Below are positions 1-64,000 of a stretch of 64,000 nt of DNA, piece by piece. The DNA comes from Arenibacter sp. 6A1 (GTDB lineage: Bacteria > Bacteroidota > Bacteroidia > Flavobacteriales > Flavobacteriaceae): positions 1 through 64,000 of the forward strand of contig NZ_JAAXCQ010000013.1 of assembly GCF_012272855.1 (NCBI RefSeq), in the 5' to 3' direction. The translations under genes and the position numbers were made by a program. Position 1 is the first letter of the stretch, and every line of letters begins with the position of its first letter. The notes under the pieces were generated by a model. That model ran no database searches and was not told the origin of the DNA. It saw only the letters and a program-made list of their open reading frames with translations.

Positions 1-91
1 GAATCATCCTAAATCAGTTCCTGACGATCTATGAAAAAAGGGTCAGACTTTAGATAAAAGTCCAACCCCTGTTATTTTAAACTTACACAGT

Positions 92-2695
92 TTACGGGAT
101 AGTGTCATTCTTTTTTATTTTACTCCGAATTGTCTCATATCTCTGAATTTCTTCATTTAAGTTTTGTGGCTCAGGTTTTAAATAAGCATACTTATCGCTA
201 TGTGTATGTCCTTCCATATATCGACAACATTGGGCAAAACTTTCTAAAAGTTCATTTATCAATTCCTCATCAAAATACACACTTGATAAAGAATCTACGC
301 TTACTCTTTCATTATATCTCTGTACAACATTTTTGAATAGGTCATTTATAACCAAAACTTCATAACAAGTCCGTAATGCTGTAAAACCATTTCTTACTTG
401 ATATTCTCTTTCTGCTGGCGGACAGTCGTCTTCTTTGGCTACCTTATAAAATTCCTTTGCAGGTTCCGAATTCCGATAAACTTTTTCATAAGTTGGTGAA
501 TTTCTTAGCCAAACTTGTCCAGGGATTCCATTTCTATTCTCAATCCAATGACATTCATTCGGTACATTATTATCTCCCGCAAAATTTATTAAACTAGAAA
601 CAAAAACTAGGTCGTGTGTAAAAATAACTACTTGTTTTTGAGTTGATAAATCGACAAGTCTTTTAGCAATAGTACTTTTTCTTTCTTCGTCTAAGGACGT
701 TACAGGGTCGTCAAAAACGATACCTTTATTTATAGTTGTTATGTTAGTTTCTGCAATGAAATCTGCTAATGCTATTACCTTTTGTTCACCTTCGCTCAAA
801 ATTGCAGAGGGGTCTTTTCCTTTTAAAAAAAGTTGTCTATTTGATTGAGCATCAAAACTTTTTGCGTCAATGATTATTCCAAATTTCCCATTTAAACTAT
901 CACATTCTTGATTGAATGCGTTGATGTAGTCGGAATTAAAATAATCATTGGATAGCCTTTTTTCAGTATTTGTAGATTGAGTTTTATGCCATTGCTTGTT
1001 AAAAGAATTTGATTTATGAACCCAAATAATATTTTTATGAAGGGTCTCTATTTCTGTATATCTAATACTAAGTTTTTCTTTGTGAGCTAAATAAGTTTTT
1101 TCCTTTAAAAGTAATTCTAAGATTTTATTTTGCTCATTTTCTTCTAGTGCTTTAATTCTTGTATTTAATTCATTTAGCACGTTATCAAAAATTGAAAGGT
1201 CTGTTTTTATTTCAGTAAATTGACGAGTTTCATTTTTATTTATGGCATCTATGATATTTAAAGAAAGCGTATTTTGATTTTCCAATATTTGTTTTCCATA
1301 CTTTAAAGCCTCTTCATTGTTTTCCTTAAGCCAAGAAGATAATATATCTGATTCTGGAAATTGATTAAAATCTAATTTCTCATAACCTTCTTTTGTTTTA
1401 TCTAAATCCTCTATGGCTGTTTTTGCTTCTTGCTCTGCAACACTTGCTATGTAAGCCCAATAACTTTGAATTAGGTTTTTTTGAAGATCTTCATTAATTG
1501 GCTGTTGGCATAACAAACAATTATCTCCAATTTCAGGATAGAATGTATCATTGTTCGTTTGTTTTAATGCAAATTTTTCAGCCGCTTGGATAAACACTTT
1601 CCATTCTTCAGAACCAATGTTATTTATCTTTTCTGATTTGAACTTTTCAATTCCTTGTTTCGTAGCTATTTCTTTTTTTGTATTACAATCAGAAATTGAA
1701 TTGTTTACAGACTCTAATTGAGTTTGAGCAAACCATAGATTTGTTATCTCTAGATTCTTTTGTCGAGCTGTCAATTGTTCTCTTATAATCGTAAGCTCTT
1801 TTAATGTTTTATCTTTTTGAGAAAGTGCTATTTTTAAATCATCATACTTTTTTTCACTTTCAAGCTTTTTAGTTTTTTCTTCTTCTGTGAAAGGTAAGTG
1901 CTTTTGTAAATCAATGAGTTTTGAATTATGTGAAAGGGACGAAAGGAAATTTTTTATTTCTGACTCTCCTTGAAATATATCATCATTAGCAAATGGGTTG
2001 AGGGTACTTTTACTCCTAGCTTCTATAATTAGGCGATTATTTAATTTCTCAAGTACAGAATTGAACTCATTAAATAGTCTAAGACCAGCTGGTCTAAAAG
2101 AAAAATCGTTTCTATTTTTTAAATGCCTTTTACCGATTTCTCCATCAAAAACTGCGAATTGATTAAAAATGCCATTTTCTAAATCTTCTGGGTATTTTAA
2201 TGGTATGTGGGTGCCATTTGTGGAAAAGTGAAATTGTGCGGAAATAGGTTTATTTGCATTTTCTTGATTTACGTTTTCTACAATTTGTTCTTTATCTTTA
2301 GAATAAAAACTGTTTTTTAGAAGTCTTATATAACCTGATTTACCTGCACCATTAACTCCATATAAGATAGTTAGGTTTGGTGTTAATTCTATTCGCTGAT
2401 TTTCTTTAAGAGCATTGACACCCTCTACATCTATTAATGCGTCAAAGGTTAGTTCTTCTTTGAAATCATCTGTAGCATTTGGATTGTATGTAATAGAAAG
2501 TTCAGGTTTTGTTGTTTCTTCTTTAAGGCTCAATTCTTCAAGAAGAAAAGAAAAAGTAGTTTCTATTTTCTCATCTGTAATTTCATTTCCTGATAGGATT
2601 TCACAACAGATATATTTAGCCCAATATGGTTGAGCATTTACAAAAGCTTTTACTTCTGATTCAAGTGTTTTTATATCTTCTGGATTTTCTGTCAT
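92..2695 (-). CDS. AAA/ABC ATPase with zinc hook, RloC-like (putative anticodon nuclease)
   Basis: An 867-residue SMC/Rad50-style ATPase. Visible motifs are Walker A GVNGAGKS (about 113-120), long coiled coils either side of a CLLC zinc-hook motif (C393, C396), the ABC signature LSEGEQK (633-639), Walker B GIVFDDP (658-664), D-loop SLDE and H-loop THD (693-695). The C-terminal ~110 residues lie beyond the ATPase core and contain RTCYE (R775, E779) and a GHTH cluster (H830, H832). This resembles the Arg-x3-Glu...His catalytic arrangement of the tRNA anticodon nucleases PrrC and RloC; RloC also carries a zinc hook. RloC-type proteins cleave tRNA anticodon loops after DNA damage or phage attack. 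No restriction-modification genes are adjacent. The ATPase call is firm; the nuclease call is an inference. Plain DNA-repair ATPases of this shape also exist. Confidence 0.8.
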   Translation of the reverse strand: MTENPEDIKTLESEVKAFVNAQPYWAKYICCEILSGNEITDEKIETTFSFLLEELSLKEETTKPELSITYNPNATDDFKEELTFDALIDVEGVNALKENQRIELTPNLTILYGVNGAGKSGYIRLLKNSFYSKDKEQIVENVNQENANKPISAQFHFSTNGTHIPLKYPEDLENGIFNQFAVFDGEIGKRHLKNRNDFSFRPAGLRLFNEFNSVLEKLNNRLIIEARSKSTLNPFANDDIFQGESEIKNFLSSLSHNSKLIDLQKHLPFTEEEKTKKLESEKKYDDLKIALSQKDKTLKELTIIREQLTARQKNLEITNLWFAQTQLESVNNSISDCNTKKEIATKQGIEKFKSEKINNIGSEEWKVFIQAAEKFALKQTNNDTFYPEIGDNCLLCQQPINEDLQKNLIQSYWAYIASVAEQEAKTAIEDLDKTKEGYEKLDFNQFPESDILSSWLKENNEEALKYGKQILENQNTLSLNIIDAINKNETRQFTEIKTDLSIFDNVLNELNTRIKALEENEQNKILELLLKEKTYLAHKEKLSIRYTEIETLHKNIIWVHKSNSFNKQWHKTQSTNTEKRLSNDYFNSDYINAFNQECDSLNGKFGIIIDAKSFDAQSNRQLFLKGKDPSAILSEGEQKVIALADFIAETNITTINKGIVFDDPVTSLDEERKSTIAKRLVDLSTQKQVVIFTHDLVFVSSLINFAGDNNVPNECHWIENRNGIPGQVWLRNSPTYEKVYRNSEPAKEFYKVAKEDDCPPAEREYQVRNGFTALRTCYEVLVINDLFKNVVQRYNERVSVDSLSSVYFDEELINELLESFAQCCRYMEGHTHSDKYAYLKPEPQNLNEEIQRYETIRSKIKKNDTIP

Positions 2696-3274
2696 TTTTT
2701 AATTGCCCATAACAAGTTATATCTGTATAAAATATACTTTATATTAATTTGGATAACTGTAAGATAGTAGGGGTGTCAGTTTTACTTTCCCATTCTTACT
2801 ATGAACTACATTTCTGCGGTAGTCCTACCTAAATTTTAATCGACTAATATCGTAAATATTATTTTTATGTAAGTAAAAATCTGTAATTAAAGAGGTGTAA
2901 TCTTAATTTGTTAGGGGAAAAATATGTTCTTGCGGGAAATGCGCATCGTTTCCTTTAGTGCTTTTACGACTCCACGAAGTTTCATCATGATATTATGTAG
3001 GAATGACTATGCTCATTATGGCCTACCATCCTCATAACCGCGCTACAAGTGCTTTTTTGTTTTGGTAAACGCAGGCAATAACGCCTAGATTTTCTGCCTT
3101 TTCGTTGAAAAAATGATATGAATAGCAATCTATGGGTACCTATAAAAAATTAAGAAGTAAGAGCTTATTATTTGAAAATGTAGGAATTTTAACTAGTATT
3201 TTAGTCCTTTTGTAGGTTAAATTGCTTCCTTTGCTAAATATGTATTACCTACAGCATTATAAAATTATTCAGTT
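2696..3274. other. Gene-free stretch after the ATPase gene
   Basis: About 580 AT-rich bases between the start of the minus-strand ATPase gene and a small plus-strand gene. It should hold the promoters of both, but I see no clear TTTG/TAnnTTTG pair, repeat or RNA gene, and no long open frame. Confidence 0.5.
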
Positions 3275-3526
3275 ATGAATCTATATCGTTCCATACTAGA
3301 ATTTCTTTACAAAAACCAGGAAAGAGGCTTTGTGCGAATCACCCATATTTGCTTAGACCCAAATCAAGCGACCCAAATTGCAAAGGAAATGAAGGATAAA
3401 GGTCTTATAGATTTTAAACAACGTAGGTTTATGGGAGGCAATGGGCAGTTTTCTTTTATTTCACCACCACAACTTATCATTACTCCTGAAGGAAAACATT
3501 GGTTTGAAACCCTAAAATTATTTTAA
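3275..3526 (+). CDS. Small winged-helix-like protein, hypothetical
   Basis: An 83-residue protein. The pattern of an N-terminal helix (residues 1-14), a helix with acidic/basic residues, then KEMKDKGLIDF followed by a Gly-rich turn and a strand ending ITPEGKHWFE resembles the winged-helix fold of small MarR- or PadR-like proteins, in which TPEG often closes the wing. No other domain is present. It stands alone with non-coding DNA on both sides. It may be a stand-alone DNA-binding regulator or a leftover of a larger locus; its target is unknown. Confidence 0.55.
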   Translation: MNLYRSILEFLYKNQERGFVRITHICLDPNQATQIAKEMKDKGLIDFKQRRFMGGNGQFSFISPPQLIITPEGKHWFETLKLF

Positions 3527-4199
3527 GAATTATTACTTACAAGGGATTGCATTCAGTGTATGTTCTTCGTTAATACGTTATTAACTCGGAAAAACTGGGG
3601 TGCAATTTAACCATACCTGCAACCCAGGAAGGTCATAGTATTCAAAAACATAATAAACCCCTAAATAATATTCCTAAAATGCGATGGATAAATAACATGG
3701 TGGCCAAGGCTCAATAAAAGCGTAAAGCTGAAGAAAAGTGGAGGGGGAATACTAATAGTTTATCGGAAAAATAGAAATTAGTAATAAAGTGGAATAATTA
3801 GCTTTTAGACTGATAAAAAAGCGCCTTTTACAATAGGAAACTTGACCATCATTTATAAATCACCTTTGAGATCAAGAATGCCACGGTAATTTTTAAGTTA
3901 CTTTAGGGGAGTAATACTGTATGTTAAAAATTAATTAGAGCCGTTATAACTCACAACTAACATTGGCCCAGTTCAACAGATTACAGACCTACGGACTTAA
4001 AAAGTCACACTAAGTAATAGGATAAGGAAGTTAACCTAAATGATCTAAGGAGAATTTTTAGCCTAGAGAATAGAAGAGTATTCATAGTTGAGGTAACCGA
4101 AGTCTTGGAAATGAATGATTCCGTTCACTTAAGAGAATTTTCGTATAGCCTTAACCAAGTTGTTTCTTGGCATTTTATAAATATATAATCCCATACAGA
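3527..4199. other. Gene-free stretch, possibly decayed coding DNA
   Basis: About 670 bases without a convincing gene. Around 3660-3770 one frame reads as a protein-like stretch broken by stops (for example PKMRWINNMVAKAQ, stop, KRKAEEKWRG), so it may be a decayed gene, but I cannot name a family. The last part must carry the promoter of the TPR/AraC regulator; no motif stands out. Confidence 0.3.
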
Positions 4200-5939
4200 A
4201 TGAAGAATAGAAATTATAATGCATTTCGACTTTATCACGCCAGCCTACTTATAGGACTAATGTTTTCTTGTTTTTTGGGGACAGTTTGTAATGCTCAAGA
4301 TAAGACGCAACCAATGGCTACTATTGGACTAAGTGCCGATTCACTTTCTCGTCTGACCTATGAACAAATCATGGAGCTGGAAGATGAGGCATATGAAAAA
4401 AACGAACTAAATCGTCTAAGAAAATTGACAGATATCCATGTTCATAAAGCTAAAAGTGAGTCTAATCCTTTGGAAATGGCTTTTGCGTATTATTATCGTA
4501 CGATGATAGAAGAGCCGAAATTAGCGATAAGTTATGCTGACTCAATTATTTTAGTGACTGCAGACAGCAAGCATCCAAAATACCCCACTTTGGGATATCT
4601 ACTTAAGGCTATGATTTACTATGAAATAGGCGATTATCGATTAGCCTTACATAATTACATAGTAGCTTACGATCTTGCTGTAGAAAAAAAGAACTTTGAT
4701 GACCAATTATCAAGTTCCATGGCCATAGCTGCCATAAGAAATCTTAACGGGCAATCGCACGTCGCAGCAGACATTTACACCAGATCCTTGCATTTATTGA
4801 AAGGGGAAGAAGATTATAAAAGCAGGTATTATGAGGATTATATGATATTGATGTACAACCTATCACTTGCGCATCTAAGGTTGTCTCAATTAGACTCTTC
4901 TCGACTTTATTTGAACAAAGGTATCGAAACGGCAATCATTAAAAATGATACAATAGAACATCGCGATATGGTTTTAGTGGGAGCGCAATTAGATTATTAT
5001 GAACATAATTATAAAAACGCAAAGGATACTCTTTTAAAATATACAAATCAATTGGAAGGGAATAGCAAGGCCATGAAGTTGTATTATCTTGGAAAGATTG
5101 CTCAAAAGTCAGATGATGATTTATTGGCTATTTCCTATTATAAACAAATTGATTCAATAATAAAAGAAACCAAAGAACCCTTTGAGAAAGTCAAGGAAGT
5201 ATATCAGCAATTGGCAATACATTATAGCTTACAAGATGACCAGGAACAGGAAATTGAGTCCCTCGAAAAATTGATTTTTCACGATAGTTTGATGGCTATT
5301 GAACAAAAGGGAGTTATTCAGCAGGCTACTATGGCCTATGATATACCATATTTAAAATTACAGAAAAAGAAAGCGGAGGAACTACTAAAGGTAAAAAGTA
5401 ATTGGATTCTTATCTTAGGATTTATGGCCACACTTGGTATGCTTGTCGGCCCATACTTTTATGTCAAGGCACATAGAACGAAAAAAAAGGTAAAAATGTT
5501 GATGGAAGGTTCAAAGCAGTTAAAATCACCTCCTCGGAAGGTTGGAGAGCACCCTGCATCTGTTCCAAAAGAGATACGAAATGAACTTTTAATGAAACTC
5601 GAGGCTTTTGAAAAGTCAGATCTCTATTTGCGAAAGGATTTGGATATGACCCTATTGGCTCAAGAAATGGATACCAATACCTCCTATTTGTCAATCATTA
5701 TCAACCACTACAAACAAATGAATTTTCCGAAATATATTAATGACCTTAAAATTTCGACTGCTATAGAGGAGCTTACCAAGAAACCAGCACTATTAAAATA
5801 TAACTATCAAGGATTGGCAGAAACCTTCGGGTTTAAAACAGGGGAGTCTTTTTCTAAAGCATTTCATAAAAAGACAGGGGTATATCCTTCTAAATTGTTA
5901 AAGGAATTAGATAAAAGGGAAAAAGCTAAACATTCATAA
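4200..5939 (+). CDS. TPR-containing membrane AraC-family transcriptional regulator
   Basis: The frame opens at 4167, but the ATG at 4200 gives a proper signal peptide (MKNRN..., hydrophobic LLIGLMFSCFLG, then NAQ) and is preferred; product about 579 residues. The middle is helical TPR-like repeats (for example EEPKLAISYADSI, GDYRLALHNYIVAY). A single transmembrane helix (SNWILILGFMATLGMLVG) follows at about residue 390-410. The C-terminal ~110 residues are an AraC-type double HTH (LAQEMDTNTSYLS..., then YQGLAETFGFKTGESFSKAF with the family's typical ending TGVYPSKLLKEL). Such proteins are common in Flavobacteria as membrane-tethered sensors controlling nearby genes. The only neighbour downstream is a dead peptidase fragment, so its original target may be lost. 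Family call secure; ligand unknown. Confidence 0.85.
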   Translation: MKNRNYNAFRLYHASLLIGLMFSCFLGTVCNAQDKTQPMATIGLSADSLSRLTYEQIMELEDEAYEKNELNRLRKLTDIHVHKAKSESNPLEMAFAYYYRTMIEEPKLAISYADSIILVTADSKHPKYPTLGYLLKAMIYYEIGDYRLALHNYIVAYDLAVEKKNFDDQLSSSMAIAAIRNLNGQSHVAADIYTRSLHLLKGEEDYKSRYYEDYMILMYNLSLAHLRLSQLDSSRLYLNKGIETAIIKNDTIEHRDMVLVGAQLDYYEHNYKNAKDTLLKYTNQLEGNSKAMKLYYLGKIAQKSDDDLLAISYYKQIDSIIKETKEPFEKVKEVYQQLAIHYSLQDDQEQEIESLEKLIFHDSLMAIEQKGVIQQATMAYDIPYLKLQKKKAEELLKVKSNWILILGFMATLGMLVGPYFYVKAHRTKKKVKMLMEGSKQLKSPPRKVGEHPASVPKEIRNELLMKLEAFEKSDLYLRKDLDMTLLAQEMDTNTSYLSIIINHYKQMNFPKYINDLKISTAIEELTKKPALLKYNYQGLAETFGFKTGESFSKAFHKKTGVYPSKLLKELDKREKAKHS

Positions 5940-5994
5940 ATGACAGTAAGGATAGTTATTTCAGCTATCAAACTTAATAGATCCCTATTTAAAT

Positions 5995-6234
5995 CTTAAA
6001 CCCGAAACGAATTATCCAGCAACCTTACTCATGCCAAGTAGTAATGATGACCGGATTCCCTTATGGGATAGTGGCAAATATATTGCTCAACTTCAAAAAT
6101 AGAACTCTTCCAAGGCTCCTGTATTATTGGATATCAATTATACCTCAGGACATGAGAATATAGGGGGGCAAGAAGCCTATATTGAACTCTATGCGCGTAT
6201 TTTTAGCTTTGCTAAAACGCATATGAAACATTAG
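5995..6234 (+). pseudogene. Prolyl oligopeptidase family peptidase, C-terminal remnant
   Basis: One frame reads NYPATLLMPSSNDDRIPLWD, then SGKYIAQLQK, an internal stop, and continues in the same frame as NSSKAPVLLDINYTSGHENI up to FAKTHMKH and a stop. This matches the catalytic C-terminus of S9 prolyl oligopeptidases: the NDDR(I/V)P segment carries the catalytic Asp and the SGH segment the catalytic His. The N-terminal propeller and the Ser motif are missing and a TAG interrupts the fragment, so it is a dead remnant. It suggests that peptidase DNA was lost here, near the left side of the conjugative element. Confidence 0.8.
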
Positions 6235-6581
6235 TGTTATCCTCTTAAATTTCTACCTTTTTTTTGGTTTTTTATTCTTTCTTTTCCTTAGTTTGAGGTA
6301 TGGATAATCTAAGCTGTTCTCAACATACCTTCCTTGATTTTCAAATAAGGATGATTGCTTTACCTTCGGGTATCTCATCTAACCTAGAATTATATTTTTC
6401 CACCAAAATTCCCCTTGATTTATAAATGCCTCCATTTCCTTTATAAATCGCCTTTAATCCGACTTTTTATTTCTGCGTTTTATAATGAAATTTAAGTGTT
6501 CAATAATATAAGACCTTGTTAAAAAACACTTCAAGGAACACTAGTAGATTAAAGATTTAAGGATAACCAAAGGAAAGGAAA
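6235..6581. other. Gene-free stretch upstream of the RteC-like gene
   Basis: About 350 AT-rich bases between the peptidase remnant and the RteC-like gene. I see no open frame, no clear promoter pair and no recognisable attachment-site core. It may contain the left junction of the conjugative element. Confidence 0.4.
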
Positions 6582-7406
6582 ATGGAATGGATACGCTCTC
6601 AAAAAGAAATTGAAGCTGAATTGCAGCTTATCACGCAATCGCATAGTAATACCCTAGTGTCGTATGACAAATCCATCACTTATTGCCAAACTATTTTAGA
6701 GGAATACCGTGTCGCGGTAATCTCTCGGGGTTTCCCGGATGAAGCGTCGGAAATTCAATTTTTTAAAAATCACAAACCTTTTCTATTAGGCCACCTTTTA
6801 CGATGTAGACACCAGCTATTTTATGAACTTGAATTTGTCAATATTTCGGGTGATTTGCAAAATGATATTATTAAAGCAAAAATGCTGGAAGTAAACACTT
6901 TTCTATCCAATCATAAGGACATTATATTGTATCTTGAATTGGAAAACCAAAGATTGGATACACAGTATTTTTTGCGTAAAAACAGGCAATTATATGCTAG
7001 TCCCAGTGCCATTGGGGTAAGTTTCGACCCTGAATTCAGTACTTCCCATGACGGTCTACTGGCCCATATATTGGGTTATAAAGGCTACTTTGAGTTTCTT
7101 CATAATAAACTCCGAACACCTAATACTTTAGTATCAGAATTAAAAACACCGATAGCTAAAATTAAGTGGACCGAGGCCAAAATCGCACTTACCGAATTAG
7201 GGTTCGCCCTTTTTTATAGCGGTGCCATTGATCATGGGAACACCAGCTTGAAATCTGTTATGGAGTTTTTGGAGCGGGTAACCGGTATGGATCTTGGGGA
7301 TTACCACCATACTTCCATTCGAATAAGAAACCGCGCCAATCCCACTAAATTCATGGATAAACTTAGAAGAACTTTACAGAACTGGACGATTGAACTGGAT
7401 GAATGA
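6582..7406 (+). CDS. rteC: RteC domain-containing protein (conjugative transposon regulator)
   Basis: A 274-residue protein with the overall pattern of RteC: a helical N-terminal half (FKNHKPFLLGHLLRCRHQ, YELEFVNI), a middle HKDIILYLELENQ, and a C-terminal winged-helix-like half (KIKWTEAKIALTELGFALFY) ending in RIRNRANPTKFMDKLR. In CTnDOT, RteC is a DNA-binding protein that activates the excision genes after tetracycline-triggered RteAB signalling. No RteA/RteB two-component genes lie nearby, so the inducer here is unknown. The next genes (an excisionase-like HTH protein and replication genes) are plausible targets. Confidence 0.85.
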   Translation: MEWIRSQKEIEAELQLITQSHSNTLVSYDKSITYCQTILEEYRVAVISRGFPDEASEIQFFKNHKPFLLGHLLRCRHQLFYELEFVNISGDLQNDIIKAKMLEVNTFLSNHKDIILYLELENQRLDTQYFLRKNRQLYASPSAIGVSFDPEFSTSHDGLLAHILGYKGYFEFLHNKLRTPNTLVSELKTPIAKIKWTEAKIALTELGFALFYSGAIDHGNTSLKSVMEFLERVTGMDLGDYHHTSIRIRNRANPTKFMDKLRRTLQNWTIELDE

Positions 7407-7422
7407 AAAATGTCAGGTCACT

Positions 7423-7432
7423 GTCAATTGAC
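7423..7432. promoter_or_regulatory. Palindrome GTCAATTGAC, copy 1
   Basis: A perfect 10-base palindrome 17 bases after the RteC-like stop codon. An identical copy lies 126 bases downstream, still upstream of the HTH gene, which suggests a paired operator for a dimeric regulator such as RteC or the HTH protein. A related GTCAATTG half occurs after ssb near 11338. The binding role is inference. Confidence 0.4.
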
Positions 7433-7548
7433 TGTTTTGGGCATCCCGAAAAAAACACGAACACGCTTCTTTAAAACACCCTTGTTTAGGGTTGTTTTCC
7501 TAGTTTTTTCTTCCAAAATTACTTGATAAGTCCTTATGTCAGTAGGGT

Positions 7549-7558
7549 GTCAATTGAC
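7549..7558. promoter_or_regulatory. Palindrome GTCAATTGAC, copy 2
   Basis: Second perfect copy of the palindrome found at 7423. It lies upstream of a possible promoter (CTTTG at about 7583 with a weaker TTCATTTG about 20 bases later) that would start transcription just before the HTH gene at 7642. Position and repetition fit an operator; no factor is proven. Confidence 0.4.
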
Positions 7559-7641
7559 GATTTATTCCAAAAGACCTCTTCAACTTTGTAAAGAACCAAA
7601 GATCTATTCATTTGTATGGGTCTTGTATAAAATTCAAAGTT

Positions 7642-7932
7642 ATGCCAGCAAAAATTATTACTACGGACGATCTACGAGAGTTCAAATTGGAACTTCTCCA
7701 GGAGATTAATGAATTGATTAGGGAAAAACGACCAGGTCGCTTTAAAAAGGAATGGTTAAAAAGCACCCATGTCTTGGAGATGCTTCAGATAAGCCCGACT
7801 ACTTTGTTAAGCCTTCGGGCGAATGGAACCATACCCTTTGTTAAAATAGGAGGGCTTATTTTTTATGACGCAGAAGAGATAGAGAAAGTCCTTATTGAGA
7901 ATACTGTGAAAACTTCAAACAAAAGGAGATGA
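7642..7932 (+). CDS. Helix-turn-helix protein, excisionase-like
   Basis: The frame is open from 7612, but only through a TTG; the ATG at 7642 (MPAKIITTDDLREF) is preferred, giving 96 residues. A coiled N-terminus (LELLQEINELI) precedes a MerR/Xis-type HTH: STHVLEMLQISPTTLLSLRA followed by NGTIPFVKIGGLIFYDAEEI. This small HTH protein is a standard component at the regulatory end of Bacteroidetes conjugative transposons, where such proteins act in excision or its control. Its stop overlaps the start of the next gene by 4 bases (ATGA), so they are translated from one message. Confidence 0.8.
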   Translation: MPAKIITTDDLREFKLELLQEINELIREKRPGRFKKEWLKSTHVLEMLQISPTTLLSLRANGTIPFVKIGGLIFYDAEEIEKVLIENTVKTSNKRR

Positions 7933-8603
7933 ATTATATAAAACACCTCAATGCCATATTTGAAGTTTTTGCGTCGGATGAGAGGCTAAATCCCACCCAT
8001 ATCAGTCTGTATTTCGCCCTCTTTCAAATGTGGAACGAGAATCGTTTTCCGAACAGTTTTTTAGTGGATAGGAATTCAACCATGCTTCTCTCCAAAATAG
8101 GATCGAGAACAACGTATCACCGCTGTATTTCCAATCTGCACCAATGGGAATATATCGTTTATGAACCCTCTCAAAATCGTTTTAAAGGGAGCCGTGTCAG
8201 GATGCCCATTTTTGAGATAAGTCCTGGACAAGTAGCGGACATGAATGATACTACAGATGAACTAGCGGTGGTATCATATATAAACATTAATAAACATATT
8301 AAAACAAATAATAAACTCTCTAGAGAGAGCATACCAAAAAATGAACAAGTTGTCTTAAATTTTTTTAAAAACAACCATTGGGAAGCAGTAGAAGCAACAA
8401 GATTTTATAATCATTACCAAGGGATAGGATGGAAGGTTGGTGGCAAAAGCTCCATAGAAGATTGGAGAGCTTTTGCCAAGAAATGGATGCTCAAGGCAAA
8501 TGAATTAAATGCGGACAAAGAACCTGCTAGAAAGCCCCGAAAAAAAGGAAAGGTAGATTACCTCCAGACCACCATTAAAAAAAACTACGGGGAACCCCTT
8601 TGA
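7929..8603 (+). CDS. Replication-initiation/HTH protein of the conjugative element
   Basis: A 224-residue protein. Residues 20-100 form a winged-helix-like segment (THISLYFALFQMWNENRFP, LLSKIGSRTTYHRCISNLHQ, WEYIVYEPS) of the type seen in DnaD-like or Rep-type proteins. A low-complexity linker (INKHIKTNNK) follows, then a second conserved helical part (VLNFFKNNHWEAVEATRFYN, WRAFAKKWMLKANELN) and a basic tail. It sits directly before a DnaC-like ATPase, an arrangement suggesting that the pair loads a helicase during replication of the excised element. A purely regulatory role cannot be excluded. Confidence 0.65.
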   Translation: MNYIKHLNAIFEVFASDERLNPTHISLYFALFQMWNENRFPNSFLVDRNSTMLLSKIGSRTTYHRCISNLHQWEYIVYEPSQNRFKGSRVRMPIFEISPGQVADMNDTTDELAVVSYININKHIKTNNKLSRESIPKNEQVVLNFFKNNHWEAVEATRFYNHYQGIGWKVGGKSSIEDWRAFAKKWMLKANELNADKEPARKPRKKGKVDYLQTTIKKNYGEPL

Positions 8604-8607
8604 GCAA

Positions 8608-9270
8608 ATGGAAAAATCACGCCCACACATCATCATTGAAGGAGCCACGGAATATTCCTTGGGAGATTTTGACGGCAAGCATATCGACTACGATTTTTCA
8701 AAGGTACTCGTCTATCTCGAAGCCAAAGGCAAGTTGCTTTTTGGTAGACACTTTCAGATCTACGACGAGGACAAGGAGATTTTGCTGAAACTGTGCAACT
8801 ACATGGTTCGGGATTTCGACAACTGCAAAAAGTTCGATATCGACCCCGATAAGGGGATATTGCTTTCAGGCCCTGTCGGCTGCGGAAAAACCAGTCTGAT
8901 GCGGTTGATACGCCACATCGTCCCACACCAAAGACCCTATGAAATCATACCGGCCCGGAACATCACCTTTGCCTTTAACCATATCGGCTATAAGATCATC
9001 GAAGAGTACGGTAACGGACGTTTCTATTGCTTTGATGATCTGGGGGTAGAACCCCTGGGAAGGCACTTTGGAATGGACTGCAATGTCATGGGAGAAGTGT
9101 TGATTTCAAGACACGAACTGTACCAGGAAACCAAAATAATTACCCATGGTACCACCAATCTGAACGCAGAGGAACTGGAGGAACGTTACGGAAAAAGGGT
9201 CCGTAGCCGGATGCGCCAAATATTCAACCTCATAGGCTTTGATAAAAGCACCAGGGATAAGCGAACTTAA
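8608..9270 (+). CDS. DnaC-like AAA+ ATPase (helicase-loader type)
   Basis: A 220-residue AAA+ protein. Walker A is GPVGCGKTS at about residue 92-100, Walker B is CFDDLGVEP at about 143-151, a sensor-type segment HGTTNLNAEELEERYG follows, and RVRSRMRQIFNLIGF supplies the arginine finger/sensor 2 region. Length and motifs match the IstB/DnaC group. The gene starts 4 bases after the stop of the replication protein, so both belong to one operon. Probable role: loading replicative helicase at the element's own origin. Its base composition looks richer in G+C than the genes just upstream. Confidence 0.8.
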   Translation: MEKSRPHIIIEGATEYSLGDFDGKHIDYDFSKVLVYLEAKGKLLFGRHFQIYDEDKEILLKLCNYMVRDFDNCKKFDIDPDKGILLSGPVGCGKTSLMRLIRHIVPHQRPYEIIPARNITFAFNHIGYKIIEEYGNGRFYCFDDLGVEPLGRHFGMDCNVMGEVLISRHELYQETKIITHGTTNLNAEELEERYGKRVRSRMRQIFNLIGFDKSTRDKRT

Positions 9271-9281
9271 AATTAAAAAAG

Positions 9282-10394
9282 ATGAAAATAGCAACATGGA
9301 ATATAGAAAACCTATATCATCGGGACAAGGGCCTGATTAGGTCCACCTTGAGCAAATGCGTATCCGATTGGGTCGTGGAATTGGACAGCCTACTGCCAAG
9401 AATGCAAAAAAGCGAAAATGAAATTAGCAGAATCCGGGAACTTACTTTTTTGTTGGGTTTTGAGAAAATCAACATTCGTCCCTACGGGGTGCTTAGAAAA
9501 AGACAAGGGGAATTGTTTCTAAAACAACGGGGTTTTGCCCAGGAAATGAAAGCTTCTAAACTTACGGATTGGAATGGTTGGATTGCCTTAAATACTATAG
9601 CAATTGATCATAAATCTACACTGAATAAAGCCCGCCTTATTTCGGAAATAGATCCGGATATATTAATCCTGCAAGAGGTAGAGGACAAGGCTTCGTTAAT
9701 GGAGTTTAATCAGGAATTGTTTCAAGAATTTAAGATTGCTCCATTTGACCAGGTTATGGTCCTGGAGGGGAACGATAGCCGTGGGTTGAGTATGGGGATC
9801 ATGACCAAAAATGGATTCCGTTTGGATACTGTAAAAAGCCATGCCGTAAACAATACAGCCCTGCCCGATCATATTTTTGATGTCGACTGTCAGGAATATG
9901 TTGTTGTAACCCCAGATGGCGAAAGGGTCCATATCCTTTGCAATCATTTTTCCTCGGATGACGAATCTAGGAGAAGGCTACAGGCTACGAAAGTTGCTGC
10001 TATTTATGATAATATGTTGATCGAAGGAAAAGAGTTGATCTTGGTCTGTGGCACTTTAAACGATCTATCCTATAGCAACTGCCTTTACCCAATACTTCGG
10101 GAGACCGATCTTGAAGATGTCTCCAAACATGTAAAATGTCAGATCGACAAGGACAAGGGCAGCGGTGCCGGATATTATAGTTTGGGAGGCTATCGAATGG
10201 GGGTAAATATCAAACAGAAAGATTATATGCTGCTTTCCTATGAAATGAACCGTAGAGTCATCTCTTGTGGACTCAACCGTAAAGCGATGTGGCCAGAGCG
10301 GAATATGAAATGGGAGGTATATCCGACAGTGAAAACTAGAGGGCATGCAGCCAGTTCACATCCCTTGATCTGGGCGAAACTGGATATAGAATAA
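9282..10394 (+). CDS. Endonuclease/exonuclease/phosphatase-fold protein with missing catalytic Asp residues
   Basis: A 370-residue protein of the DNase I-like EEP superfamily. The N-terminal TWNIEN motif and the LQEVED motif (metal-binding Glu) are intact, and CNHFSSDDESRRR marks the middle of the fold. However, the usual GD(F/L)N motif reads GTLND (Thr for Asp) and the usual SDH motif near the C-terminus reads SSH (Ser for Asp). Both Asp positions are normally needed for metal-dependent phosphodiester hydrolysis, so this may be a non-catalytic or altered-activity protein. No signal peptide. It lies 11 bases after the DnaC-like gene in the replication operon, which argues for a role in DNA processing of the element. 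Confidence 0.8.
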   Translation: MKIATWNIENLYHRDKGLIRSTLSKCVSDWVVELDSLLPRMQKSENEISRIRELTFLLGFEKINIRPYGVLRKRQGELFLKQRGFAQEMKASKLTDWNGWIALNTIAIDHKSTLNKARLISEIDPDILILQEVEDKASLMEFNQELFQEFKIAPFDQVMVLEGNDSRGLSMGIMTKNGFRLDTVKSHAVNNTALPDHIFDVDCQEYVVVTPDGERVHILCNHFSSDDESRRRLQATKVAAIYDNMLIEGKELILVCGTLNDLSYSNCLYPILRETDLEDVSKHVKCQIDKDKGSGAGYYSLGGYRMGVNIKQKDYMLLSYEMNRRVISCGLNRKAMWPERNMKWEVYPTVKTRGHAASSHPLIWAKLDIE

Positions 10395-10988
10395 TACCTC
10401 CTATGGTGTGTTCACTGCGGCATATTGCCACTCCATTCCATTCGGGTCAATAAGCCTCGGAACGAAATCTTGGACACGAACAATGGGTGTAAGAGCACTG
10501 TGCCAGATGCCCTTAAACCCTTTGCTCAAGTCCGCCTTATCCTCCGAACCAATAAATTAAATCCCTCTTTAAAATGAATGGGGAGGCTTCAAGGGAATTC
10601 CATTGGTGCATTTTGTGCCGTTCCATCGGTGTTGTGATCCTTTCATTGATTGTTTTAGTAGTACTGCCAGATATCCGCTATGACCTTTTTTCGATGTCGA
10701 AATAACAATATTCGACCTAGACCGACGACATAAACCAGGCTAAGCCCTGCTCTTATTTATACGTCTTTCCAAGCTCGAATATTGTATTGGGCAGTACATC
10801 AAAAAAGGTAACAGCGAAAGCGCTATGGGAAGTAAATCAAAAACAAGAAATCATGAAAGCGTATCCAAATCCTAAAAATGAAAAGGCACAAAACAAATCA
10901 AAAAAGGAAAACGCTCGAGATATAATAAGTAAATCATTTTTATACAGTATGAACCGTCTGCATGGAAGCAGACATAAATTTTTCAATT
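10395..10988. other. Gene-poor stretch before ssb, with a decayed minus-strand frame
   Basis: About 590 bases between the EEP gene and ssb. On the minus strand, about 10533 down to a stop at 10401, one frame reads as real-looking protein (GIWHSALTPIVRVQDF ... DPNGMEWQYAAVNTP), but upstream the frame is broken by stops, so it looks like the tail of a decayed gene of unknown family. A short plus-strand Lys/Asn-rich frame at 10853-11002 overlaps the ssb start and is not trusted. Confidence 0.4.
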
Positions 10989-11327
10989 ATGAGCAGAATT
11001 AGAAATCATGTACAGTTGATCGGGAACATCGGGGATGTTCCCTCCATTACAAACCTTGATAGCGGTAAAAAGGTAGCCCGTTTTCTTTTGGCCACCAATG
11101 ACGATTACAAAAACGCGAACGGTGAGAAGGTCAAGAATACGGACTGGCACACCGTTATTGCTTGGGGGAAGACCGCGGAGATCGTAGAGAAGTATGCCAG
11201 AAAAGGTAGGGAGCTCGGTGTTGCAGGGAAATTAAAGACTCGTAGATATGAGGCCGAGGATGGCAATGCCCGTTATGTAACCGAAGTGATTGCAGATGAG
11301 ATCTTGCTACTTGGAAGCAAGCCCTAA
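10989..11327 (+). CDS. ssb: Single-stranded DNA-binding protein
   Basis: A 112-residue OB-fold SSB. The true start is the ATG at 10989 (MSRIRNHVQLIGNIG), not the earlier in-frame ATG at 10962, because SSB proteins begin at the first strand of the OB fold. Family features are KKVARFLLATND, the DWHTVIAWGKTAEIVEKY core, and GRELGVAGKLKTRRYE followed by VTEVIADEILLLG. The acidic C-terminal tail (DDDIPF type) of housekeeping SSBs is absent and the protein stops after LLGSKP, as is usual for short SSBs of mobile elements. It should coat the single strand during element replication or transfer. Confidence 0.93.
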   Translation: MSRIRNHVQLIGNIGDVPSITNLDSGKKVARFLLATNDDYKNANGEKVKNTDWHTVIAWGKTAEIVEKYARKGRELGVAGKLKTRRYEAEDGNARYVTEVIADEILLLGSKP

Positions 11328-11359
11328 AAGGACAGCTGTCAATTGCGCCAGAAACAAAA

Positions 11360-11394
11360 AGAGGGCGTTGGCCAAAATGTAGCACCCTCTGTAT
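11360..11394 (+). terminator. Hairpin terminator-like structure after ssb
   Basis: AGAGGG (11360-11365) pairs with CCCTCT (11385-11390) across a 19-base loop, and an AT-rich tail with TTTT follows. It separates ssb from the next gene and probably ends or weakens the first transcript. The stem is short, so this is a moderate call. Confidence 0.45.
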
Positions 11395-11425
11395 TTTATC
11401 ATTAACCACTTAAAAATTATCAAAA

Positions 11426-11806
11426 ATGGAAACAGTTAAGGAAGGATTAAGGGAGGGTTTAGCACAATTTTCGGGATCTGAAATGTTGTACCAAATCCCA
11501 CTTTTAAAAACAAAATTTACGGAGGGCATAAAATACCTTGCCAAGGCCGGAGAATGTTATTGGCTAGTGACGGATGTTTCTGTTATCGCCAATAGTCTGA
11601 TCAACAGAAGCCGATTTATCACTATCGATTTTAGAAAATATTCTGGGGAGGAGAAAGAAGCATTGGGGTACGAAGCTACCATTGATTACAGCGATGGCAA
11701 TGGGATTATTTTTGAAACCCATGGTTACCATACAACCGATTTTCCATTGGACCGACTCCGATTGTTCTTTGTTGAAAATACCTTGATGTTGCCCGGGGAA
11801 TATTAA
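11426..11806 (+). CDS. DUF6876-like hypothetical protein of conjugative elements
   Basis: A 126-residue soluble protein. The pattern FSGSEMLYQIPLLKTKFTEG, IKYLAKAGECYWLVTDVSVI and RFITIDFRKYSGEE is familiar from a small family of unknown function (DUF6876, assigned from memory) that accompanies Bacteroidetes conjugative elements. There is no signal peptide, membrane segment or recognisable catalytic motif. It lies between ssb and the mobilization region. Function unknown; possible accessory role in transfer or defence evasion is speculation. Confidence 0.65.
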   Translation: METVKEGLREGLAQFSGSEMLYQIPLLKTKFTEGIKYLAKAGECYWLVTDVSVIANSLINRSRFITIDFRKYSGEEKEALGYEATIDYSDGNGIIFETHGYHTTDFPLDRLRLFFVENTLMLPGEY

Positions 11807-12262
11807 GCGATGGAGCGGGCGAGCCAGGATGGAGAATTGACCGGGGAGAATCTTTAGATCTTCCTGGATGTTACTTCTGGGATCGTAGTAAAATTTATAG
11901 TTTTTAGCTACAAGAATTATCCCCAATCAAATTTCGGTATTCGCACTACTTTTTTGATTTCATTGTGAATTCACTAAAAACGACCCTTTGAAAATCTTAA
12001 TTTTTTCTTTTAATGATAGATCCCTGAGAGTTGGGGCTATTTTCATGTATTGGATGAAAATTTTTCGCTGAGGGCGAAAAAGAAGGAATAGCAAGAGGGT
12101 AACACGCGAAGCGGCGTTACGATTATATTTTGCTGCGCAAAGCCTTTGTTTATAGGGGTTAGGAATGTTTTTAGTATTTGGGCAGCTTCGGGAAATTGGG
12201 TCAAATCCTTGGTTAGCCCCCTAAAACATTGAAAAAATTTGACACAAATGTAAAATTTCAGC
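11807..12262. other. Non-coding stretch before the mobilization genes, containing the candidate oriT
   Basis: About 455 bases without a convincing gene, directly upstream of BfmA/BtgA. The first 200 bases show nothing clear. The cluster of hairpins at 12061-12141 is listed separately. No -7 box of good quality was seen. Confidence 0.5.
12061..12141. other. Candidate origin of transfer (oriT): three consecutive hairpins
   Basis: Three inverted repeats follow each other within 81 bases: TTTTTCGC/GCGAAAAA (12061-12068 with 12074-12081); GTAAC-CGC/GCG-GTTAC around GAA (12099-12120), with one unpaired base on the left arm and two on the right; and TTTGC/GCAAA (12129-12133 with 12137-12141). They lie 120-200 bases upstream of the BfmA/BtgA and relaxase genes, where oriT regions of Bacteroides mobilizable elements are found. 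The nick site is not known, so the assignment rests on structure and position. Confidence 0.5.
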
Positions 12263-12817
12263 ATGGATGGTTTTCTTACGATACGGTTTAAACGAAATAC
12301 CGCCCAGCGGTTCAAACGCTTTTCGAAGAAAATTAGCAGTACCTATTCAGATTCCATGGAGATGATTTTAAATTTTTTTGAATGGCATGGTTTCTTGCCG
12401 TCGGAAAAATTTGAAAAAAGTGTGGGCAAGGAAATCTTCAAGAATAGAAAACGGACAGAAGCCCTGATCTCCATTATCCGTGATATTGAAAAGAGTCAGA
12501 CCCGACCCACAACGGCAATGCTCGAGCTTCTTTTTGAACACTCGCCCCAAAAGAAATCTCGGCAAGGACCCTTACAAATGGATACTCCAAAGAGCGGTCA
12601 GGAAGGCGATGTCTTTTTTCAAAAGATAGAAGAAGCGATCGTTTTGGAAAGAGAACATACCAATCTGAAGCGAGCCTTGAACCAACAAAAAAAGGAGTTT
12701 GTTGCACTGCTTGACAAAGTTCAATTGGTGAAAAGTGGCTTTGGAAAACCAAGGCTGCAATTGGATATGACCCCGGAAGCTTTTGAAGAATTGAAACAGC
12801 GGACCAAAAAGCAATAG
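12263..12817 (+). CDS. bfmA: BfmA/BtgA family mobilization protein
   Basis: A 184-residue basic protein. Its N-terminal part (TIRFKRNTAQRFKRFSKKIS, then SDSMEMILNFFEWHGFLP) fits the ribbon-helix-helix-like start of BfmA/BtgA mobilization proteins, followed by NRKRTEALISIIRDIEKSQT and a coiled-coil C-terminus. These proteins act with the relaxase at oriT, probably as accessory DNA-binding factors in the relaxosome. The hairpin cluster upstream and the relaxase 4 bases downstream agree with this. An earlier start is not possible without losing the conserved N-terminus. Confidence 0.85.
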   Translation: MDGFLTIRFKRNTAQRFKRFSKKISSTYSDSMEMILNFFEWHGFLPSEKFEKSVGKEIFKNRKRTEALISIIRDIEKSQTRPTTAMLELLFEHSPQKKSRQGPLQMDTPKSGQEGDVFFQKIEEAIVLEREHTNLKRALNQQKKEFVALLDKVQLVKSGFGKPRLQLDMTPEAFEELKQRTKKQ

Positions 12818-12821
12818 CGAT

Positions 12822-13847
12822 ATGTATATCAGCATAACCAAACAACATTTAACGGAGACATTTTCCCAGAGTTCCTCGGATTATGTGGCCTATCTAGAAA
12901 AAGAAAATGAAGGAAAGGAGCCAGAACTCCAGGAGCATTTCTTTGATCAGTACAACGATCGGATTGCCCCAGAACAAGTGGTCAAGGAAATAGATAAAAA
13001 TACTGCCAAATTGAAAAAAAGGGAACCTAAGTTCTATTCCCTAACCATCAATCCAAGCAGGCGAGAATTAAGACATATCAACAATGATCCCATGTTGTTA
13101 AAACAATATGTGCGAGAGGTGATGAAGGACTATGCTGCGTCGTTTTATCGGGAAAAATTGGTGTCCGTAGACAGTATTAAATATTATGCAAAGTTAGAAT
13201 ATGAACGCACCTTTAAAGGGTATGATAAACAGATAAAGGAAAATCAGGTGTACAAGGCAAAGATCGTCAAATTGGAAAATGATATCCGAATGGTATTAAA
13301 GGGGGAGCTTAAAGGAAACGTCAAAACTTTGCAAAAGAAAATCAAAAAGCTTTCGGCAAAAATTCCCCATCGCTTGAATGGAAAAGTCATTACTCAGGGA
13401 ATGAAAAAGCCAGGGCTACAGACCCATATCCATATCATCGTCAGTAGAAAGGATGTCACCAACAAATACAGTCTTTCTCCGGGCAGCAAGTATAAGGAGT
13501 CGGAATCGGTGCTTAATGGGCAAGTGGTGAAGCGCGGATTCAACCGTGATTACTTTATTGAAAGGGCAGAGAAAAAGTTTGACGCCACCTTTAAATACAA
13601 TCGTAATTATGTGGAAAGCTATGCGGCCTATAAGGCCTTTATTCAGGATCCGAAGTTCTATTTCGCTCATCTCCTTGGGCTACCAACCAACGAACGGAGT
13701 GCCGCTTTTAAAATCATGGGATCGGCCGGCTTACCGGTGCCCAGAATAAACATTCCCACGAACAAAGTAGAGGCCGCGCTTCGGGTGATTAAACAATTTA
13801 AAAAGGCTGTAGATATAGCCAAATCCTCTAGCTCCATAGGTGTCTAA
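12822..13847 (+). CDS. Putative relaxase/mobilization protein (DUF5712, MobB-like)
   Basis: A 341-residue protein encoded directly after BfmA/BtgA. It has YLEKENEGKE near the N-terminus, KFYSLTINPSRREL around residue 70, coiled basic middle segments, and an HIHIIVSRKD stretch at about residue 203-212. The last resembles the His-rich metal-binding motif (HxH) of rolling-circle relaxases. The C-terminal half continues with SLSPGSKYKE and GFNRDYFIERAEKKFD. This fits the DUF5712 family, regarded as the MobB-like relaxase partner in Bacteroidetes elements (family assignment from memory). Expected role: nicking oriT and piloting the strand to the coupling protein. The catalytic Tyr is not assigned. 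Confidence 0.75.
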   Translation: MYISITKQHLTETFSQSSSDYVAYLEKENEGKEPELQEHFFDQYNDRIAPEQVVKEIDKNTAKLKKREPKFYSLTINPSRRELRHINNDPMLLKQYVREVMKDYAASFYREKLVSVDSIKYYAKLEYERTFKGYDKQIKENQVYKAKIVKLENDIRMVLKGELKGNVKTLQKKIKKLSAKIPHRLNGKVITQGMKKPGLQTHIHIIVSRKDVTNKYSLSPGSKYKESESVLNGQVVKRGFNRDYFIERAEKKFDATFKYNRNYVESYAAYKAFIQDPKFYFAHLLGLPTNERSAAFKIMGSAGLPVPRINIPTNKVEAALRVIKQFKKAVDIAKSSSSIGV

Positions 13848-13893
13848 CTATTCTAGGTGCCAGGAGTTTATAATAAAATAAATGTAAAATAGA

Positions 13894-15498
13894 ATGGAGA
13901 CACTTTCAATTCTAATACCTGTTTGTATCTATTGTTTTGCCATAGCTTTGGAATACCTGACTTTCAAAAGCTGTAAACACCCTTTTGCGGTTAATCTGCT
14001 GATTATATCACTGCTTGGGGTTGTTTTACAATCGATGTATGGTTGGCAGGTTTTTGCCACATTGATGTTAGAATGGTTATTGCCCTTCCAAGTAATAAAC
14101 TTAAGCTTTTTCGTTTACTTCAATTATGACCTGAAACCTCCTAAGACCTCTAAAACATATCGTGTCAAGTTCAGTTTATTAAACGGTAGCCTGGTGCTAA
14201 GGAATATTCGTAGAGGGGCTTCTATTATAGGATCGGCAGGAAGTGGTAAAACAGAAAGTGTGGTCTACAATTTTTTAAAACACTTTAATGAACATCAGTT
14301 TTCCGGGGTTATCCATGACTATAAAAATTTTGAGATCACCGAGATGGCTTTTCCTCTTTTTAAAAATGCCAATATTCCATTTCATATTATTTCCTTTGAC
14401 GATATCCATTGCAGGGTGAACCCCATAGCGCCCAGATATATGGAAGACGAGGAAAGCGTCAATGAGGTTTCTAGAGTGCTTTTAGAGAATCTTTTGGAGC
14501 AGCGGGAATCTATTGCCATGGGCTCGTCAAAGTTCTTTAACGATGCCGTGGAGGGGCTCCTGGGGGGACTTATCTGGAAACTTAAGACGAGTCATGAAAA
14601 ATATTGCACCCTACCGCATTTAATAGCCATATTTCAATACCTGGATACCGAAAACCTGATACAGTTTTTGAGCTCTGACTATACCTCCAAAGCCATGGCA
14701 AATGCATTTATCTCTGGCAAGGATTCGGAACGCCAAACCGCGGGGGTAATGAGTACATTGGCCAATGCCCTTAAAAAAATCAGTACCCAACGTATATTTA
14801 TGACCCTTTCTGCGGACGAGGTGCCCTTGGATCTCAATAATCCCCAACATCCCTCTGTAGTGTCAATAATCAATAATCCAAAATTTGAAACGGCCTATTC
14901 CCCCGTGATAGCAACGCTCATACATACCATCACAAAACAATTGAGTATCCGTGGGCGACGACCTTCTTTTGTGCTCATGGAAGAGGCACCTACCATTCGT
15001 CTGCTGAATATGCACAGGATTCCTGCAACCTTGAGGAGTTATGATATCGCTACCATTTATGTGCTGCAGGATAAAATACAGAATGATATGATGTATGGCG
15101 ATAAGGCCAGTAGAGCAATCCTTAGTAACCTTTCCTATCAGTTTTTTGGGAAGGCGAACGACCCCGATACAGCAAGATATTACGAACGCTTTTTTGAGAT
15201 TGTGAAACGGCCTACTAAAAGTATTAGTATGGGAGAGAATACCCTAGGGTTTGACACTAGGATAACAAAAGGGGAGAGGGAGGTCAGTAAAATCCGGGCA
15301 GAGGAATTCTTTAAGTTAAAAGAAGGGCAGTTCATAGCTTTTGCCGACGGTAAGGATAAAAAAGTTCGTTTCCCGAAACCTGTTATTGCCAAAAGCCTGC
15401 CCATGCCCAAGTTCCAACATGGGGATGGTGCTATAAAAGAAAACTTTGATCGGATTCATTTGGAGGTGAGGCAGTTTCTTCGGCTTCAAAATAAATAA
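13894..15498 (+). CDS. Type IV coupling protein, VirD4/TraG-like
   Basis: A 534-residue ATPase. Two to three N-terminal transmembrane segments (LSILIPVCIYCFAIAL; VNLLIISLLGVVLQSMY; LLPFQVINLSFFVYF) precede the cytoplasmic domain with Walker A GSAGSGKTES (about 113-122) and Walker B VLMEEAP (about 363-369). The segment AILSNLSYQFFGKANDPDTA and the late AFADGKDKKVRF also fit the family. It should link the relaxosome to the mating channel, whose genes lie 18 kb away on the other strand. The separation of coupling protein and tra genes by cargo is unusual. Confidence 0.88.
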   Translation: METLSILIPVCIYCFAIALEYLTFKSCKHPFAVNLLIISLLGVVLQSMYGWQVFATLMLEWLLPFQVINLSFFVYFNYDLKPPKTSKTYRVKFSLLNGSLVLRNIRRGASIIGSAGSGKTESVVYNFLKHFNEHQFSGVIHDYKNFEITEMAFPLFKNANIPFHIISFDDIHCRVNPIAPRYMEDEESVNEVSRVLLENLLEQRESIAMGSSKFFNDAVEGLLGGLIWKLKTSHEKYCTLPHLIAIFQYLDTENLIQFLSSDYTSKAMANAFISGKDSERQTAGVMSTLANALKKISTQRIFMTLSADEVPLDLNNPQHPSVVSIINNPKFETAYSPVIATLIHTITKQLSIRGRRPSFVLMEEAPTIRLLNMHRIPATLRSYDIATIYVLQDKIQNDMMYGDKASRAILSNLSYQFFGKANDPDTARYYERFFEIVKRPTKSISMGENTLGFDTRITKGEREVSKIRAEEFFKLKEGQFIAFADGKDKKVRFPKPVIAKSLPMPKFQHGDGAIKENFDRIHLEVRQFLRLQNK

Positions 15499-15594
15499 AA
15501 TAATTAATTGATAACTGATTGGTTACAAGTGAAATGTGTTTTGAATTCTGCCCTGAATTTTGTAAATTATTAGCTATCCATAAATCTAAAAATC

Positions 15595-16356
15595 ATGTAT
15601 TATAATAAGGCTATTTGTGATGTGTATATCGGTACCGGAGCCGGAAAAAAACTGATGGAGGAAATCGAGAATGCTAAACGATCCGTTAAAGTTGTATCTC
15701 CATATCTTTCTCCTTTTTTAGTAAAAAAACTGATCAACCTCCACTACAACAATATCTATGTGCAGTTGATCACCATGGATACCATAGAGGACTTTTACGG
15801 CGATCGGCAAAGGAACATTCACCAACTCATCATTCAGGACAGGACAATCGATAAAGAGGTAGAAGACCTGCGTTTAAAATGGAGGAAAAGAAAGCGACTT
15901 TTGCTCTACTTGTTAATTATAGGGATCCTTGTTATATGTGCCATAGCATTTATGAAGCAGGACCGATTGATTTTATTGGGGATTATGCCATTGGTCCCAG
16001 TATGGGCTATGGTGCGGCGTTACACTTCGAAAATAAAGAATGCCAAAATCTACCAATATACCTATCGACAATTATTTCCGTTCAAGGTATTCACAACGCC
16101 CACAAACAACTCTTATTCCCACCGATTTATTCATGGAAAAATGTACCTGATCGATGACGAAATCGCCTATTTGGGTTCCTTGAATTTTACCGGAGGTGGA
16201 ACCCAAAAAAATTATGAAACCCGAATCCGGATTGCCGATAGGAAAGCAATCAAGGAACTGGTCGCTGAATTTAAAACCCTGTTCCACAATGAAGATTACC
16301 AGGAAAAATGCCTAGCCGAATGGGGCAGGGAACTGTATTTGGAGCCGGCGAATTGA
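15595..16356 (+). CDS. Membrane-anchored phospholipase D-like protein (single HKD motif)
   Basis: A 253-residue protein. The N-terminal half begins the PLD fold (AKRSVKVVSPYLSPFLVKKL, VQLITMDT). The central part has two hydrophobic helices (LLLYLLIIGILVICAIAFM; LILLGIMPLVPVWAMV). The C-terminal half has one complete HxKx4D motif (HGKMYLIDD) followed by GSLNFTGGG. One HKD motif means it must dimerise to be active, as in Nuc-type nucleases or phospholipases. Substrate (lipid or DNA) is unknown. Its 3' end is duplicated 2.45 kb downstream (see repeat entries), so the gene marks a recombination point at the edge of the cargo. Confidence 0.8.
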   Translation: MYYNKAICDVYIGTGAGKKLMEEIENAKRSVKVVSPYLSPFLVKKLINLHYNNIYVQLITMDTIEDFYGDRQRNIHQLIIQDRTIDKEVEDLRLKWRKRKRLLLYLLIIGILVICAIAFMKQDRLILLGIMPLVPVWAMVRRYTSKIKNAKIYQYTYRQLFPFKVFTTPTNNSYSHRFIHGKMYLIDDEIAYLGSLNFTGGGTQKNYETRIRIADRKAIKELVAEFKTLFHNEDYQEKCLAEWGRELYLEPAN

Positions 16357-16360
16357 GGGG
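16255..16360 (+). repeat. 3' end of the PLD-like gene, copy A of a 106-base repeat
   Basis: The last 34 codons of the intact PLD-like gene plus 4 bases after its stop. Copy B at 18810-18915 matches it at 98 of 106 positions by hand alignment, in the same orientation, keeping the frame and stop codon. The repeat brackets the YozE-like, YefM/YoeB and lipoprotein genes. Confidence 0.9.
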
Positions 16361-16501
16361 ATAGGGAGATTACTCATTTAAACACTGTCTGATCTTTTAA
16401 TTTAGAAACCCATGGATAGTTCAACAATATTTCTATGATTTAATAAATTCTGCTACCTGTTTCATTTTAAGAAAAAATTGATAACTCTTAAACATTATAA
16501 T

Positions 16502-17026
16502 ATGACTTTAAGGAAATACATACAAGAATGTGCAAAGGAAGATAGCCATATCGGAGATTTAGCTAAGGATATTTTAAGGGACAACGATTTCCCATTCAAA
16601 AAACACGAAAATGAGATTTGGAAATATTTAGATTCTAAAACGTTAATCGGAGGAACCAATGACATTTTTTTGGAGTTTAAGGAGGAATACCAAAAGATCA
16701 AGGATGAAAAAAGAAAAAATCTATCCGGTTGGTTTCATAGTATAATTGCCACTGATTACAATACTGTAGTTAGTATTACAAATAGAGATTTTAATGATCC
16801 GCTAGCTGGGTTTTTACACGAGCTATTTGATGTTACTTTGAATACTCAAGGAAATAGAATCGTAACCCAAATAAAAACAGTTAATGCCGAACAATTAACT
16901 GAGGTTTTGAGAGTATTTGATAATTACCAACAGTATAAAGAAATAGAATTTCTTAAAGCCTGTTTGGGGTATCTGAGTCAAAATGATTCTGTAAATAACT
17001 TAACCCTGACTTTTCATAATAACTAA
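16502..17026 (+). CDS. Hypothetical protein with YozE-SAM-like N-terminus
   Basis: A 174-residue protein from the ATG at 16502; a TTG 24 bases upstream is less likely. The first ~70 residues (LRKYIQECAKEDSHIGDLAK, DILRDNDFPF, EIWKYLDSKT) resemble the YozE SAM-like fold: a small helical domain with the DS.IGDLA.DI..D..FP signature. The rest (GWFHSIIATDYNTVVSITN and on) is not recognised and has no membrane segment. YozE-like domains occur in small cytoplasmic proteins of unclear function and in some defence-island proteins. It lies in a cargo island with a toxin-antitoxin pair. Function unknown. Confidence 0.6.
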   Translation: MTLRKYIQECAKEDSHIGDLAKDILRDNDFPFKKHENEIWKYLDSKTLIGGTNDIFLEFKEEYQKIKDEKRKNLSGWFHSIIATDYNTVVSITNRDFNDPLAGFLHELFDVTLNTQGNRIVTQIKTVNAEQLTEVLRVFDNYQQYKEIEFLKACLGYLSQNDSVNNLTLTFHNN

Positions 17027-17184
17027 TATTTAGGTATTTATAGATAAATTTCTATTAAGTTGAGCGAAGCCTCGACTTTGGTGGATAAAGCCACTTTTGA
17101 CAGCATCATAATCGGTTGGGAGGGATATTATTCCTTCCCGTACCAAGGAGTTTTGTAAGCCCCTTTTTTATGGTAGATTATTTT

Positions 17185-17219
17185 ACATGTACGTATTTAA
17201 GTACTTTTAATTATCTTTG
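17185..17219 (+). promoter_or_regulatory. Promoter and operator of yefM-yoeB; nearly leaderless start
   Basis: TATCTTTG at 17212-17219 matches the Bacteroidetes -7 box TAnnTTTG perfectly and ends only 4 bases before the antitoxin ATG at 17224, so transcription should start at or within a few bases of the start codon. Just upstream, TGTAC (17188-17192) and the palindrome AGTACT (17200-17205) recall the TGTACA-core operators bound by the E. coli YefM-YoeB complex. No clear TTTG -33 box is present. Confidence 0.6.
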
Positions 17220-17223
17220 TAGT

Positions 17224-17472
17224 ATGGAAACGGTAAACTACTCAGACTTTCGTTCTAATCTGAAGCATTGGTTCGATAAAGTAATCAATGATGTAAGTGA
17301 TGTCATTATCAAACGTAAAAACGGTAAGGACCTTGTATTGATATCATTGGATGAATACAATTCATTAAAGGAAACTACCTATCTCTTGACTGGGAAGAAC
17401 AGGGATGTTTTATTAAACTCTATCAAAGAACTGGAAACAGGAAAAGGTATGGAAAAAGACTTGATCGAATAG
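17224..17472 (+). CDS. yefM: YefM/Phd family antitoxin
   Basis: An 82-residue antitoxin. The frame extends upstream, but the ATG at 17224 (METVNYSDFRSNLKHWFDKV) gives the standard Phd/YefM N-terminus. The DNA-binding and dimer part (DVIIKRKNGKDLVLISLDEY) is followed by a C-terminal toxin-binding tail (SLKETTYLLTGKNRDVLLNS ... ELETGKG). It binds the YoeB toxin encoded directly downstream and should repress its own promoter, whose TGTAC-type elements lie immediately upstream. The stop codon abuts the toxin ATG, which supports tight translational coupling. Confidence 0.92.
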   Translation: METVNYSDFRSNLKHWFDKVINDVSDVIIKRKNGKDLVLISLDEYNSLKETTYLLTGKNRDVLLNSIKELETGKGMEKDLIE

Positions 17473-17733
17473 ATGAGATTAACTTGGTCTACTTCTTCTT
17501 GGGAAGACTATTTGTTTTGGCAAAAAGTCGATAAGAAAATAGTAAAACGAATCAACGAACTTATTAGAAGTTGTATGCGGACACCTTTTGAAGGGATAGG
17601 AAAACCCGAAGCCTTGAAGGGAGATCTACAAGGTTATTGGTCAAGGCGAATTACAACAGAACATCGATTGGTCTACAAGTATGAAAATGAACAATTATGG
17701 ATAGCGGCTTGTCGTTATCATTATGGTAAATAA
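17473..17733 (+). CDS. yoeB: Txe/YoeB family addiction module toxin (mRNA endonuclease)
   Basis: An 86-residue RelE-fold toxin, close to the usual 84. It shows SSWEDYLFWQKVDKKIVKRI at the N-terminus, GKPEALKGDLQGYWSRRI with the catalytic-type Glu and Arg in the middle, and TTEHRLVYKYE, with the C-terminal CRYHYGK supplying the His-Tyr pair used in catalysis. YoeB cleaves mRNA in the ribosomal A site when YefM is degraded. All key residues are present, so the toxin should be active. It probably stabilises the cargo or the element. Confidence 0.93.
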   Translation: MRLTWSTSSWEDYLFWQKVDKKIVKRINELIRSCMRTPFEGIGKPEALKGDLQGYWSRRITTEHRLVYKYENEQLWIAACRYHYGK

Positions 17734-17887
17734 CCCCAACATACTTTCTTAACAAGCACAGGAGCCTTTAGGGAAAATTGTACCCATCACTGCTGAAAGA
17801 GTTGTTCAAGTATGGGGGCTACAAGAAGTAAAGATACTCAACCCTGGCTTCTCGGAGGGGCAACTTTAGTTAGGGGCGTTACTTTTT
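17734..17887. other. Short spacer with a broken coding-like frame
   Basis: Between yoeB and the lipoprotein gene, plus-strand bases about 17755-17869 read as QEPLGKIVPITAERVVQVWG followed by LQEVKILNPGFSEGQL and a stop, but with no start. It looks like the tail of a decayed gene; the family is not recognised. Confidence 0.3.
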
Positions 17888-18313
17888 TTATTCTTTGAAG
17901 TATTCAAATCGATATTCTCCATTTTTTAAAATTAAACTATCTTTAGTTAGTTTATCAATAATGTAGGTTTCATTGTCAATAAAGGATGTGCCATTTCCAA
18001 TACTTTCAACTGTGAAGGTGATTTTGTTTTCATTTACTTCCCAGGTTTTATAGAGTAAAGTTTTCATATTGTCAGAACTAGCGGAGCCATCTTTAAAAAG
18101 TGTGAAATGTAATGCAAATTCAGAATAGTCTTTCCAAGATCCGACAAGAAGTTCTTTATCTACAGTAGAATTATGTTTGTCTTCGTTTTGTATTTCAGAT
18201 GTGATTTCGCTTTCGGGGGTATTTTTTCTTTCGTTTCTACAAGAACCTAATAAGTGTATTCCAATTATAAATAGGATTTGAATTGCCCTTGTCTTGATTA
18301 TTAAATTTTTCAT
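17888..18313 (-). CDS. Lipoprotein of unknown function, lipocalin-like
   Basis: A 141-residue protein with a lipoprotein signal (hydrophobic IQILFIIGIHLLGSC; lipobox LGSC, Cys about residue 25). After a polar linker, the mature part (LLVGSWKDYSEFALHFTLFK, DGSASSD, TWEVNENKITFTVES, DSLILKNGEYRFEYFKE) has the GxW...F..DG pattern of small lipocalin-like beta-barrel lipoproteins of Bacteroidetes. It is transcribed against the toxin-antitoxin pair. No partner gene suggests a specific job. Confidence 0.7.
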   Translation of the reverse strand: MKNLIIKTRAIQILFIIGIHLLGSCRNERKNTPESEITSEIQNEDKHNSTVDKELLVGSWKDYSEFALHFTLFKDGSASSDNMKTLLYKTWEVNENKITFTVESIGNGTSFIDNETYIIDKLTKDSLILKNGEYRFEYFKE

Positions 18314-18809
18314 TGTTTTGTGACTATGTTAATATTGTTGTCGTTTTAACAGCTAAATTATTTTGATTGATCTTAAAAGGACGATGGCTAGTTATATTCA
18401 AATAATATAAAATGCATTTTGGGCAGCTATTTTACTAATACGATATGGTCATCTGCTTATAAATGTTAGATCCAATATTATTACAATTGTTAGGAAATAA
18501 AAAAGAAACCTTTAAATAAATTCATCATACTTTAAACCCAAAGGTTTATTAGGTTTCTAATTTAGCTTGTCAAAACAATTTTAAATTATTGAAACAGGGT
18601 GTATTAACATCGTATTATACAAGAACCACAAGCCCTCGCTCAAATCGAACTGAATTATTGATAAATTCTTCTTTTAATTTCAGGCCTATCCTCATTATAT
18701 ATCTTCAACTATATTGCACATTATTTATATGTAGATAGTTTGTTCTAAGACCTATTGAATAGGAAGGAATCGAAAATTAGGTGTAAGCGGCCCTTGAAGA
18801 TAAAGATTG
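18314..18809. other. Gene-free stretch between the cargo island and the PLD 3'-end repeat
   Basis: About 500 AT-rich bases holding the promoter of the minus-strand lipoprotein gene and the right edge of the cargo island. A loose inverted repeat (AAACCT near 18508 with AGGTTT near 18541) is present but weak. No RNA gene or open frame is convincing. Confidence 0.4.
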
Positions 18810-18915
18810 GAACTGGTCGCTGTATTTAAAACCCTGTTCTACAATGAAGATTACCAGGAAAAGAGCCTAGTAGAATGGGGAAGGGAACTGGATTTGGAGC
18901 CGGCGAATTGAGGGG
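18810..18915 (+). repeat. Orphan 3' end of a PLD-like gene, copy B of the 106-base repeat
   Basis: Reads in frame as ELVAVFKTLFYNEDYQEKS and LVEWGRELDLEPAN, stop: a copy of the C-terminus of the PLD-like protein encoded at 15595-16356. Eight of 106 bases differ, several of them changing residues. The upstream 2.2 kb are unrelated to the PLD gene. It is therefore not a fresh local duplication but the tail of a diverged PLD allele, probably brought in by recombination with a related element. Confidence 0.88.
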
Positions 18916-18985
18916 GGGCGTTAAATAAAAATTATTTGACTGATGTAGCTTAATGCAATAGAAAGAAAATTCAGAGACATCAATT

Positions 18986-19576
18986 TTATGCCAGATTTTT
19001 GAGGTTAATTCCAATAAAAGCATATAATATCATCTTGTATTTCTCCCCTAATTTAAGCCTTAGGATTCCGAAGGCTTTTGTAATTTGAGCTTCTACTGCT
19101 TTTATAGAAATATTTAGATGCTCTGATATCTCACGATTGGTGAGTCCATCTTTTTTACTCATAATAAAAATTTTCTTACATTTCGGGGGCAGGTTGTCAA
19201 TTTCTTTATTCATCACCTTAATCATTCGTTCTAGATCATTTTCATTTGTTTCTTCAACTATATTTGTTAAAAACTCAACATATTTTTTTTGTAAGAGCAT
19301 GGTAGATTTTTGCTGCTGATAATGATTTACAAATTCATTGTAAACGGATTTATATAAAAAACTTTCGATAGACAAATTAGGATTTAATGTTTTTCGAAAT
19401 TTCCAGGTATTTAGAAATACGTTTTGAACTATATCCTTGCCGGAATGGGGGTTTCCTGCCAAAGTGAGTGCATAGGCATATAGTCTTTTGTGATAGGTGT
19501 CCAACAATTGCATATAGGCTTTTTCGTTCCCTAGAATAAGCTGTTCCGTTAATTCTTTATTGTTATATGTCTTCAT
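18986..19576 (-). CDS. RNA polymerase ECF sigma factor (FecI-like), locus 1
   Basis: A 196-residue ECF sigma factor. The sigma-2 region (AYMQLLDTYHKRLYAYALTL ... KDIVQNVFLNTWKFR) and sigma-4 region (IDNLPPKCKKIFIMSKKDGL, then TNREISEHLNISIKAVEAQI) are both complete. The C-terminus adds a hydrophobic stretch (MILYAFIGINL). It is divergent from the fecR gene starting at 19695, the classic FecI/FecR arrangement of Bacteroidetes SusCD loci. It should direct polymerase to ECF-type promoters such as the site at 19649-19673 once FecR releases it. Confidence 0.93.
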   Translation of the reverse strand: MKTYNNKELTEQLILGNEKAYMQLLDTYHKRLYAYALTLAGNPHSGKDIVQNVFLNTWKFRKTLNPNLSIESFLYKSVYNEFVNHYQQQKSTMLLQKKYVEFLTNIVEETNENDLERMIKVMNKEIDNLPPKCKKIFIMSKKDGLTNREISEHLNISIKAVEAQITKAFGILRLKLGEKYKMILYAFIGINLKNLA

Positions 19577-19648
19577 TTATGCATTATTGTTTTTATAAAT
19601 AAAACTATGAATAATATAGATATAAAAAAAAATATTGCTAAAAAGGTA

Positions 19649-19673
19649 GGGTATTTGAAGTCTGCTCTGTATT
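19649..19673 (+). promoter_or_regulatory. ECF-type promoter-like site upstream of fecR 1
   Basis: GGGTA (19649-19653), a 14-base spacer and TGTATT (19668-19673), 21 bases before the fecR ATG. Three further sites in this window (41994, 46292, 57173) have the same GGGT(A/T) element and the same 14-base spacing, with CGTACC in place of TGTATT. This fits a -35/-10 pair read by an ECF sigma factor. The different -10 half may reflect the different sigma factor of this locus. Confidence 0.55.
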
Positions 19674-19694
19674 AATATAAAAGAACGGCATTAA

Positions 19695-20858
19695 ATGATT
19701 AACCGAGAAATTGAGAATATTATTACTAAGTATCTTTTTCAATCTGCTAATTCAGAAGAATTGGATAGGCTGAATATATGGATTCAATATCCAGGTAATG
19801 AGTTGATATTCAAAGATTATGTTAAAACCCATTTTGCGATTACCCTATCTATGAATGATCCAGAAATAGAGCAAATAAGAAAGAAGCTCCGCAAGGAGAT
19901 ACAAAAAGATAAAGATATATTGAACAAGTTTAAGCTTAAATCTATATTTAAGTATGCTGCAATTGCAGTTTTCTTTTTGGGAGTAGGGTACTATTTTCAA
20001 CATGCGTTAGTCGAAACCATTCCAGTCAATAAAATAACTCCTAATGTAGATGCTATAACCTTGGAACTTGGCGACGGAGGTATTGAGGTTATTTCTGAAG
20101 ACGGAAATTCAAAAGTATTAAACTCTGAAGGAGATATTATTGGTTTACAACAGGGAGAAAAACTGGTCTATGAGGAAAACACTACAGAAAGAGAAATAAG
20201 CTATAATACATTAAGTGTTCCTAGGGGTAAACAGTTTTCTATTAAATTGTCAGATGGTACCCAAGTGTATTTAAATGCAGAGAGCTCCATTAAGTATCCT
20301 ACAACCTTTTTACCTAAAGAGCAACGGAAAGTTTTTTTAACAGGAGAGGCGTTTTTTGAAGTAGCTCATGATTCAAATAGACCTTTTATAATAAATGCGC
20401 AACAACTGGAGGTTATGGTTTATGGAACCACTTTTAATGTTGCCAATTATCCCGAGGACGAATCAACTGAAGTTGTGCTCCTAAAAGGTTCTGTAAGTCT
20501 TTTGGATAAATCAAAGCATGCTGATTCAAAGGATGAGATTTTTCTAGAGCCAGGATTTAAAGGGAGTTTTAAAAAAGAAGATGGTTCAATTATTAAAGAA
20601 AAGGTTAACACATCTATTTATACGTCTTGGAAAAATGGAAATTTGGTGTTTAGAGAACTTTCGTTTGAAAAAATTATTCAAAAGCTTGAACGACATTATA
20701 ATGTAAATATAATCAACAACAATAAAAAATTGGCAAATGAAAGCTTTAATGCCACTATTGAAACACAGCATGAAACCATTGAACAAGTTCTTAACTACTT
20801 TAATAAAGTGTATCAAATAGAATATATAATAGTTGAAAATAAAATTATAATAAATTAA
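19695..20858 (+). CDS. FecR family anti-sigma factor, locus 1
   Basis: A 387-residue membrane regulator. A cytoplasmic N-terminus (about 85 residues) that would bind the sigma factor precedes one transmembrane helix (SIFKYAAIAVFFLGVGYYF). The periplasmic part has a FecR domain (TLSVPRGKQFSIKLSDGTQV, YLNAESSIKYP, KVFLTGEAFFEVAH, EVVLLKGSV) and a C-terminal DUF4974 domain (NLVFRELSFEKIIQKLERHY). It relays ligand occupancy of the SusC receptor, whose STN domain contacts this part, to the ECF sigma factor encoded divergently. susC starts 167 bases downstream. Confidence 0.93.
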   Translation: MINREIENIITKYLFQSANSEELDRLNIWIQYPGNELIFKDYVKTHFAITLSMNDPEIEQIRKKLRKEIQKDKDILNKFKLKSIFKYAAIAVFFLGVGYYFQHALVETIPVNKITPNVDAITLELGDGGIEVISEDGNSKVLNSEGDIIGLQQGEKLVYEENTTEREISYNTLSVPRGKQFSIKLSDGTQVYLNAESSIKYPTTFLPKEQRKVFLTGEAFFEVAHDSNRPFIINAQQLEVMVYGTTFNVANYPEDESTEVVLLKGSVSLLDKSKHADSKDEIFLEPGFKGSFKKEDGSIIKEKVNTSIYTSWKNGNLVFRELSFEKIIQKLERHYNVNIINNNKKLANESFNATIETQHETIEQVLNYFNKVYQIEYIIVENKIIIN

Positions 20859-20914
20859 ATAAAACGCCCATGATATAAACTCAATGTAAAAAACTAATTC
20901 ACATTATAATAATA

Positions 20915-20934
20915 ATGAAATTTTAAAATTTCAT
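20915..20934. promoter_or_regulatory. Perfect 20-base AT-rich palindrome between fecR and susC
   Basis: ATGAAATTTTAAAATTTCAT is fully self-complementary. It lies 6 bases before the conserved hairpin at 20941. It could be an operator or a cruciform/hairpin in the transcript. No equivalent palindrome is seen in locus 2, so its role may be specific to locus 1. Confidence 0.4.
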
Positions 20935-20940
20935 TTAAAG

Positions 20941-20972
20941 AAATCGGGAAATGCTGTAACATCCCCCGATTT
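20941..20972 (+). promoter_or_regulatory. Conserved leader hairpin upstream of susC 1
   Basis: AAATCGGG pairs with CCCGATTT around a loop containing ATGCTGTAACAT. The same element, with matching loop bases (GAAAYGCT...AACAT...CCCCG), occurs between fecR and susC in locus 2 at 47561-47595. Conservation of both stem and loop between two otherwise divergent intergenic regions suggests a functional RNA or DNA element of the susC transcript. A terminator reading is weak because no T run follows. Confidence 0.55.
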
Positions 20973-21025
20973 TATAAAGTGATTAAACCAAAATTAAGTA
21001 TAACCACTACCAAACATTCAAAATT

Positions 21026-24000
21026 ATGAAAAAACCACCAAAGTCAGGGGAGTTTTTCCCTTGGTGCTTAAATTTAAATTTAAAAATGAAGTTATCACTT
21101 CTTTTTTTAATGACCGTATCCTTTGTAATGCAGGCAAATTCGACATATTCTCAGAAGACCAAAATTTCATTGGATTTCGGAAATGTGGCCATAGGTACTG
21201 TTATTGACGAAATTGAGAATAAGACCGAATTCAAGTTTATTTTTAATACAAAAACATTAGACTTGAAGAGGAAAGTATCTATAAAAGTTAAAAAAGCTTC
21301 ATTAGAAAAAATTTTAGAGTTGCTTTTAACTGAGACAGATATTTCTTACGAACTTGATGATAGAAAAATCTTTTTGAAAAGAAGTAAGAAGATTAAAGAA
21401 CTGAATATAAGTGAATCTCCTGACGAGTTAAAGAATCTACAATTTCAAATCACAGGTGTTATTACCGATACTCAGGGACTGCCTTTACCAGGAGCGAGTA
21501 TTGTTGAAAAAGGAACAACCAATGGTACGCAGTCTGATTTTGATGGGAATTTCACTATTGTTCTGAATAAAAAGAAATCAATCCTAGTATTCTCTTACGT
21601 CGGTTTTGCTACTAAGGAAATTAATGTGAGTGATCAATCTACTGTTAATGTTATATTAGAGGAAAGTGCAGCTGGTCTTGATGAAGTGGTTGTTGTAGGG
21701 TATGGTTCTCAGCGAAAAAGCGACTTAACGGGGGCAATAACATCCCTAAGTACGGAAGATCTAACTTCTGGAGGGACAGTTAGCAACGTGGCTCAAGCGA
21801 TGCAAGGTAGGGCGGCCGGTGTTGTGGTTACTCAAAATTCAAAGGCGCCAGGCGGAAGTATGTCTATAAGAATCAGGGGGTCGAATTCTGTAAGTAGTAC
21901 CAATGAACCATTATATGTAGTTGATGGATTTCCTACTGATAATGGAATTAATATTAATCCAGAGGACGTGGCTTCTCTGGAAATATTAAAAGATGCTTCT
22001 GCAACTGCAATTTATGGTTCTAGAGGAGCCAATGGAGTTGTCATGATAACAACTAAAAGAGGAAAAGCAGGACAAGGAGATGTTTCAATTAGCGCATACA
22101 CAAGTACTCAAAATGTAATCAATCCATTTAATATGTTGAATGGTAAAGAGTACATGTTATTGGCTAATGATCTTTACAAAGAGATTTCGGGACAAGAGAA
22201 TCAGGAAAATGGAGCTTATACTCCATCTCAATTACAGTCGGATGTGAATACTGATTGGGTTGATGTGGCGACAAGAAATAGTATGGTTCATAACTATAGT
22301 TTGCAGATAACTGGAGGTAGTGAAAAAACGAAGGTGCTTACAAGTATTGGTTATTTTGATCAAGGTGGTGTCTTGAAGAATACCAGTTTTTCTCGATTCT
22401 CCGGAAGGGTGAATATAGATCATCAAGTTAATGAGTACATCAAATCTGGAGTGTCCATAATGGCACAGAGGGAAAAATCAAACTATCAGATATATGATGG
22501 GAATATCTTAAATTCTAATGTCCTGTATAGTATTCTTACATATGATCCAACGGTTCCGGTTTATAATGCAGATGGTTCATTTGCAAGGCCCCCTGGAGGA
22601 AGAGGAGATAACCCTTTGGCAAATTTAGATGCTAGACAAAATGATTTGCAAAAAGATACATTTAACGGTTCAATGTATTTGGAGTTCTTGTTAGCAGAAG
22701 GATTAAAGGCTAGAATTAACGGAGGTACAGAAATAAGACATGATCAATTAGGGGGATATCTATCAAAGGAATCTTATCAAGGAGGAATTGACGATGGGGT
22801 CGCAAATGTTTCTGACTTTTCATTAACTCATAATTTGATTGATATGTTTCTTACATATGATAGATCATTAGATAAACATGTAATTCAATTAATGGGGGGG
22901 TATTCTTATGAGAAATATATTAATGAAAGAAAAGGGGTAAATGTTTATGGCTTTTCGACAGATTTGTTTGGGTTTAATAATCTAGGAGCAGCATCCACTA
23001 TATCTGGAGTTTCATCTGGGAAATCTGAAAACCTTTTAGTGTCTTTCTTTGGGAGGGCCAATTACTCCTTTGATACTAAGTATCTATTTACATTCACTAT
23101 AAGAGGTGACGGTTCTTCAAGATTTGGAGAAGATAATAAATGGGGTGTATTTCCATCAGGATCTTTTGCATGGAGAGTTATTAATGAACAATTCATGAAA
23201 GACCAAGATATATTTTCTGACCTGAAGGTTAGGACAGGATATGGTAAAACCGGTAACGAAAGAATTGGTAACTACGCTTCGTATGGTTTAATTTCTAATG
23301 CTAAATATACTTTTGATGGTGTTAACAATAATTCAGGCACATATTTAAATAGTAATTCTCCAGAAAACAGTAGCTTAAAATGGGAGACAACCGATCAATA
23401 CAATGTTGGAGTAGATTTTAGTCTTTTCAATAGTCGATTAAGATTTAACCTTGAAGGGTACTACAAAAAGACGGACAATCTGTTGATAAATGTAAACCTT
23501 CCTATGTATTCAGGTTATACTTCGGGGTTAAGCAACGTTGGTGCTATAGAAAATAAAGGATTTGAGTTTGGAGTGGAATCAAGAAACATTGCAACTGAGG
23601 ATTTCACTTGGAACACTTCATTAAATTTTGCCGTAAATAGAAATAAAGTTTTAACACTAGGTGATCAAAGTGAAATTTTATTGACATCATCCAAGCCAAT
23701 TGGAAACGTGTCAGAAGAAGCCTTTGCAATAATTCGTGAGGGAGAACCATTAGGGTCATTGTTTGGTTATAAATATACCGGTATTCTTCAAGAAGGTGAG
23801 TCTTATTCTCCTCAACCTAATGCTTTGCCAGGTGACCCAAAGTTTGAGGATGTGAATAAGGATGGTTTGATTACGTCTGCTGACCGAGCTATAATAGGGT
23901 CTGCATATCCTAAATTGAATTTTGGATTCACTAATAGCTTGACTTTTAACGGTTTTGATTTGTCGGTGTTTTTATATGGGAAATTAGGAAATGATTTGTT

Positions 24001-24427
24001 GAATATGACTAGAATGAATCTAGAGTGGAACAGGACAGAAGAATCGTTGGATCGATGGACTCCTTCGAATCAAGATGCGAGCATACCTAGAAATGGATTC
24101 TTTTACTCTCAATATGGAGGTTATATCAACTCTCATTTTATTGAAGATGCTTCATTTCTGCGTTTGAAAAATGCCACTTTAGGATACAATGTGCCTTTTA
24201 AATCTGAGGTAATTAAAACTTTTAGACTATATGTAATGGCAGAGAATCTATTAACAATTTCTGGCTATTCAGGATGGGATCCAGAAGTGGATACGAAAGG
24301 TTATGAAAATGACAACTTGGTTAAATATGGAGGTAATGCACAATCTGCGAATGCAGGTTCCGGATTGGATTTTAACTCCTACCCAACTATGAGGTCCTTT
24401 ACTTTTGGAGTGAATGCTAAATTTTAA
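21026..24427 (+). CDS. SusC/RagA family TonB-dependent outer-membrane transporter with STN domain, locus 1
   Basis: A 1133-residue receptor. A signal peptide (MKLSLLFLMTVSFVMQANS, after a basic extension) is followed by an STN signalling domain (about 45-125: ISLDFGNVAIGTVIDEIENK) and a carboxypeptidase-regulatory-like domain (GVITDTQGLPLPGASIVEKG). The plug starts with DEVVVVGYGSQRKSDLTGAI and contains LEILKDASATAIYGSRGANG, and the long C-terminal beta-barrel ends RSFTFGVNAKF. The STN domain shows that it signals to the FecR protein encoded just upstream. It imports the oligomer bound by the SusD lipoprotein encoded 11 bases downstream. Confidence 0.95.
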   Translation: MKKPPKSGEFFPWCLNLNLKMKLSLLFLMTVSFVMQANSTYSQKTKISLDFGNVAIGTVIDEIENKTEFKFIFNTKTLDLKRKVSIKVKKASLEKILELLLTETDISYELDDRKIFLKRSKKIKELNISESPDELKNLQFQITGVITDTQGLPLPGASIVEKGTTNGTQSDFDGNFTIVLNKKKSILVFSYVGFATKEINVSDQSTVNVILEESAAGLDEVVVVGYGSQRKSDLTGAITSLSTEDLTSGGTVSNVAQAMQGRAAGVVVTQNSKAPGGSMSIRIRGSNSVSSTNEPLYVVDGFPTDNGININPEDVASLEILKDASATAIYGSRGANGVVMITTKRGKAGQGDVSISAYTSTQNVINPFNMLNGKEYMLLANDLYKEISGQENQENGAYTPSQLQSDVNTDWVDVATRNSMVHNYSLQITGGSEKTKVLTSIGYFDQGGVLKNTSFSRFSGRVNIDHQVNEYIKSGVSIMAQREKSNYQIYDGNILNSNVLYSILTYDPTVPVYNADGSFARPPGGRGDNPLANLDARQNDLQKDTFNGSMYLEFLLAEGLKARINGGTEIRHDQLGGYLSKESYQGGIDDGVANVSDFSLTHNLIDMFLTYDRSLDKHVIQLMGGYSYEKYINERKGVNVYGFSTDLFGFNNLGAASTISGVSSGKSENLLVSFFGRANYSFDTKYLFTFTIRGDGSSRFGEDNKWGVFPSGSFAWRVINEQFMKDQDIFSDLKVRTGYGKTGNERIGNYASYGLISNAKYTFDGVNNNSGTYLNSNSPENSSLKWETTDQYNVGVDFSLFNSRLRFNLEGYYKKTDNLLINVNLPMYSGYTSGLSNVGAIENKGFEFGVESRNIATEDFTWNTSLNFAVNRNKVLTLGDQSEILLTSSKPIGNVSEEAFAIIREGEPLGSLFGYKYTGILQEGESYSPQPNALPGDPKFEDVNKDGLITSADRAIIGSAYPKLNFGFTNSLTFNGFDLSVFLYGKLGNDLLNMTRMNLEWNRTEESLDRWTPSNQDASIPRNGFFYSQYGGYINSHFIEDASFLRLKNATLGYNVPFKSEVIKTFRLYVMAENLLTISGYSGWDPEVDTKGYENDNLVKYGGNAQSANAGSGLDFNSYPTMRSFTFGVNAKF

Positions 24428-24438
24428 AAAAGAAAGAA

Positions 24439-25989
24439 ATGATAAATTATAGAATAGTTAAGAATTTTGCTGCTACAGTTGTATTTGGACTGTTGTTTAC
24501 AGGTTGTACAGACTTAGAGCCAGAACTATATAGTGATTTAACTACTAAGAACGCTTATAGTACGGAAAGCGATATTGATGCTGCGTTAACTGGCACATAT
24601 TCTCAGTTGAATCCTTATCCTGGAGATGCCTACCTTTATTATGCTGGTTACTTAGTGATGATTTCTGATTATGCCACAGATATGGGATTTTCTACTGCCG
24701 CAGGAGACCCAACCAAAATGAGTAATTTCACCTATGACGATAATAATAGATACTTCCGTTTAAATTGGAGAAGCATGTATCAGGTTATTAGTAATGTCAA
24801 CATACTCTTGTCTAAAATTGATGATGTTGCCATGGATGAGACTAAGAAAAATCAAATTAAAGGGCAGGCACGATTTTTACGGGCTTTAGCATATCGCGAT
24901 CTAACCGATTCTTGGGGACCTGTTCCTTTGATTACCAGTGCAGAAAATCCAACCGAGAGTGAAAATTTGCCACTTGCTCCGGTCTCTGAAGTAGATGCTT
25001 TAATTATTGAGGATTGTCAATTTGCAGCAGAGCATTTGCCTGAACAGTGGGATCCTGAATATGGAATCGGAAGGGCTTCTAAAGGAGCGGCTCTTACACT
25101 TGCAGGTAAAGTATATATGCGTTCACACGACTATTCCAATGCTAAAATTTATATAGATCAAGTGTTAAAACTTAGGGATAAAGGAGTTTATAGCTTAAAT
25201 CCTGATTTCAAGAATGAATGGTCAGAAAGTAATAAAATGGATATGGGACTTATATTCGGAATATTACATGAAGCTTCTCAAAATGGCGGGGAGATCACAA
25301 ATCATTTTGGACCGAGTGATCATAAAATTGTTCAGAACAGATGGCAATATTATGCCGTTTCACTTCCTTTTTGGAGAAAGTATTCAGATTTAGATCCTCG
25401 AAAAGATTTTTTCTATTTCAACTACGAAGGTGCCTCGCCTAGGGATGGTAGTACTTCAAGTGGTTTTTATTATAAAATTCCGGAAGTTGGAGAAACAGCA
25501 CCTCCTAATGACACTACAAGATTGCTTCAAAATGTTGCTACCAAAAAATATTCACATGAAATGATCTCAAATTCATATCTAGATGGTAGGACTATTCAGG
25601 TTTTTAGAATGGCAGATGTTATTCTATGTAAAGCCGAAATAGAGAATGCACTTTCAGGACCAGCTGCTGGATTACCTTATTTAAATGAAGTAAGAATACG
25701 TGCTGGTGCACCTGCTTATGGAAGTAGTTCAGAGTTCCCGGTACCAGCTACACAAGACGACATGATAAATGCTCTAGTAGATGAGAGAGGATATGAATTG
25801 GTTTTTGAATATCATCGAAGACCAGATTTAATACGCCTAGGTAAGTATGTAGAAATATCTAACGCTTATTTGACTGAAAGAGGGTTGGCACCAATTGTTA
25901 CACCGAACATGCGCTATTTCCCATATCCTTTAGAAGAGGCTTTGATTCATGATGAAATGCAAGCAGAAAACGTAATTAGATTGCCGTAA
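24439..25989 (+). CDS. SusD/RagB family nutrient-binding outer-membrane lipoprotein, locus 1
   Basis: A 516-residue surface lipoprotein with lipobox LFTGC (Cys about 23). Typical SusD elements follow: DLTTKNAYSTESDIDAALTG at the N-terminus, KNQIKGQARFLRALAYRDLT with the family's W/GP segment (DSWGPVPLI), a TPR-like middle, RMADVILCKAEIENALSG, and the end LVDERGYELVFEYHRRPDLI with PYPLEEALIHDEMQ. It forms the lid of the SusC channel encoded upstream. The ligand cannot be read from sequence. Confidence 0.95.
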   Translation: MINYRIVKNFAATVVFGLLFTGCTDLEPELYSDLTTKNAYSTESDIDAALTGTYSQLNPYPGDAYLYYAGYLVMISDYATDMGFSTAAGDPTKMSNFTYDDNNRYFRLNWRSMYQVISNVNILLSKIDDVAMDETKKNQIKGQARFLRALAYRDLTDSWGPVPLITSAENPTESENLPLAPVSEVDALIIEDCQFAAEHLPEQWDPEYGIGRASKGAALTLAGKVYMRSHDYSNAKIYIDQVLKLRDKGVYSLNPDFKNEWSESNKMDMGLIFGILHEASQNGGEITNHFGPSDHKIVQNRWQYYAVSLPFWRKYSDLDPRKDFFYFNYEGASPRDGSTSSGFYYKIPEVGETAPPNDTTRLLQNVATKKYSHEMISNSYLDGRTIQVFRMADVILCKAEIENALSGPAAGLPYLNEVRIRAGAPAYGSSSEFPVPATQDDMINALVDERGYELVFEYHRRPDLIRLGKYVEISNAYLTERGLAPIVTPNMRYFPYPLEEALIHDEMQAENVIRLP

Positions 25990-26004
25990 TTTAAAAATGA
26001 AGGA

Positions 26005-27504
26005 ATGCAAAATAATTTTCGAGGAGTTTTTTTAGTAGGATGCGCTTTAGTATTTGTATGTCTTGGAGGTTTCTACTACTATAATAGTGATATAAAAATC
26101 GAAAAGGTTGAATTGGTTTCACCAGATAATTCAGCTCTAAAAGAAGACATCCATATTGCCTTAAATAAGGAATCATCGCTTTATGTTGAATATTGGAAAG
26201 AGGGTGAATCTAAGAAATATAGAACACCTGTTTCAGAAAGCAAGGTAGACCATACTGTCCACCTTGTTCTTTTGGAGCCGAACACCACTTATGAGTATCA
26301 AATTATCATTAATGGATTGCTTAATAGGTCAACAAAACATCGTTCTTTTAAAACGCGGGAACAATCAGCGTGGATGGTGCATAACTGGATAAAAGAAGAA
26401 AAACTTAATGATGCAACAGCTCTTGGAGAAGGGTTGGTAATGCTGTGTTATCGCGGTTATCCTGGGTACATTGCCATGGTTGACGGAAAAGGGACCATTC
26501 GATGGTACTGGCAAGATAAGACAATGGGAGTTCGTCTGGCAACCATTACACCGAGAAATACCATATTGGCTCTTTTGGCTCCAGCCAATAGGGATGAATT
26601 CAAAACAACTGAAAAAGGTAAGGAAACAGGAGTTGCCACTTATTATTTGCGGACCGGAAAAATCGGTTTTGTGGGAGGAACGGAAATAGCAGAGATAGAC
26701 CTTGAAGGAAATGTTCTATGGCGGACTAATATAGAAGAAAAAGATATCGTATTTCACCATGACCTACAAATGAATCAAAAAAATCAGGTGATGAGTATTT
26801 TTAGGGACTATAAAATGTATGATTTGGAAGGAACAGGAATGGCAAAGGATACTTTATGGGGTGATGGTGTAATGATAATGGATACCCTAGGTAAGGTTGT
26901 GAAGAAATGGTCCGCTTGGGATGTTTGGGATATTTCTAAAGATAAAAGAATCAAAGAATATGCAGGGGATCGGTTTCATTTCAATTCTTTATCCTTAGAT
27001 GCGGATGGGAGTTACTTACTTTCTACTCCAGTAGAAAACCAAGTCTGGAAGGTTGATTCAAACACTGGAAAGATAAAATGGAAATTGGGTAGAGATGGTG
27101 ATTTTGAAATGGATTCTACTGCCTACTTTTATTTCCAACATAACGCTCATTTGAACAAATACGGTGATTTAATGTTGTTCGATAATGGAGATTTCTCACC
27201 GAATGACACCACAAAAATTAATAAATTGTCCAGGAGCCTTTCGTTTGAATTAGATACTGTTAAAATGAAGGCCAAATTAAAAATTAATGCTACCCTGCCC
27301 TCTTTATATTACACAGCGAGGATGGGGGCTACGTTTTTAATGCCAAATAATAATATCCTGCAAACTAGCTCCAAAACTGGAGGAGTAGTTGTTACCGATC
27401 AAAAAGGGAAAGTGCTTTGGTCATTGAATTCTCATTTTATCCCTTATAGAGCTGAATATGTTCCATCTACCATTTGGAGAAAATACATCAATTTTAAACA
27501 ATAG
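26005..27504 (+). CDS. Arylsulfate sulfotransferase-like protein (ASST family)
   Basis: A 499-residue protein exported by an N-terminal hydrophobic segment (FLVGCALVFVCLGGFYYY). It begins with an Ig-like N-terminal domain (EPNTTYEYQIIINGL) followed by a six-bladed propeller with repeated W/G patterns. Probable catalytic-site residues lie in FHHDLQ (about 250-255), FHFNSL, and FQHNAHL (about 377-383). The family transfers sulfate between phenolic esters without PAPS through a sulfo-His intermediate. It sits 15 bases after susD, in the position usually held by sulfatases or glycoside hydrolases, so it may remove or move sulfate from the imported ligand; that is inference. Confidence 0.75.
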   Translation: MQNNFRGVFLVGCALVFVCLGGFYYYNSDIKIEKVELVSPDNSALKEDIHIALNKESSLYVEYWKEGESKKYRTPVSESKVDHTVHLVLLEPNTTYEYQIIINGLLNRSTKHRSFKTREQSAWMVHNWIKEEKLNDATALGEGLVMLCYRGYPGYIAMVDGKGTIRWYWQDKTMGVRLATITPRNTILALLAPANRDEFKTTEKGKETGVATYYLRTGKIGFVGGTEIAEIDLEGNVLWRTNIEEKDIVFHHDLQMNQKNQVMSIFRDYKMYDLEGTGMAKDTLWGDGVMIMDTLGKVVKKWSAWDVWDISKDKRIKEYAGDRFHFNSLSLDADGSYLLSTPVENQVWKVDSNTGKIKWKLGRDGDFEMDSTAYFYFQHNAHLNKYGDLMLFDNGDFSPNDTTKINKLSRSLSFELDTVKMKAKLKINATLPSLYYTARMGATFLMPNNNILQTSSKTGGVVVTDQKGKVLWSLNSHFIPYRAEYVPSTIWRKYINFKQ

Positions 27505-27737
27505 AAGAGGAGGTTTGTTAAAAGGATCAGTGCATTTTTGTACAAGCCTTACGATTATACGGATTGATTCCCTAGCAACGTGTAAGTCAATGTTCTTACG
27601 GAAAACTTGCAGAGAAATTACCCTTCTAGACCAGAACGTATTTTTTCCAGATTAAAAGAATTAAATGGAATCCTGTCGTGTCCTGAAATCACGAGAGATA
27701 TGTAATAAAAAAATCAAAACAAATTAAAACAAAGGAA
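27505..27737. other. Junction between an AT-rich SusCD block and a G+C-richer gene block
   Basis: A 233-base spacer with no credible gene; a short frame at 27458-27655 overlaps the ASST end and is not trusted. Genes to the left (sigma to ASST) look AT-rich, while the two genes to the right look richer in G+C and closer to the element backbone. It may be a recombination seam within the locus. Confidence 0.4.
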
Positions 27738-30700
27738 ATGAAATCAAAAAAGACGAAATCTATGAATTCCTCTTGCCTCATGAGTCTTAGAAGCTTAACA
27801 TGGCTATTGTTTGCATTTTTGTTATGCATAGGAAACGTTTCCGCCCAAAAACAAATCTACCCTCCCGAAAAGGAATTATGGGATGCCGATTCCCTAGGGA
27901 ACCACAGGGCCTTGGTACAAGTAAACAAAAAGGTAAAAAGTGTTACGGTGGCCATTGAATGGCGAAACCGCAATGTAAAACCAGAACAGACTGTTTATGT
28001 GATGGACCCGGAAAACCAAACGGTTTCCAATGTTGTATTATGGGAAATGGGGCCCGAGAGAGGAGTCGTCACATTTGATACTTCCGAAAAAACAGGGGTT
28101 TTTCAACTCTATTATTTACCCTATAGGTTAGAGGGGAGAGCCAATTATCCCACCGTAAATTATCATCATCAAGAGCATAAAGTCAGACCGGCAACAAAAC
28201 AATTTAAAATTAGCAAGCTCAAAGTTGCAACGGTTATCGGACTGGAATCGGTAGATACTTTTAACGGCAATGACCCCATGGAGGTTATCGCTACTAAAAA
28301 TGAAGTACATCGGTTAAAAGCGTCGCACCCCCAAAAGACGTACCTAGTTTTTCCAGAAAAGAGAATTCGACCTATAAAAATGAAAAGCTTTTTACCTAAG
28401 GTATGGGCAGACACGGATATTGCCTCGGATTTCTCCGATGAGACCATGAAAGGGGAAAATTTCACCTTTCAATTGGGGGTTTGGGCCTTTAATCAGGATC
28501 TTGAAGATGTAGGTGTTTCATTTTCAAATCTAAAGGATGCAAAAGGGAACGAAATAAATGCTACTGACATCACTTGTTTTAACAAAGAAGGGATTGATTA
28601 TACAGGCACGGATTTTTTAAAAACCATCAATGTAGGGAAAGGAAAGGTACAGGCCCTATGGTTTGGCGTTCGGGTCCCCGAGGATATTGCCTCCGGCACC
28701 TATAGCGGAACCGTAACGATAAGCCCTAAAAATGCGGCTCCCTCCATCGTTACTATCAGCCTCAGGGTATCGGATAAGACTGCAATGGAACATAATATCG
28801 CAGAACCATGGAAACAAACTCGTTTAAACTGGATCAATTCTACATTGGCTCAACAAAACTCGGTCATTGAACCTTACCTGCCTTTAGAGGTGTCAGATAG
28901 TACCATTTCTTTGTTAGGACGTAAGGTAACCATTGGAAACACCGGATTTCCAAACCAGATCCAAAGTTTTTTTACGGAGGCAATGACCTCGATATCAACA
29001 GTTTCCAAGGACCTTTTAACAGCTCCATTTCGATTTAAATTGATGGGAGAAAATGGAAGGGAAATCAAACTAGAAAGTAATGGCACCACCTTTTTAAAAA
29101 AGGAACCGGGCATAGTGTCCTGGAATGCCATTACTGATTCGCCAGAAATTAAAATGGAAGTAAACGGAGCGTTGGAATTTGATGGATTCGCTAGTTTTGT
29201 AGTTAAAGTCATTGCAAAAAGAGATATCAATCTTCAAGATATTGCCTTACATATTCCTTTCCATAAAGAATCGTCCAAATATATTTTGGGACTAGGTCTT
29301 AAAGGGGGGCAACGCCCTGAAACTTTACACTGGAAATGGGATGTGGCCCATAAAAATCAGGATGGCGTATGGTTGGGAGGTGTCAACGCCGGAATGCAGT
29401 TGAGCTTAAGGGATGAGCACTACGAACGCCCGCTAAACACCAATTTTTACCTTCAAAAACCCTTGACATTACCCACATCTTGGGGCAATGAGAATAAGGG
29501 CGGAATAAATATCGTCACTGATGAAAATACCGTAATGGTCAATAACTATAGTGGTAAAAGGGCTATGAAAAAGGGAGACATCCTATATTACAATTTTACG
29601 CTTCTGATCACCCCTTTCCATACCTTACAGACCGATGCCCAATGGAATGAAAGATACTTTCACTCCTATAAGCCAATAGATTCGGTTATCAAAAGCGGAT
29701 CTAACGTCATCAATATTCACCATGCCAATGAGCTTAACCCCTATATCAATTATCCATTTATTGCCACCAAGGAAATGAAAGAATATGTTGATGAGGCCCA
29801 TAAAAAAAATCTCAAAGTAAAAATATACAACACGGTACGCGAAGTCTCCAACAGGTTATATGAACTATATCCATTACGTAGCTTAAACAACGAGGTTTTC
29901 TCCAAAGGGCCCGGCGGTGGCTATTCTTGGTTGCAAGAGCACTTACAGGACAATTATATTGCTGCCTGGTATGTGCCAACCTACAAGGATGCTGCGATTA
30001 TTAATAGCGGAATGAACCGTTGGCACAACTATTATGTGGAGGGGATGAATTGGTTGGTACAAAATATTGGTATTGACGGAATTTATTTGGATGATGTGGC
30101 CTTCGACCGGATTACCATGAAAAGGATAAAAAGGGTGCTTACAAAAGAGGGGCACTCCGGATTGATCGATTTGCATTCTGCGAATCAATTCAATGAAAGG
30201 GACGGCTTCAACAACAGTGCTAACCTGTATATGGAGCATTTCCCCTATATTAATAGATTGTGGTTTGGTGAGTATTTTGATTATGAAGCCGGGTCCCCAG
30301 ATTTTTACCTTACCGAAGTGAGCGGTATCCCCTTCGGACTCATGGGAGAGATGCTACAAGATGGTGGAAATCCATGGAGGGGAATGATCTATGGCATGAC
30401 CAATAGAATGCCCTATCAAAAGCAGAAACCAGATCAAATTTGGAAGGTATGGGACGATTTCGGTATCAAAGGATCCGAAATGATCGGGTATTGGGTTAGT
30501 GATAATCCCATAAAAACCAATAATGAAAAGGTGCTGGCCACCGTTTATAAAAAAGAGTCCAAGGTTTTGGTGGCCATCGCAAGTTGGGCCGCAGACGATA
30601 CCAAAATAAAATTGAACATCGATTGGAAAAAATTAGGAATCGATCCGAAAACCGCTAAAATAAAAGCCCAGGAAGTGAAAAGCTTTCAGCCATCGGCGGT

Positions 30701-30764
30701 TTTTAATATCGGCGATGAAATTCCCGTGAAAAAGAATCAAGGTTGGTTATTAATAATTGAATAA
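27738..30764 (+). CDS. Secreted glycoside hydrolase-like protein (DUF6067/GH123 N-domain type)
   Basis: A 1008-residue exported protein (signal peptide with LTWLLFAFLLCIGNVSAQ). The N-terminal half is beta-rich and contains VPEDIASGTYSGTVTI, a segment typical of the domain that precedes the catalytic barrel in GH123-like enzymes. The C-terminal half has a TIM-barrel look: a strand with IDGIYLDDVAFDR (about residue 780), HSGLIDLHSANQFNERDGFN, YMEHFPYINRLWFGEYFDYE, and GIPFGLMGEMLQDGGNPW. The LDD acidic pair is a candidate active site. I place it in the DUF6067-type family from memory; the cleaved linkage is unknown. It lies 3 bases before the DUF5107 gene. Confidence 0.7.
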   Translation: MKSKKTKSMNSSCLMSLRSLTWLLFAFLLCIGNVSAQKQIYPPEKELWDADSLGNHRALVQVNKKVKSVTVAIEWRNRNVKPEQTVYVMDPENQTVSNVVLWEMGPERGVVTFDTSEKTGVFQLYYLPYRLEGRANYPTVNYHHQEHKVRPATKQFKISKLKVATVIGLESVDTFNGNDPMEVIATKNEVHRLKASHPQKTYLVFPEKRIRPIKMKSFLPKVWADTDIASDFSDETMKGENFTFQLGVWAFNQDLEDVGVSFSNLKDAKGNEINATDITCFNKEGIDYTGTDFLKTINVGKGKVQALWFGVRVPEDIASGTYSGTVTISPKNAAPSIVTISLRVSDKTAMEHNIAEPWKQTRLNWINSTLAQQNSVIEPYLPLEVSDSTISLLGRKVTIGNTGFPNQIQSFFTEAMTSISTVSKDLLTAPFRFKLMGENGREIKLESNGTTFLKKEPGIVSWNAITDSPEIKMEVNGALEFDGFASFVVKVIAKRDINLQDIALHIPFHKESSKYILGLGLKGGQRPETLHWKWDVAHKNQDGVWLGGVNAGMQLSLRDEHYERPLNTNFYLQKPLTLPTSWGNENKGGINIVTDENTVMVNNYSGKRAMKKGDILYYNFTLLITPFHTLQTDAQWNERYFHSYKPIDSVIKSGSNVINIHHANELNPYINYPFIATKEMKEYVDEAHKKNLKVKIYNTVREVSNRLYELYPLRSLNNEVFSKGPGGGYSWLQEHLQDNYIAAWYVPTYKDAAIINSGMNRWHNYYVEGMNWLVQNIGIDGIYLDDVAFDRITMKRIKRVLTKEGHSGLIDLHSANQFNERDGFNNSANLYMEHFPYINRLWFGEYFDYEAGSPDFYLTEVSGIPFGLMGEMLQDGGNPWRGMIYGMTNRMPYQKQKPDQIWKVWDDFGIKGSEMIGYWVSDNPIKTNNEKVLATVYKKESKVLVAIASWAADDTKIKLNIDWKKLGIDPKTAKIKAQEVKSFQPSAVFNIGDEIPVKKNQGWLLIIE

Positions 30765-30766
30765 GT

Positions 30767-33709
30767 ATGACAAATCACAGTATACTATTGATCGCTGTCC
30801 TTTTTGTAAACTCGATCGTTGCACAGGACAATGCAACTTATAAGGAATATTCTAAAGAATACAGCACCTATTCTTTTTCGGATCCTGATCTCATTCCAGC
30901 CCAGGCCAAAATATATCCCTATTTCCGTTTCGATGGATTCACCAATCAGGGCAAACCCCAGCAATGGAAAGTGGTAGTATTGGAAAACGATTATATAAAA
31001 GTACAGATCATGCCCGAAATAGGCGGGAAGGTATGGTCTGCCTATGACAAAATCCACCAAAAAGATTTCCTGTACAATAATGGGGTGGTTAAATTTAGGG
31101 ATATCGCTATGCGCGGACCTTGGGTAAGTGGCGGTATTGAGGCTAACTATGGCATTATAGGACACACCCCGAACAGTGCTACCCCTGTAGATTATGTTGT
31201 GAAAAATAATGAAGATGGCAGCGTAAGCTGTTTTACCAGTGCCTTGGATCTCCTTACCCGTACAAGGTGGGTCATAGAAACTAAACTGGAAAAGGATAAG
31301 GCCTATTTTACTACTACCTCCTATTGGTTTAATGCCACGGAGGAAGAGCGCCCCTATTACACTTGGATGAATGCCGGTATCCCTGCGGGTGCCGACCTGC
31401 AGTTCCTCTATCCGGGCAACAAATATATTGGCCATGATGGCAGCTCGCACAATTGGCCAATGGACAAGGAAGGCCGTAATCTATCCAAATATTCGGAAAA
31501 TAACTTTGACGGATCTAAATCCTTTCATGTTATGGGAACGCACAGCAATTATTTTGGGGGATTTTGGGAAAAGGACGACTTTGGAATGATCCGATATTCT
31601 AACCGAGGTGATAAATTGGGCAAAAAAATATTTCTTTGGGCCCAATCCGATGCTGGTAAAATATGGGAAGACCTGTTAACAGATACTAGCGGACAATATG
31701 TAGAAATCCAAAGTGGACGTTTGTTTAATCAGAATGTGTTTAGCAGCAGCTTAACACCATTTAAGCAAATGGGATTTAAACCCTATGCCGATGAGTCCTG
31801 GACGGAATATTGGTTTCCCTTCGGAGAAATAAACGGTTTTACGGATGCTAATACCATGGGTGCATTTAAAATTCAGCGAAAGGGGCAGCAACTAGAGGTT
31901 AAAATGAGCCCTGCACAACAACTCCAAGATTCCCTAAAGGTCTATAATAAGGCAGGGAAAAAGATAGCTTCCACTAATATATCTTTAACACCTTTAAAGC
32001 CTTTAAAGATAAGTTTGACACTCCCCGAAGGAGAACAGCCTTCTATTTTGGAAGTAGGCAAGGCGAGAATCGTTCTAGAAAATAACGAACTCCAAAATCT
32101 CAGTAGGCCACAGGAAATTTCCCAGGATTTGGATCCAGAAAGTGCCTACGGACTTTTTCTGCAGGGAAGAGACCTTTACCGATTTAGAAACTATGATGAT
32201 GCAGCGAAGAAAATAGAAGCTTCCCTATTAAAAAATGCGGCCTTTGTTCCTGCCTTGGTAGAAATGGCGAAACTTAAGTTGCATCGTATGGAATACGATT
32301 CGGCTTTTTACTATTCCAAAAAAGCCCTGAGTTTGGACACCTATGATGGTGATGCAAATTATTACTACGGTATTTCAGCCCTTAAAACCGACCGACACTA
32401 TGATGCTTTGGATGGATTTGAAGTGGCTAGTCTGTCGCCCAGTCATAGAAATGCCGCCTACACCTCCCTCGGTCGGATTTATTTAAAAGAGATGGATCTT
32501 TTGAAAGCCGAAGAATACGTGCATATGGCATTACAGGGCAACCCCAATAATTTAGAGGCCTTGAAAATACTGCATGTATTGGCAAGACTCAACAATAATG
32601 AGGCCCTTTTAAAGGAAACTGCCGCTAGAATACGTCAGCTGAACCCCATTGATCATTTTATCCGATTTGAAAAATTTTATCAAGATCCAACTAAGGTAAA
32701 TGAGGAAGATTTCGTAAACCTAATAAGAAATGAAATGCCCATAGAATCCTTTCTAGAATTGGCAATATGGTATGCAAAGCTAAACAGGACCTCGGAAAGC
32801 ATTGCCGTTTTAAAACTGGCACCCAATAATGCGGAAAGCCTTTACTGGCTAGCTTGGTTGCATAAAGAAACGGGAGCCTACACCAAATACTTGGAAGAGG
32901 CAGAAGAAGCCTCCTTGGATTTTGTCTTCCCCTTTCGGGAAGAATCCGTTGAAGTTCTCAATTGGGCGGCATCGGTAAACAAATCGTGGAAACCCAATTA
33001 CCTAATGGCCCTTATTCAAGATTTCAGGGGCAATCGTACCAAAGCGGTTTCCCTATTAAATAAGTATGAACAAGTAGATTTTGCACCTTTTTACATCTTT
33101 AAGGCGAGAATAAACGAAGGAGCTTCGAGAGAAGCAACGCTGGCCCTGATAAAAAAAGCGATGGAGCTACAGCCGAAACAATGGCGTTACAAAAGAATAT
33201 ATGCTCAAATTTTATCTCAAAATGACGATACCCAAAAGGCGATAAAGGTTTTAGAAAACACCTATAAAAGCGACAAGGGAAATTATGTGGTAGGATTGGA
33301 CCTAATCAATACGTTGATGTTGGGAAACCAATATGAAAAGGCCGAAAAAATACTAACTGACCTATATATTCTTCCGTTTGAGGGGGCTTCCGACTCGCGA
33401 AAGTATTATAGACAGACCAAATTGATGTTGGCATACAAGGCCATGGAGCAAGGCAAATATTCCGAAGCCATTAAAAAAATAGAAGAGGCGGAAGAATGGC
33501 CAGAGCATTTGGGGGTTGGGAAACCGTATGCCAATTTAATCGATACCCGCTTGGAAAATTCCTTGAGAGTACTGATCTATACTCACATGGGCTCTAAGGA
33601 GATGGCAACGAAATATGCTGAATTAGTAACAGCTGGTCCGATTAAAAAGGAAGCGGTATTGGATGAAATTAAAACCATAACCTTAAAAAAAGACCAACGG
33701 ATGTTTTAG
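30767..33709 (+). CDS. DUF5107 domain protein with TPR repeats
   Basis: A 980-residue exported protein (signal peptide ILLIAVLFVNSIVAQ). The N-terminal ~400 residues match the DUF5107 pattern: KVVVLENDYIKVQIMPEIGG, KVWSAYDKIHQKDFLYNNGV, RGPWVSGGIEANYGIIGHTP, TSYWFNATEEERPYYTWMNA. This is an aldose-epimerase/galactose-mutarotase-like beta-sandwich often found beside carbohydrate genes. The rest is a long TPR array (for example NAAYTSLGRIYLKEMDLLKA, PNNLEALKILHVLARL). It probably acts with the GH-like protein encoded upstream on the same glycan. Enzymatic activity is unproven. Confidence 0.75.
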   Translation: MTNHSILLIAVLFVNSIVAQDNATYKEYSKEYSTYSFSDPDLIPAQAKIYPYFRFDGFTNQGKPQQWKVVVLENDYIKVQIMPEIGGKVWSAYDKIHQKDFLYNNGVVKFRDIAMRGPWVSGGIEANYGIIGHTPNSATPVDYVVKNNEDGSVSCFTSALDLLTRTRWVIETKLEKDKAYFTTTSYWFNATEEERPYYTWMNAGIPAGADLQFLYPGNKYIGHDGSSHNWPMDKEGRNLSKYSENNFDGSKSFHVMGTHSNYFGGFWEKDDFGMIRYSNRGDKLGKKIFLWAQSDAGKIWEDLLTDTSGQYVEIQSGRLFNQNVFSSSLTPFKQMGFKPYADESWTEYWFPFGEINGFTDANTMGAFKIQRKGQQLEVKMSPAQQLQDSLKVYNKAGKKIASTNISLTPLKPLKISLTLPEGEQPSILEVGKARIVLENNELQNLSRPQEISQDLDPESAYGLFLQGRDLYRFRNYDDAAKKIEASLLKNAAFVPALVEMAKLKLHRMEYDSAFYYSKKALSLDTYDGDANYYYGISALKTDRHYDALDGFEVASLSPSHRNAAYTSLGRIYLKEMDLLKAEEYVHMALQGNPNNLEALKILHVLARLNNNEALLKETAARIRQLNPIDHFIRFEKFYQDPTKVNEEDFVNLIRNEMPIESFLELAIWYAKLNRTSESIAVLKLAPNNAESLYWLAWLHKETGAYTKYLEEAEEASLDFVFPFREESVEVLNWAASVNKSWKPNYLMALIQDFRGNRTKAVSLLNKYEQVDFAPFYIFKARINEGASREATLALIKKAMELQPKQWRYKRIYAQILSQNDDTQKAIKVLENTYKSDKGNYVVGLDLINTLMLGNQYEKAEKILTDLYILPFEGASDSRKYYRQTKLMLAYKAMEQGKYSEAIKKIEEAEEWPEHLGVGKPYANLIDTRLENSLRVLIYTHMGSKEMATKYAELVTAGPIKKEAVLDEIKTITLKKDQRMF

Positions 33710-33796
33710 CGGAGTGCCAACAACCATAAAAGAACGGTAAACATCTCAACAGAATTAGAATAGTTTTCGTTTAAGTTTAGTTCAGGGTTATCTATG

Positions 33797-34621
33797 TTAC
33801 ATTCTCAATCTTAAAACCACATCCCGGGCCCCATTCAGCTCATCCAGTTTTACCCTAAGTTTTTCATTGGTTCCCAATGTAAACTTAGGGTATACACAAA
33901 CAAATTGGACGCTTTGACCTTTGAGGACTACTTTAGGCATTTTAAACTGATAGATAGGGGAGAGGGGTAGTTCCTGATAAGATGCTTTTCGTCTTTTGTT
34001 GCCATTTACTTTAAAGAGATTTAAAGTGTTTATCTCAAAATCGATATGGGAATTGTTGGTGATTTCAAATAGGATAAAGACCTCATGCTCATAAAAGAAA
34101 CTTTTGATCATACGGATGGAAATTCCTTTCTTGTTTTTTAATTGGTTGAGGGATATTGGACTTCGGAGCATTTGGGAGCTGAGTTTGGAATAGTCCGTAG
34201 GTTTAATAGTATCCTGTAACGTTTTGTGGGATGCCAGATCATTTTTTGGTTTCTGTTTATGGCCGACACCAGACTTTTCATTTCCGATACTTTCGGAGGC
34301 GGTAATAAAATAATTTAGTTTATCAAGGTTTTGGGCGTAACGTAAAAGATAGGAGTACACCTCGCCATTGGAAGTCACGACCAAAAGGTTGCTTTCTTCC
34401 CCGGGGATGGCCTGTAGTAAACCAAAATATTGTTCTTTATCACGGTTGTAACTAAAAGCGTACTTGGTAGAACCTGTAATTCCTTGGCGAATGGGATGTG
34501 GAAAGAATAAGGAAACGGTCTTTTGGTCATTGGCGAAAATGGTGTCAATGACCACACTATTTTGCGCATTTGAAAATGTCAGGACACAAAGAATACAGAT
34601 CAAGGCTATTGAGTTTTTCAT
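33797..34621 (-). CDS. traN: Conjugative transposon protein TraN (DUF4138)
   Basis: A 274-residue exported protein (IALICILCVLTFSNAQ signal). It has the TraN pattern: an early strand SVVIDTIFANDQKTVSLFFP, the KYAFSYNRDKEQYFGLLQAI segment, and a C-terminal beta domain (ISIRMIKSFFYEHEVFILFE, KVNGNKRRKASYQELPLSPI). It is thought to form the outer part of the mating channel with TraM. It is the last tra gene here; the usual TraO, TraP and TraQ are not found before the convergent DUF5107 gene, which may mark where cargo replaced them. Confidence 0.85.
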   Translation of the reverse strand: MKNSIALICILCVLTFSNAQNSVVIDTIFANDQKTVSLFFPHPIRQGITGSTKYAFSYNRDKEQYFGLLQAIPGEESNLLVVTSNGEVYSYLLRYAQNLDKLNYFITASESIGNEKSGVGHKQKPKNDLASHKTLQDTIKPTDYSKLSSQMLRSPISLNQLKNKKGISIRMIKSFFYEHEVFILFEITNNSHIDFEINTLNLFKVNGNKRRKASYQELPLSPIYQFKMPKVVLKGQSVQFVCVYPKFTLGTNEKLRVKLDELNGARDVVLRLRM

Positions 34622-34633
34622 TTTGTATGATTT

Positions 34634-35557
34634 TTAATTAGCTTTTAGAACAAGCTTATATTTGTTACTTACTGCTACTTTAACGCTTCTATTGTTGCGT
34701 TGGAATACTTTTTTGATACCGCTTACTTGGGGAATTCCGGCTATATTTATATCGTTCAATAAATCACCTGCCACTTCGTTTGTTACTTCACCACGGAAAC
34801 TGTTCACCACATAAATGCCTTCGAGCCCATCTTGCAGGTCAAAGGCTCTTAGTTTTACTGGAAGATGATCTATATTGTCGATTTTTATTAGGGTTCGGTT
34901 GGGTTGAAAACTAACGACTCCATAGACTAAGGTGTTTCTTGGAAAGGTCTCTATTCCTAATTTTATTTCCTGCAATAAACGCATTTGTAATCGGCTGTTG
35001 GCCTTCACCACTTGGTTGCCATCCACTTCTACATAAACGTCTCGGATATTGGGCGAAAATGAGAAAGGGTCTGAGACCGGGGCAGAAGCAAAGAACAACT
35101 GGTGCTCCAAAGCCAATTCTTTGGCAGAAACAGGTGTCTCGACTTCGTTCTTTTGTGAGGTAGAAGCAATAGTTTCTATAGGTCGCTCCTTAGTAGGAAC
35201 TGAGTTTCGATACCTGTTTTCGGAATAATTGATCCGTCCTTGATTGTAAATGCTATCTACGATTCGTTGTTTATCCTTATCCAAGAAATTGGGGTCATAT
35301 ACGCCTGTGGCATCCAATAACTTTTCATCATAAATACTAGGTGCATTTTTCAATTGTACTTCCTTTATGTTATCGACAGCCTCCAGTTTGGTATTATACT
35401 CTTTTTGTTGTTGTTCCAATTTCGGAACTTCGGTATCTTCCAATGATTCATTATCAGTATTCCCGTTTTCCATGATTAAGAGCGCATAACCAAAAATGAA
35501 CAGTAAAATGATCAGCAATACAGCGCTAAAGACAATTTTGTTTTTCTCAATTCTCAT
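34634..35557 (-). CDS. traM: Conjugative transposon protein TraM
   Basis: A 307-residue inner-membrane protein. An N-terminal transmembrane helix (IVFSAVLLIILLFIFGYALL) precedes a long charged periplasmic linker and a C-terminal conserved domain (MRLLQEIKLGIETFPRNTLV, GVVSFQPNRTLIKIDNI, SGIKKVFQRNNRSVKVAVSN) of the VirB10-like TraM family. Its start overlaps the TraK stop by 11 bases. Probable scaffold of the mating pore, spanning from inner to outer membrane. Confidence 0.85.
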   Translation of the reverse strand: MRIEKNKIVFSAVLLIILLFIFGYALLIMENGNTDNESLEDTEVPKLEQQQKEYNTKLEAVDNIKEVQLKNAPSIYDEKLLDATGVYDPNFLDKDKQRIVDSIYNQGRINYSENRYRNSVPTKERPIETIASTSQKNEVETPVSAKELALEHQLFFASAPVSDPFSFSPNIRDVYVEVDGNQVVKANSRLQMRLLQEIKLGIETFPRNTLVYGVVSFQPNRTLIKIDNIDHLPVKLRAFDLQDGLEGIYVVNSFRGEVTNEVAGDLLNDINIAGIPQVSGIKKVFQRNNRSVKVAVSNKYKLVLKAN

Positions 35558-36161
35558 GGTTCAATTTTTTTAAGGACTTCTCAAAAAAGTTCGTGATCAA
35601 AAGACCGTGAGTGTTTTTTGGGAAATTGCGGTCTACATGGATCAAATTCCCAGTAGTTATTAATTCATAGGTGTCCACGACAGTACCCCTATTAATCTCA
35701 AATCTGGTAACGGTATTAAAAGTATAGGGCTCCTTCGAAAGGTTTATTTTGGAATCGACCTTAAGAACCTTCTGGACTAGTGAATATTGCAACAGGCGGT
35801 TATATACCCCGTCAGATTTTTTTTGTCTGTACAGGTCGTCTACAGAACTGTTTCCCAGCCATAAGGCCTTCTCTAAATTCTTTTTATAATTGCCAGCATC
35901 TATGTTATAGAAATAGGTGTGGAACAGTTCTAAATGGGACATTGCTTCCACGCTTAGGTTTTCTTTTTGTGAAACCAATTTTAATGGAATTACGCTCCCG
36001 TCCGTATTGATCATAAAGGCATTGTTAAGGGTGTCCCGATGCAGTTTTACCACAGATAAAATGGCAACAATACAAGTCACTGTGGTACCAATAACCATGG
36101 ACCATACGATAAAGCGGTTTTGGTTCAGGAGGCTGTAAATGTTTTTATAAGGTGTTTTCAT
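35547..36161 (-). CDS. traK: Conjugative transposon protein TraK
   Basis: The frame is open from 36290, but the internal ATG at 36161 (MKTPYKNIYSLLNQNRFIVW) gives the standard TraK N-terminus; product about 204 residues. One transmembrane helix (VIGTTVTCIVAILSVVKL) is followed by a periplasmic domain containing ELFHTYFYNIDAGNYKKNLE, KALWLGNSSVDDLYRQKKS and VVDTYELITTGNLI. TraK is the VirB8-like inner-membrane component of the transfer machine. Confidence 0.87.
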   Translation of the reverse strand: MKTPYKNIYSLLNQNRFIVWSMVIGTTVTCIVAILSVVKLHRDTLNNAFMINTDGSVIPLKLVSQKENLSVEAMSHLELFHTYFYNIDAGNYKKNLEKALWLGNSSVDDLYRQKKSDGVYNRLLQYSLVQKVLKVDSKINLSKEPYTFNTVTRFEINRGTVVDTYELITTGNLIHVDRNFPKNTHGLLITNFFEKSLKKLNHEN

Positions 36162-36210
36162 CTGTTCTGTTTTTTGATTAATAAGACAGCATATTATATT
36201 TAAAAGTGAC

Positions 36211-37053
36211 CTATCCACCACTAAAAAGTCTAAAAGTAAAAGAGATGGCCCTGCGGTATAATTTGAACTTAAGGAGCACAATAAATCCAATAGATGCCAA
36301 TTGTATCAGTGGTGCGTAATATCGACCACCCCAATCCGGACCGAACAGGCTGGGCCAAAAATTGGTGTTCACCTCGGTATAAAGGTTGTTAATAAAGATA
36401 TTTACCAAGAAAAAGGCCGGTACCAACATATAGACCCCTGCATAGAGTTTAAAAAAGTTGTAGGCCATTGACCTGAACTTTTCAAATACGGCCAAGCTGA
36501 TAACTAAAGGAAAAAAAGCCTGCATAATTCCCAACAAGAAAAATCGCTCTGCCAAAAATAACGGGTAGATAAAAAGGTCCAACAACCATAGGAACAAGCC
36601 AATAATGAAGGATACAAACCTTAATACGTACAAGGGAGTCACCAAGGACTCATATAACAGGGCCATGGCTTTTTTGGCGGCTTCCAAGGCACCCACATCC
36701 TGTTCAATGTCAATATCCTGCAACTGTAACGGGAGGAGTGCCGGAGCCGTGTCACGATATTGGGCCTCGATAGCTACCAAAATGTTGTCGAACACCCCTA
36801 GAACCTGTGTGGAAAAAATAACCAAAATGACCACTGTAAAATTCTTTGCCAGTTCTGTAGGGGTCAACCCCCAGGTGTAACCATCTTTGTTCGCAACCCC
36901 TTCATTGTATTTTTTTAAGATATTGATGAGAAAAAATAATAAAGCTAAAGTCTTCATACCCGTAATAGTATATTGCGAGAACTCACTGTTTTTCACCATC
37001 TGAAAAACGGTATCTACATATTCTAGCCCTATTCCTAAAAAAATATCTGACAT
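36211..37053 (-). CDS. traJ: Conjugative transposon protein TraJ
   Basis: A 280-residue multi-pass membrane protein with about five to six hydrophobic helices (for example MKTLALLFFLINILKKY, FTVVILVIFSTQVLGVFDNI, LFLWLLDLFIYPLFLAE, IMQAFFPLVISLAVF, GVYMLVPAFFLVNIFINNLY). Length, topology and position match TraJ, the VirB6-like channel protein of Bacteroidetes elements. Its ATG shares one base with the TraI stop (TAATG), so the two are translationally coupled. Confidence 0.85.
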   Translation of the reverse strand: MSDIFLGIGLEYVDTVFQMVKNSEFSQYTITGMKTLALLFFLINILKKYNEGVANKDGYTWGLTPTELAKNFTVVILVIFSTQVLGVFDNILVAIEAQYRDTAPALLPLQLQDIDIEQDVGALEAAKKAMALLYESLVTPLYVLRFVSFIIGLFLWLLDLFIYPLFLAERFFLLGIMQAFFPLVISLAVFEKFRSMAYNFFKLYAGVYMLVPAFFLVNIFINNLYTEVNTNFWPSLFGPDWGGRYYAPLIQLASIGFIVLLKFKLYRRAISFTFRLFSGG

Positions 37054-37634
37054 TAGTATTTGGTTTCTCTATTGTTCATTTTGTCCTGCATCTCCCTAAA
37101 AGCAATAATTTCTCGGTACCGTCGGGTCTTAGTTTCTATCTCTGCCACCATTTCTTTGGATTCAAGTTCTTTTTTCTTCAAGATCGAAGCGCGTTCGGCA
37201 TCCGTCATTCTTAGATTATCACTTGATAGTACCACCTCTATATATTCCATTCCCATTAAGGAATTTTCTATGATGTCGCTGAAGGATTCCGAGATCCGGG
37301 TGACTTCATGGGGTTTTATGTAGGTAGATTGGAAAATCTCCCTCAGATCATCCTGAACTATATCGAATAGGCGCTGATGGCTAAGCGCCAGTTCTTTTAC
37401 AGCCCTTAGTTGTTTGATTACATTATTGACCTTATCCACGTTCTCTTTCTGTTGTTGTAGAAATTTTACGGTCTTTAATAATTGTGAGGTCTGCTTTCCC
37501 GATTCCAACAAGGATTTCGTAAAGGAGATAAAATTGGTGTTGTCATAAACAGGTAGGCCCTGTGCGCTAGCATCGACATTCGTCAGTAGGATCAATGTTG
37601 TGAACACAAGGAGTGTCTTGATTTTAGGTTTCAT
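37053..37634 (-). CDS. traI: Conjugative transfer protein TraI/TrbJ-like (VirB5-type)
   Basis: A 193-residue exported protein (LLVFTTLILLTNVDASAQG signal) that is otherwise mostly helical and coiled (TVKFLQQQKENVDKVNNVIK, ELESKEMVAEIETKTRRYRE). It occupies the TraI position between TraG and TraJ. Such VirB5/TrbJ-like periplasmic proteins are minor pilus or channel parts. The name comes mostly from gene order; the sequence itself is low in diagnostic motifs. Confidence 0.7.
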   Translation of the reverse strand: MKPKIKTLLVFTTLILLTNVDASAQGLPVYDNTNFISFTKSLLESGKQTSQLLKTVKFLQQQKENVDKVNNVIKQLRAVKELALSHQRLFDIVQDDLREIFQSTYIKPHEVTRISESFSDIIENSLMGMEYIEVVLSSDNLRMTDAERASILKKKELESKEMVAEIETKTRRYREIIAFREMQDKMNNRETKY

Positions 37635-37670
37635 TTTTCTCTGGATTTAATGGTTACTGTTTAATTCGGA

Positions 37671-40073
37671 TTATGACTGTTTCGTAAAAAGCTGTATGGC
37701 CTTTTCCATGTCCTTATGTTCGTTATAGAGCGCCATGATGGTTTCGTTTTCGGCCCCATCGGTTAAATAGGCTGCATAAACCTCTTTGGGTACTTCCAAT
37801 CTGAATATGTTGCTTTCCTTTCCGATCTTGATGAACATTTCGGTATACCTTCGGGATCCCGTGAGGTTGTTCCTAATAGATTTTAACTGGTTCAGGTCAT
37901 GGCTGGAGAGGTTTAACCGATTTTTTAGTTCCCCATACCCTTTTTCATTGTTAAGGCTATAGATGACCTGGGTGTTTTCTAATATGCTTGCGGAGGTGGA
38001 ATTGTTTGGCAATTGGTTAATCGATTGAAGGATGATCCCTATGGACCCGTTTTGTTTTCGGATGGCCTGATAATAGAACTCTACACTCTCAAGGACATTC
38101 TCAAACTTGAGCTGTTTGGCGAACTCATCGAATAGGATAATGCCCTTTTCTGAGCGGTTTTTCCAGATAGTCTGTTGGATGGCAGATTTTATCAGCTTCA
38201 ACATCACCGAGAGGATTTCCTTATTGTCCCTTACTTCGTCTAGTTCAAAAACGATCAATCTCTTATCTTCAATTTTATAGGTTTGGTCCTCACTGACCTC
38301 GAAAAGAAAACTGTACAGTCCATTCCCTACATATTCTGACATGATGTGCAAGAAGGCCGGGATGTTGAAATATTCTGATTGTATTTTAAGGTTGGTTAAC
38401 AGCGTTTTTTGATGCAGTTCAATAAATTGGTAAAAACTATCCAAGGAATGTTCTTCACCGACATGTTGATAGTAGTATCGAAGTATTTTCTTAATGGAGA
38501 CGGACTGTTCTTTACTAGCTTTTTGGTACGAAGCCAAAAGTTCAAAAAGAAAAATAGATAGGTCCTCTAAGCGGTCTGGACTTAGGTCTTCTTGGGAATT
38601 AATATAAAAAGGATTGATGCCAAGACTCTTGCCATTTTCATATCTCAATACGGTATAGTGCCCAGGATATAACCGTGCAAATTTGGTGTAGGATCCTCCA
38701 AGGTCGATAATGACTAGGCGAACCCCGTTTTCAAAATATTGTCGAAGTATGTTGTTCGCCAAGAATGATTTGCCTTCTCCGGTAGGGGCGAAAATGGCAA
38801 AATTTCGGGCCTTAATGCGCTTTTTATTTACATCCCAGACATCTTTTAAGACAGGGATATTATGTACCCGGTCATTAAAAATGATTCCTGTTGCATCGGA
38901 TTTGTAGTTGCTGTTATTTATAGTAAGGCATAGGGCATGCTTTAAGTCGGTCACGTAAAGGTCTAGGTTTGAAAAATTGGAGGAAAAACAGAAATAGCTG
39001 TTTAGAATATAGTTTTTACGTTCCTCGCCCCTAGGGTAGTAAGGGGATATATCGAGCTCCTTAAGCTCGGTCCTTATTTTAGAGCCTATTTCTTCTAGGT
39101 GTTTTTTCTCTCTATCCCAATAGATGATGTTTAAATGTCCCCTGATAATTCGGGAACTGTCATCACTATTGATCTGCTGTAAGATGTGCTGGACCTTGGT
39201 AAGGGTTACCTTGTTTTGGGAGCCAAAATTAGAGCTTTTGCTCAGTTCCTCTATTTTTTTGTCCAGGATTTTACGCCATTTATGTTTGTCATCCAGATAA
39301 ATGATTTGATTTACGAAATGGTTTTCGTTCAAGGTAAGACCAATACCATCTATAAATCCCTGATGGAAAACAAAATCGTCCGAGGTAAATTGTGCATTGG
39401 TCTTACTGCTCTGGACACTTTCCCCAAAACACAGCTCGCTATTTATGGCCAATACATCAAAATAGTTATCTCCGATGCTAACCTTCGATCTTTCTAAAAG
39501 GATGTCGGTATCGAAATCCTCATTGAAACCATTAAAGTAATTATCGGTAACCATTAGGATTTCCTTGGAGTGCAATGGTTTAAAAATTAATTTACGGCTA
39601 TTGTTGAGAAAAGATACGGCATCGCTTACACAAGCGATAAAATTTTTTACCTGGTGGTCCGCGTCGATATGAATCTCTTTGGGCACCTTTCGAAATGGGT
39701 TTACATATTTGGCATTGTTCAACGTTTTATTTTTGGAAAGGATGAAAAATAAGAAGCACCGATGCTCCATATACTCGCGACCTTTGAAATGTTGATGCGT
39801 TGCCTTTTCCAAAAAACTACTATTGGGCAACTTTTCGGAGGAGTACTTTTTTTTGATATAAACGTCCTGTTTATGGATAACCATTCCTGTGGGCAGCGAT
39901 TTTATGGCCTGAAACCAGGTTCCATGGATATCCTCAAAATCCTTTTCTGAAAGGGAATAGATTTCCGGTAACAATCCCTCATAACACAATACCAGATTGC
40001 CATTATTGGCAAAAACCAAATTTGATTGGATATCCGCAATGGGATGACAGGCAAAAAGATCAATCTTTTCCAT
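37671..40073 (-). CDS. traG: Conjugation system ATPase TraG (VirB4-like)
   Basis: An 800-residue ATPase powering the mating channel. The N-terminal ~400 residues form the VirB4-type domain (GMVIHKQDVYIKKKYSSEKL, REYMEHRCFLFFILSKNKTL). The C-terminal part has Walker A APTGEGKSF and Walker B GIILFDEFAKQL, followed by QAIRKQNGSIGIILQSINQL, typical of TraG/VirB4. Its start overlaps the TraF stop by 14 bases. It is complete and should be functional. Confidence 0.93.
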   Translation of the reverse strand: MEKIDLFACHPIADIQSNLVFANNGNLVLCYEGLLPEIYSLSEKDFEDIHGTWFQAIKSLPTGMVIHKQDVYIKKKYSSEKLPNSSFLEKATHQHFKGREYMEHRCFLFFILSKNKTLNNAKYVNPFRKVPKEIHIDADHQVKNFIACVSDAVSFLNNSRKLIFKPLHSKEILMVTDNYFNGFNEDFDTDILLERSKVSIGDNYFDVLAINSELCFGESVQSSKTNAQFTSDDFVFHQGFIDGIGLTLNENHFVNQIIYLDDKHKWRKILDKKIEELSKSSNFGSQNKVTLTKVQHILQQINSDDSSRIIRGHLNIIYWDREKKHLEEIGSKIRTELKELDISPYYPRGEERKNYILNSYFCFSSNFSNLDLYVTDLKHALCLTINNSNYKSDATGIIFNDRVHNIPVLKDVWDVNKKRIKARNFAIFAPTGEGKSFLANNILRQYFENGVRLVIIDLGGSYTKFARLYPGHYTVLRYENGKSLGINPFYINSQEDLSPDRLEDLSIFLFELLASYQKASKEQSVSIKKILRYYYQHVGEEHSLDSFYQFIELHQKTLLTNLKIQSEYFNIPAFLHIMSEYVGNGLYSFLFEVSEDQTYKIEDKRLIVFELDEVRDNKEILSVMLKLIKSAIQQTIWKNRSEKGIILFDEFAKQLKFENVLESVEFYYQAIRKQNGSIGIILQSINQLPNNSTSASILENTQVIYSLNNEKGYGELKNRLNLSSHDLNQLKSIRNNLTGSRRYTEMFIKIGKESNIFRLEVPKEVYAAYLTDGAENETIMALYNEHKDMEKAIQLFTKQS

Positions 40074-40344
40074 AGGTAAGGGATGTTGATTTTTTATTAC
40101 TGATAATTTTTGAAAATACCCTCTTTAACAGGAATGGATATTGGGTATTTGTTATCCTGGTCAAGGCTATATATATGATTGCATTGAATATTAATAAACT
40201 TAGGATTACGGTGAGGCTGAAGGAGAATATAATAACCATTAATGAACCGATTATTGAAAGTATCTGTAGGGCGAAAAATGATATGGGCAAGCCGAAGATC
40301 AGCGCTCTTTTCCGAATGTTTCTGTATACCTCAAATTTTTTCAT
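40060..40344 (-). CDS. traF: Conjugative transposon protein TraF (DUF4133)
   Basis: A 94-residue protein with two hydrophobic helices (IGSLMVIIFSFSLTVILSLL and the neighbouring LPISFFALQILSI). It starts MKKFEVYRNIRKRALIFGLP, a pattern typical of TraF, the VirB3-like partner of the VirB4 ATPase. It overlaps the start of traG by 14 bases. Confidence 0.85.
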   Translation of the reverse strand: MKKFEVYRNIRKRALIFGLPISFFALQILSIIGSLMVIIFSFSLTVILSLLIFNAIIYIALTRITNTQYPFLLKRVFSKIISNKKSTSLTYGKD

Positions 40345-40424
40345 CAGTTAGTGTTTATTAGGGTTCAGCTTTAATTTGTCATTACACATCTCGGTCGGAA
40401 TCAAGATTTGGTTGATTCATTTTA

Positions 40425-40712
40425 TTAGACTACAATTCCTATTAAGTAGGTGAAGATGCCAACTACAGCGCCAGCAATAAGGACAAAGACCAATACCCGG
40501 GTGATACCCTTTTTTAGATCTGCGTTTTCTCCAAAAAAATGTCCGGCGTTGAACAAGAACCCTATAAGGAAAATGACTCCAAGGATAATTGGAAAGATGG
40601 TTCTGATGGTGTCGGAAACATCGTTAACAGAGTCTTCTATGCCCCCAATTTGAGCGAAAGACGGTGCCGTTGCCAAGAGGGACAGTAAAAGTGATTTACT
40701 AAATTTTTTCAT
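40425..40712 (-). CDS. traE: Conjugative transposon protein TraE (DUF4134)
   Basis: A 95-residue protein from the ATG at 40712 (MKKFSKSLLLSLLATAPSFA, a signal peptide); an ATG 18 bases upstream would add only a hydrophilic extension. Two helices (IFPIILGVIFLIGFLFNAGH and VLVFVLIAGAVVGIFTYLIG) follow. This is the VirB2/pilin-like TraE that opens the tra operon. The operon promoter should lie in 40713-40860, shared with the divergent amidase gene. Confidence 0.88.
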   Translation of the reverse strand: MKKFSKSLLLSLLATAPSFAQIGGIEDSVNDVSDTIRTIFPIILGVIFLIGFLFNAGHFFGENADLKKGITRVLVFVLIAGAVVGIFTYLIGIVV

Positions 40713-40822
40713 GACTATGTGGTTTTTCAAGCCGGCTCATAAGTAAGGGGAAGGACGACTTATGGATTATTGTTTATTGAATTTCTAAAGGATTGGCTAG
40801 AATGATGGGAATCGAATAAAAT

Positions 40823-40842
40823 TTAACATTTTAAAGTGTTAA
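40823..40842. promoter_or_regulatory. Near-perfect 20-base palindrome between traE and the amidase gene
   Basis: TTAAC...GTTAA with 9 of 10 matching pairs (TTAACATTTT/AAAGTGTTAA), in the 150-base divergent region between the tra operon and the amidase gene. Position and symmetry fit a shared operator controlling both transcripts; the regulator is unknown. Confidence 0.4.
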
Positions 40843-40915
40843 AAATTAATGTATTGGAGGTGAATTGGGTAAATCGATGAATATTGTGCAACACGCATTA
40901 AATATTTACCGAGTT

Positions 40916-41572
40916 ATGAAGCGATTTTGGATAGTTTGTTTTGGGTTTGGATTATTCCTTGGTATTAGACCCGGTTTGGCACAACAGCACAAGTCACCTT
41001 TAATCATCTTGGATCCAGGACATGGGGGAATAGACTCAGGGGCAATTGGCGTAAATGGGATCATGGAAAAGGATGTTGTTCTTGCGGTAGGGGAGGAAGT
41101 CCTCCGTTTAAATAAGGAGTTATATGGCAACCAATTGGAAATTTATTTAACCAGGTATTCTGATACTTTAATTTCCTTAGGCGATCGGACCAAACTGGCA
41201 AAAGCTTTGGGTCCAAGTGTTTTTGTTTCTATCCATTGCAATCAAGCAATTAGGAAAAAGGCACAAGGTGTTGAAGTCTATATACAGCATCCTCACATTA
41301 AAATGGATCCGAAGCTTCTAATAGAATCGGAAGACTTGGCACGAACAATTTTATTGGAGTTCGATAATGCCCTAGGCTTTAAAATAAGAGGAAGGAAGTA
41401 TGCCAATTTTCAAGTTTTGAGGGAAACCCAATTTACATGCCCAGCCGTTCTTCTAGAACTTGGATTTTTGTCCAATTCAGAAGAAGCTATGCACAGTATG
41501 AAAAAATCGAGTATTTCAGGGTATGCCATGGCTATACTTCAAACTTTGATAGAGGTTGTTGGTAAGTCTTAG
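40916..41572 (+). CDS. N-acetylmuramoyl-L-alanine amidase (Amidase_3)
   Basis: The frame opens at 40865, but the ATG at 40916 gives a signal peptide (MKRFWIVCFGFGLFLGIRPG, then LAQQ) and is preferred; product about 218 residues. Zinc-site motifs are DPGHGGIDSG (His), MEKDVV (Glu) and SIHCN (His), and the catalytic Glu lies in LLELGFLSN. It cleaves the peptide from muramic acid in peptidoglycan. Divergent from traE, it is likely the element's cell-wall opening enzyme for assembly of the mating channel, a role that lysozyme-like proteins play in other elements. Confidence 0.9.
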   Translation: MKRFWIVCFGFGLFLGIRPGLAQQHKSPLIILDPGHGGIDSGAIGVNGIMEKDVVLAVGEEVLRLNKELYGNQLEIYLTRYSDTLISLGDRTKLAKALGPSVFVSIHCNQAIRKKAQGVEVYIQHPHIKMDPKLLIESEDLARTILLEFDNALGFKIRGRKYANFQVLRETQFTCPAVLLELGFLSNSEEAMHSMKKSSISGYAMAILQTLIEVVGKS

Positions 41573-41991
41573 GAAGGCAAATATTATAATCAAATCTTGT
41601 TTGTTCTTTAAGAGGCATAGCTTTCTTTGTTTTGAGAAAAAAGACCCCAAGATTTCTATATTTTGGAGTTAAGTAAAACTTTGGAAAACTCCCGTTATTG
41701 GATTTTTAATGCTTCTAATATGTAAATTCTAGCAAAAATCCTCCTTTCTGTTTGTGGTTAATCCGTAAAACATCGCTTTCGGATATTAGAATCAAGTGTT
41801 TTTATTGAATTACAGCTTCTCCATAATTCTAAAAAGTTTTAAACTTAAACAGCTTAGTTTTTAATGTTTTGAATGATATGTCATGGTCCTTTTAGAGAGA
41901 GATGGCCAGGATAGTTAAACTAACAAACACTTAATATTCGCTTAATGCCATACTATTAGCAGTCCTAAGATAAAAAAAATGAAAATTCATA
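41573..41991. other. Gene-free stretch between the conjugative element and locus 2
   Basis: About 420 AT-rich bases after the amidase. No integrase fragment, tRNA or direct-repeat boundary was recognised, so the right end of the element cannot be fixed here. The end of the stretch runs into the ECF-type site upstream of the GH123-like gene. Confidence 0.4.
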
Positions 41992-41993
41992 TA

Positions 41994-42018
41994 GGGTAAA
42001 TTCTATTTTATACGTACC
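41994..42018 (+). promoter_or_regulatory. ECF-type promoter-like site upstream of the GH123-like gene
   Basis: GGGTA (41994-41998), 14 bases, CGTACC (42013-42018), inside the larger shared context TTCATATAGGGT...CGTACCTA that recurs almost unchanged at 57163-57199 and partly at 46286-46318. The ATG is 190 bases downstream, leaving a long leader. It probably binds the locus-2 ECF sigma factor. Confidence 0.65.
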
Positions 42019-42207
42019 TAATGTTAATAGGTATATTGATCAAATTGAATATAAAAATAATTAGAGCAGATCAGGCTGTGAAAGATGAGATTTAAACGGC
42101 ATGATGTTTTTTTTAGTTGTAAAATATTTTGAAGATGATAAGATGCAACTTAAAAATAAAAACAATAAAGCTTTAAGATGATGCTGAAAAAATACTAAAT
42201 AATATAT

Positions 42208-43989
42208 ATGAAAATTATAAAATTTGTTTTGTTTTGTTTTGTTTTCGTTTTTTTTGTTAGTTGTCAAAAAGAAAAGAAGTTTGGTATGCCTAATACTTTT
42301 GATGAACCTATAGATCCATCACCAATTAAAGATGAAAATTGGGATGCGGTTCCAAATGGATTGCAAGCTTCAGTAACATCAACCAACATCCGATTTGTAA
42401 AAAGTGTGATTCCTAAATTAGAGCAGAAAACAACTTGGACGGGTGATGCTTGGAAGGGGGAGCGTATTTCTAGTCAATTGGTTTTATGGAGTAATGATTC
42501 CATTAATCTTGTTACAACTGAAATTTCAGATTTTAAATCAGATACAGGACAGACCTTACCCTCTAGTATTGCTAAGGCACGTTTCGTGAAATATGTAATT
42601 ACAGATGAGTTTGCTGGAGGTTGTGGTTACAGAAAACCGGAGGACTTTGCATCTTCTCTGGCTGCCGACGCCTTAGATGATGTGAGTTCGTATGCTGTAA
42701 AAGAAAGAGAAACCAGACCATTATGGATTACCATTGATGTCCCTAGCGATGCTGAATCTGGAACTTATAAAAGTACAGTAACCATTAATATTGAAGGGCA
42801 GAAATCAAAAACCTTTGAATTCACCCTGAATGTTATTGATATGATTCTCCCGCCAGGAGTCGAATGGGATTTTCATTTAGACTTATGGCAAAATCCATAT
42901 GCTGTTGCTCGTTTTCATAATGTTGAACCTTGGTCGAAAGAGCATTGGGACTTGTTGAAGCCTTTGATGAAACGATTGGCAGATGCAGGTCAAAAAGTTA
43001 TCACTGTATCGCTTAACAAACGTCCATGGGGCGGACAAACTTTTGACCAATTTGAAGCTATGGTCGATTGGAGAAAGAAAGCTAATGGGACTTGGGAGTA
43101 CGATTTTTCCATATTTGATAACTGGGTAGATTTTATGATGGATCTTGGAGTTAAAAAACAAATAAGTTGTTATTCCATGGTGCCTTGGGGTAACGAATTT
43201 TATTATTTTGATGAAGCTAAAAATAAGGAAATAAAGATTAAAGCGGCTCCAGGAACAAAAGAATATGAGGAGTTATGGGTTCCTTTTTTAACCGAGTTTA
43301 AAAAACATTTGGTTGATAAAGGCTGGAATAACATTACGAGAATTTCAATGGATGAGCGTGGTCCGGAAGAAATGAAAGCCATGTTGACATTGCTTGATCA
43401 ACACGCACCGGAATTTGGGGTGTCATTTGCTGATAATCATAAAAGTTACAAGTTGTACCCCGATGAACTAAAGGATATGTCGGTCGCTTTTGGTCACCCT
43501 GTTGATCACGAAGACTTATTGAAAAGAAGAGCTAATGACTTTATAAGTACACACTATGTATGTTGTTCAGATGGATTTCCAAATACCTTCACTTTCTCAC
43601 CCCCTGTGGAAGGTGTGTTTATTGGTTGGTACACAATGGCTGCAGATTTTGATGGTTTTTTGCGTTGGGCCTATAACAGTTGGGTAGAAAACCCTTTGCA
43701 GGATTCCCGCTTTAGAGCTTGGCCTGCGGGAGATACTTATATTGTGTATCCAGACAATAGAAGCTCAATTCGATTTGAATCCTTGCATGACGGTATTGAA
43801 GATGCCGAAAAAATCAGAATACTAAGAAAGGTGTTAAAAGACAAGAACATGCTTGATGATCTAGACTATTTGAATATGGTGGTTGCTCAATTTAATATTA
43901 CAACTAGTCCTGAAGATGGAGTAGAAGCTATGATTGAAAATGGTAAAAACGTATTAAATAGTTTAGCTGAAAAATTAGAGAAACACTAA
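42208..43989 (+). CDS. GH123-like lipoprotein (DUF4091), putative N-acetyl-hexosaminidase
   Basis: A 593-residue lipoprotein with lipobox FVSC (Cys about 19). The N-terminal part has the beta-sandwich segment VPSDAESGTYKSTVTINIEG. The catalytic barrel contains ISMDERGPEEM with an Asp-Glu pair at about residues 382-383; this is the Asp-Glu arrangement used by GH123 N-acetyl-beta-galactosaminidases in substrate-assisted catalysis. The end (WVENPLQDSRFRAWPAGDTY, then RFESLHDGIEDAEKIRILRK) is typical of DUF4091/GH123. An ECF-type site lies 190 bases upstream. Its presence suggests amino-sugar residues in the locus-2 substrate. Substrate not proven. Confidence 0.78.
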   Translation: MKIIKFVLFCFVFVFFVSCQKEKKFGMPNTFDEPIDPSPIKDENWDAVPNGLQASVTSTNIRFVKSVIPKLEQKTTWTGDAWKGERISSQLVLWSNDSINLVTTEISDFKSDTGQTLPSSIAKARFVKYVITDEFAGGCGYRKPEDFASSLAADALDDVSSYAVKERETRPLWITIDVPSDAESGTYKSTVTINIEGQKSKTFEFTLNVIDMILPPGVEWDFHLDLWQNPYAVARFHNVEPWSKEHWDLLKPLMKRLADAGQKVITVSLNKRPWGGQTFDQFEAMVDWRKKANGTWEYDFSIFDNWVDFMMDLGVKKQISCYSMVPWGNEFYYFDEAKNKEIKIKAAPGTKEYEELWVPFLTEFKKHLVDKGWNNITRISMDERGPEEMKAMLTLLDQHAPEFGVSFADNHKSYKLYPDELKDMSVAFGHPVDHEDLLKRRANDFISTHYVCCSDGFPNTFTFSPPVEGVFIGWYTMAADFDGFLRWAYNSWVENPLQDSRFRAWPAGDTYIVYPDNRSSIRFESLHDGIEDAEKIRILRKVLKDKNMLDDLDYLNMVVAQFNITTSPEDGVEAMIENGKNVLNSLAEKLEKH

Positions 43990-45381
43990 AACAACACTAA
44001 TAATTAGGGGTATAATTCTAGACATTAGCATAGGGATCTTAATAGTGATACATAAATTAGAAATATAAAATTACTCAAATAAGTATTTATTCTTTTGTAA
44101 ATATTTTTAAGACCAATAAATATTGTAATTAAACGTCCAATTAAGTAAAATAGAACTGGAGTTAATATAATTTTATAGTTATATACTTGTATTGGTACTA
44201 CTTAGATTTTTGTGGATAAGCAATCAATCTTGAAATTCAATAAATATTGTATGTAATAAGGAAAAAAAACTTACTTATTAAAGCATAAATTATTTCGTAG
44301 TGATACTGTTTATAATATATATTATAGAGTATATGGTGGTTGGTAATGAACTATTGTAATTGTTGATTAATTATATTTGGACTGGCTTTACATAAAAATA
44401 TTCAGATAAATGTTTCAAGCAGTTCCCAAAACCATATTTTTAAATCCTGCAGGAGGAAAACACGAATTAATCATTCTTTTATGTAGTTGAAAACCGTAAA
44501 AAAATAACACTAATGAACCAAAAACTAATATGACTGACCATTATTTAATAATTGAAAAATTTGCTCTACAACAGGTGATTGTGCTGGTTTTTTTAACGTT
44601 CCAATAATATTAACAATTCAAAAAATTGTTATACTACTATGAACTGGTATCAGTTACTCCTTCAAAGCTGTTTATATATGTGAATTTATAACTCATTTTA
44701 AAGGGTGGGTCCATCTATTTTATTTTCGATTATTAGACTGTGTACAATGTAGAGTTATATGAAGATTTGGGAAGTATCAAAATTTCTTGTAAAGTAAATA
44801 ACCTGATTCATGAGCTTTTAACTTAGGGAACTATATTGGTCTTTAATAAAGTGATTAAATTTTCAGTTGTCGTGGTGGATGCTATCGGACTTTAATCTTT
44901 TAATTCAAATTTAAAGAGGGGATACTAGCATAAAGAACTAGAAAAAAAATTGAAAGTAGATAAAAATATTTGAGCGTGTATTTAGGAGTTACAGATCTAA
45001 AATAAATAATTGTTGCAATTTATTTTTTGCGTCAAAGATTTAGAGGTTAAAGGAATCATAGTATTAGTTTTCAATGCAATTGATATGGTGGCGCTTTTCT
45101 ATTTTAGTCTTAAATATGAAAATTAGTGATGTAGCAGGAAGTTGAATAATATTATGTTTTATTCTTGTTTTTCGTGGAAGTAAGACAGCATTTTTTATTA
45201 AACTTTAAAATTATTGTAAGAATAATGTCCCATATGTCAATTTTTTCAACCTGTCTTGAATATTTTGCGACTCTATTTAAATATTAGTTATTGTAAAACT
45301 TTCATGATTTTTAATATGAACTTAAATAAGTGATTTTCAAAGTGCTATGGTGTCAAAATCAATATTTAAAGATTAATAAAT
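43990..45381. other. Long gene-free AT-rich stretch upstream of ECF sigma 2
   Basis: About 1.39 kb between the GH123-like gene and the sigma gene, very AT-rich, with stops in all frames. A weak hairpin (AACAATT/AATTGTT at 44612-44630) is the only structure noticed. No ECF-type site, tRNA, coding remnant or terminator with a T run was seen. It may contain an unrecognised small RNA or be degenerate DNA. Confidence 0.4.
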
Positions 45382-45990
45382 ATGGATGTAATAAATTTAA
45401 ATTCGGAGGAGCAAAGGTTTAAATCCTTTAAAAAGGGAGATAAACTCGCATTTGAATACTACTTTTCCTTTTTTTATGGACGGATTACAGGTTTTTGCAT
45501 TCAGTTTTTGGGTGATCAAGACAAAGCTCAAAGTGTTGCACAGGAGGCCTTTATAAAGCTATGGTTAAATAGGGGCAAGGTTGAGAAAGTTAGTGGCATA
45601 AAATCTTTTTTGTATACAGCTGCTAAAACCCAATGCTTGGATATTTTAAGACATCAATCGGTAACTTCTAAATACCGGAATTTGAAACTACACGAGAAAG
45701 AAATTAATTTGAATGTTGAAATATTAAAGGCTATGAATTTTGATGAAGTTTCCTTTCAGGAATTAGAAGCACTAGTTGATAAAACAATTTCAAAATTGCC
45801 GCCACAATGTAGGACTGTATTTCTTCTGAGTCGCTTTGAGTCCAAGAAGAACAGGGAAATAGCAAATGAGTTAAATATATCGATTAAGGCTGTAGAAGGT
45901 AATATAACGCGAGCCCTAAAAATTTTCAGAATAGAACTTTCTAGCTACCTCATATTTATACTTTTTATCATAAGCAGTTTTTTATTGTAA
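45382..45990 (+). CDS. RNA polymerase ECF sigma factor (FecI-like) with hydrophobic C-terminus, locus 2
   Basis: A 202-residue ECF sigma factor. Sigma-2 (LAFEYYFSFFYGRITGFCIQ, KAQSVAQEAFIKLWLN) and sigma-4 (ISKLPPQCRTVFLLSRFESK, NREIANELNISIKAVEGNIT) are both clear. The protein ends in a strongly hydrophobic ~16-residue tail (SYLIFILFIISSFLL), which could bury in the membrane and hold the factor near its FecR partner. FecR is encoded 345 bases downstream on the same strand, unlike the divergent arrangement of locus 1. Confidence 0.93.
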   Translation: MDVINLNSEEQRFKSFKKGDKLAFEYYFSFFYGRITGFCIQFLGDQDKAQSVAQEAFIKLWLNRGKVEKVSGIKSFLYTAAKTQCLDILRHQSVTSKYRNLKLHEKEINLNVEILKAMNFDEVSFQELEALVDKTISKLPPQCRTVFLLSRFESKKNREIANELNISIKAVEGNITRALKIFRIELSSYLIFILFIISSFLL

Positions 45991-46291
45991 CATTTAATTA
46001 AGTACTGGGATTTATCTACATTATCTTAAAGTAATTTGGATACACTTCCTTTATAAATTGTGAAAATGATTTCCATTTACAAATTTTAGGCATTCTAAAA
46101 TGTATTTCAGTCAATTTTAACCAAACACCTACCCACTTCTGTGATTTAGGAGTTTGTTTTATTTCTTATTAATACTGTATAAGAAAAGTAACAATAATTT
46201 GTATTTCTAATTTTATAACAATTTCTCAAGTATTACAGTAAGAATAAACTACGCCTCACCAGAATATTAAATAATTTAATAATATCACATA
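45991..46291. other. Non-coding spacer between ECF sigma 2 and fecR 2
   Basis: About 300 AT-rich bases without an open frame. It leads into the ECF-type site at 46292, so fecR and the following susC genes probably have their own promoter separate from the sigma gene. Confidence 0.5.
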
Positions 46292-46316
46292 GGGTATATT
46301 TAAACTAATACGTACC
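46292..46316 (+). promoter_or_regulatory. ECF-type promoter-like site upstream of fecR 2
   Basis: GGGTA (46292-46296), 14 bases, CGTACC (46311-46316), then TAAA; the fecR ATG is 20 bases downstream. Spacing and both half-elements are identical to the site upstream of the GH123-like gene. It probably represents autoregulation of the sigma/anti-sigma system. Confidence 0.65.
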
Positions 46317-46335
46317 TAAAGTGTAACATATTTAT

Positions 46336-47490
46336 ATGAATCAGTCAGCTATTGTGAAGTATTTATCAGGAGAAGCATCGGAAGATGAAGTTGAAGCATT
46401 ATTTGAATGGATAAATTCTGATCCATTAAATGAGAGAATGTATATAGATCTCATAAAGGTATGGGCAATGACTTCAGAATCTAATGAGAATAAAACACAG
46501 GCATGGCAATCAATCCAAAAGTCTATAGATAAGCGTGAAAAAAGAGTGAATCGTCACCTATTAAAGTACGCTGCGGTATTTATTGGGATTTTGTGCGGTA
46601 CATATTTTTATGTGACTCACAATACCATTGAAAACAGTCCTATACAAAACTCTCAGGACTCAATTACACTAGATATTGGAAATGGACAATTGGAATTGAT
46701 CGATGCTTCTGATGATAAGGTTATAGTAGGTAATAATGGTCAGGTTATTGGTATGCAGAAAGGTGATACTTTAAATTATGCTGTTAAAACAAACATAAAT
46801 CACACAATAACTGATGCAAACTCCAAGGCGGAAGACTTAGTCTATAATGAAATTAAGGTGCCTTATGGTAAAACGTTCCAAGTTTTACTTTCAGACGGTA
46901 CCTATGTTTATTTAAATGCAGGAAGTACTTTTAAGTTTCCGGTAAATTTTATTTTGGGTTTAGAAAGAAAAGTGTTTTTAAGTGGAGAAGGATTTTTTGA
47001 AGTGGCAAAGGATAAGGACCCCTTTATTGTTAATGCCAATAATGCTAACATTAGGGCATTGGGAACTGCATTTAACGTGAGTGCTTACCCTGAAGAAAAA
47101 GATGTTAGTACTGTTTTGGTTGAGGGGTCGGTGGGTATTTACCATAATAAAGAGCAGTTTTCAAAGGAACATTCAACTGTTTTAGTGCCAAATCATATGG
47201 CAATATGGAACAAGGAGAAAAAGGGCGTTATTGTAAAAGCTGTTGATGCGGAAATGTACACCGCTTGGGTGTCAGGAAGATTGGTTTTTCGAAATACCCC
47301 CTTTAAAGTCATACGCAAAAAATTGGAAAGGCATTACAACATTCAAATTATAAATAACAACCGACTACTTGATGAGAAAATCTATAATGCTGTCTTTGAT
47401 ATTGAGACGATAAGAGAGGTTATGCAAACTTTGGATGAAAGCTTCAGAATTAAATATACAATCGAGAACAATAAATTAATTATTGAATAA
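46336..47490 (+). CDS. FecR family anti-sigma factor, locus 2
   Basis: A 384-residue protein with the same plan as FecR 1. The N-terminal cytoplasmic part is VKYLSGEASEDEVEALFEWI. One transmembrane helix (LLKYAAVFIGILCGTYFYV) follows, then the FecR domain (IKVPYGKTFQVLLSDGTYVY, LNAGSTFKFP, RKVFLSGEGFFEVAKD) and DUF4974 (RLVFRNTPFKVIRKKLERHY). It should hold the locus-2 sigma factor inactive until the SusC receptor encoded downstream signals. susC begins 152 bases after its stop. Confidence 0.93.
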   Translation: MNQSAIVKYLSGEASEDEVEALFEWINSDPLNERMYIDLIKVWAMTSESNENKTQAWQSIQKSIDKREKRVNRHLLKYAAVFIGILCGTYFYVTHNTIENSPIQNSQDSITLDIGNGQLELIDASDDKVIVGNNGQVIGMQKGDTLNYAVKTNINHTITDANSKAEDLVYNEIKVPYGKTFQVLLSDGTYVYLNAGSTFKFPVNFILGLERKVFLSGEGFFEVAKDKDPFIVNANNANIRALGTAFNVSAYPEEKDVSTVLVEGSVGIYHNKEQFSKEHSTVLVPNHMAIWNKEKKGVIVKAVDAEMYTAWVSGRLVFRNTPFKVIRKKLERHYNIQIINNNRLLDEKIYNAVFDIETIREVMQTLDESFRIKYTIENNKLIIE

Positions 47491-47560
47491 CCTTAAAACC
47501 AACGAAATGAAGAACTGAAAAGAAATGAGTATCGACCATGAAACTGTTTAATTTTTAAGA

Positions 47561-47595
47561 AACCGGGAAACGCTTGCAACATTCCCCGGAAAATT
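47561..47595 (+). promoter_or_regulatory. Conserved leader hairpin upstream of susC 2
   Basis: CCGGG (47563-47567) pairs with CCCGG (47585-47589); the stem extends on the loop side through AA/TT if one unpaired C is allowed, and the loop contains ACGCTTGCAACA. It lines up with the hairpin upstream of susC 1 in stem position and in loop bases, and lies about 50-80 bases before the start codon in both cases. Probably a shared post-transcriptional or transcriptional control element of susC genes. Confidence 0.55.
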
Positions 47596-47642
47596 AAATA
47601 GTTAAAAACCTAAATTTTTAACCAAAAAAATCAAACAAAGGT

Positions 47643-50600
47643 ATGAAAAAACTATTAAAACAGGAGTGCCATCCTATTGGTATTCCTAAATTCAACTTAA
47701 AGGTGAAACTAACTACATTTTTATTTTTGCTTGTATTGATGCAGAGTCAAGCAAATTCATATTCGCAAAATACCAAAATATCCCTGAACCTCAATGATGT
47801 TACTATTCAAAGTGTTCTGGATGAAATTGAATCTAAAACAGAATTTAAATTTTTTGTAGATACCGATATTATTGATCTATCGAAAAAAGTTTCTGTAACT
47901 GAAAAGGAAAAGCGAATTTCTAGCGTTTTGGAAAAATTATTTAAAGGTACCAATATTGTTTTTAAGGTTGTTGGGAAACAAATTGTTTTAAAGCCTGATT
48001 CTTCAAAAAGAAATACTCCTCAAATACCAAATAATTCCAAAACCGAAATAGAATTGCCACAGAAAACTATTTCTGGTACGGTAACGGATGAAGAAAATAT
48101 TCCATTATCTGGGGCTTCGATTGTCATTAAGGGTAGTACGACCGGTGTAGCTGCCGATTTTGATGGGAATTTTAATATTCAGGCATCAATGGGTGATATC
48201 CTTGTGGTATCTTATATTGGTTATAACTCAAAGGAGATAACAGTAACGGATCAAACTGAATTGACCGTGGTTCTTACAGCTTCTAACGAATTAGAAGAAG
48301 TCGTCGTGGTAGGTTATGGATCTAAAAAGAAAATTAACCTTACAGGTGCTGTTGAAACAGCCACTGCAAAAGAAATTGTTGAAAATAAAGGGATTTCCAA
48401 CCTCGGTGAGGCGCTACAAGGCCGTCTTTCAGGTTTGAATGTTAATTTTGGTGATGGTGCTATAGATTCTAAACCTTCTTTTAATATTCGTGGTATTACT
48501 ACAATTGGTGGAGGTGGTGCACCCTTGATTTTGGTAGATAATATACCCGTAGATTCAGATATATTAGTTCAAATGAATCCAGAAGATATTGCGAGTATCA
48601 GTGTTTTAAAAGATGCATCTGCATCTGCTATATATGGTGGTAGAGCGTCATTTGGGGTGATATTAGTAACTACCAAAACAGGGAAAAATGAGAAAATCAA
48701 GGTAACTTTAAATACTACTACAAGAATATCTACTCAATCTCATTTTCCTGATTTTGTTGATACACCAACACATATGAAGTTAAGAACCATAGCAGAAACT
48801 GCTGCTGGAGATTCTCAATTTTTCCAAAATGATTGGATTGCTGCTGCTGAAGCCTATCATAATGACCCATTTAATAATCCTGTAGACGAAGTTGTAAACC
48901 CGGTATACGATGCTAATGGTAACCTTATTTCTGGAGATTATCGTTTTTACGGAACTACAAATTTTATGGAAGAAACCTTTAAAAAATCCATGATACAGTC
49001 AAAATATGATGTTAGTGTTTCTGGAGGTACAGAAAAAATGTCTTTATATGGGTCTTTTGGTTTTGTTAAAGATGAAGGGGCATTTAGATATGGTAATGAT
49101 AATCTTAGGATTTTTAATGTTAGGTTAAATAGTACAACTAAAGTTAACGATTGGTTAGAGGTAGATACCAGAATGGCTTATGTTAAACGTAAATATGATT
49201 CACCTTTAGTTGGTTTTAACTGGGTTTACAACAAGACATATTTTCAAAGAACTTACTTTCCGTTGGTAAATAGAGGATTAAATCTTCCTACAAATCATGC
49301 CATAGCAACATTGAATGCCGGAGAAAGAGATTTATATGAAGATGACGATATAACTATTAGTTTAAAAACCAGTGTGGAATTGGCTAAAAATTTGAATGTA
49401 GTAACAACACTTACATCTCATTCTTTAGCGGGGCTTAATCAAGACTTTGAAAAAATCACACCTATTGCGGATAATGGTGCTTATCATTTTCCTATAGATG
49501 TCATATGGTATCCAAACGGTACTAGATCATCTGCATATAGAAGAACAAGATCAGAGAGGCGTTTTTTAGTTGATGTCTATGGAAACTATAGTAAAACATT
49601 CAGTGATAAGCATAATGTATTAGCTACTATTGGTTATAATCAAGAACAATATCTTAGTGAATTTTATAACATTAGAAAATATAATTTAATTACGGAAAGT
49701 GTACCAGCTCCTGATTTAACTTTGGTAAATGAGCTTTCAGATATTGATTCAAATCATGGTGCTTCAAATTGGGCTATTCGTGGCGGTTTTTATAGAGTTA
49801 ATTATGATTACGATGGCAAATATTTATTAGAGTTTAGTGGTCGTTACGATGGTACATCTCGATTTAAAAAAGGAAATAGGTTTGGGTTCTTTCCTTCAGG
49901 ATCTTTAGGATGGAGAGTTTCTAAAGAAAAATTTATGGATGGTACCGACGAATGGTTAAGTGATCTTAAACTTAAAGTGTCTTATGGTAGTATTGGTAAT
50001 CAAGATGGTGGTGGAACTTACCCATACATCTCCACTTTAAGTATTGGAGAATCAAGTAACATTTTAGGGACTATAAGACCTACCACTGTTGGTTTACCTA
50101 GTGTTGTAGATCCTTTTATTACATGGGAGGAGGTTAGCTCTTCAAATTATGGAGTAGATGCAGCATTTTTAAAAAACAAACTCGAAGCTGGATTTGATTA
50201 TTATATACGAACTACTGAAGGTATGCGAGTAGCAGGAGATCCATTACCAGGTATTTTTGGGTCCGGGGCTCCAGACAGAAATGCAGCCAATTTAGAAACT
50301 AAAGGCTGGGAAGCAAGATTAAGTTGGAGAGACAAAATAAAAGAATTTAACTATGGTGTAAACCTTAATGTATGGGATTCTAGAGCACATATCACTAAGT
50401 TTGATAACAACCCAACCAATAGTCTTGGTGGAGCTTGGTATGTAGGTGAGGAGTTTGGTGAAATTTGGGGCTATGAAACCGAAGGGTTCTTCAATACGGC
50501 AGCTGAAGCTGCTGAAGCTGAAGCTGGTGGTGCGCATGATCAATCAGATTTTGGATCTAACTGGAAAGCTGGAGATATTAAGTATAGAGATTTAGATGGC

Positions 50601-51149
50601 GATGGTAAAGTTGATGATGGAGAAGGTCTTGTAGGAGATTCTGGTGATAGAAAAATTATTGGAAATAGATCGGCGCGTTATAATTATGGAATTACGCTTA
50701 ATGGATCATATAAAGGTTTCGGATTTGAAGCTTTTTTTCAAGGAGTAGGTAAAAGAGATTATAACCCTACAGGGGATGGATCTATTTTCTATCCATTTGT
50801 AAGTCGTTGGGATAATATACAAAAGCATCAGGTTGGGCGTTCTTGGACTCAAGATAATCCTAATGCGTACTTCCCACAACTAGAAACAGGTACGCGTAAC
50901 TATGCGACACAAACAAAGTATTTACAGGATGCATCCTATATAAGGTTAAAAAGCTTAAGTATATCCTATGCTTTACCATCAGATGTACTGGATAAATTAC
51001 CGATTAGCAATCTAGTGCTTTCGCTAAATGGTCGTAATTTATGGGAAGAACATAGTTTACCAGAACCATATGATCCTGAAAATTTGGGCAATCCATTTGG
51101 GGCGCCACTTAGAAGATCATATTCCTTAGGTGTAAAAGTTAATTTCTAA
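47643..51149 (+). CDS. SusC/RagA family TonB-dependent outer-membrane transporter with STN domain, locus 2
   Basis: A 1168-residue receptor. A signal peptide (LTTFLFLLVLMQSQANS) leads into an STN domain (ISLNLNDVTIQSVLDEIESK ...), a carboxypeptidase-regulatory-like domain (GTVTDEENIPLSGASIVIKG), a plug (EEVVVVGYGSKKKINLTGAV; ISVLKDASASAIYGGRASFG) and a beta-barrel ending YSLGVKVNF. There is an Ala/Glu-rich repeat (AAEAAEAEAGG) in one late loop. It pairs with the SusD encoded 9 bases downstream and signals through FecR 2. The ligand is unknown, but neighbouring genes point to a phosphodiester-containing substrate. Confidence 0.95.
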   Translation: MKKLLKQECHPIGIPKFNLKVKLTTFLFLLVLMQSQANSYSQNTKISLNLNDVTIQSVLDEIESKTEFKFFVDTDIIDLSKKVSVTEKEKRISSVLEKLFKGTNIVFKVVGKQIVLKPDSSKRNTPQIPNNSKTEIELPQKTISGTVTDEENIPLSGASIVIKGSTTGVAADFDGNFNIQASMGDILVVSYIGYNSKEITVTDQTELTVVLTASNELEEVVVVGYGSKKKINLTGAVETATAKEIVENKGISNLGEALQGRLSGLNVNFGDGAIDSKPSFNIRGITTIGGGGAPLILVDNIPVDSDILVQMNPEDIASISVLKDASASAIYGGRASFGVILVTTKTGKNEKIKVTLNTTTRISTQSHFPDFVDTPTHMKLRTIAETAAGDSQFFQNDWIAAAEAYHNDPFNNPVDEVVNPVYDANGNLISGDYRFYGTTNFMEETFKKSMIQSKYDVSVSGGTEKMSLYGSFGFVKDEGAFRYGNDNLRIFNVRLNSTTKVNDWLEVDTRMAYVKRKYDSPLVGFNWVYNKTYFQRTYFPLVNRGLNLPTNHAIATLNAGERDLYEDDDITISLKTSVELAKNLNVVTTLTSHSLAGLNQDFEKITPIADNGAYHFPIDVIWYPNGTRSSAYRRTRSERRFLVDVYGNYSKTFSDKHNVLATIGYNQEQYLSEFYNIRKYNLITESVPAPDLTLVNELSDIDSNHGASNWAIRGGFYRVNYDYDGKYLLEFSGRYDGTSRFKKGNRFGFFPSGSLGWRVSKEKFMDGTDEWLSDLKLKVSYGSIGNQDGGGTYPYISTLSIGESSNILGTIRPTTVGLPSVVDPFITWEEVSSSNYGVDAAFLKNKLEAGFDYYIRTTEGMRVAGDPLPGIFGSGAPDRNAANLETKGWEARLSWRDKIKEFNYGVNLNVWDSRAHITKFDNNPTNSLGGAWYVGEEFGEIWGYETEGFFNTAAEAAEAEAGGAHDQSDFGSNWKAGDIKYRDLDGDGKVDDGEGLVGDSGDRKIIGNRSARYNYGITLNGSYKGFGFEAFFQGVGKRDYNPTGDGSIFYPFVSRWDNIQKHQVGRSWTQDNPNAYFPQLETGTRNYATQTKYLQDASYIRLKSLSISYALPSDVLDKLPISNLVLSLNGRNLWEEHSLPEPYDPENLGNPFGAPLRRSYSLGVKVNF

Positions 51150-51158
51150 ATTAAAAAG

Positions 51159-52883
51159 ATGAGAAAAATATATAAATACGTTTTACTAGTTATAGGGGGA
51201 TTAACTATAACAGCCTGTGATGACGATTACTTAGAGCGCTACCCGTTGGACGATATTACTAATGAAACATTTTGGAATTCAGAAAACGATCTTAGAGCCT
51301 ATGCCTCTGGTTTATATGGTATTTTTGGATCTGGCCAACATATTTGGGGAGATAACAACAGTGATAACAATGCTCCAGAAAGTTTTAATACGGTTGCTGC
51401 TGGTTTACATACCGCAGATAATGGTACATGGAGTTGGAGTTTTTTAAGAAGCTGTAATTTCTTTTTAGAAAATTATGATAAAAACCCCAATCTTGATCAA
51501 AGTGTTAAAGATAAATATAAAGGTGAGGTTTTATTAGCCCGCGCTATGTTTACAGCTGCAAGAGTAAAAAGGTATGGAGATATTCCTTTTACCACTAAAG
51601 TTTTAACAACAGGCGATGTAGATGAGCTTTATGGTCCTAGAATGCCTAGGAATGAAGTAATGGCGCAAGTACTTGCAGATTTAAAAGAAGCTGTTGCATT
51701 AATTCCAACCAAAGAATCAGAAGCAGGTCGTTTAACAAAAGGGGCTGCTCAAGGTTTTATGGCAAGAATTTGTTTGCATGAAGGAACCTTTAGGAAATAC
51801 CATGGTTTGGAAAATGCCGAGGAGTTCTTACAAGCTGCGGCAGATGCCGCAAAAGGAGCCATGGATAGTGGCCAATATGCACTCTATTCTACTGGTGATC
51901 CTTCAGTAGATTATGCAAATATGTTTACACAACTTAGTCTTGTAGGGAACCCGGAAGCAGTTTTTTATGCACAATATATCCCAGATGTACGCGGTCATAA
52001 CTTTATTAGGTACATACCAGAATCAACTAAAAATGGTATGACAAAAGATATGGTTGAAGATTATTTATGTACAGATGGAAAACCAATAGGATTAAGTACC
52101 CTTTATCAAGGTGATGATGATTTTGAAGCACTTTTTGAAGATAGAGATCCTAGAATGTCGCAAACCCTTCTTCCTAAATCTGAAAACTATTTTGTGGAAA
52201 ATGATGGAGATGAAACGGAGCCTCGTATTGCTGGATTAGCACTGGGGAATGGGTCTGCAACAACGACAGGATATCATATGATTAAATATTATGCGCCAGA
52301 TGAGGTGGCAAAATATGATAAAGCAGAAACAGATTTACCAATCTTAAGATACGCTGAGATTTTATTAGTTTATGCAGAAGCTATGGCAGAATTAGGTTTA
52401 GCAGATCAATCGGTAATTGATGAGTCAATTAATTTAATAAGAGCTAGAGCGGGTATGCCAGGCATGCTGATTGCAGATCTTGAACGTGATCCAGATAGCG
52501 ATATGGTTCCTAGTGCAGGGTATGGGGTAGATGTACCGGTTTTAATCGAAGAAATTAGAAGAGAAAGGCGTATAGAATTGGCAGCTGAAAACTTCCGTTA
52601 TGATGATTTAATGCGTTGGAAAGCTGGTAATTTCTTAGAAAAAAGAGTTTTAGGAGCAAAATGGGATGCTTTAAAAGATTTTAAAGAACCATCTGGTGAA
52701 CCATTATATGATGCTTCAGATGATGCTGCTGTTTTACTTAATGAAGATGGGTATATATATCCTTACAAAAACACCTTACCAGGTGGTAGAGTGTTTAATG
52801 AGAATAAGCATTATTACTTTAGTATTCCTAGAGAGGAAATAATACTTAATCCAGCTTTAACCCAAAACCCAGGTTGGGAATAA
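51159..52883 (+). CDS. SusD/RagB family nutrient-binding outer-membrane lipoprotein, locus 2
   Basis: A 574-residue lipoprotein (lipobox ITAC, Cys about 21) with ERYPLDDITNETFWNSENDL at the N-terminus and KYKGEVLLARAMFTAARVKR in the first helical region. Late elements are ETDLPILRYAEILLVYAEAM, INLIRARAGMPG, IEEIRRERRIELAAENFRYD and a final IPREEIILNPALTQNPGW. All SusD landmarks are present. It captures the ligand at the cell surface for the SusC channel encoded upstream. Confidence 0.95.
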   Translation: MRKIYKYVLLVIGGLTITACDDDYLERYPLDDITNETFWNSENDLRAYASGLYGIFGSGQHIWGDNNSDNNAPESFNTVAAGLHTADNGTWSWSFLRSCNFFLENYDKNPNLDQSVKDKYKGEVLLARAMFTAARVKRYGDIPFTTKVLTTGDVDELYGPRMPRNEVMAQVLADLKEAVALIPTKESEAGRLTKGAAQGFMARICLHEGTFRKYHGLENAEEFLQAAADAAKGAMDSGQYALYSTGDPSVDYANMFTQLSLVGNPEAVFYAQYIPDVRGHNFIRYIPESTKNGMTKDMVEDYLCTDGKPIGLSTLYQGDDDFEALFEDRDPRMSQTLLPKSENYFVENDGDETEPRIAGLALGNGSATTTGYHMIKYYAPDEVAKYDKAETDLPILRYAEILLVYAEAMAELGLADQSVIDESINLIRARAGMPGMLIADLERDPDSDMVPSAGYGVDVPVLIEEIRRERRIELAAENFRYDDLMRWKAGNFLEKRVLGAKWDALKDFKEPSGEPLYDASDDAAVLLNEDGYIYPYKNTLPGGRVFNENKHYYFSIPREEIILNPALTQNPGWE

Positions 52884-52903
52884 ATAATTTTAAATTAAAA
52901 ATT

Positions 52904-54631
52904 ATGAAAAATAATATTTATATTAAAATAATGGCTCTAATGCTGTTTGTAGTGTTAGGAAGTTGCGATCAGGACGATACTACTGTTCAGTTGAAAATAC
53001 CAGATGGAATTACAGAAGTGGTTTCTATTTATCATGATAATCCTAAAACAGGATTACCTTATACAGGAGCAGAACTTGCTGCACTTAGATATGACCCTGG
53101 AAGTATTGAAGAATATTATGAAGACCACCCTGTAGTATTTGGTTTTGCTAGTTCTAAATTACCAATGCGTGTTGAGTTTTTTGATGTTAATGGCGATTTA
53201 ATTACAACGTATGCGGGAGCAGATTTAGAATTAATTGATGGTGAGTATAGAACACCAGAATATTCAACTACAATTCCAGATCTTGGTGTTGACCTTTTTA
53301 GCGTCACAAGTTTTTCATATAAAGCGTATTATGATAATAAAGACAAGGATTTTGAAGGCATTACGGTTTTAAATAAAAGGTTTTCAATAAAGCACACTAA
53401 GTTTATTGACCCAAACTCCTTTATCGATACGTTTGTATATCTACAAAAAAGTTCAGGAGAGACTGTTCCATTAAGACTTGCTACCGAAGACGTTACATCA
53501 AGAGTTAAAGATGTTGCATACCAGCATATCGTTGAGTTTAATGGATCTTCAAATCAAGTTGAAGTTGAGGATGATTTGGGCGATATAGAATTTATAAAAA
53601 ACAGTAATTTCTCTGTAGGTTTTTGGGTAAATACCACATCTACAGGTGATGACCCAGTTATTGTGGGTAATAAGGACTGGGGAAGCGGAAGTAATGCTGG
53701 TTTTCTTTTTGCCCTTACAGGTGGTACAATAAGAATGAATGCTGGAGATAGTACTAATCGGATAGATATTAATGGACCAGCTATAAATGATGGTGAATGG
53801 CATTATTTAGCATGTACTTTTGATACGGCTGGAGATGCAATATTATATTCCGATGGTGTTGAGGTAGATCGTGCTAGTATCGCTGGTTTTGGAAATATGA
53901 CACATGATTATCCAATACGAATTGCGCAAGATGGAACAGGATCATATGGACTTTGGTATGAAGGTAAAGTTGGGCAAGTTTTAATACATGACTGGGTTTT
54001 AACTCCAGATGAGGTCGCAAGTTTATCTTCTAAAGATACAGGTGTTTACTTAAGAACTGATGTTGAAAGTGTTGTAAACTTACCAGTAACTAACCATGGT
54101 GATGCTCCTAAAGCAATAAACGACGGTAGAATTACTTACGATTTTCAAGGTGGTACTTATGTAGAAATATTAGATGACCTAGCGTTTAGAGGTGAGGAAG
54201 ACTATTCTTTTACTTTCTGGACTAACTATTCAAGTATGGCTAGTGACCCTTGCTTTATGGGAGATAAAGATTGGGGAAGTGGAGTAAATGTAGGTTTCTG
54301 TATTTATTACGGTGGTGGAAATATCCGATTTAACTCTGCTGGAGATGGTGGAGGTAGAGTAGATAACCAATCAGCTGATTATAGTGATGGCCAATGGCAT
54401 AAAGTAGTATGTGTAGTGAATAGAACAGAAGGAACGCAATCTCTATATGTAGATGGTGTTTTAGGGGAGACTCTTGATATTTCTACACAAGGTAATAGAA
54501 ATAGTGGAATGCCTTGGAACATCGGTAATGAAGGTACTGGTAGTTATAATAATTTTATAGGTAAAATTGCTGAAACCGTTATTTATAACTATGCATTATC
54601 GCCAGAACAAGTAGATGCACTATTTAATTAG
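52904..54631 (+). CDS. Surface lipoprotein with two LamG (concanavalin-like) domains
   Basis: The ATG at 52904 (MKNNIYIKIMALMLFVVLGS, lipobox LGSC) is preferred over the in-frame ATG at 52874, which overlaps susD. The product is 575 residues. After a beta-sandwich-like N-terminal domain of about 170 residues, two related LamG domains follow, each with FW.N, a GDKDWGSG-type motif (VGNKDWGSGSNAGF and MGDKDWGSGVNVGF), a DGEWHYLACTFD / DGQWHKVVCVVN strand and YSDGV/YVDGV. The duplication is internal. Likely an SGBP-type glycan-binding protein of the SusCD complex. A strong terminator follows at 54665. Confidence 0.85.
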   Translation: MKNNIYIKIMALMLFVVLGSCDQDDTTVQLKIPDGITEVVSIYHDNPKTGLPYTGAELAALRYDPGSIEEYYEDHPVVFGFASSKLPMRVEFFDVNGDLITTYAGADLELIDGEYRTPEYSTTIPDLGVDLFSVTSFSYKAYYDNKDKDFEGITVLNKRFSIKHTKFIDPNSFIDTFVYLQKSSGETVPLRLATEDVTSRVKDVAYQHIVEFNGSSNQVEVEDDLGDIEFIKNSNFSVGFWVNTTSTGDDPVIVGNKDWGSGSNAGFLFALTGGTIRMNAGDSTNRIDINGPAINDGEWHYLACTFDTAGDAILYSDGVEVDRASIAGFGNMTHDYPIRIAQDGTGSYGLWYEGKVGQVLIHDWVLTPDEVASLSSKDTGVYLRTDVESVVNLPVTNHGDAPKAINDGRITYDFQGGTYVEILDDLAFRGEEDYSFTFWTNYSSMASDPCFMGDKDWGSGVNVGFCIYYGGGNIRFNSAGDGGGRVDNQSADYSDGQWHKVVCVVNRTEGTQSLYVDGVLGETLDISTQGNRNSGMPWNIGNEGTGSYNNFIGKIAETVIYNYALSPEQVDALFN

Positions 54632-54664
54632 TAAATAAGGTTTGAATAAATTTTAACTTAATTT

Positions 54665-54706
54665 AAGAAAGTGGTTTTTAGAAATAACAACCACTTTCTT
54701 TTTTTA
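54665..54706 (+). terminator. Intrinsic terminator after the locus-2 susCD operon
   Basis: A perfect 12-base stem, AAGAAAGTGGTT (54665-54676) with AACCACTTTCTT (54689-54700), around a 12-base loop and followed at once by a T-rich tail (TTTTTATATAA). It closes the fecR-susC-susD-LamG transcript. Confidence 0.85.
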
Positions 54707-54798
54707 TATAATTGTCTCTAAACAATGTAAACGATTAAACCAATTATAGTAACATCTAGTATTATTACTAGTATAAATGAAATATAAATTATAAAAAA

Positions 54799-55245
54799 AT
54801 GAAAAATCATCACACGATTTTTATTATTCTATTAATGCTTTTATCATGCAGTAAAAATGAAGCTCATACCCCAGATACAAATCCTAATCCAGACAAGGGA
54901 GAACCTCCCATTTTGGAGACTAAGACTAAAGTTCTATTAATTGGCTTTGATGGTATTCGAGCAGGTGTTTTTCAACTTTTAATAAAAATAGGGAAGTTAC
55001 CTAACATGGAAAAATTGATAAATAAAGGAGTCTATTTTCCTAAAGTTACAACGTCCGGTTTAACTGGAAGTTGGGGAGGTTGGTCTGATATATTAAGAGG
55101 AGTGCATTGGGGGCAAAATGTAGACCCAGATCCAAATATTACTGAATTTATTGCTTATCCCGATTTGTTTTCAAGATTAGAAGCCTATGACAATAACCTA
55201 AATACACTATCATTTATTACTTGGAGTATTATAATCTGTACTTGA
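54799..55245 (+). pseudogene. Truncated type I phosphodiesterase/alkaline-phosphatase-superfamily lipoprotein
   Basis: Starts as a normal lipoprotein (LLMLLSCSKN lipobox) and as the phosphodiesterase fold: LLIGFDGIRAGVFQ with the first metal Asp, LPNMEKLINKGVYFPKV, and the nucleophile region TSGLTGSWGGWSDILRG. It stops after 148 residues with SFITWSIIICT, while family members, including the relative encoded at 59971-60915, continue for about 150 more residues with the DxxGH and SDHGG metal motifs. The break lies next to an IS110-family element, so insertion and deletion probably destroyed it. No continuation is seen after the element. Confidence 0.8.
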
Positions 55246-55535
55246 AACATATAAAATAAATCTTTTTATAAAAGGGCCTTAAATACATCGTAAACATAAG
55301 TCTACTTTATTTTCATATGTGTTTTATTTGATTTTTTGTCATTAGAGGCCAAAGCAATTCCTTGGAACAAATTGCTCCGTTATAGAATTTTCACAAATTG
55401 GATTGTGCTTTATGCCAGTGTTTTTATAGGTTAATTCTATCTTTTTAGCGATACGTGATTTATAAAAGTAAAAAGGATAAGAAAATTGTAAATTTTCATA
55501 TTCGTGCTTCCAAAGGGTATCGCAACCCTTTTTTG

Positions 55536-55547
55536 CGACAAGTGTTT
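55536..55547 (+). repeat. 12-base direct repeat CGACAAGTGTTT, left copy
   Basis: Identical to 56866-56877 in the same orientation, 1330 bases apart, with one copy on each side of the transposase gene. The distance fits IS110-family size. It could be related to element ends or be coincidence. Confidence 0.4.
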
Positions 55548-55596
55548 GTGCTTATCCAGTTATCGACTCAATTTCATACACAGGTTTGATATCCTA

Positions 55597-55615
55597 GTAA
55601 AAAAAACGAGCACTA
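55597..55615 (+). repeat. 19-base inverted repeat, copy outside the transposase
   Basis: GTAAAAAAAACGAGCACTA reads on the plus strand here and on the minus strand at 55940-55958, exactly across the first frameshift point of the transposase gene. The match is perfect over 19 bases and stops on both sides. Confidence 0.75.
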
Positions 55616-55623
55616 TGTTATCT

Positions 55624-56862
55624 TTAGGCCACAGGGGTCAACCTTACGTTAAACCCTAGTTTTCTCAAGTGACCCACTGTTTTTTGAACTTCTTTTTGTT
55701 TGCGCTTTTGGTCAGCTTTCGCGATCTGCAACAATGGCTCTTTATAGGCCTCTTATTCTTAAGAATAAAATACGTTGCTACGATGATCTTATGGCTGACC
55801 GCCATTAAGGCTTTTTTACTGCCTTTTCGAACCAGTAGCTTTTGGTAAAACCGCTTTAGGTAGCCCTGTTTCCGACGGGTAGCTCCCCAGTCCGCTTCCA
55901 CTAATGCGGATTGGAGGTGCTTGTTCCCGTGGATGACCCTAGTGCTCGTTTTTTTTACCTGCGCTCTCATTACTTCCAGGGCTTACCCCGGACCAACTTG
56001 CCAAATGGTGCTGGTTGGGAAAACGTTCCATATCCACACCGATCTCACTGACTATGGTCAAGGCCGTGTCTTTTCCCACCCCGTCTATGGTCTGCAATAA
56101 ATCCAGCTCCAACTGGTACTGGGCAGCGATCAAATCTATTTGCCTGTCCAGTTTAGTGATAAGTTTCTCATTCTCTGCTATGGTCTCGCGGATCATCTTT
56201 AGCATAAACCGGTGATGGGGCGTGATACGTCCGGTCAATGCCTCGGCCATTTCCTCTCGAGGGGTCTTTACACGGCCGTGCACGTGGGTCAACAAGTGGG
56301 CAACATCCTCCTTGCCTTCAATGATATCATCGATAATCTTAGAGGCACTTACTCCTTTTACATCACTTACCACACTGCTCAATTTGATATTGCAATCCTC
56401 TAGGACTTTTATAATACGATTGGTCTCAGAGGCCACAAACTGGACCTTTTTCTTTTTATAGCGCATCAAATCCCGTAATTCCCGGATCTCTTTGGGAGGT
56501 ATGAAGCTACCTTTCAATAACCCGCTCAACAAGAGTTTGCTAAGCCAAGCACTGTCTTTCTTATCCGTCTTGTGCCCAGGGACGTTCTTGACATGCCGGG
56601 CATTGACCAGGATAATCTCAAAATATTCCTCCGGAATATTAAAAACCGGTTTCCAATAGATCCCGGTACTTTCCATGGCAACATGGGATACTCCCTCTTC
56701 CCTGCACCAATCACGTAACTCTGTCAAAGAACTTGTATAGGCAGTAAACTGCCGGGTCTCAAAATCTTTGCTGCTCCTTCTAATGGTAGCAACAATAACA
56801 TCCTTGTGAACATCTATTCCGCATCCCACGGAAATAAGTTGCTCAAAGTCAATTGCTTTCAT
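55624..56862 (-). pseudogene. IS110-family transposase with two frameshifts
   Basis: Start at the ATG 56862 (MKAIDFEQLISVGCGIDVHK). The N-terminal DEDD/RuvC-like domain has GIDVHKD, HVAMESTGIYWKPV, and VPGHKTDKKDSAWLSKLLLS. The C-terminal Tnp20 part has LLQTIDGVGKDTALTIVSEI and ASWSGVSPGSNESAG with the catalytic Ser region. At about 55950 a run of eight A residues shifts the frame (seven would be in frame). Translation then continues as STRVIHGNKHLQSALVEADW. A second shift at about 55745 (one base lost) hides the tail KEPLLQIAKADQKRKQ up to the original stop at 55624. Probably inactive unless the A run allows slippage. Confidence 0.8.
55940..55958 (-). repeat. 19-base inverted repeat, copy inside the transposase at the frameshift
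   Basis: Minus-strand copy of the sequence at 55597-55615, spanning the eight-A run that breaks the transposase frame. The coincidence suggests that the shift and the outside copy arose in one event, such as template switching. Confidence 0.7.
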
Positions 56863-57172
56863 ATTCGACAAGTGTTTAATTCCTAACCTAAATTTAAGAA
56901 AAAAACTCATCGGTGTTTGCGTGTGTTAAATCATGGGTATTTCATAGAATTTATCTGATTTTTCCAATTTTGTTTTGAATGGGAGGGGTGAAGTTAAAAT
57001 GAAGTGAGTAAGCCTAGTTGTTTAAGCCATATATAACATTAGTAATATTTATACCTTGTACTTTTCTTGACATTACGAAAATTAATACTGGTAATGTTAT
57101 TATACCCAAAGGGTAATAACACTAATAATAAAAACCTAATTGATTTTTTTAAAATATCCTAAAATTCATATA
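56863..57172. other. Non-coding stretch upstream of the transposase; possible bridge-RNA end of the IS
   Basis: About 310 bases. The part next to the transposase start (to about 57000) may be the non-coding end of the IS110-type element, where a bridge RNA could be encoded; no structure was firmly drawn by hand. The rest is AT-rich and leads into an ECF-type site at 57173. Confidence 0.35.
56866..56877 (+). repeat. 12-base direct repeat CGACAAGTGTTT, right copy
   Basis: Right partner of the repeat at 55536-55547, starting just 4 bases upstream of the transposase start codon (transposase on the minus strand). Confidence 0.4.
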
Positions 57173-57197
57173 GGGTTATTTTCCTTTAACTCGTACC
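57173..57197 (+). promoter_or_regulatory. ECF-type promoter-like site upstream of the phosphoesterase operon
   Basis: GGGTT (57173-57177), 14 bases, CGTACC (57192-57197). The surrounding bases AAAATTCATATAGGGT are the same as at the GH123-like gene's site. It lies 300 bases before the first gene of the operon, so the transcript would have a long leader containing the hairpin at 57318. Confidence 0.65.
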
Positions 57198-57317
57198 TAT
57201 TGTAGGAGAGAAGTATATGGCTATTTAGTATGGTTAATATATGCTAGCGTAGTCTACCGGTTTAGAAAGTAGAATTTAATATAAGAAAGTAATTAGTTGG
57301 TTCAGTTAGTTTAATTT

Positions 57318-57358
57318 AAAAGTCCGCTTCCCCATTGTGGGTGAAGATGGACTTTTTT
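57318..57358 (+). terminator. Strong hairpin with T tract in the leader of the phosphoesterase operon
   Basis: AAAAGTCC (57318-57325) pairs with GGACTTTT (57349-57356) and the inner CTTCcCC/GGtGAAG extends the stem around loop ATTGTG; six T residues end the structure. Lying between the ECF-type site and the first gene, it could end a ~150-base leader RNA (attenuation or a small RNA) or be a leftover terminator of a lost upstream gene. Confidence 0.7.
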
Positions 57359-57496
57359 CAACCGACAATCAGCATGTTGCGTCCTTTTTCTTTTAGAGCC
57401 GATAATCTATTAGGAGAAAGTATATAATAGACAATAAAAAAAAACAATAATAAATCACAAAATAAAGAATTAAGTAAACTATTTAAAAGAAAATAC

Positions 57497-59974
57497 ATGA
57501 AGATTAAATTGTTGATTGTAAGTATCCTATTTTTAGGTATAAACTTTTTAAGTTACGGCCAATTAAAAGGTAAAGTTTTTTTTGACAACAACGATAATGG
57601 CAAAAAGGAAGTCTCTGAGAAAGGAGTGCAAAATGCAGTGATTTCTGATGGCTATCACGTAGTACGGACCGACAAAAATGGAAATTATCAACTACCGGGA
57701 TGGGAAAAACAACGATTTATAACGATTTATCCAAGTGGCGATTTTAAATCGGAGAAGAGGTTTATTCCCATTACAGGTAAATCAAAATCATATGATTTTC
57801 TAGTTGAGCCTAAGATAAAGAAAGAAGAGGTGAAATTCGTCCAGATCTCCGATACCGAAACCTATGAATATGGAGATTGGGTAGATAATCTAAAGAAATA
57901 CGTAAAGGTCCATAAACCAGATTTTATTGTGCATACCGGGGATATCTGTTATAGGGCGGGTATGGAATGGCATGCAGATAACTTAACAGAAAAAGATTTA
58001 GGTGTTCCGGTTTATTATTGCCTTGGTAATCATGACTTAGTAAAAGGTGATTATGGGGAGCAGTTTTTTGAGGAAAAATTTGGACCTGCTTGGTACGCCT
58101 TTGAGGAGGGCAACACTTTATTTGTCATTACCCCTATGATGGGTGGTGACTTTCCCCCTGGCTTTAATCATGAGGATATTGGCGGTTGGCTTCAAAATTT
58201 AATGAAGGCTTACGATAAAAATCAGCCTAAAATGTTTTTTAACCATGATCTGTTGACGGACGGTGATAGTTTTGTTTTTAAGAAGAACAAGAGGGAATCC
58301 ATAGTTCTGGACGATTACAATTTAAAAGCGTGGTTATATGGGCATTGGCATATTAATATGGTGAAAACCCACGAAAAATCTGGGGTAGTATCCTATAGTA
58401 CCGCTACTCTGGCCAAGGGGGGAATAGACCACTCGCCGTCAAGTTTTAGAGTAATTGATGTGGATAAAAATGGCAATCCCAAATCCGAGTTGATTTGGAG
58501 TCATCTGGAAAGGGAAATCGAAATTGTAAGTCCACAAAATAATCAGCTAAGATTAAATGAAGATGGGAATATTGAGATATCCGTTAATGTGTACGATAGC
58601 GGATCTGCTATAGATAGTGTCCGATATAGTGTATGGGGCAAGGACGAATTTAACTGGGATAACCTACTTTACAAATCAAAATTTAAGTTGATGACCAAAA
58701 CTTCCGATTGGAATTGGAGGGCAACTTATTCCCCAAACGATGGAAGGGACTTTGAGTTGGTCGTAGATGCCTATTTGCAAAGTGGTGAAGTACTACATAG
58801 AAAGCAAAATTTTAGTATAGATGACAAAAAAGTTAGCGGTACATCTAATGGTGAATGGTTTAATATGGCAGGGAATAAGGAGCATCACCCTGTGGTAGAT
58901 ATAAAGCAGCATGCTCCCTATACCATGGAATGGACGGCTAATGTAGGTAGCAATATCTTTATGAGTTCACCGGTAATTATGGGTAATTACGTATTAACAG
59001 CAGGATTTGATGATAGTAATGCGGAGAACAGCTTTATTGTTTGTTGGGATGCTACCTCTGGCAAGGAACTATGGCGGTATAAGACCAAAAACGGCATCAA
59101 GAATCAGATGGTCATCGCTCAAGAAAAAGTGATAGCTACCGATATGATTGGCCATACCTATGCCATAGATATCGCTTCTGGAGAATTGGCTTGGGAGAAA
59201 GATTTAAAATATAACAGAGCTCCTGGGTTTATTACTGGTTTGGTTACTGACGGGAAAATTGTATACACTGGATTTTCCGAATCACTTTCCGCTTTGGACG
59301 TAGATACTGGAAAAGTTTTATGGCGGAATACTGCTTGGAGTGGAGGGGAGGGTACTACACCCACAATGACCATTGCAGATGATGTGCTTATTGCATCACG
59401 TCATTGGGGTGCTATATATGCCCACAATAGGTTTACGGGAGAATTATTATGGTCCAGAAGTGATGAAGGTCTTCGTTTTAGGGATGGTGTTTTGAGTTAT
59501 AAGGATAAATCTCTTTGGGTTGCCGAACGCGACAAGTTTCATCAACTAGATCTAAAAACAGGGAAAACGGTCCATAGTTTTATAACTGGGATGCAGCATA
59601 CGGGAACTTCGGCGCCTATATTATTGCAAGACAATGCTATCCTCTCCGGGTCTCATCCAGGTATTACCTCGTTCGACTTAAAGACGGGAACCAAAAATTG
59701 GGAGTTTCAAGTAGATCCTGCCTTATTTTATACTCCTTCCTATTTTTCAGATCAGCAACAGAGTGTAGAAACCACGCCTATACTGGTAGGAGAGAACCTG
59801 ATTTTTGGCGCAATGGACGGTAAAATATATGTGGTACGGGCTGATACTGGCCAACTAGTATGGAAAACCTCTTTAGGAGCCCCGGTGATTACCTCGGCGG
59901 CAATTGTCGCAGATGGATTTTTTATATGTGACTTTGCCGGAAATATTTACTTTTTTAAAGCAGACCAAATATGA
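57497..59974 (+). CDS. Secreted metallophosphoesterase fused to a PQQ-like beta-propeller
   Basis: An 825-residue exported protein (LLIVSILFLGINFLSYGQ signal). Residues 20-100 are a beta-sandwich N-domain (GKVFFDNNDNGKKEVSEKGV). A calcineurin-type phosphoesterase follows with ISDTET, HTGDIC, LGNHDL, FNHD and YGHWH metal motifs; the usual first-motif DxH is DTE here. The C-terminal ~350 residues form a PQQ-like propeller (CWDATSGKELWRYKTKNG, YAIDIASGELAWEKDLKYNR, ALDVDTGKVLWRNTAWSGGE, ADTGQLVWKTSLG). The fusion suggests a phosphoesterase with a large binding platform. It leads an operon whose next start overlaps its stop by 4 bases. Confidence 0.85.
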   Translation: MKIKLLIVSILFLGINFLSYGQLKGKVFFDNNDNGKKEVSEKGVQNAVISDGYHVVRTDKNGNYQLPGWEKQRFITIYPSGDFKSEKRFIPITGKSKSYDFLVEPKIKKEEVKFVQISDTETYEYGDWVDNLKKYVKVHKPDFIVHTGDICYRAGMEWHADNLTEKDLGVPVYYCLGNHDLVKGDYGEQFFEEKFGPAWYAFEEGNTLFVITPMMGGDFPPGFNHEDIGGWLQNLMKAYDKNQPKMFFNHDLLTDGDSFVFKKNKRESIVLDDYNLKAWLYGHWHINMVKTHEKSGVVSYSTATLAKGGIDHSPSSFRVIDVDKNGNPKSELIWSHLEREIEIVSPQNNQLRLNEDGNIEISVNVYDSGSAIDSVRYSVWGKDEFNWDNLLYKSKFKLMTKTSDWNWRATYSPNDGRDFELVVDAYLQSGEVLHRKQNFSIDDKKVSGTSNGEWFNMAGNKEHHPVVDIKQHAPYTMEWTANVGSNIFMSSPVIMGNYVLTAGFDDSNAENSFIVCWDATSGKELWRYKTKNGIKNQMVIAQEKVIATDMIGHTYAIDIASGELAWEKDLKYNRAPGFITGLVTDGKIVYTGFSESLSALDVDTGKVLWRNTAWSGGEGTTPTMTIADDVLIASRHWGAIYAHNRFTGELLWSRSDEGLRFRDGVLSYKDKSLWVAERDKFHQLDLKTGKTVHSFITGMQHTGTSAPILLQDNAILSGSHPGITSFDLKTGTKNWEFQVDPALFYTPSYFSDQQQSVETTPILVGENLIFGAMDGKIYVVRADTGQLVWKTSLGAPVITSAAIVADGFFICDFAGNIYFFKADQI

Positions 59975-60915
59975 AAAGAATTTTTAAAAATTTACTAGGC
60001 TTGTTTTTCCTATTACAGGGAATCTCAAATTTTGCTCAAACCAATACCCAACTTAAAAAGGGGCAGAATTCAAAGGAAAAACCCACTACGGTTTTTTTTA
60101 TTGGTGTAGATGGTTTGAGTGTTGACGGACTAACAAAAGCCAACACGCCTACTATGGATATGTTTATAAAAATGGGAGCTAGTTCCCTAAAAGCACGAGG
60201 TGTTATGCCAACTAGTAGTGGTCCAAATTGGGGTTCCATGCTTTTAGGGGCAGGCCCAGAACAGCATGGAATCACTAGTAACGGGTGGCGTGTTAACGAT
60301 TATAGTATTGAAGCTACTATTAAAGATGGGGATGGATTTTTCCCTTCGGTTTTCGATATTATTGAAAAAGAGGATCCAAAAGCTAAACTAGGGGTATTTC
60401 ATGAATGGGGAACCATTAAAGATTTATTCAATAATAAATCATTGCACCATATTGAAAAAACCAGTGATATGGATGAATCCTTGGATAAAGCCTTTGCGTA
60501 TTTTAAAGAGGAACGTCCCAAATTTGTGTTTGTCCATTTAGATGCTGTTGACGGTGCCGGTCATACATTCGGTCACGGTTCAAAGGAGTATTATTATGAG
60601 ATTGAACTTATTGATAAAGCTATAGGAGTCTTTTTTGAAAAACTCCAGGCCTTTAACAAAGAAGAAGGTACTGCTGTAAATATATTGGTAACGTCAGACC
60701 ACGGTGGTGTTGGCACCAGCCACGGTGGTAGTACTATGGAAGAAATAATCATTCCATGGATGTTAATTGGCCCAAATGTGAAAAGAGGGCATACCATTGA
60801 GCAACCGATTAATACCTATGATACGCCTGCAACGATTTTACGGCTGTTGGATGCAGATAAACACATTCCAATACAATGGACAGGAAAACCTGTCCTAGAA
60901 GCTTTTAAAAACTAA
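59971..60915 (+). CDS. Secreted type I phosphodiesterase / alkaline phosphatase superfamily protein
   Basis: A 314-residue exported protein (NLLGLFFLLQGISNFAQ signal). Family landmarks are FFIGVDGLSVDGL (metal Asp), MPTSSGPNWGSMLLGAGPEQ (nucleophile region), HLDAVDGAGHTFGH (second metal site), VTSDHGGVGTSHGG (metal site) and PWMLIGPNVKRG. It resembles nucleotide pyrophosphatase/phosphodiesterase (NPP) enzymes and is the intact relative of the truncated gene at 54799. Its ATG overlaps the preceding stop (ATGA). Likely hydrolyses phosphodiesters in the periplasm or at the surface. Confidence 0.85.
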   Translation: MKRIFKNLLGLFFLLQGISNFAQTNTQLKKGQNSKEKPTTVFFIGVDGLSVDGLTKANTPTMDMFIKMGASSLKARGVMPTSSGPNWGSMLLGAGPEQHGITSNGWRVNDYSIEATIKDGDGFFPSVFDIIEKEDPKAKLGVFHEWGTIKDLFNNKSLHHIEKTSDMDESLDKAFAYFKEERPKFVFVHLDAVDGAGHTFGHGSKEYYYEIELIDKAIGVFFEKLQAFNKEEGTAVNILVTSDHGGVGTSHGGSTMEEIIIPWMLIGPNVKRGHTIEQPINTYDTPATILRLLDADKHIPIQWTGKPVLEAFKN

Positions 60916-60920
60916 AACTC

Positions 60921-62504
60921 ATGCATTTAAGAAACAAGATTATAGTAATGGTTACATTGCTATTTTCGATTATAATTTTTGCTCAAGAACCTGTTGTTCA
61001 AATTGATTTTGATGTTCATGACAATCAATATCAAGGAATTAGTATTCCTGAAACCCCAGAGCATCTATTTGCTGCACAGCAACATTCATTTTCTGAAGGA
61101 TTGGAAGGTAGAGCTATAGATTTTTCTAAGGACGGTACTATAAGAATGCCCTTAAAACTGAAACCAGAGGAAGAATTGGAATACCATGCCAAAACATCTT
61201 TAACGGTTGAATTATGGGTAAAGGCAAAACCAGACGCAGGGCAAGGGACCCCTATCGCAGGAAATAAGAAGGATAAAAACACTGAAAATAAGGGATGGTT
61301 AATTTATGCCGAAGAAGATGGCAGTTGGTCGCTTTCGGTTAGTGATGGTAAGCATCAACATATTTACAAGCCCACAGTAAAGCGTCAAAAAATCAATGAT
61401 GGTAAATGGCATCAAATTGCCTTTACTATTGACAGGGTGAAGGAAGAAATATGGATGTATTTTGACGGTGTTAACGTCGCGATCTATAACGCAAGTGGAC
61501 TAAAAGATTTAAAAAGTGATTTAGAGACTACATTTGTTGGAACATCGGGACGATGGGAATATTTTGGGCAATGGGAAGCCTTTAACGGGTATATGGATAA
61601 CATATCTGTTTGGGAAGCGGTGCTACCTACAGCAAAAATATCTGAAAACTATCAAAAGTATTTTCAGCAAAATAAGCCCATTTATCCAATAAATGAACTA
61701 AAATTATTTACGTGGAATATTTGGCAAGGGGGAAAACGATTTGGGAAAGAGGTAGGTTTAGATCGGGTAATAAATATCATTAAAGATGCCAACCCGGATG
61801 TAGTGACACTTATTGAGACTTATGGTTCTGGTGAAGAAATTGCAGACGCTCTAGGATATCATTTTTATCTAGTAAGTTCCAACCTTTCGATTATGAGTCG
61901 TTTTCCTATTAAGAAGACCATTAAAGCATTTAAATCGTTCAATTTTGGTGGTGTCGTATTACAAGTAGATCAGGACAAAGAAATTGTGGTCTTAGACACC
62001 TGGTTACATTATTTGCCAGATTACCATAGCAATATTATAAAAGGAGAGATAACTTCGGAAGAACTGGTAAAAGAAGAGGCCGACACCCGATTAAATGAAA
62101 TAAATCAGATATTAAAGGAAATAAAACCGATTTTGGACAATGCAGATAAAACACCAATTATTATGGCTGGTGATTTTAACACCAACTCACATTTAGATTG
62201 GACAGAAGCAACCAAAGACGCCCATTTAGGTTATGTGGTGGAATGGCCCGTAACTAAGGTTATGCATAACCATGGATTCACCGATAGTTATAGAGAGTTA
62301 AACCCAAATCCCTTAATTGATCCTGGGTATTCTGCATGGCCTTACAGTAGGCGTTTTGGGCAGCGCTATGTGGAAAGCAGAATAGATTATATTTTCTATA
62401 AAGGAAGAAACATTAGAGCCTTAGAATCTAAAGTAGTGAACTATCACCCTATTATGTTTCCATCTGACCACGCCGCCTTTTTAACTATTTTTCAATTGAA
62501 ATAA
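60921..62504 (+). CDS. Secreted LamG plus endonuclease/exonuclease/phosphatase (EEP) fusion protein
   Basis: A 527-residue exported protein (signal IVMVTLLFSIIIFAQE). Residues ~30-240 form a LamG/concanavalin-like domain (TSLTVELWVKAKPDAGQGTP, INDGKWHQIAFTIDRVKEEI, YFDGVNVAIYNASG). Residues ~255-525 form an EEP catalytic domain with TWNIWQGG, VVTLIETYG, IIMAGDFNTNSHLDWTEA, and FPSDHAAF; all catalytic motifs are intact. Such secreted EEP enzymes include nucleases, sphingomyelinase-like and inositol-phosphate phosphatases. The LamG part suggests binding to a polymeric or glycosylated substrate. It starts 5 bases after the previous gene. Confidence 0.85.
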   Translation: MHLRNKIIVMVTLLFSIIIFAQEPVVQIDFDVHDNQYQGISIPETPEHLFAAQQHSFSEGLEGRAIDFSKDGTIRMPLKLKPEEELEYHAKTSLTVELWVKAKPDAGQGTPIAGNKKDKNTENKGWLIYAEEDGSWSLSVSDGKHQHIYKPTVKRQKINDGKWHQIAFTIDRVKEEIWMYFDGVNVAIYNASGLKDLKSDLETTFVGTSGRWEYFGQWEAFNGYMDNISVWEAVLPTAKISENYQKYFQQNKPIYPINELKLFTWNIWQGGKRFGKEVGLDRVINIIKDANPDVVTLIETYGSGEEIADALGYHFYLVSSNLSIMSRFPIKKTIKAFKSFNFGGVVLQVDQDKEIVVLDTWLHYLPDYHSNIIKGEITSEELVKEEADTRLNEINQILKEIKPILDNADKTPIIMAGDFNTNSHLDWTEATKDAHLGYVVEWPVTKVMHNHGFTDSYRELNPNPLIDPGYSAWPYSRRFGQRYVESRIDYIFYKGRNIRALESKVVNYHPIMFPSDHAAFLTIFQLK

Positions 62505-63548
62505 ATGAGAAGAAACTTTAAAAATACCGTTCTAATTGTGACTGTATTACTGTTAATACTGAGTTTAGGTTGTAAGAACAAGTCTACTGCCTTAGACACT
62601 TCCAAGTTTTCTTCATTAAAAGTAATGACCTGGAATATTTGGGGGAGATATAATTTGGAACCACGCTATACCATGGAAGGTAAAACCGCCCGAGAGCGGG
62701 TTCTTGACATTATTAAAGATAGTGATGCGGATATTATTACCATGACGGAAACTTACGGTTCTGCACTAGCAATTTCGGAGGCTTTGAATTTTCACTATTA
62801 TACGCCATCGGCAGATGCAAACCTCACCATTTTTAGCAGATATCCTTTAGAGGATTTTGGAAATGTAAACGGTTTATCACCTTTTTCTTTTATTGCTGCG
62901 ACTGCTATTTTACCAAGTGATCAAAAAATTAGGGTTTATAACATATGGCTAACCAGTGGAGGAAGACATATTGTAGCGATTAAAGATAAAACACTCTCCG
63001 ATACTGAATTTAATGATGGGGACGAGAATCGTTATGAACATATTCAGCAGTTAATTCAACATGAGGACTTTAAAAAGGATTTAGTGAATAAAGATCAGGT
63101 TCCATTAATTGTTGCTGGAGATTTCAACTGTGTTTCTCATTTGGATTTCACGGAGGAAACAAAAGCTAATGGGTTGAATTTTAATAGGCTGGTTGCTAAT
63201 AAAACCTCCATGGCTATGGCCAATGCAAGTTTTACCGATACGTATAGGTCAACTAACCCTAAAATTACTCAAGAAACTTTGGGATATACTTGGACTACTG
63301 TAGGGTTGGAATTTACGTATGATTCTGACTTGGGCTTTGTACCCATTAAAACGGATACACATCCTGAACCCGAATACAGAAATCCTTTTTCTAGAATAGA
63401 TTTTATATATAGCACCGGCGAAAATATAATCCCCCTTAATTCTAAAACCATTGTCCATCATAGTTCTAATTTAAACAGGAGTTTTCCAGAATTCCCATCC
63501 GATCACGGTGCGGTATTAACGACTTTTCAAATAAATCAAAATAAATGA
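62505..63548 (+). CDS. Endonuclease/exonuclease/phosphatase family lipoprotein
   Basis: A 347-residue lipoprotein (ILSLGC lipobox, Cys about 23) directly abutting the previous gene (TAA then ATG). EEP motifs are complete: KVMTWNIWGRY, DIITMTETYGSALAI, LIVAGDFNCVSHLDF, FPSDHGAVLTTF. The sequence GDFN(T/C)(N/V)SHLD is shared with the preceding EEP protein, so the two are close relatives and probably arose by duplication, with the LamG domain present in only one. Confidence 0.87.
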   Translation: MRRNFKNTVLIVTVLLLILSLGCKNKSTALDTSKFSSLKVMTWNIWGRYNLEPRYTMEGKTARERVLDIIKDSDADIITMTETYGSALAISEALNFHYYTPSADANLTIFSRYPLEDFGNVNGLSPFSFIAATAILPSDQKIRVYNIWLTSGGRHIVAIKDKTLSDTEFNDGDENRYEHIQQLIQHEDFKKDLVNKDQVPLIVAGDFNCVSHLDFTEETKANGLNFNRLVANKTSMAMANASFTDTYRSTNPKITQETLGYTWTTVGLEFTYDSDLGFVPIKTDTHPEPEYRNPFSRIDFIYSTGENIIPLNSKTIVHHSSNLNRSFPEFPSDHGAVLTTFQINQNK

Positions 63549-64000
63549 ATTTAAGATATCTTATTTTAATCTTTTTGTTTGGTATTACGAGTGTTGTTTC
63601 TTCGCAAGAAAACTTACGCGTATTAACCTTTAATATTTGGGACCCTGCTGACATTCCATTTTGGGATAAACACGCTAATGGTTACCCGGTTGGTAAATTG
63701 GTAGATTACGTCACGGAAGATAACGCTGATGTTTTATTGTTCCAGGAAGTAACTTTGGAAAAACCACCCCATCATCAATCCTACGCCAGTATTAAAAATC
63801 AACTTATTAAAAAGGGATATATTTATTCTGCCTTTTACAAACCTAACGGAACTACGGGTTATGTTCCAAATTCTACAAACAGTGGTTATCCATTAGCTAT
63901 GTTTAGCAAATTTCCAATTGAAGAAACCTTTACAACGCAACAAACAAGTGAAAAAAGGATGGGCAAGGGGCTATTAGGTGTTAAAATAAGAGTTAAAGAT
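63545..64000 (+). CDS. Third EEP-fold secreted protein, 5' part only (runs off the window)
   Basis: An open frame from the ATG at 63545, overlapping the previous stop by 4 bases (ATGA), to the window edge; about 152 residues visible. Signal peptide (ILIFLFGITSVVSSQE), then RVLTFNIWDPADIPFWDKH and VLLFQEVTLEKPPHHQSY, the first two EEP motifs, followed by PLAMFSKFPIEETF. It is more distant from the two preceding EEP proteins and looks more like neutral sphingomyelinase/DNase I-type proteins in this region. The catalytic GDxN and SDH motifs lie beyond the window. Confidence 0.8.
   Translation, partial: MNLRYLILIFLFGITSVVSSQENLRVLTFNIWDPADIPFWDKHANGYPVGKLVDYVTEDNADVLLFQEVTLEKPPHHQSYASIKNQLIKKGYIYSAFYKPNGTTGYVPNSTNSGYPLAMFSKFPIEETFTTQQTSEKRMGKGLLGVKIRVKD

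Follow-up and report, generated by a model that had tools for sequence, protein, structure and literature searches.

We describe a SusCD locus of Arenibacter sp. 6A1 in which nine intact phosphoesterase folds accompany three glycosidases (GH123 and two GH116) and one sulfatase. The locus is best read as a PUS-like SusCD variant of the PUS/PUL kind. We infer a nutrient locus for glycoconjugates, i.e. glycans or glycolipids, with phosphodiester- or phosphonate-linked head groups, a substrate class to which we give about an even chance. Candidate head groups would be such as phosphoethanolamine, phosphocholine or aminoethylphosphonate (AEP). Invertebrate and protist glycans carry such head groups and sulfate, according to the accessible part of PMC6994554.

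Organization of the locus

The window, i.e. the whole stretch of 64,000 nucleotides that was analyzed, covers the first part of the locus (Table 1). The order FecI, FecR, SusC, SusD and double-LamG lipoprotein described in the initial annotation was confirmed with Pfam and NCBIfam profiles. Its six phosphoester-cleaving folds within the window, one of them broken, were likewise recovered, five of them by Pfam matches and the sixth as a third EEP gene that starts just before the window ends. The broken gene encodes 148 amino acids, which cover positions 1–48 of the 342 in the Phosphodiest profile (E 1e-4, 22.5 bits, slightly below the cut-off of 23). An IS110-family transposase gene adjoins it.

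The GH123 gene and fecI are 1392 bp apart, and from the metallophosphoesterase-PQQ fusion onward all genes form a same-strand run with intergenic gaps of at most 133 bp. As this run extends to 76,128 and the window edge cuts it, the earlier statement that there is only one glycoside hydrolase-like gene and no sulfatase fails for the whole locus: two GH116 genes and a sulfatase gene lie in the run past the window, as does a metallophosphoesterase gene at contig position 75130. The Pfam GH123 match is compatible with the amino-sugar-type glycosidase suggested at the time.

As in a PUL, susC and susD are adjacent (9-bp gap) and carbohydrate-active enzymes (GH123 and two GH116) are linked to them. 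As in a PUS, SusCD is linked to phosphomono- and phosphodiesterases, by the predicted activities of the nine intact folds; the co-located enzymes, which in a PUS would be phosphoesterases rather than glycosidases, are of both kinds here. FecI and FecR are encoded upstream of an STN-bearing SusC, the arrangement of SusCD systems under ECF sigma/anti-sigma control. The N-termini of the locus proteins, judged by eye, resemble secretion or lipoprotein signals.

Table 1. Features of the locus in contig coordinates (positions 1 to 64,000 are the window).
Feature	Position	Strand	Evidence
GH123-type glycosidase, lipoprotein-like N-terminus	42208..43989	+	Pfam GH123_cat, 367.6 bits
FecI-type ECF sigma factor	45382..45990	+	Pfam
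FecR anti-sigma factor	46336..47490	+	Pfam FecR, FecR_C
SusC with STN domain	47643..51149	+	NCBIfam, 842 bits (cut-off 368)
SusC domains	residues: STN 69-118, CarboxypepD 143-222, Plug 230-339		
SusD	51159..52883	+	Pfam
Double-LamG surface lipoprotein	52904..54631	+	Pfam Laminin_G_3, two stretches
Remnant of alkaline-phosphatase-superfamily (type I) phosphodiesterase	54799..55245	+	Pfam Phosphodiest
IS110-family transposase	55939..56910	-	Pfam DEDD_Tnp_IS110, Transposase_20
Calcineurin-type metallophosphoesterase-PQQ-type beta-propeller fusion, opens enzyme run	57497..59974	+	Pfam
NPP-like type I phosphodiesterase, intact	59971..60915	+	Pfam, 94 bits
LamG-EEP phosphoesterase (predicted)	60921..62504	+	Pfam
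EEP2, lipoprotein-like N-terminus	62505..63548	+	Pfam
EEP3 (cut by window end at 64000)	63545..64441	+	
Enzyme run past window: EEP4, GH116 x2, sulfatase, metallophosphoesterase x2, RbsD/FucU-like, metallophosphoesterase	ends 76128		

EEP genes cluster at this SusD

The clustering of EEP genes at this SusD exceeds chance. The genome of strain 6A1 has 37 SusD matches, and for six of them an EEP match lies no more than 15 kb away. More than one EEP match nearby was found for this SusD only, which holds 4 of the genome's 16. One neighbour listing lacks the metallophosphoesterase at 75130, found by another search, and its counts are lower bounds.

Conservation of the enzymes and exchange of SusCD

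Judged by protein identity, enzymes are retained within the genus while SusCD changes. The orthologous locus of Arenibacter certesii keeps the enzyme set at 86–98% identity. GH123 is 94–95% identical, EEP2 88% and the metallophosphoesterase-PQQ fusion 93% (80–82% in three other Arenibacter loci), and the regulators FecI and FecR reach 86 and 85%, respectively. Identity profiles showed that SusC residues 1–235, with the STN part, are kept in A. certesii, whereas the remainder beyond approximately residue 235 is exchanged. SusD is exchanged as well, with 36% identity to that of strain 6A1. The mosaic SusC represents a natural experiment, in which one signalling half is combined with various pores and lids while the FecI/FecR partner is unchanged.

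Relatives that keep SusCD and lose the phosphoesterases had been named as evidence against a phosphoester-bearing substrate. This is not the case for the nearest SusDs known (60–62% identity; 62% in locus L043 and 61% in L064), which adjoin a LamG-EEP, another EEP and a metallophosphoesterase; both loci were retrieved with a LamG-EEP query, and the LamG-EEP is present there by construction. Among more distant SusDs, the three loci examined from the SusD query (G001, G014 and G189; 38–46% identity with two aligners) have no labelled phosphoesterase within 20 kb, and SusDs at this distance are therefore not tied to phosphoesterases. With E ≤ 1e-60 the SusD query matched 17 of the 18 genomes of the genus, at 45% identity or less outside the 6A1 genome. 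With E ≤ 1e-115, and up to three candidates scored per genome, it matched two of 397 family genomes, 6A1 included. The same query gave no match in the contig collection, a negative result that is unreliable because L043 and L064 belong to that collection.

AEP genes adjoin LamG-EEP homologues

AEP catabolism genes adjoin LamG-EEP homologues in 11 of 57 loci from two phyla (Bacteroidota and one planctomycete); the other 46 loci have no AEP gene in the flanks covered. These later loci were gathered with the LamG-EEP alignment as query, and the sample is biased towards LamG-EEP. Genes in relatives were labelled by their best blastp hits to proteins of strain 6A1, Kriegella, A. certesii and C58, a contig of strain 6A1, at E ≤ 1e-12 or 1e-10 depending on the comparison. 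The count of 11, obtained at 1e-10, was 10 of 57, at 1e-12, before the C58 proteins joined the label set, and the tree statistic refers to these 10. Left out of the 57 were the duplicates L040, G146, G233 and G011b, locus G011a, which is without a LamG-EEP, seven loci without a LamG-EEP label (L101–L107) and seven with a short EEP only (L090, L092–L096 and L098). One of the latter, L093, also encodes an FAD oxidase that matches the Kriegella one at 78%. L089 has its AEP genes on both strands and a PhnW-like protein of no more than 40% identity.

In A. certesii the orthologous locus is preceded by an AEP operon, whose end lies approximately 1 kb from the GH123 gene. Across the genus, 13 AEP operons were retrieved, and over the stretch covered 6 of them show no LamG-EEP. 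We found no AEP-catabolism gene in the 6A1 locus, which is thus not itself an AEP-catabolic SusCD operon, and no match to PhnW, PhnA, PbfA or PhnJ in the 6A1 genome. A separate SusCD operon on contig C58 encodes an FAD oxidase (TIGR03364) as well as a PhnX-like hydrolase, and each scores over its cut-off. The 6A1 LamG-EEP falls into a clade of the tree distinct from the AEP-linked clades. The nearest full-length relative of the double-LamG lipoprotein lies in the Kriegella AEP locus G146 (40% identity), and 41% relatives lie in the AEP operons of L122, L123, L124 and G014. GH20, GH29 and another EEP are among the recurrent neighbours of LamG-EEP, with one representative judged per cluster; GH123 occurs in 11 and GH116 in 6 of the 57 loci. 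The recurrence of AEP genes near LamG-EEP homologues and the conservation of the enzymes in A. certesii support a phosphoester-bearing substrate of this SusCD locus, as initially proposed.

Comparison with known systems

ECF sigma/anti-sigma PULs of Bacteroidota combine FecI, FecR, an STN-bearing SusC, SusD, a surface lipoprotein and exported glycosidases. The same components are present here, but unlike in those PULs phosphoesterases stand to glycosidases as nine to three. The PusCD clusters of Flavobacterium (PUSI and PUSII; Lidbury et al. 2020, PMC8115612) likewise join SusCD with phosphodiesterases and phosphomonoesterases and, in the available sections of that paper, also contain phosphonate-degrading enzymes. 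Compared with their description there, and not with Fjoh sequences, our locus differs by FecI/FecR, the LamG-EEP, four EEPs, GH123, GH116 and the sulfatase. Among the matches listed for SusCD with AEP, or for phosphoesterases with GH123/GH116, this paper, as far as its available text goes, is the only close precedent. The hydrolytic AEP pathways PhnW-PhnY-PhnA, PbfA and PbfD-PhnX (available parts of PMC8154272, PMC10590968 and PMC12366243) have genes that, in relatives, neighbour LamG-EEP homologues and the orthologous locus, whereas the 6A1 locus holds none of them. A term search of the available text did not find TonB in PMC10590968, and neither SusC nor TonB in PMC12366243.

Folds of the phosphoesterases and alternative substrates

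The EEP proteins were assigned to the EEP superfamily by profile and by the presence of the motifs N, E, D-x-N and D-H, the conserved signature of the superfamily. Structure models reached a pLDDT of 88 for LamG-EEP, in which these motifs are retained, and 83 for EEP4. Nucleic-acid enzymes rank first for both among the 50 fold matches shown; one human neutral sphingomyelinase appears at rank 33 for LamG-EEP, and no sphingomyelinase among the 50 for EEP4. When the sequences of three EEP proteins were searched against the PDB, two matched nucleases weakly and the third had no match. The solved structures nearest to the NPP-like protein are nucleotide pyrophosphatase/phosphodiesterases.

Lipid-acting members exist in the EEP, NPP and GH116 families. 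Together with the sphingomyelinase match, this would agree with scavenging of phospholipid or sphingolipid head groups, in which sphingomyelinase-like EEPs act on sphingophospho- and sphingophosphonolipids and a glucosylceramidase-like GH116 on glycosphingolipids. In the available text, lipid head groups and nucleic acids are proposed as PUSI targets (PMC8115612) and gastropod sphingophosphonolipids contain N-methyl-AEP (PMC10590968). We nevertheless regard this explanation as unlikely: water-soluble oligomers would suit SusCD import better than lipids, the GH20, GH29, GH95 and GH123 neighbours indicate longer glycans, and no ceramidase or lipase is found among the annotated proteins of the 6A1 gene run.

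We give even less credence to a plain phosphate-starvation PUS, which would release phosphate from a wide range of organic phosphates and have the glycosidases beside it by accident. Although the PusCD clusters are induced by low phosphate (available text of PMC8115612), control by FecI/FecR would suggest sensing of a ligand and not of phosphate. Moreover, the glycosidases sit inside the run and are kept in A. certesii, and GH123 and GH116 recur in LamG-EEP loci.

Two further readings were weighed and ranked low. Scavenging of nucleic acids or nucleotides, which we place marginally lower, would fit the NPP-like protein and the top fold and sequence matches of the EEPs (AP endonucleases, LINE-1 endonuclease and TDP2). 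However, the EEP proteins score far below the ExoIII model cut-offs, a sulfatase and glycosidases lie in the same run, its annotated proteins include no nucleoside-use assignment, and the pathway linked in relatives is that of aminophosphonate. Very improbable is the phosphate-bridged or teichoic-acid-like polymer that the initial annotation had listed first: many phosphodiesterase folds plus an amino-sugar glycosidase would suit it, but no specific support emerged, no locus protein result indicates use of glycerol- or ribitol-phosphate, and aminophosphonate again is the relatives' linked pathway.

Proposed function

For a glycoconjugate with charged head groups, the favoured substrate class, SusD and the double-LamG lipoprotein would bind the substrate at the cell surface and SusC would take it in. 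Loaded SusC may signal via its STN domain to FecR, so that FecI would be freed and the locus switched on. The EEP, calcineurin-type and NPP-like phosphoesterases would strip charged groups outside the inner membrane, the sulfatase would take off sulfate, and GH123 and the two GH116 enzymes would trim amino-sugar and glucose-type residues. Export, regulation, step order and the substrate class are predictions of this scheme; directly observed are which genes the locus holds and how they are arranged, their conservation, AEP genes next to LamG-EEP homologues, and a SusC of mosaic build.

Tentatively, and with clearly less confidence than in the substrate class, we propose a dedicated import-and-strip system for marine invertebrate or protist glycans or glycolipids that bear AEP or N-methyl-AEP. 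The EEP, calcineurin-type and NPP-like proteins would then be exported hydrolases of phosphonate esters, whose products enter the AEP pathways already described, and the binding/pore cassette would be swapped at the CarboxypepD-like/plug joint of SusC. If this is true, one sensor and one enzyme set would serve new ligands via a swapped SusCD cassette. In our judgement, based on the accessible parts of the literature, the bacterial release of aminophosphonates from lipids and glycans is the step missing between organisms that make AEP and the catabolic enzymes already known for it. The LamG-EEP family, AEP-linked in two phyla, provides named candidates for this release.

Gene content and extent of the locus

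The initial annotation described a SusCD locus dominated by phosphodiesterase folds with a single GH123-like gene, and gene and profile matches agree with that content at 42208-64000. Contig C4 measures 154,777 bases in a genome of 4.67 Mb, and the window covers its first 64,000. EEP3, interrupted by the window end, is complete at 64441 on the contig, and further genes follow. The whole locus comprises nine intact and one broken phosphoesterase, three glycosidases and one sulfatase. Since intergenic gaps across 57497-76128 do not exceed 133 bp and neighbouring genes overlap by 4 bp in two places, this stretch fits one operon.

Features around the home locus (contig C4) and gene order of the A. 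certesii locus (G007)
Feature	Position	Remark
Second FecI/FecR/SusCD cluster	18986-33709	in window
Conjugation-type genes	34634-40073	in window, precede the locus
TraG	37671-40073	in window, precedes the locus
EEP4	64519-65415	beyond window
GH116 protein, first	65450-68065	beyond window
GH116 protein, second	68075-70795	beyond window
Sulfatase	~70806 to 72344	beyond window
Metallophosphoesterase	72478-73494	beyond window
Metallophosphoesterase	73496-74455	beyond window
Small RbsD/FucU-like protein	74457-75047	beyond window
Third metallophosphoesterase	75130-76128	beyond window
A. certesii, 5′ part		GH123, second GH123-type protein, FecI, FecR, SusC, SusD, two alkaline-phosphatase-superfamily proteins
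A. certesii, middle		metallophosphoesterase-propeller, NPP-like protein, LamG-EEP, EEP2, EEP3, EEP4
A. certesii, 3′ part		GH116 (122 aa only), GH116, two metallophosphoesterases, RbsD-like, presumably Nudix-like protein (penultimate), third metallophosphoesterase

The LamG domains (52904-54631 and 60921-62504) give cross-matches to clostridial neurotoxin receptor-binding and NTNH models; a toxin reading was set aside, the matches being taken as the common jelly-roll lectin fold.

The home genome holds 37 SusD and 16 EEP matches. An EEP match starts within 15 kb of a SusD match start in 6 of the 37, and the home locus, with four, is the sole one with more than one EEP at this distance. Metallophosphoesterases lie within 15 kb of at least 5 of the 37 SusD matches, in a search that did not return the known gene at 75130.

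An orthologous locus with a mosaic SusC

Homology to the A. certesii locus starts at home position 41989, upstream of which the home contig has other genes, including an amidase (40865) and TraG. Enzymes common to both loci are 86–98% identical, FecI 86% and FecR 85%, whereas SusC reaches 47% and SusD 36%. The A. certesii stretch has no counterpart of the home sulfatase or double-LamG lipoprotein. Of 60 genomes searched, 3 (home among them) have the metallophosphoesterase-propeller, at 80–93% identity.

DNA homology to A. certesii ends at 48352 within susC and restarts at 57533 within the propeller gene. Residues 1–235 of the home SusC are 94–97% identical to A. certesii and 26–48% to Puteibacter, whereas residues 236–1168 are 26–50% and 41–60% identical, respectively. 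For the A. certesii SusC, residues 1–200 are 95–99% identical to the home locus SusC against 29–53% to that of a paralogous home locus on contig C6, and residues 250–1150 are 27–52% against 71–90% identical. Its SusD is 78% identical to that of the C6 locus. The joint falls between the CarboxypepD-like domain (143–222) and the plug (230–339), and thus the STN domain (69–118) stays with its FecR. Between home and A. certesii the sensing half and the enzymes are kept; pore and lid differ.

The C6 locus (C6:6815-21204; L024, L025) encodes, besides FecI, FecR, SusC and SusD, a metallophosphoesterase, a metallophosphoesterase-propeller (82%), a second GH123-type protein and LamG-EEP (37%). The SusCD pair in the orthologous A. 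certesii locus is of this C6 type.

Conservation in more distant genomes

An alignment of seven LamG-EEP proteins retrieved 68 loci from the genome contig collection. Among them, L043 from Puteibacter caeruleilacunae (62%) and L064 from a Cytophagales MAG (61%) have the SusDs closest to home. Both loci hold SusC, SusD, LamG-EEP, a metallophosphoesterase and another EEP, and L064 has GH116 in addition; LamG-EEP alone is present by construction, being the query gene. Relatives that keep SusCD and lose the phosphoesterases, which the initial annotation would have counted against its reading, were therefore not seen among these close SusDs. Three loci retrieved with the SusD query (G001, G014 and G189; SusD identity 43–46% by one aligner and 38–41% by another) show no phosphoesterase label across 20 kb, and the tie between SusD and phosphoesterases therefore fades with distance.

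The 57 full-length LamG-EEP loci, whose flanks are of unequal length, include a metallophosphoesterase in 29, SusC or SusD in 16, an alkaline-phosphatase-superfamily protein in 16, another EEP in 13, sulfatase in 13, GH123 in 11, GH116 in 6 and GH95 in 3. Extra same-strand neighbour clusters, with one representative annotated per cluster, were EEP (9 loci), GH20 (7) and GH29 (5).

Link to aminophosphonate genes

Aminoethylphosphonate (AEP)-type genes occur in 11 of these 57 loci: six from Arenibacter, one from Kriegella, two from Pedobacter, one from Splendidivirga and one from a planctomycete. The Kriegella aquimaris locus (G146, L047) runs SusC, SusD, double-LamG lipoprotein, opposite-strand ORF, alkaline-phosphatase-superfamily protein, PbfA, PhnA, PhnY, PhnW, MFS transporter, FAD oxidase, metallophosphoesterase, LamG-EEP and EEP. 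PbfA, PhnA, PhnY and PhnW score above NCBIfam cut-offs; the transporter and oxidase exceed none among the matches listed. On the LamG-EEP tree, AEP labels require 5 changes against a shuffled mean of 9.3 (0 of 500 shuffles as low), a statistic that covers 10 AEP-labelled rows and to which near-copies contribute. The clade of the home LamG-EEP carries no AEP label in the stretches labelled (home, A. certesii, A. nanhaiticus L041, Carboxylicivirga L042 and Puteibacter L043).

Among 18 genomes of the genus, PhnW and PhnA each match in 13, PbfA in 12 and PhnJ in none; PhnW, PhnA and PbfA have no match in the home genome. LamG-EEP lies inside six of the 13 genus AEP operons (one of them, L116, counted through L053), is absent from six within the stretch fetched, and in A. 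certesii lies in the adjoining locus. A metallophosphoesterase is found in 11 of the 13, L116 again counted through L053. The A. certesii operon (SusC, SusD, alkaline-phosphatase-superfamily protein, PhnA, PhnY, PhnW, MFS, FAD oxidase, HTH-cupin) stops about 1 kb upstream of GH123 in the orthologous locus. In the stretches fetched, the operons take two forms: seven have an upstream three-gene run, which we take to resemble a TRAP transporter (L110, L112, L116, L117, L119–L121), and six have an AEP-type SusCD (L108, L111, L118, L122–L124).

Kriegella aquimaris L031:8283-13496 carries pbfA, phnA, phnY and phnW together in a Bacteroidota genome; in contrast, an excerpt of PMC12366243 states the pbfA-phnY-phnA combination as Proteobacteria-only.

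The home genome has another SusCD operon on contig C58 (~206876-217926; L113, L114), encoding a DUF5690 membrane protein, a FAD oxidase of family TIGR03364, a PhnX-like hydrolase, SusC and SusD, a metallophosphoesterase and a member of the alkaline-phosphatase superfamily. The oxidase reaches 423 bits (cut-off 285). The hydrolase scores 239 against TIGR03351 (cut-off 219) and falls below the cut-off of the true phosphonatase TIGR01422. In PMC10590968, PbfD1, which carries the TIGR03364 annotation, is described as oxidising both N-methyl-AEP and AEP. The C58 operon looks like an aminophosphonate SusCD operon and would give the home genome a different route. The planctomycete LamG-EEP locus has a FAD oxidase/PhnX-like pair with 48% and 52% identity to the C58 proteins. 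A similar SusCD operon is present in G011:C54 (L115).

Substrate and relation to known systems

The nearest described kind is the Flavobacterium phosphate utilisation system, which shares the plan of SusCD with phosphoesterases and, according to PMC8115612, includes phosphonate-degrading enzymes; beyond it, the home locus has LamG-EEP, glycosidases, a sulfatase and predicted control by FecI/FecR. In the literature searched, no SusCD locus was assigned to phospho- or phosphono-decorated glycans among the matches listed.

All four EEP proteins retain the superfamily motifs. Because fold searches put nucleic-acid-acting EEP enzymes at the top, we keep nucleic acid as a lower-ranked candidate substrate. 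GH123, GH116, GH20, GH29 and GH95 enzymes act on amino-sugar, glucose-type and fucose residues, and they point to such residues in the substrate. According to a review (PMC6994554), invertebrate and protist glycans bear phosphoethanolamine, phosphocholine, AEP, N-methyl-AEP and sulfate, and AEP is carried by gastropod glycolipids and jellyfish O-glycans. We infer that this mix of decorations would fit the enzyme set better than a phosphate-bridged backbone, one of the candidates initially proposed.
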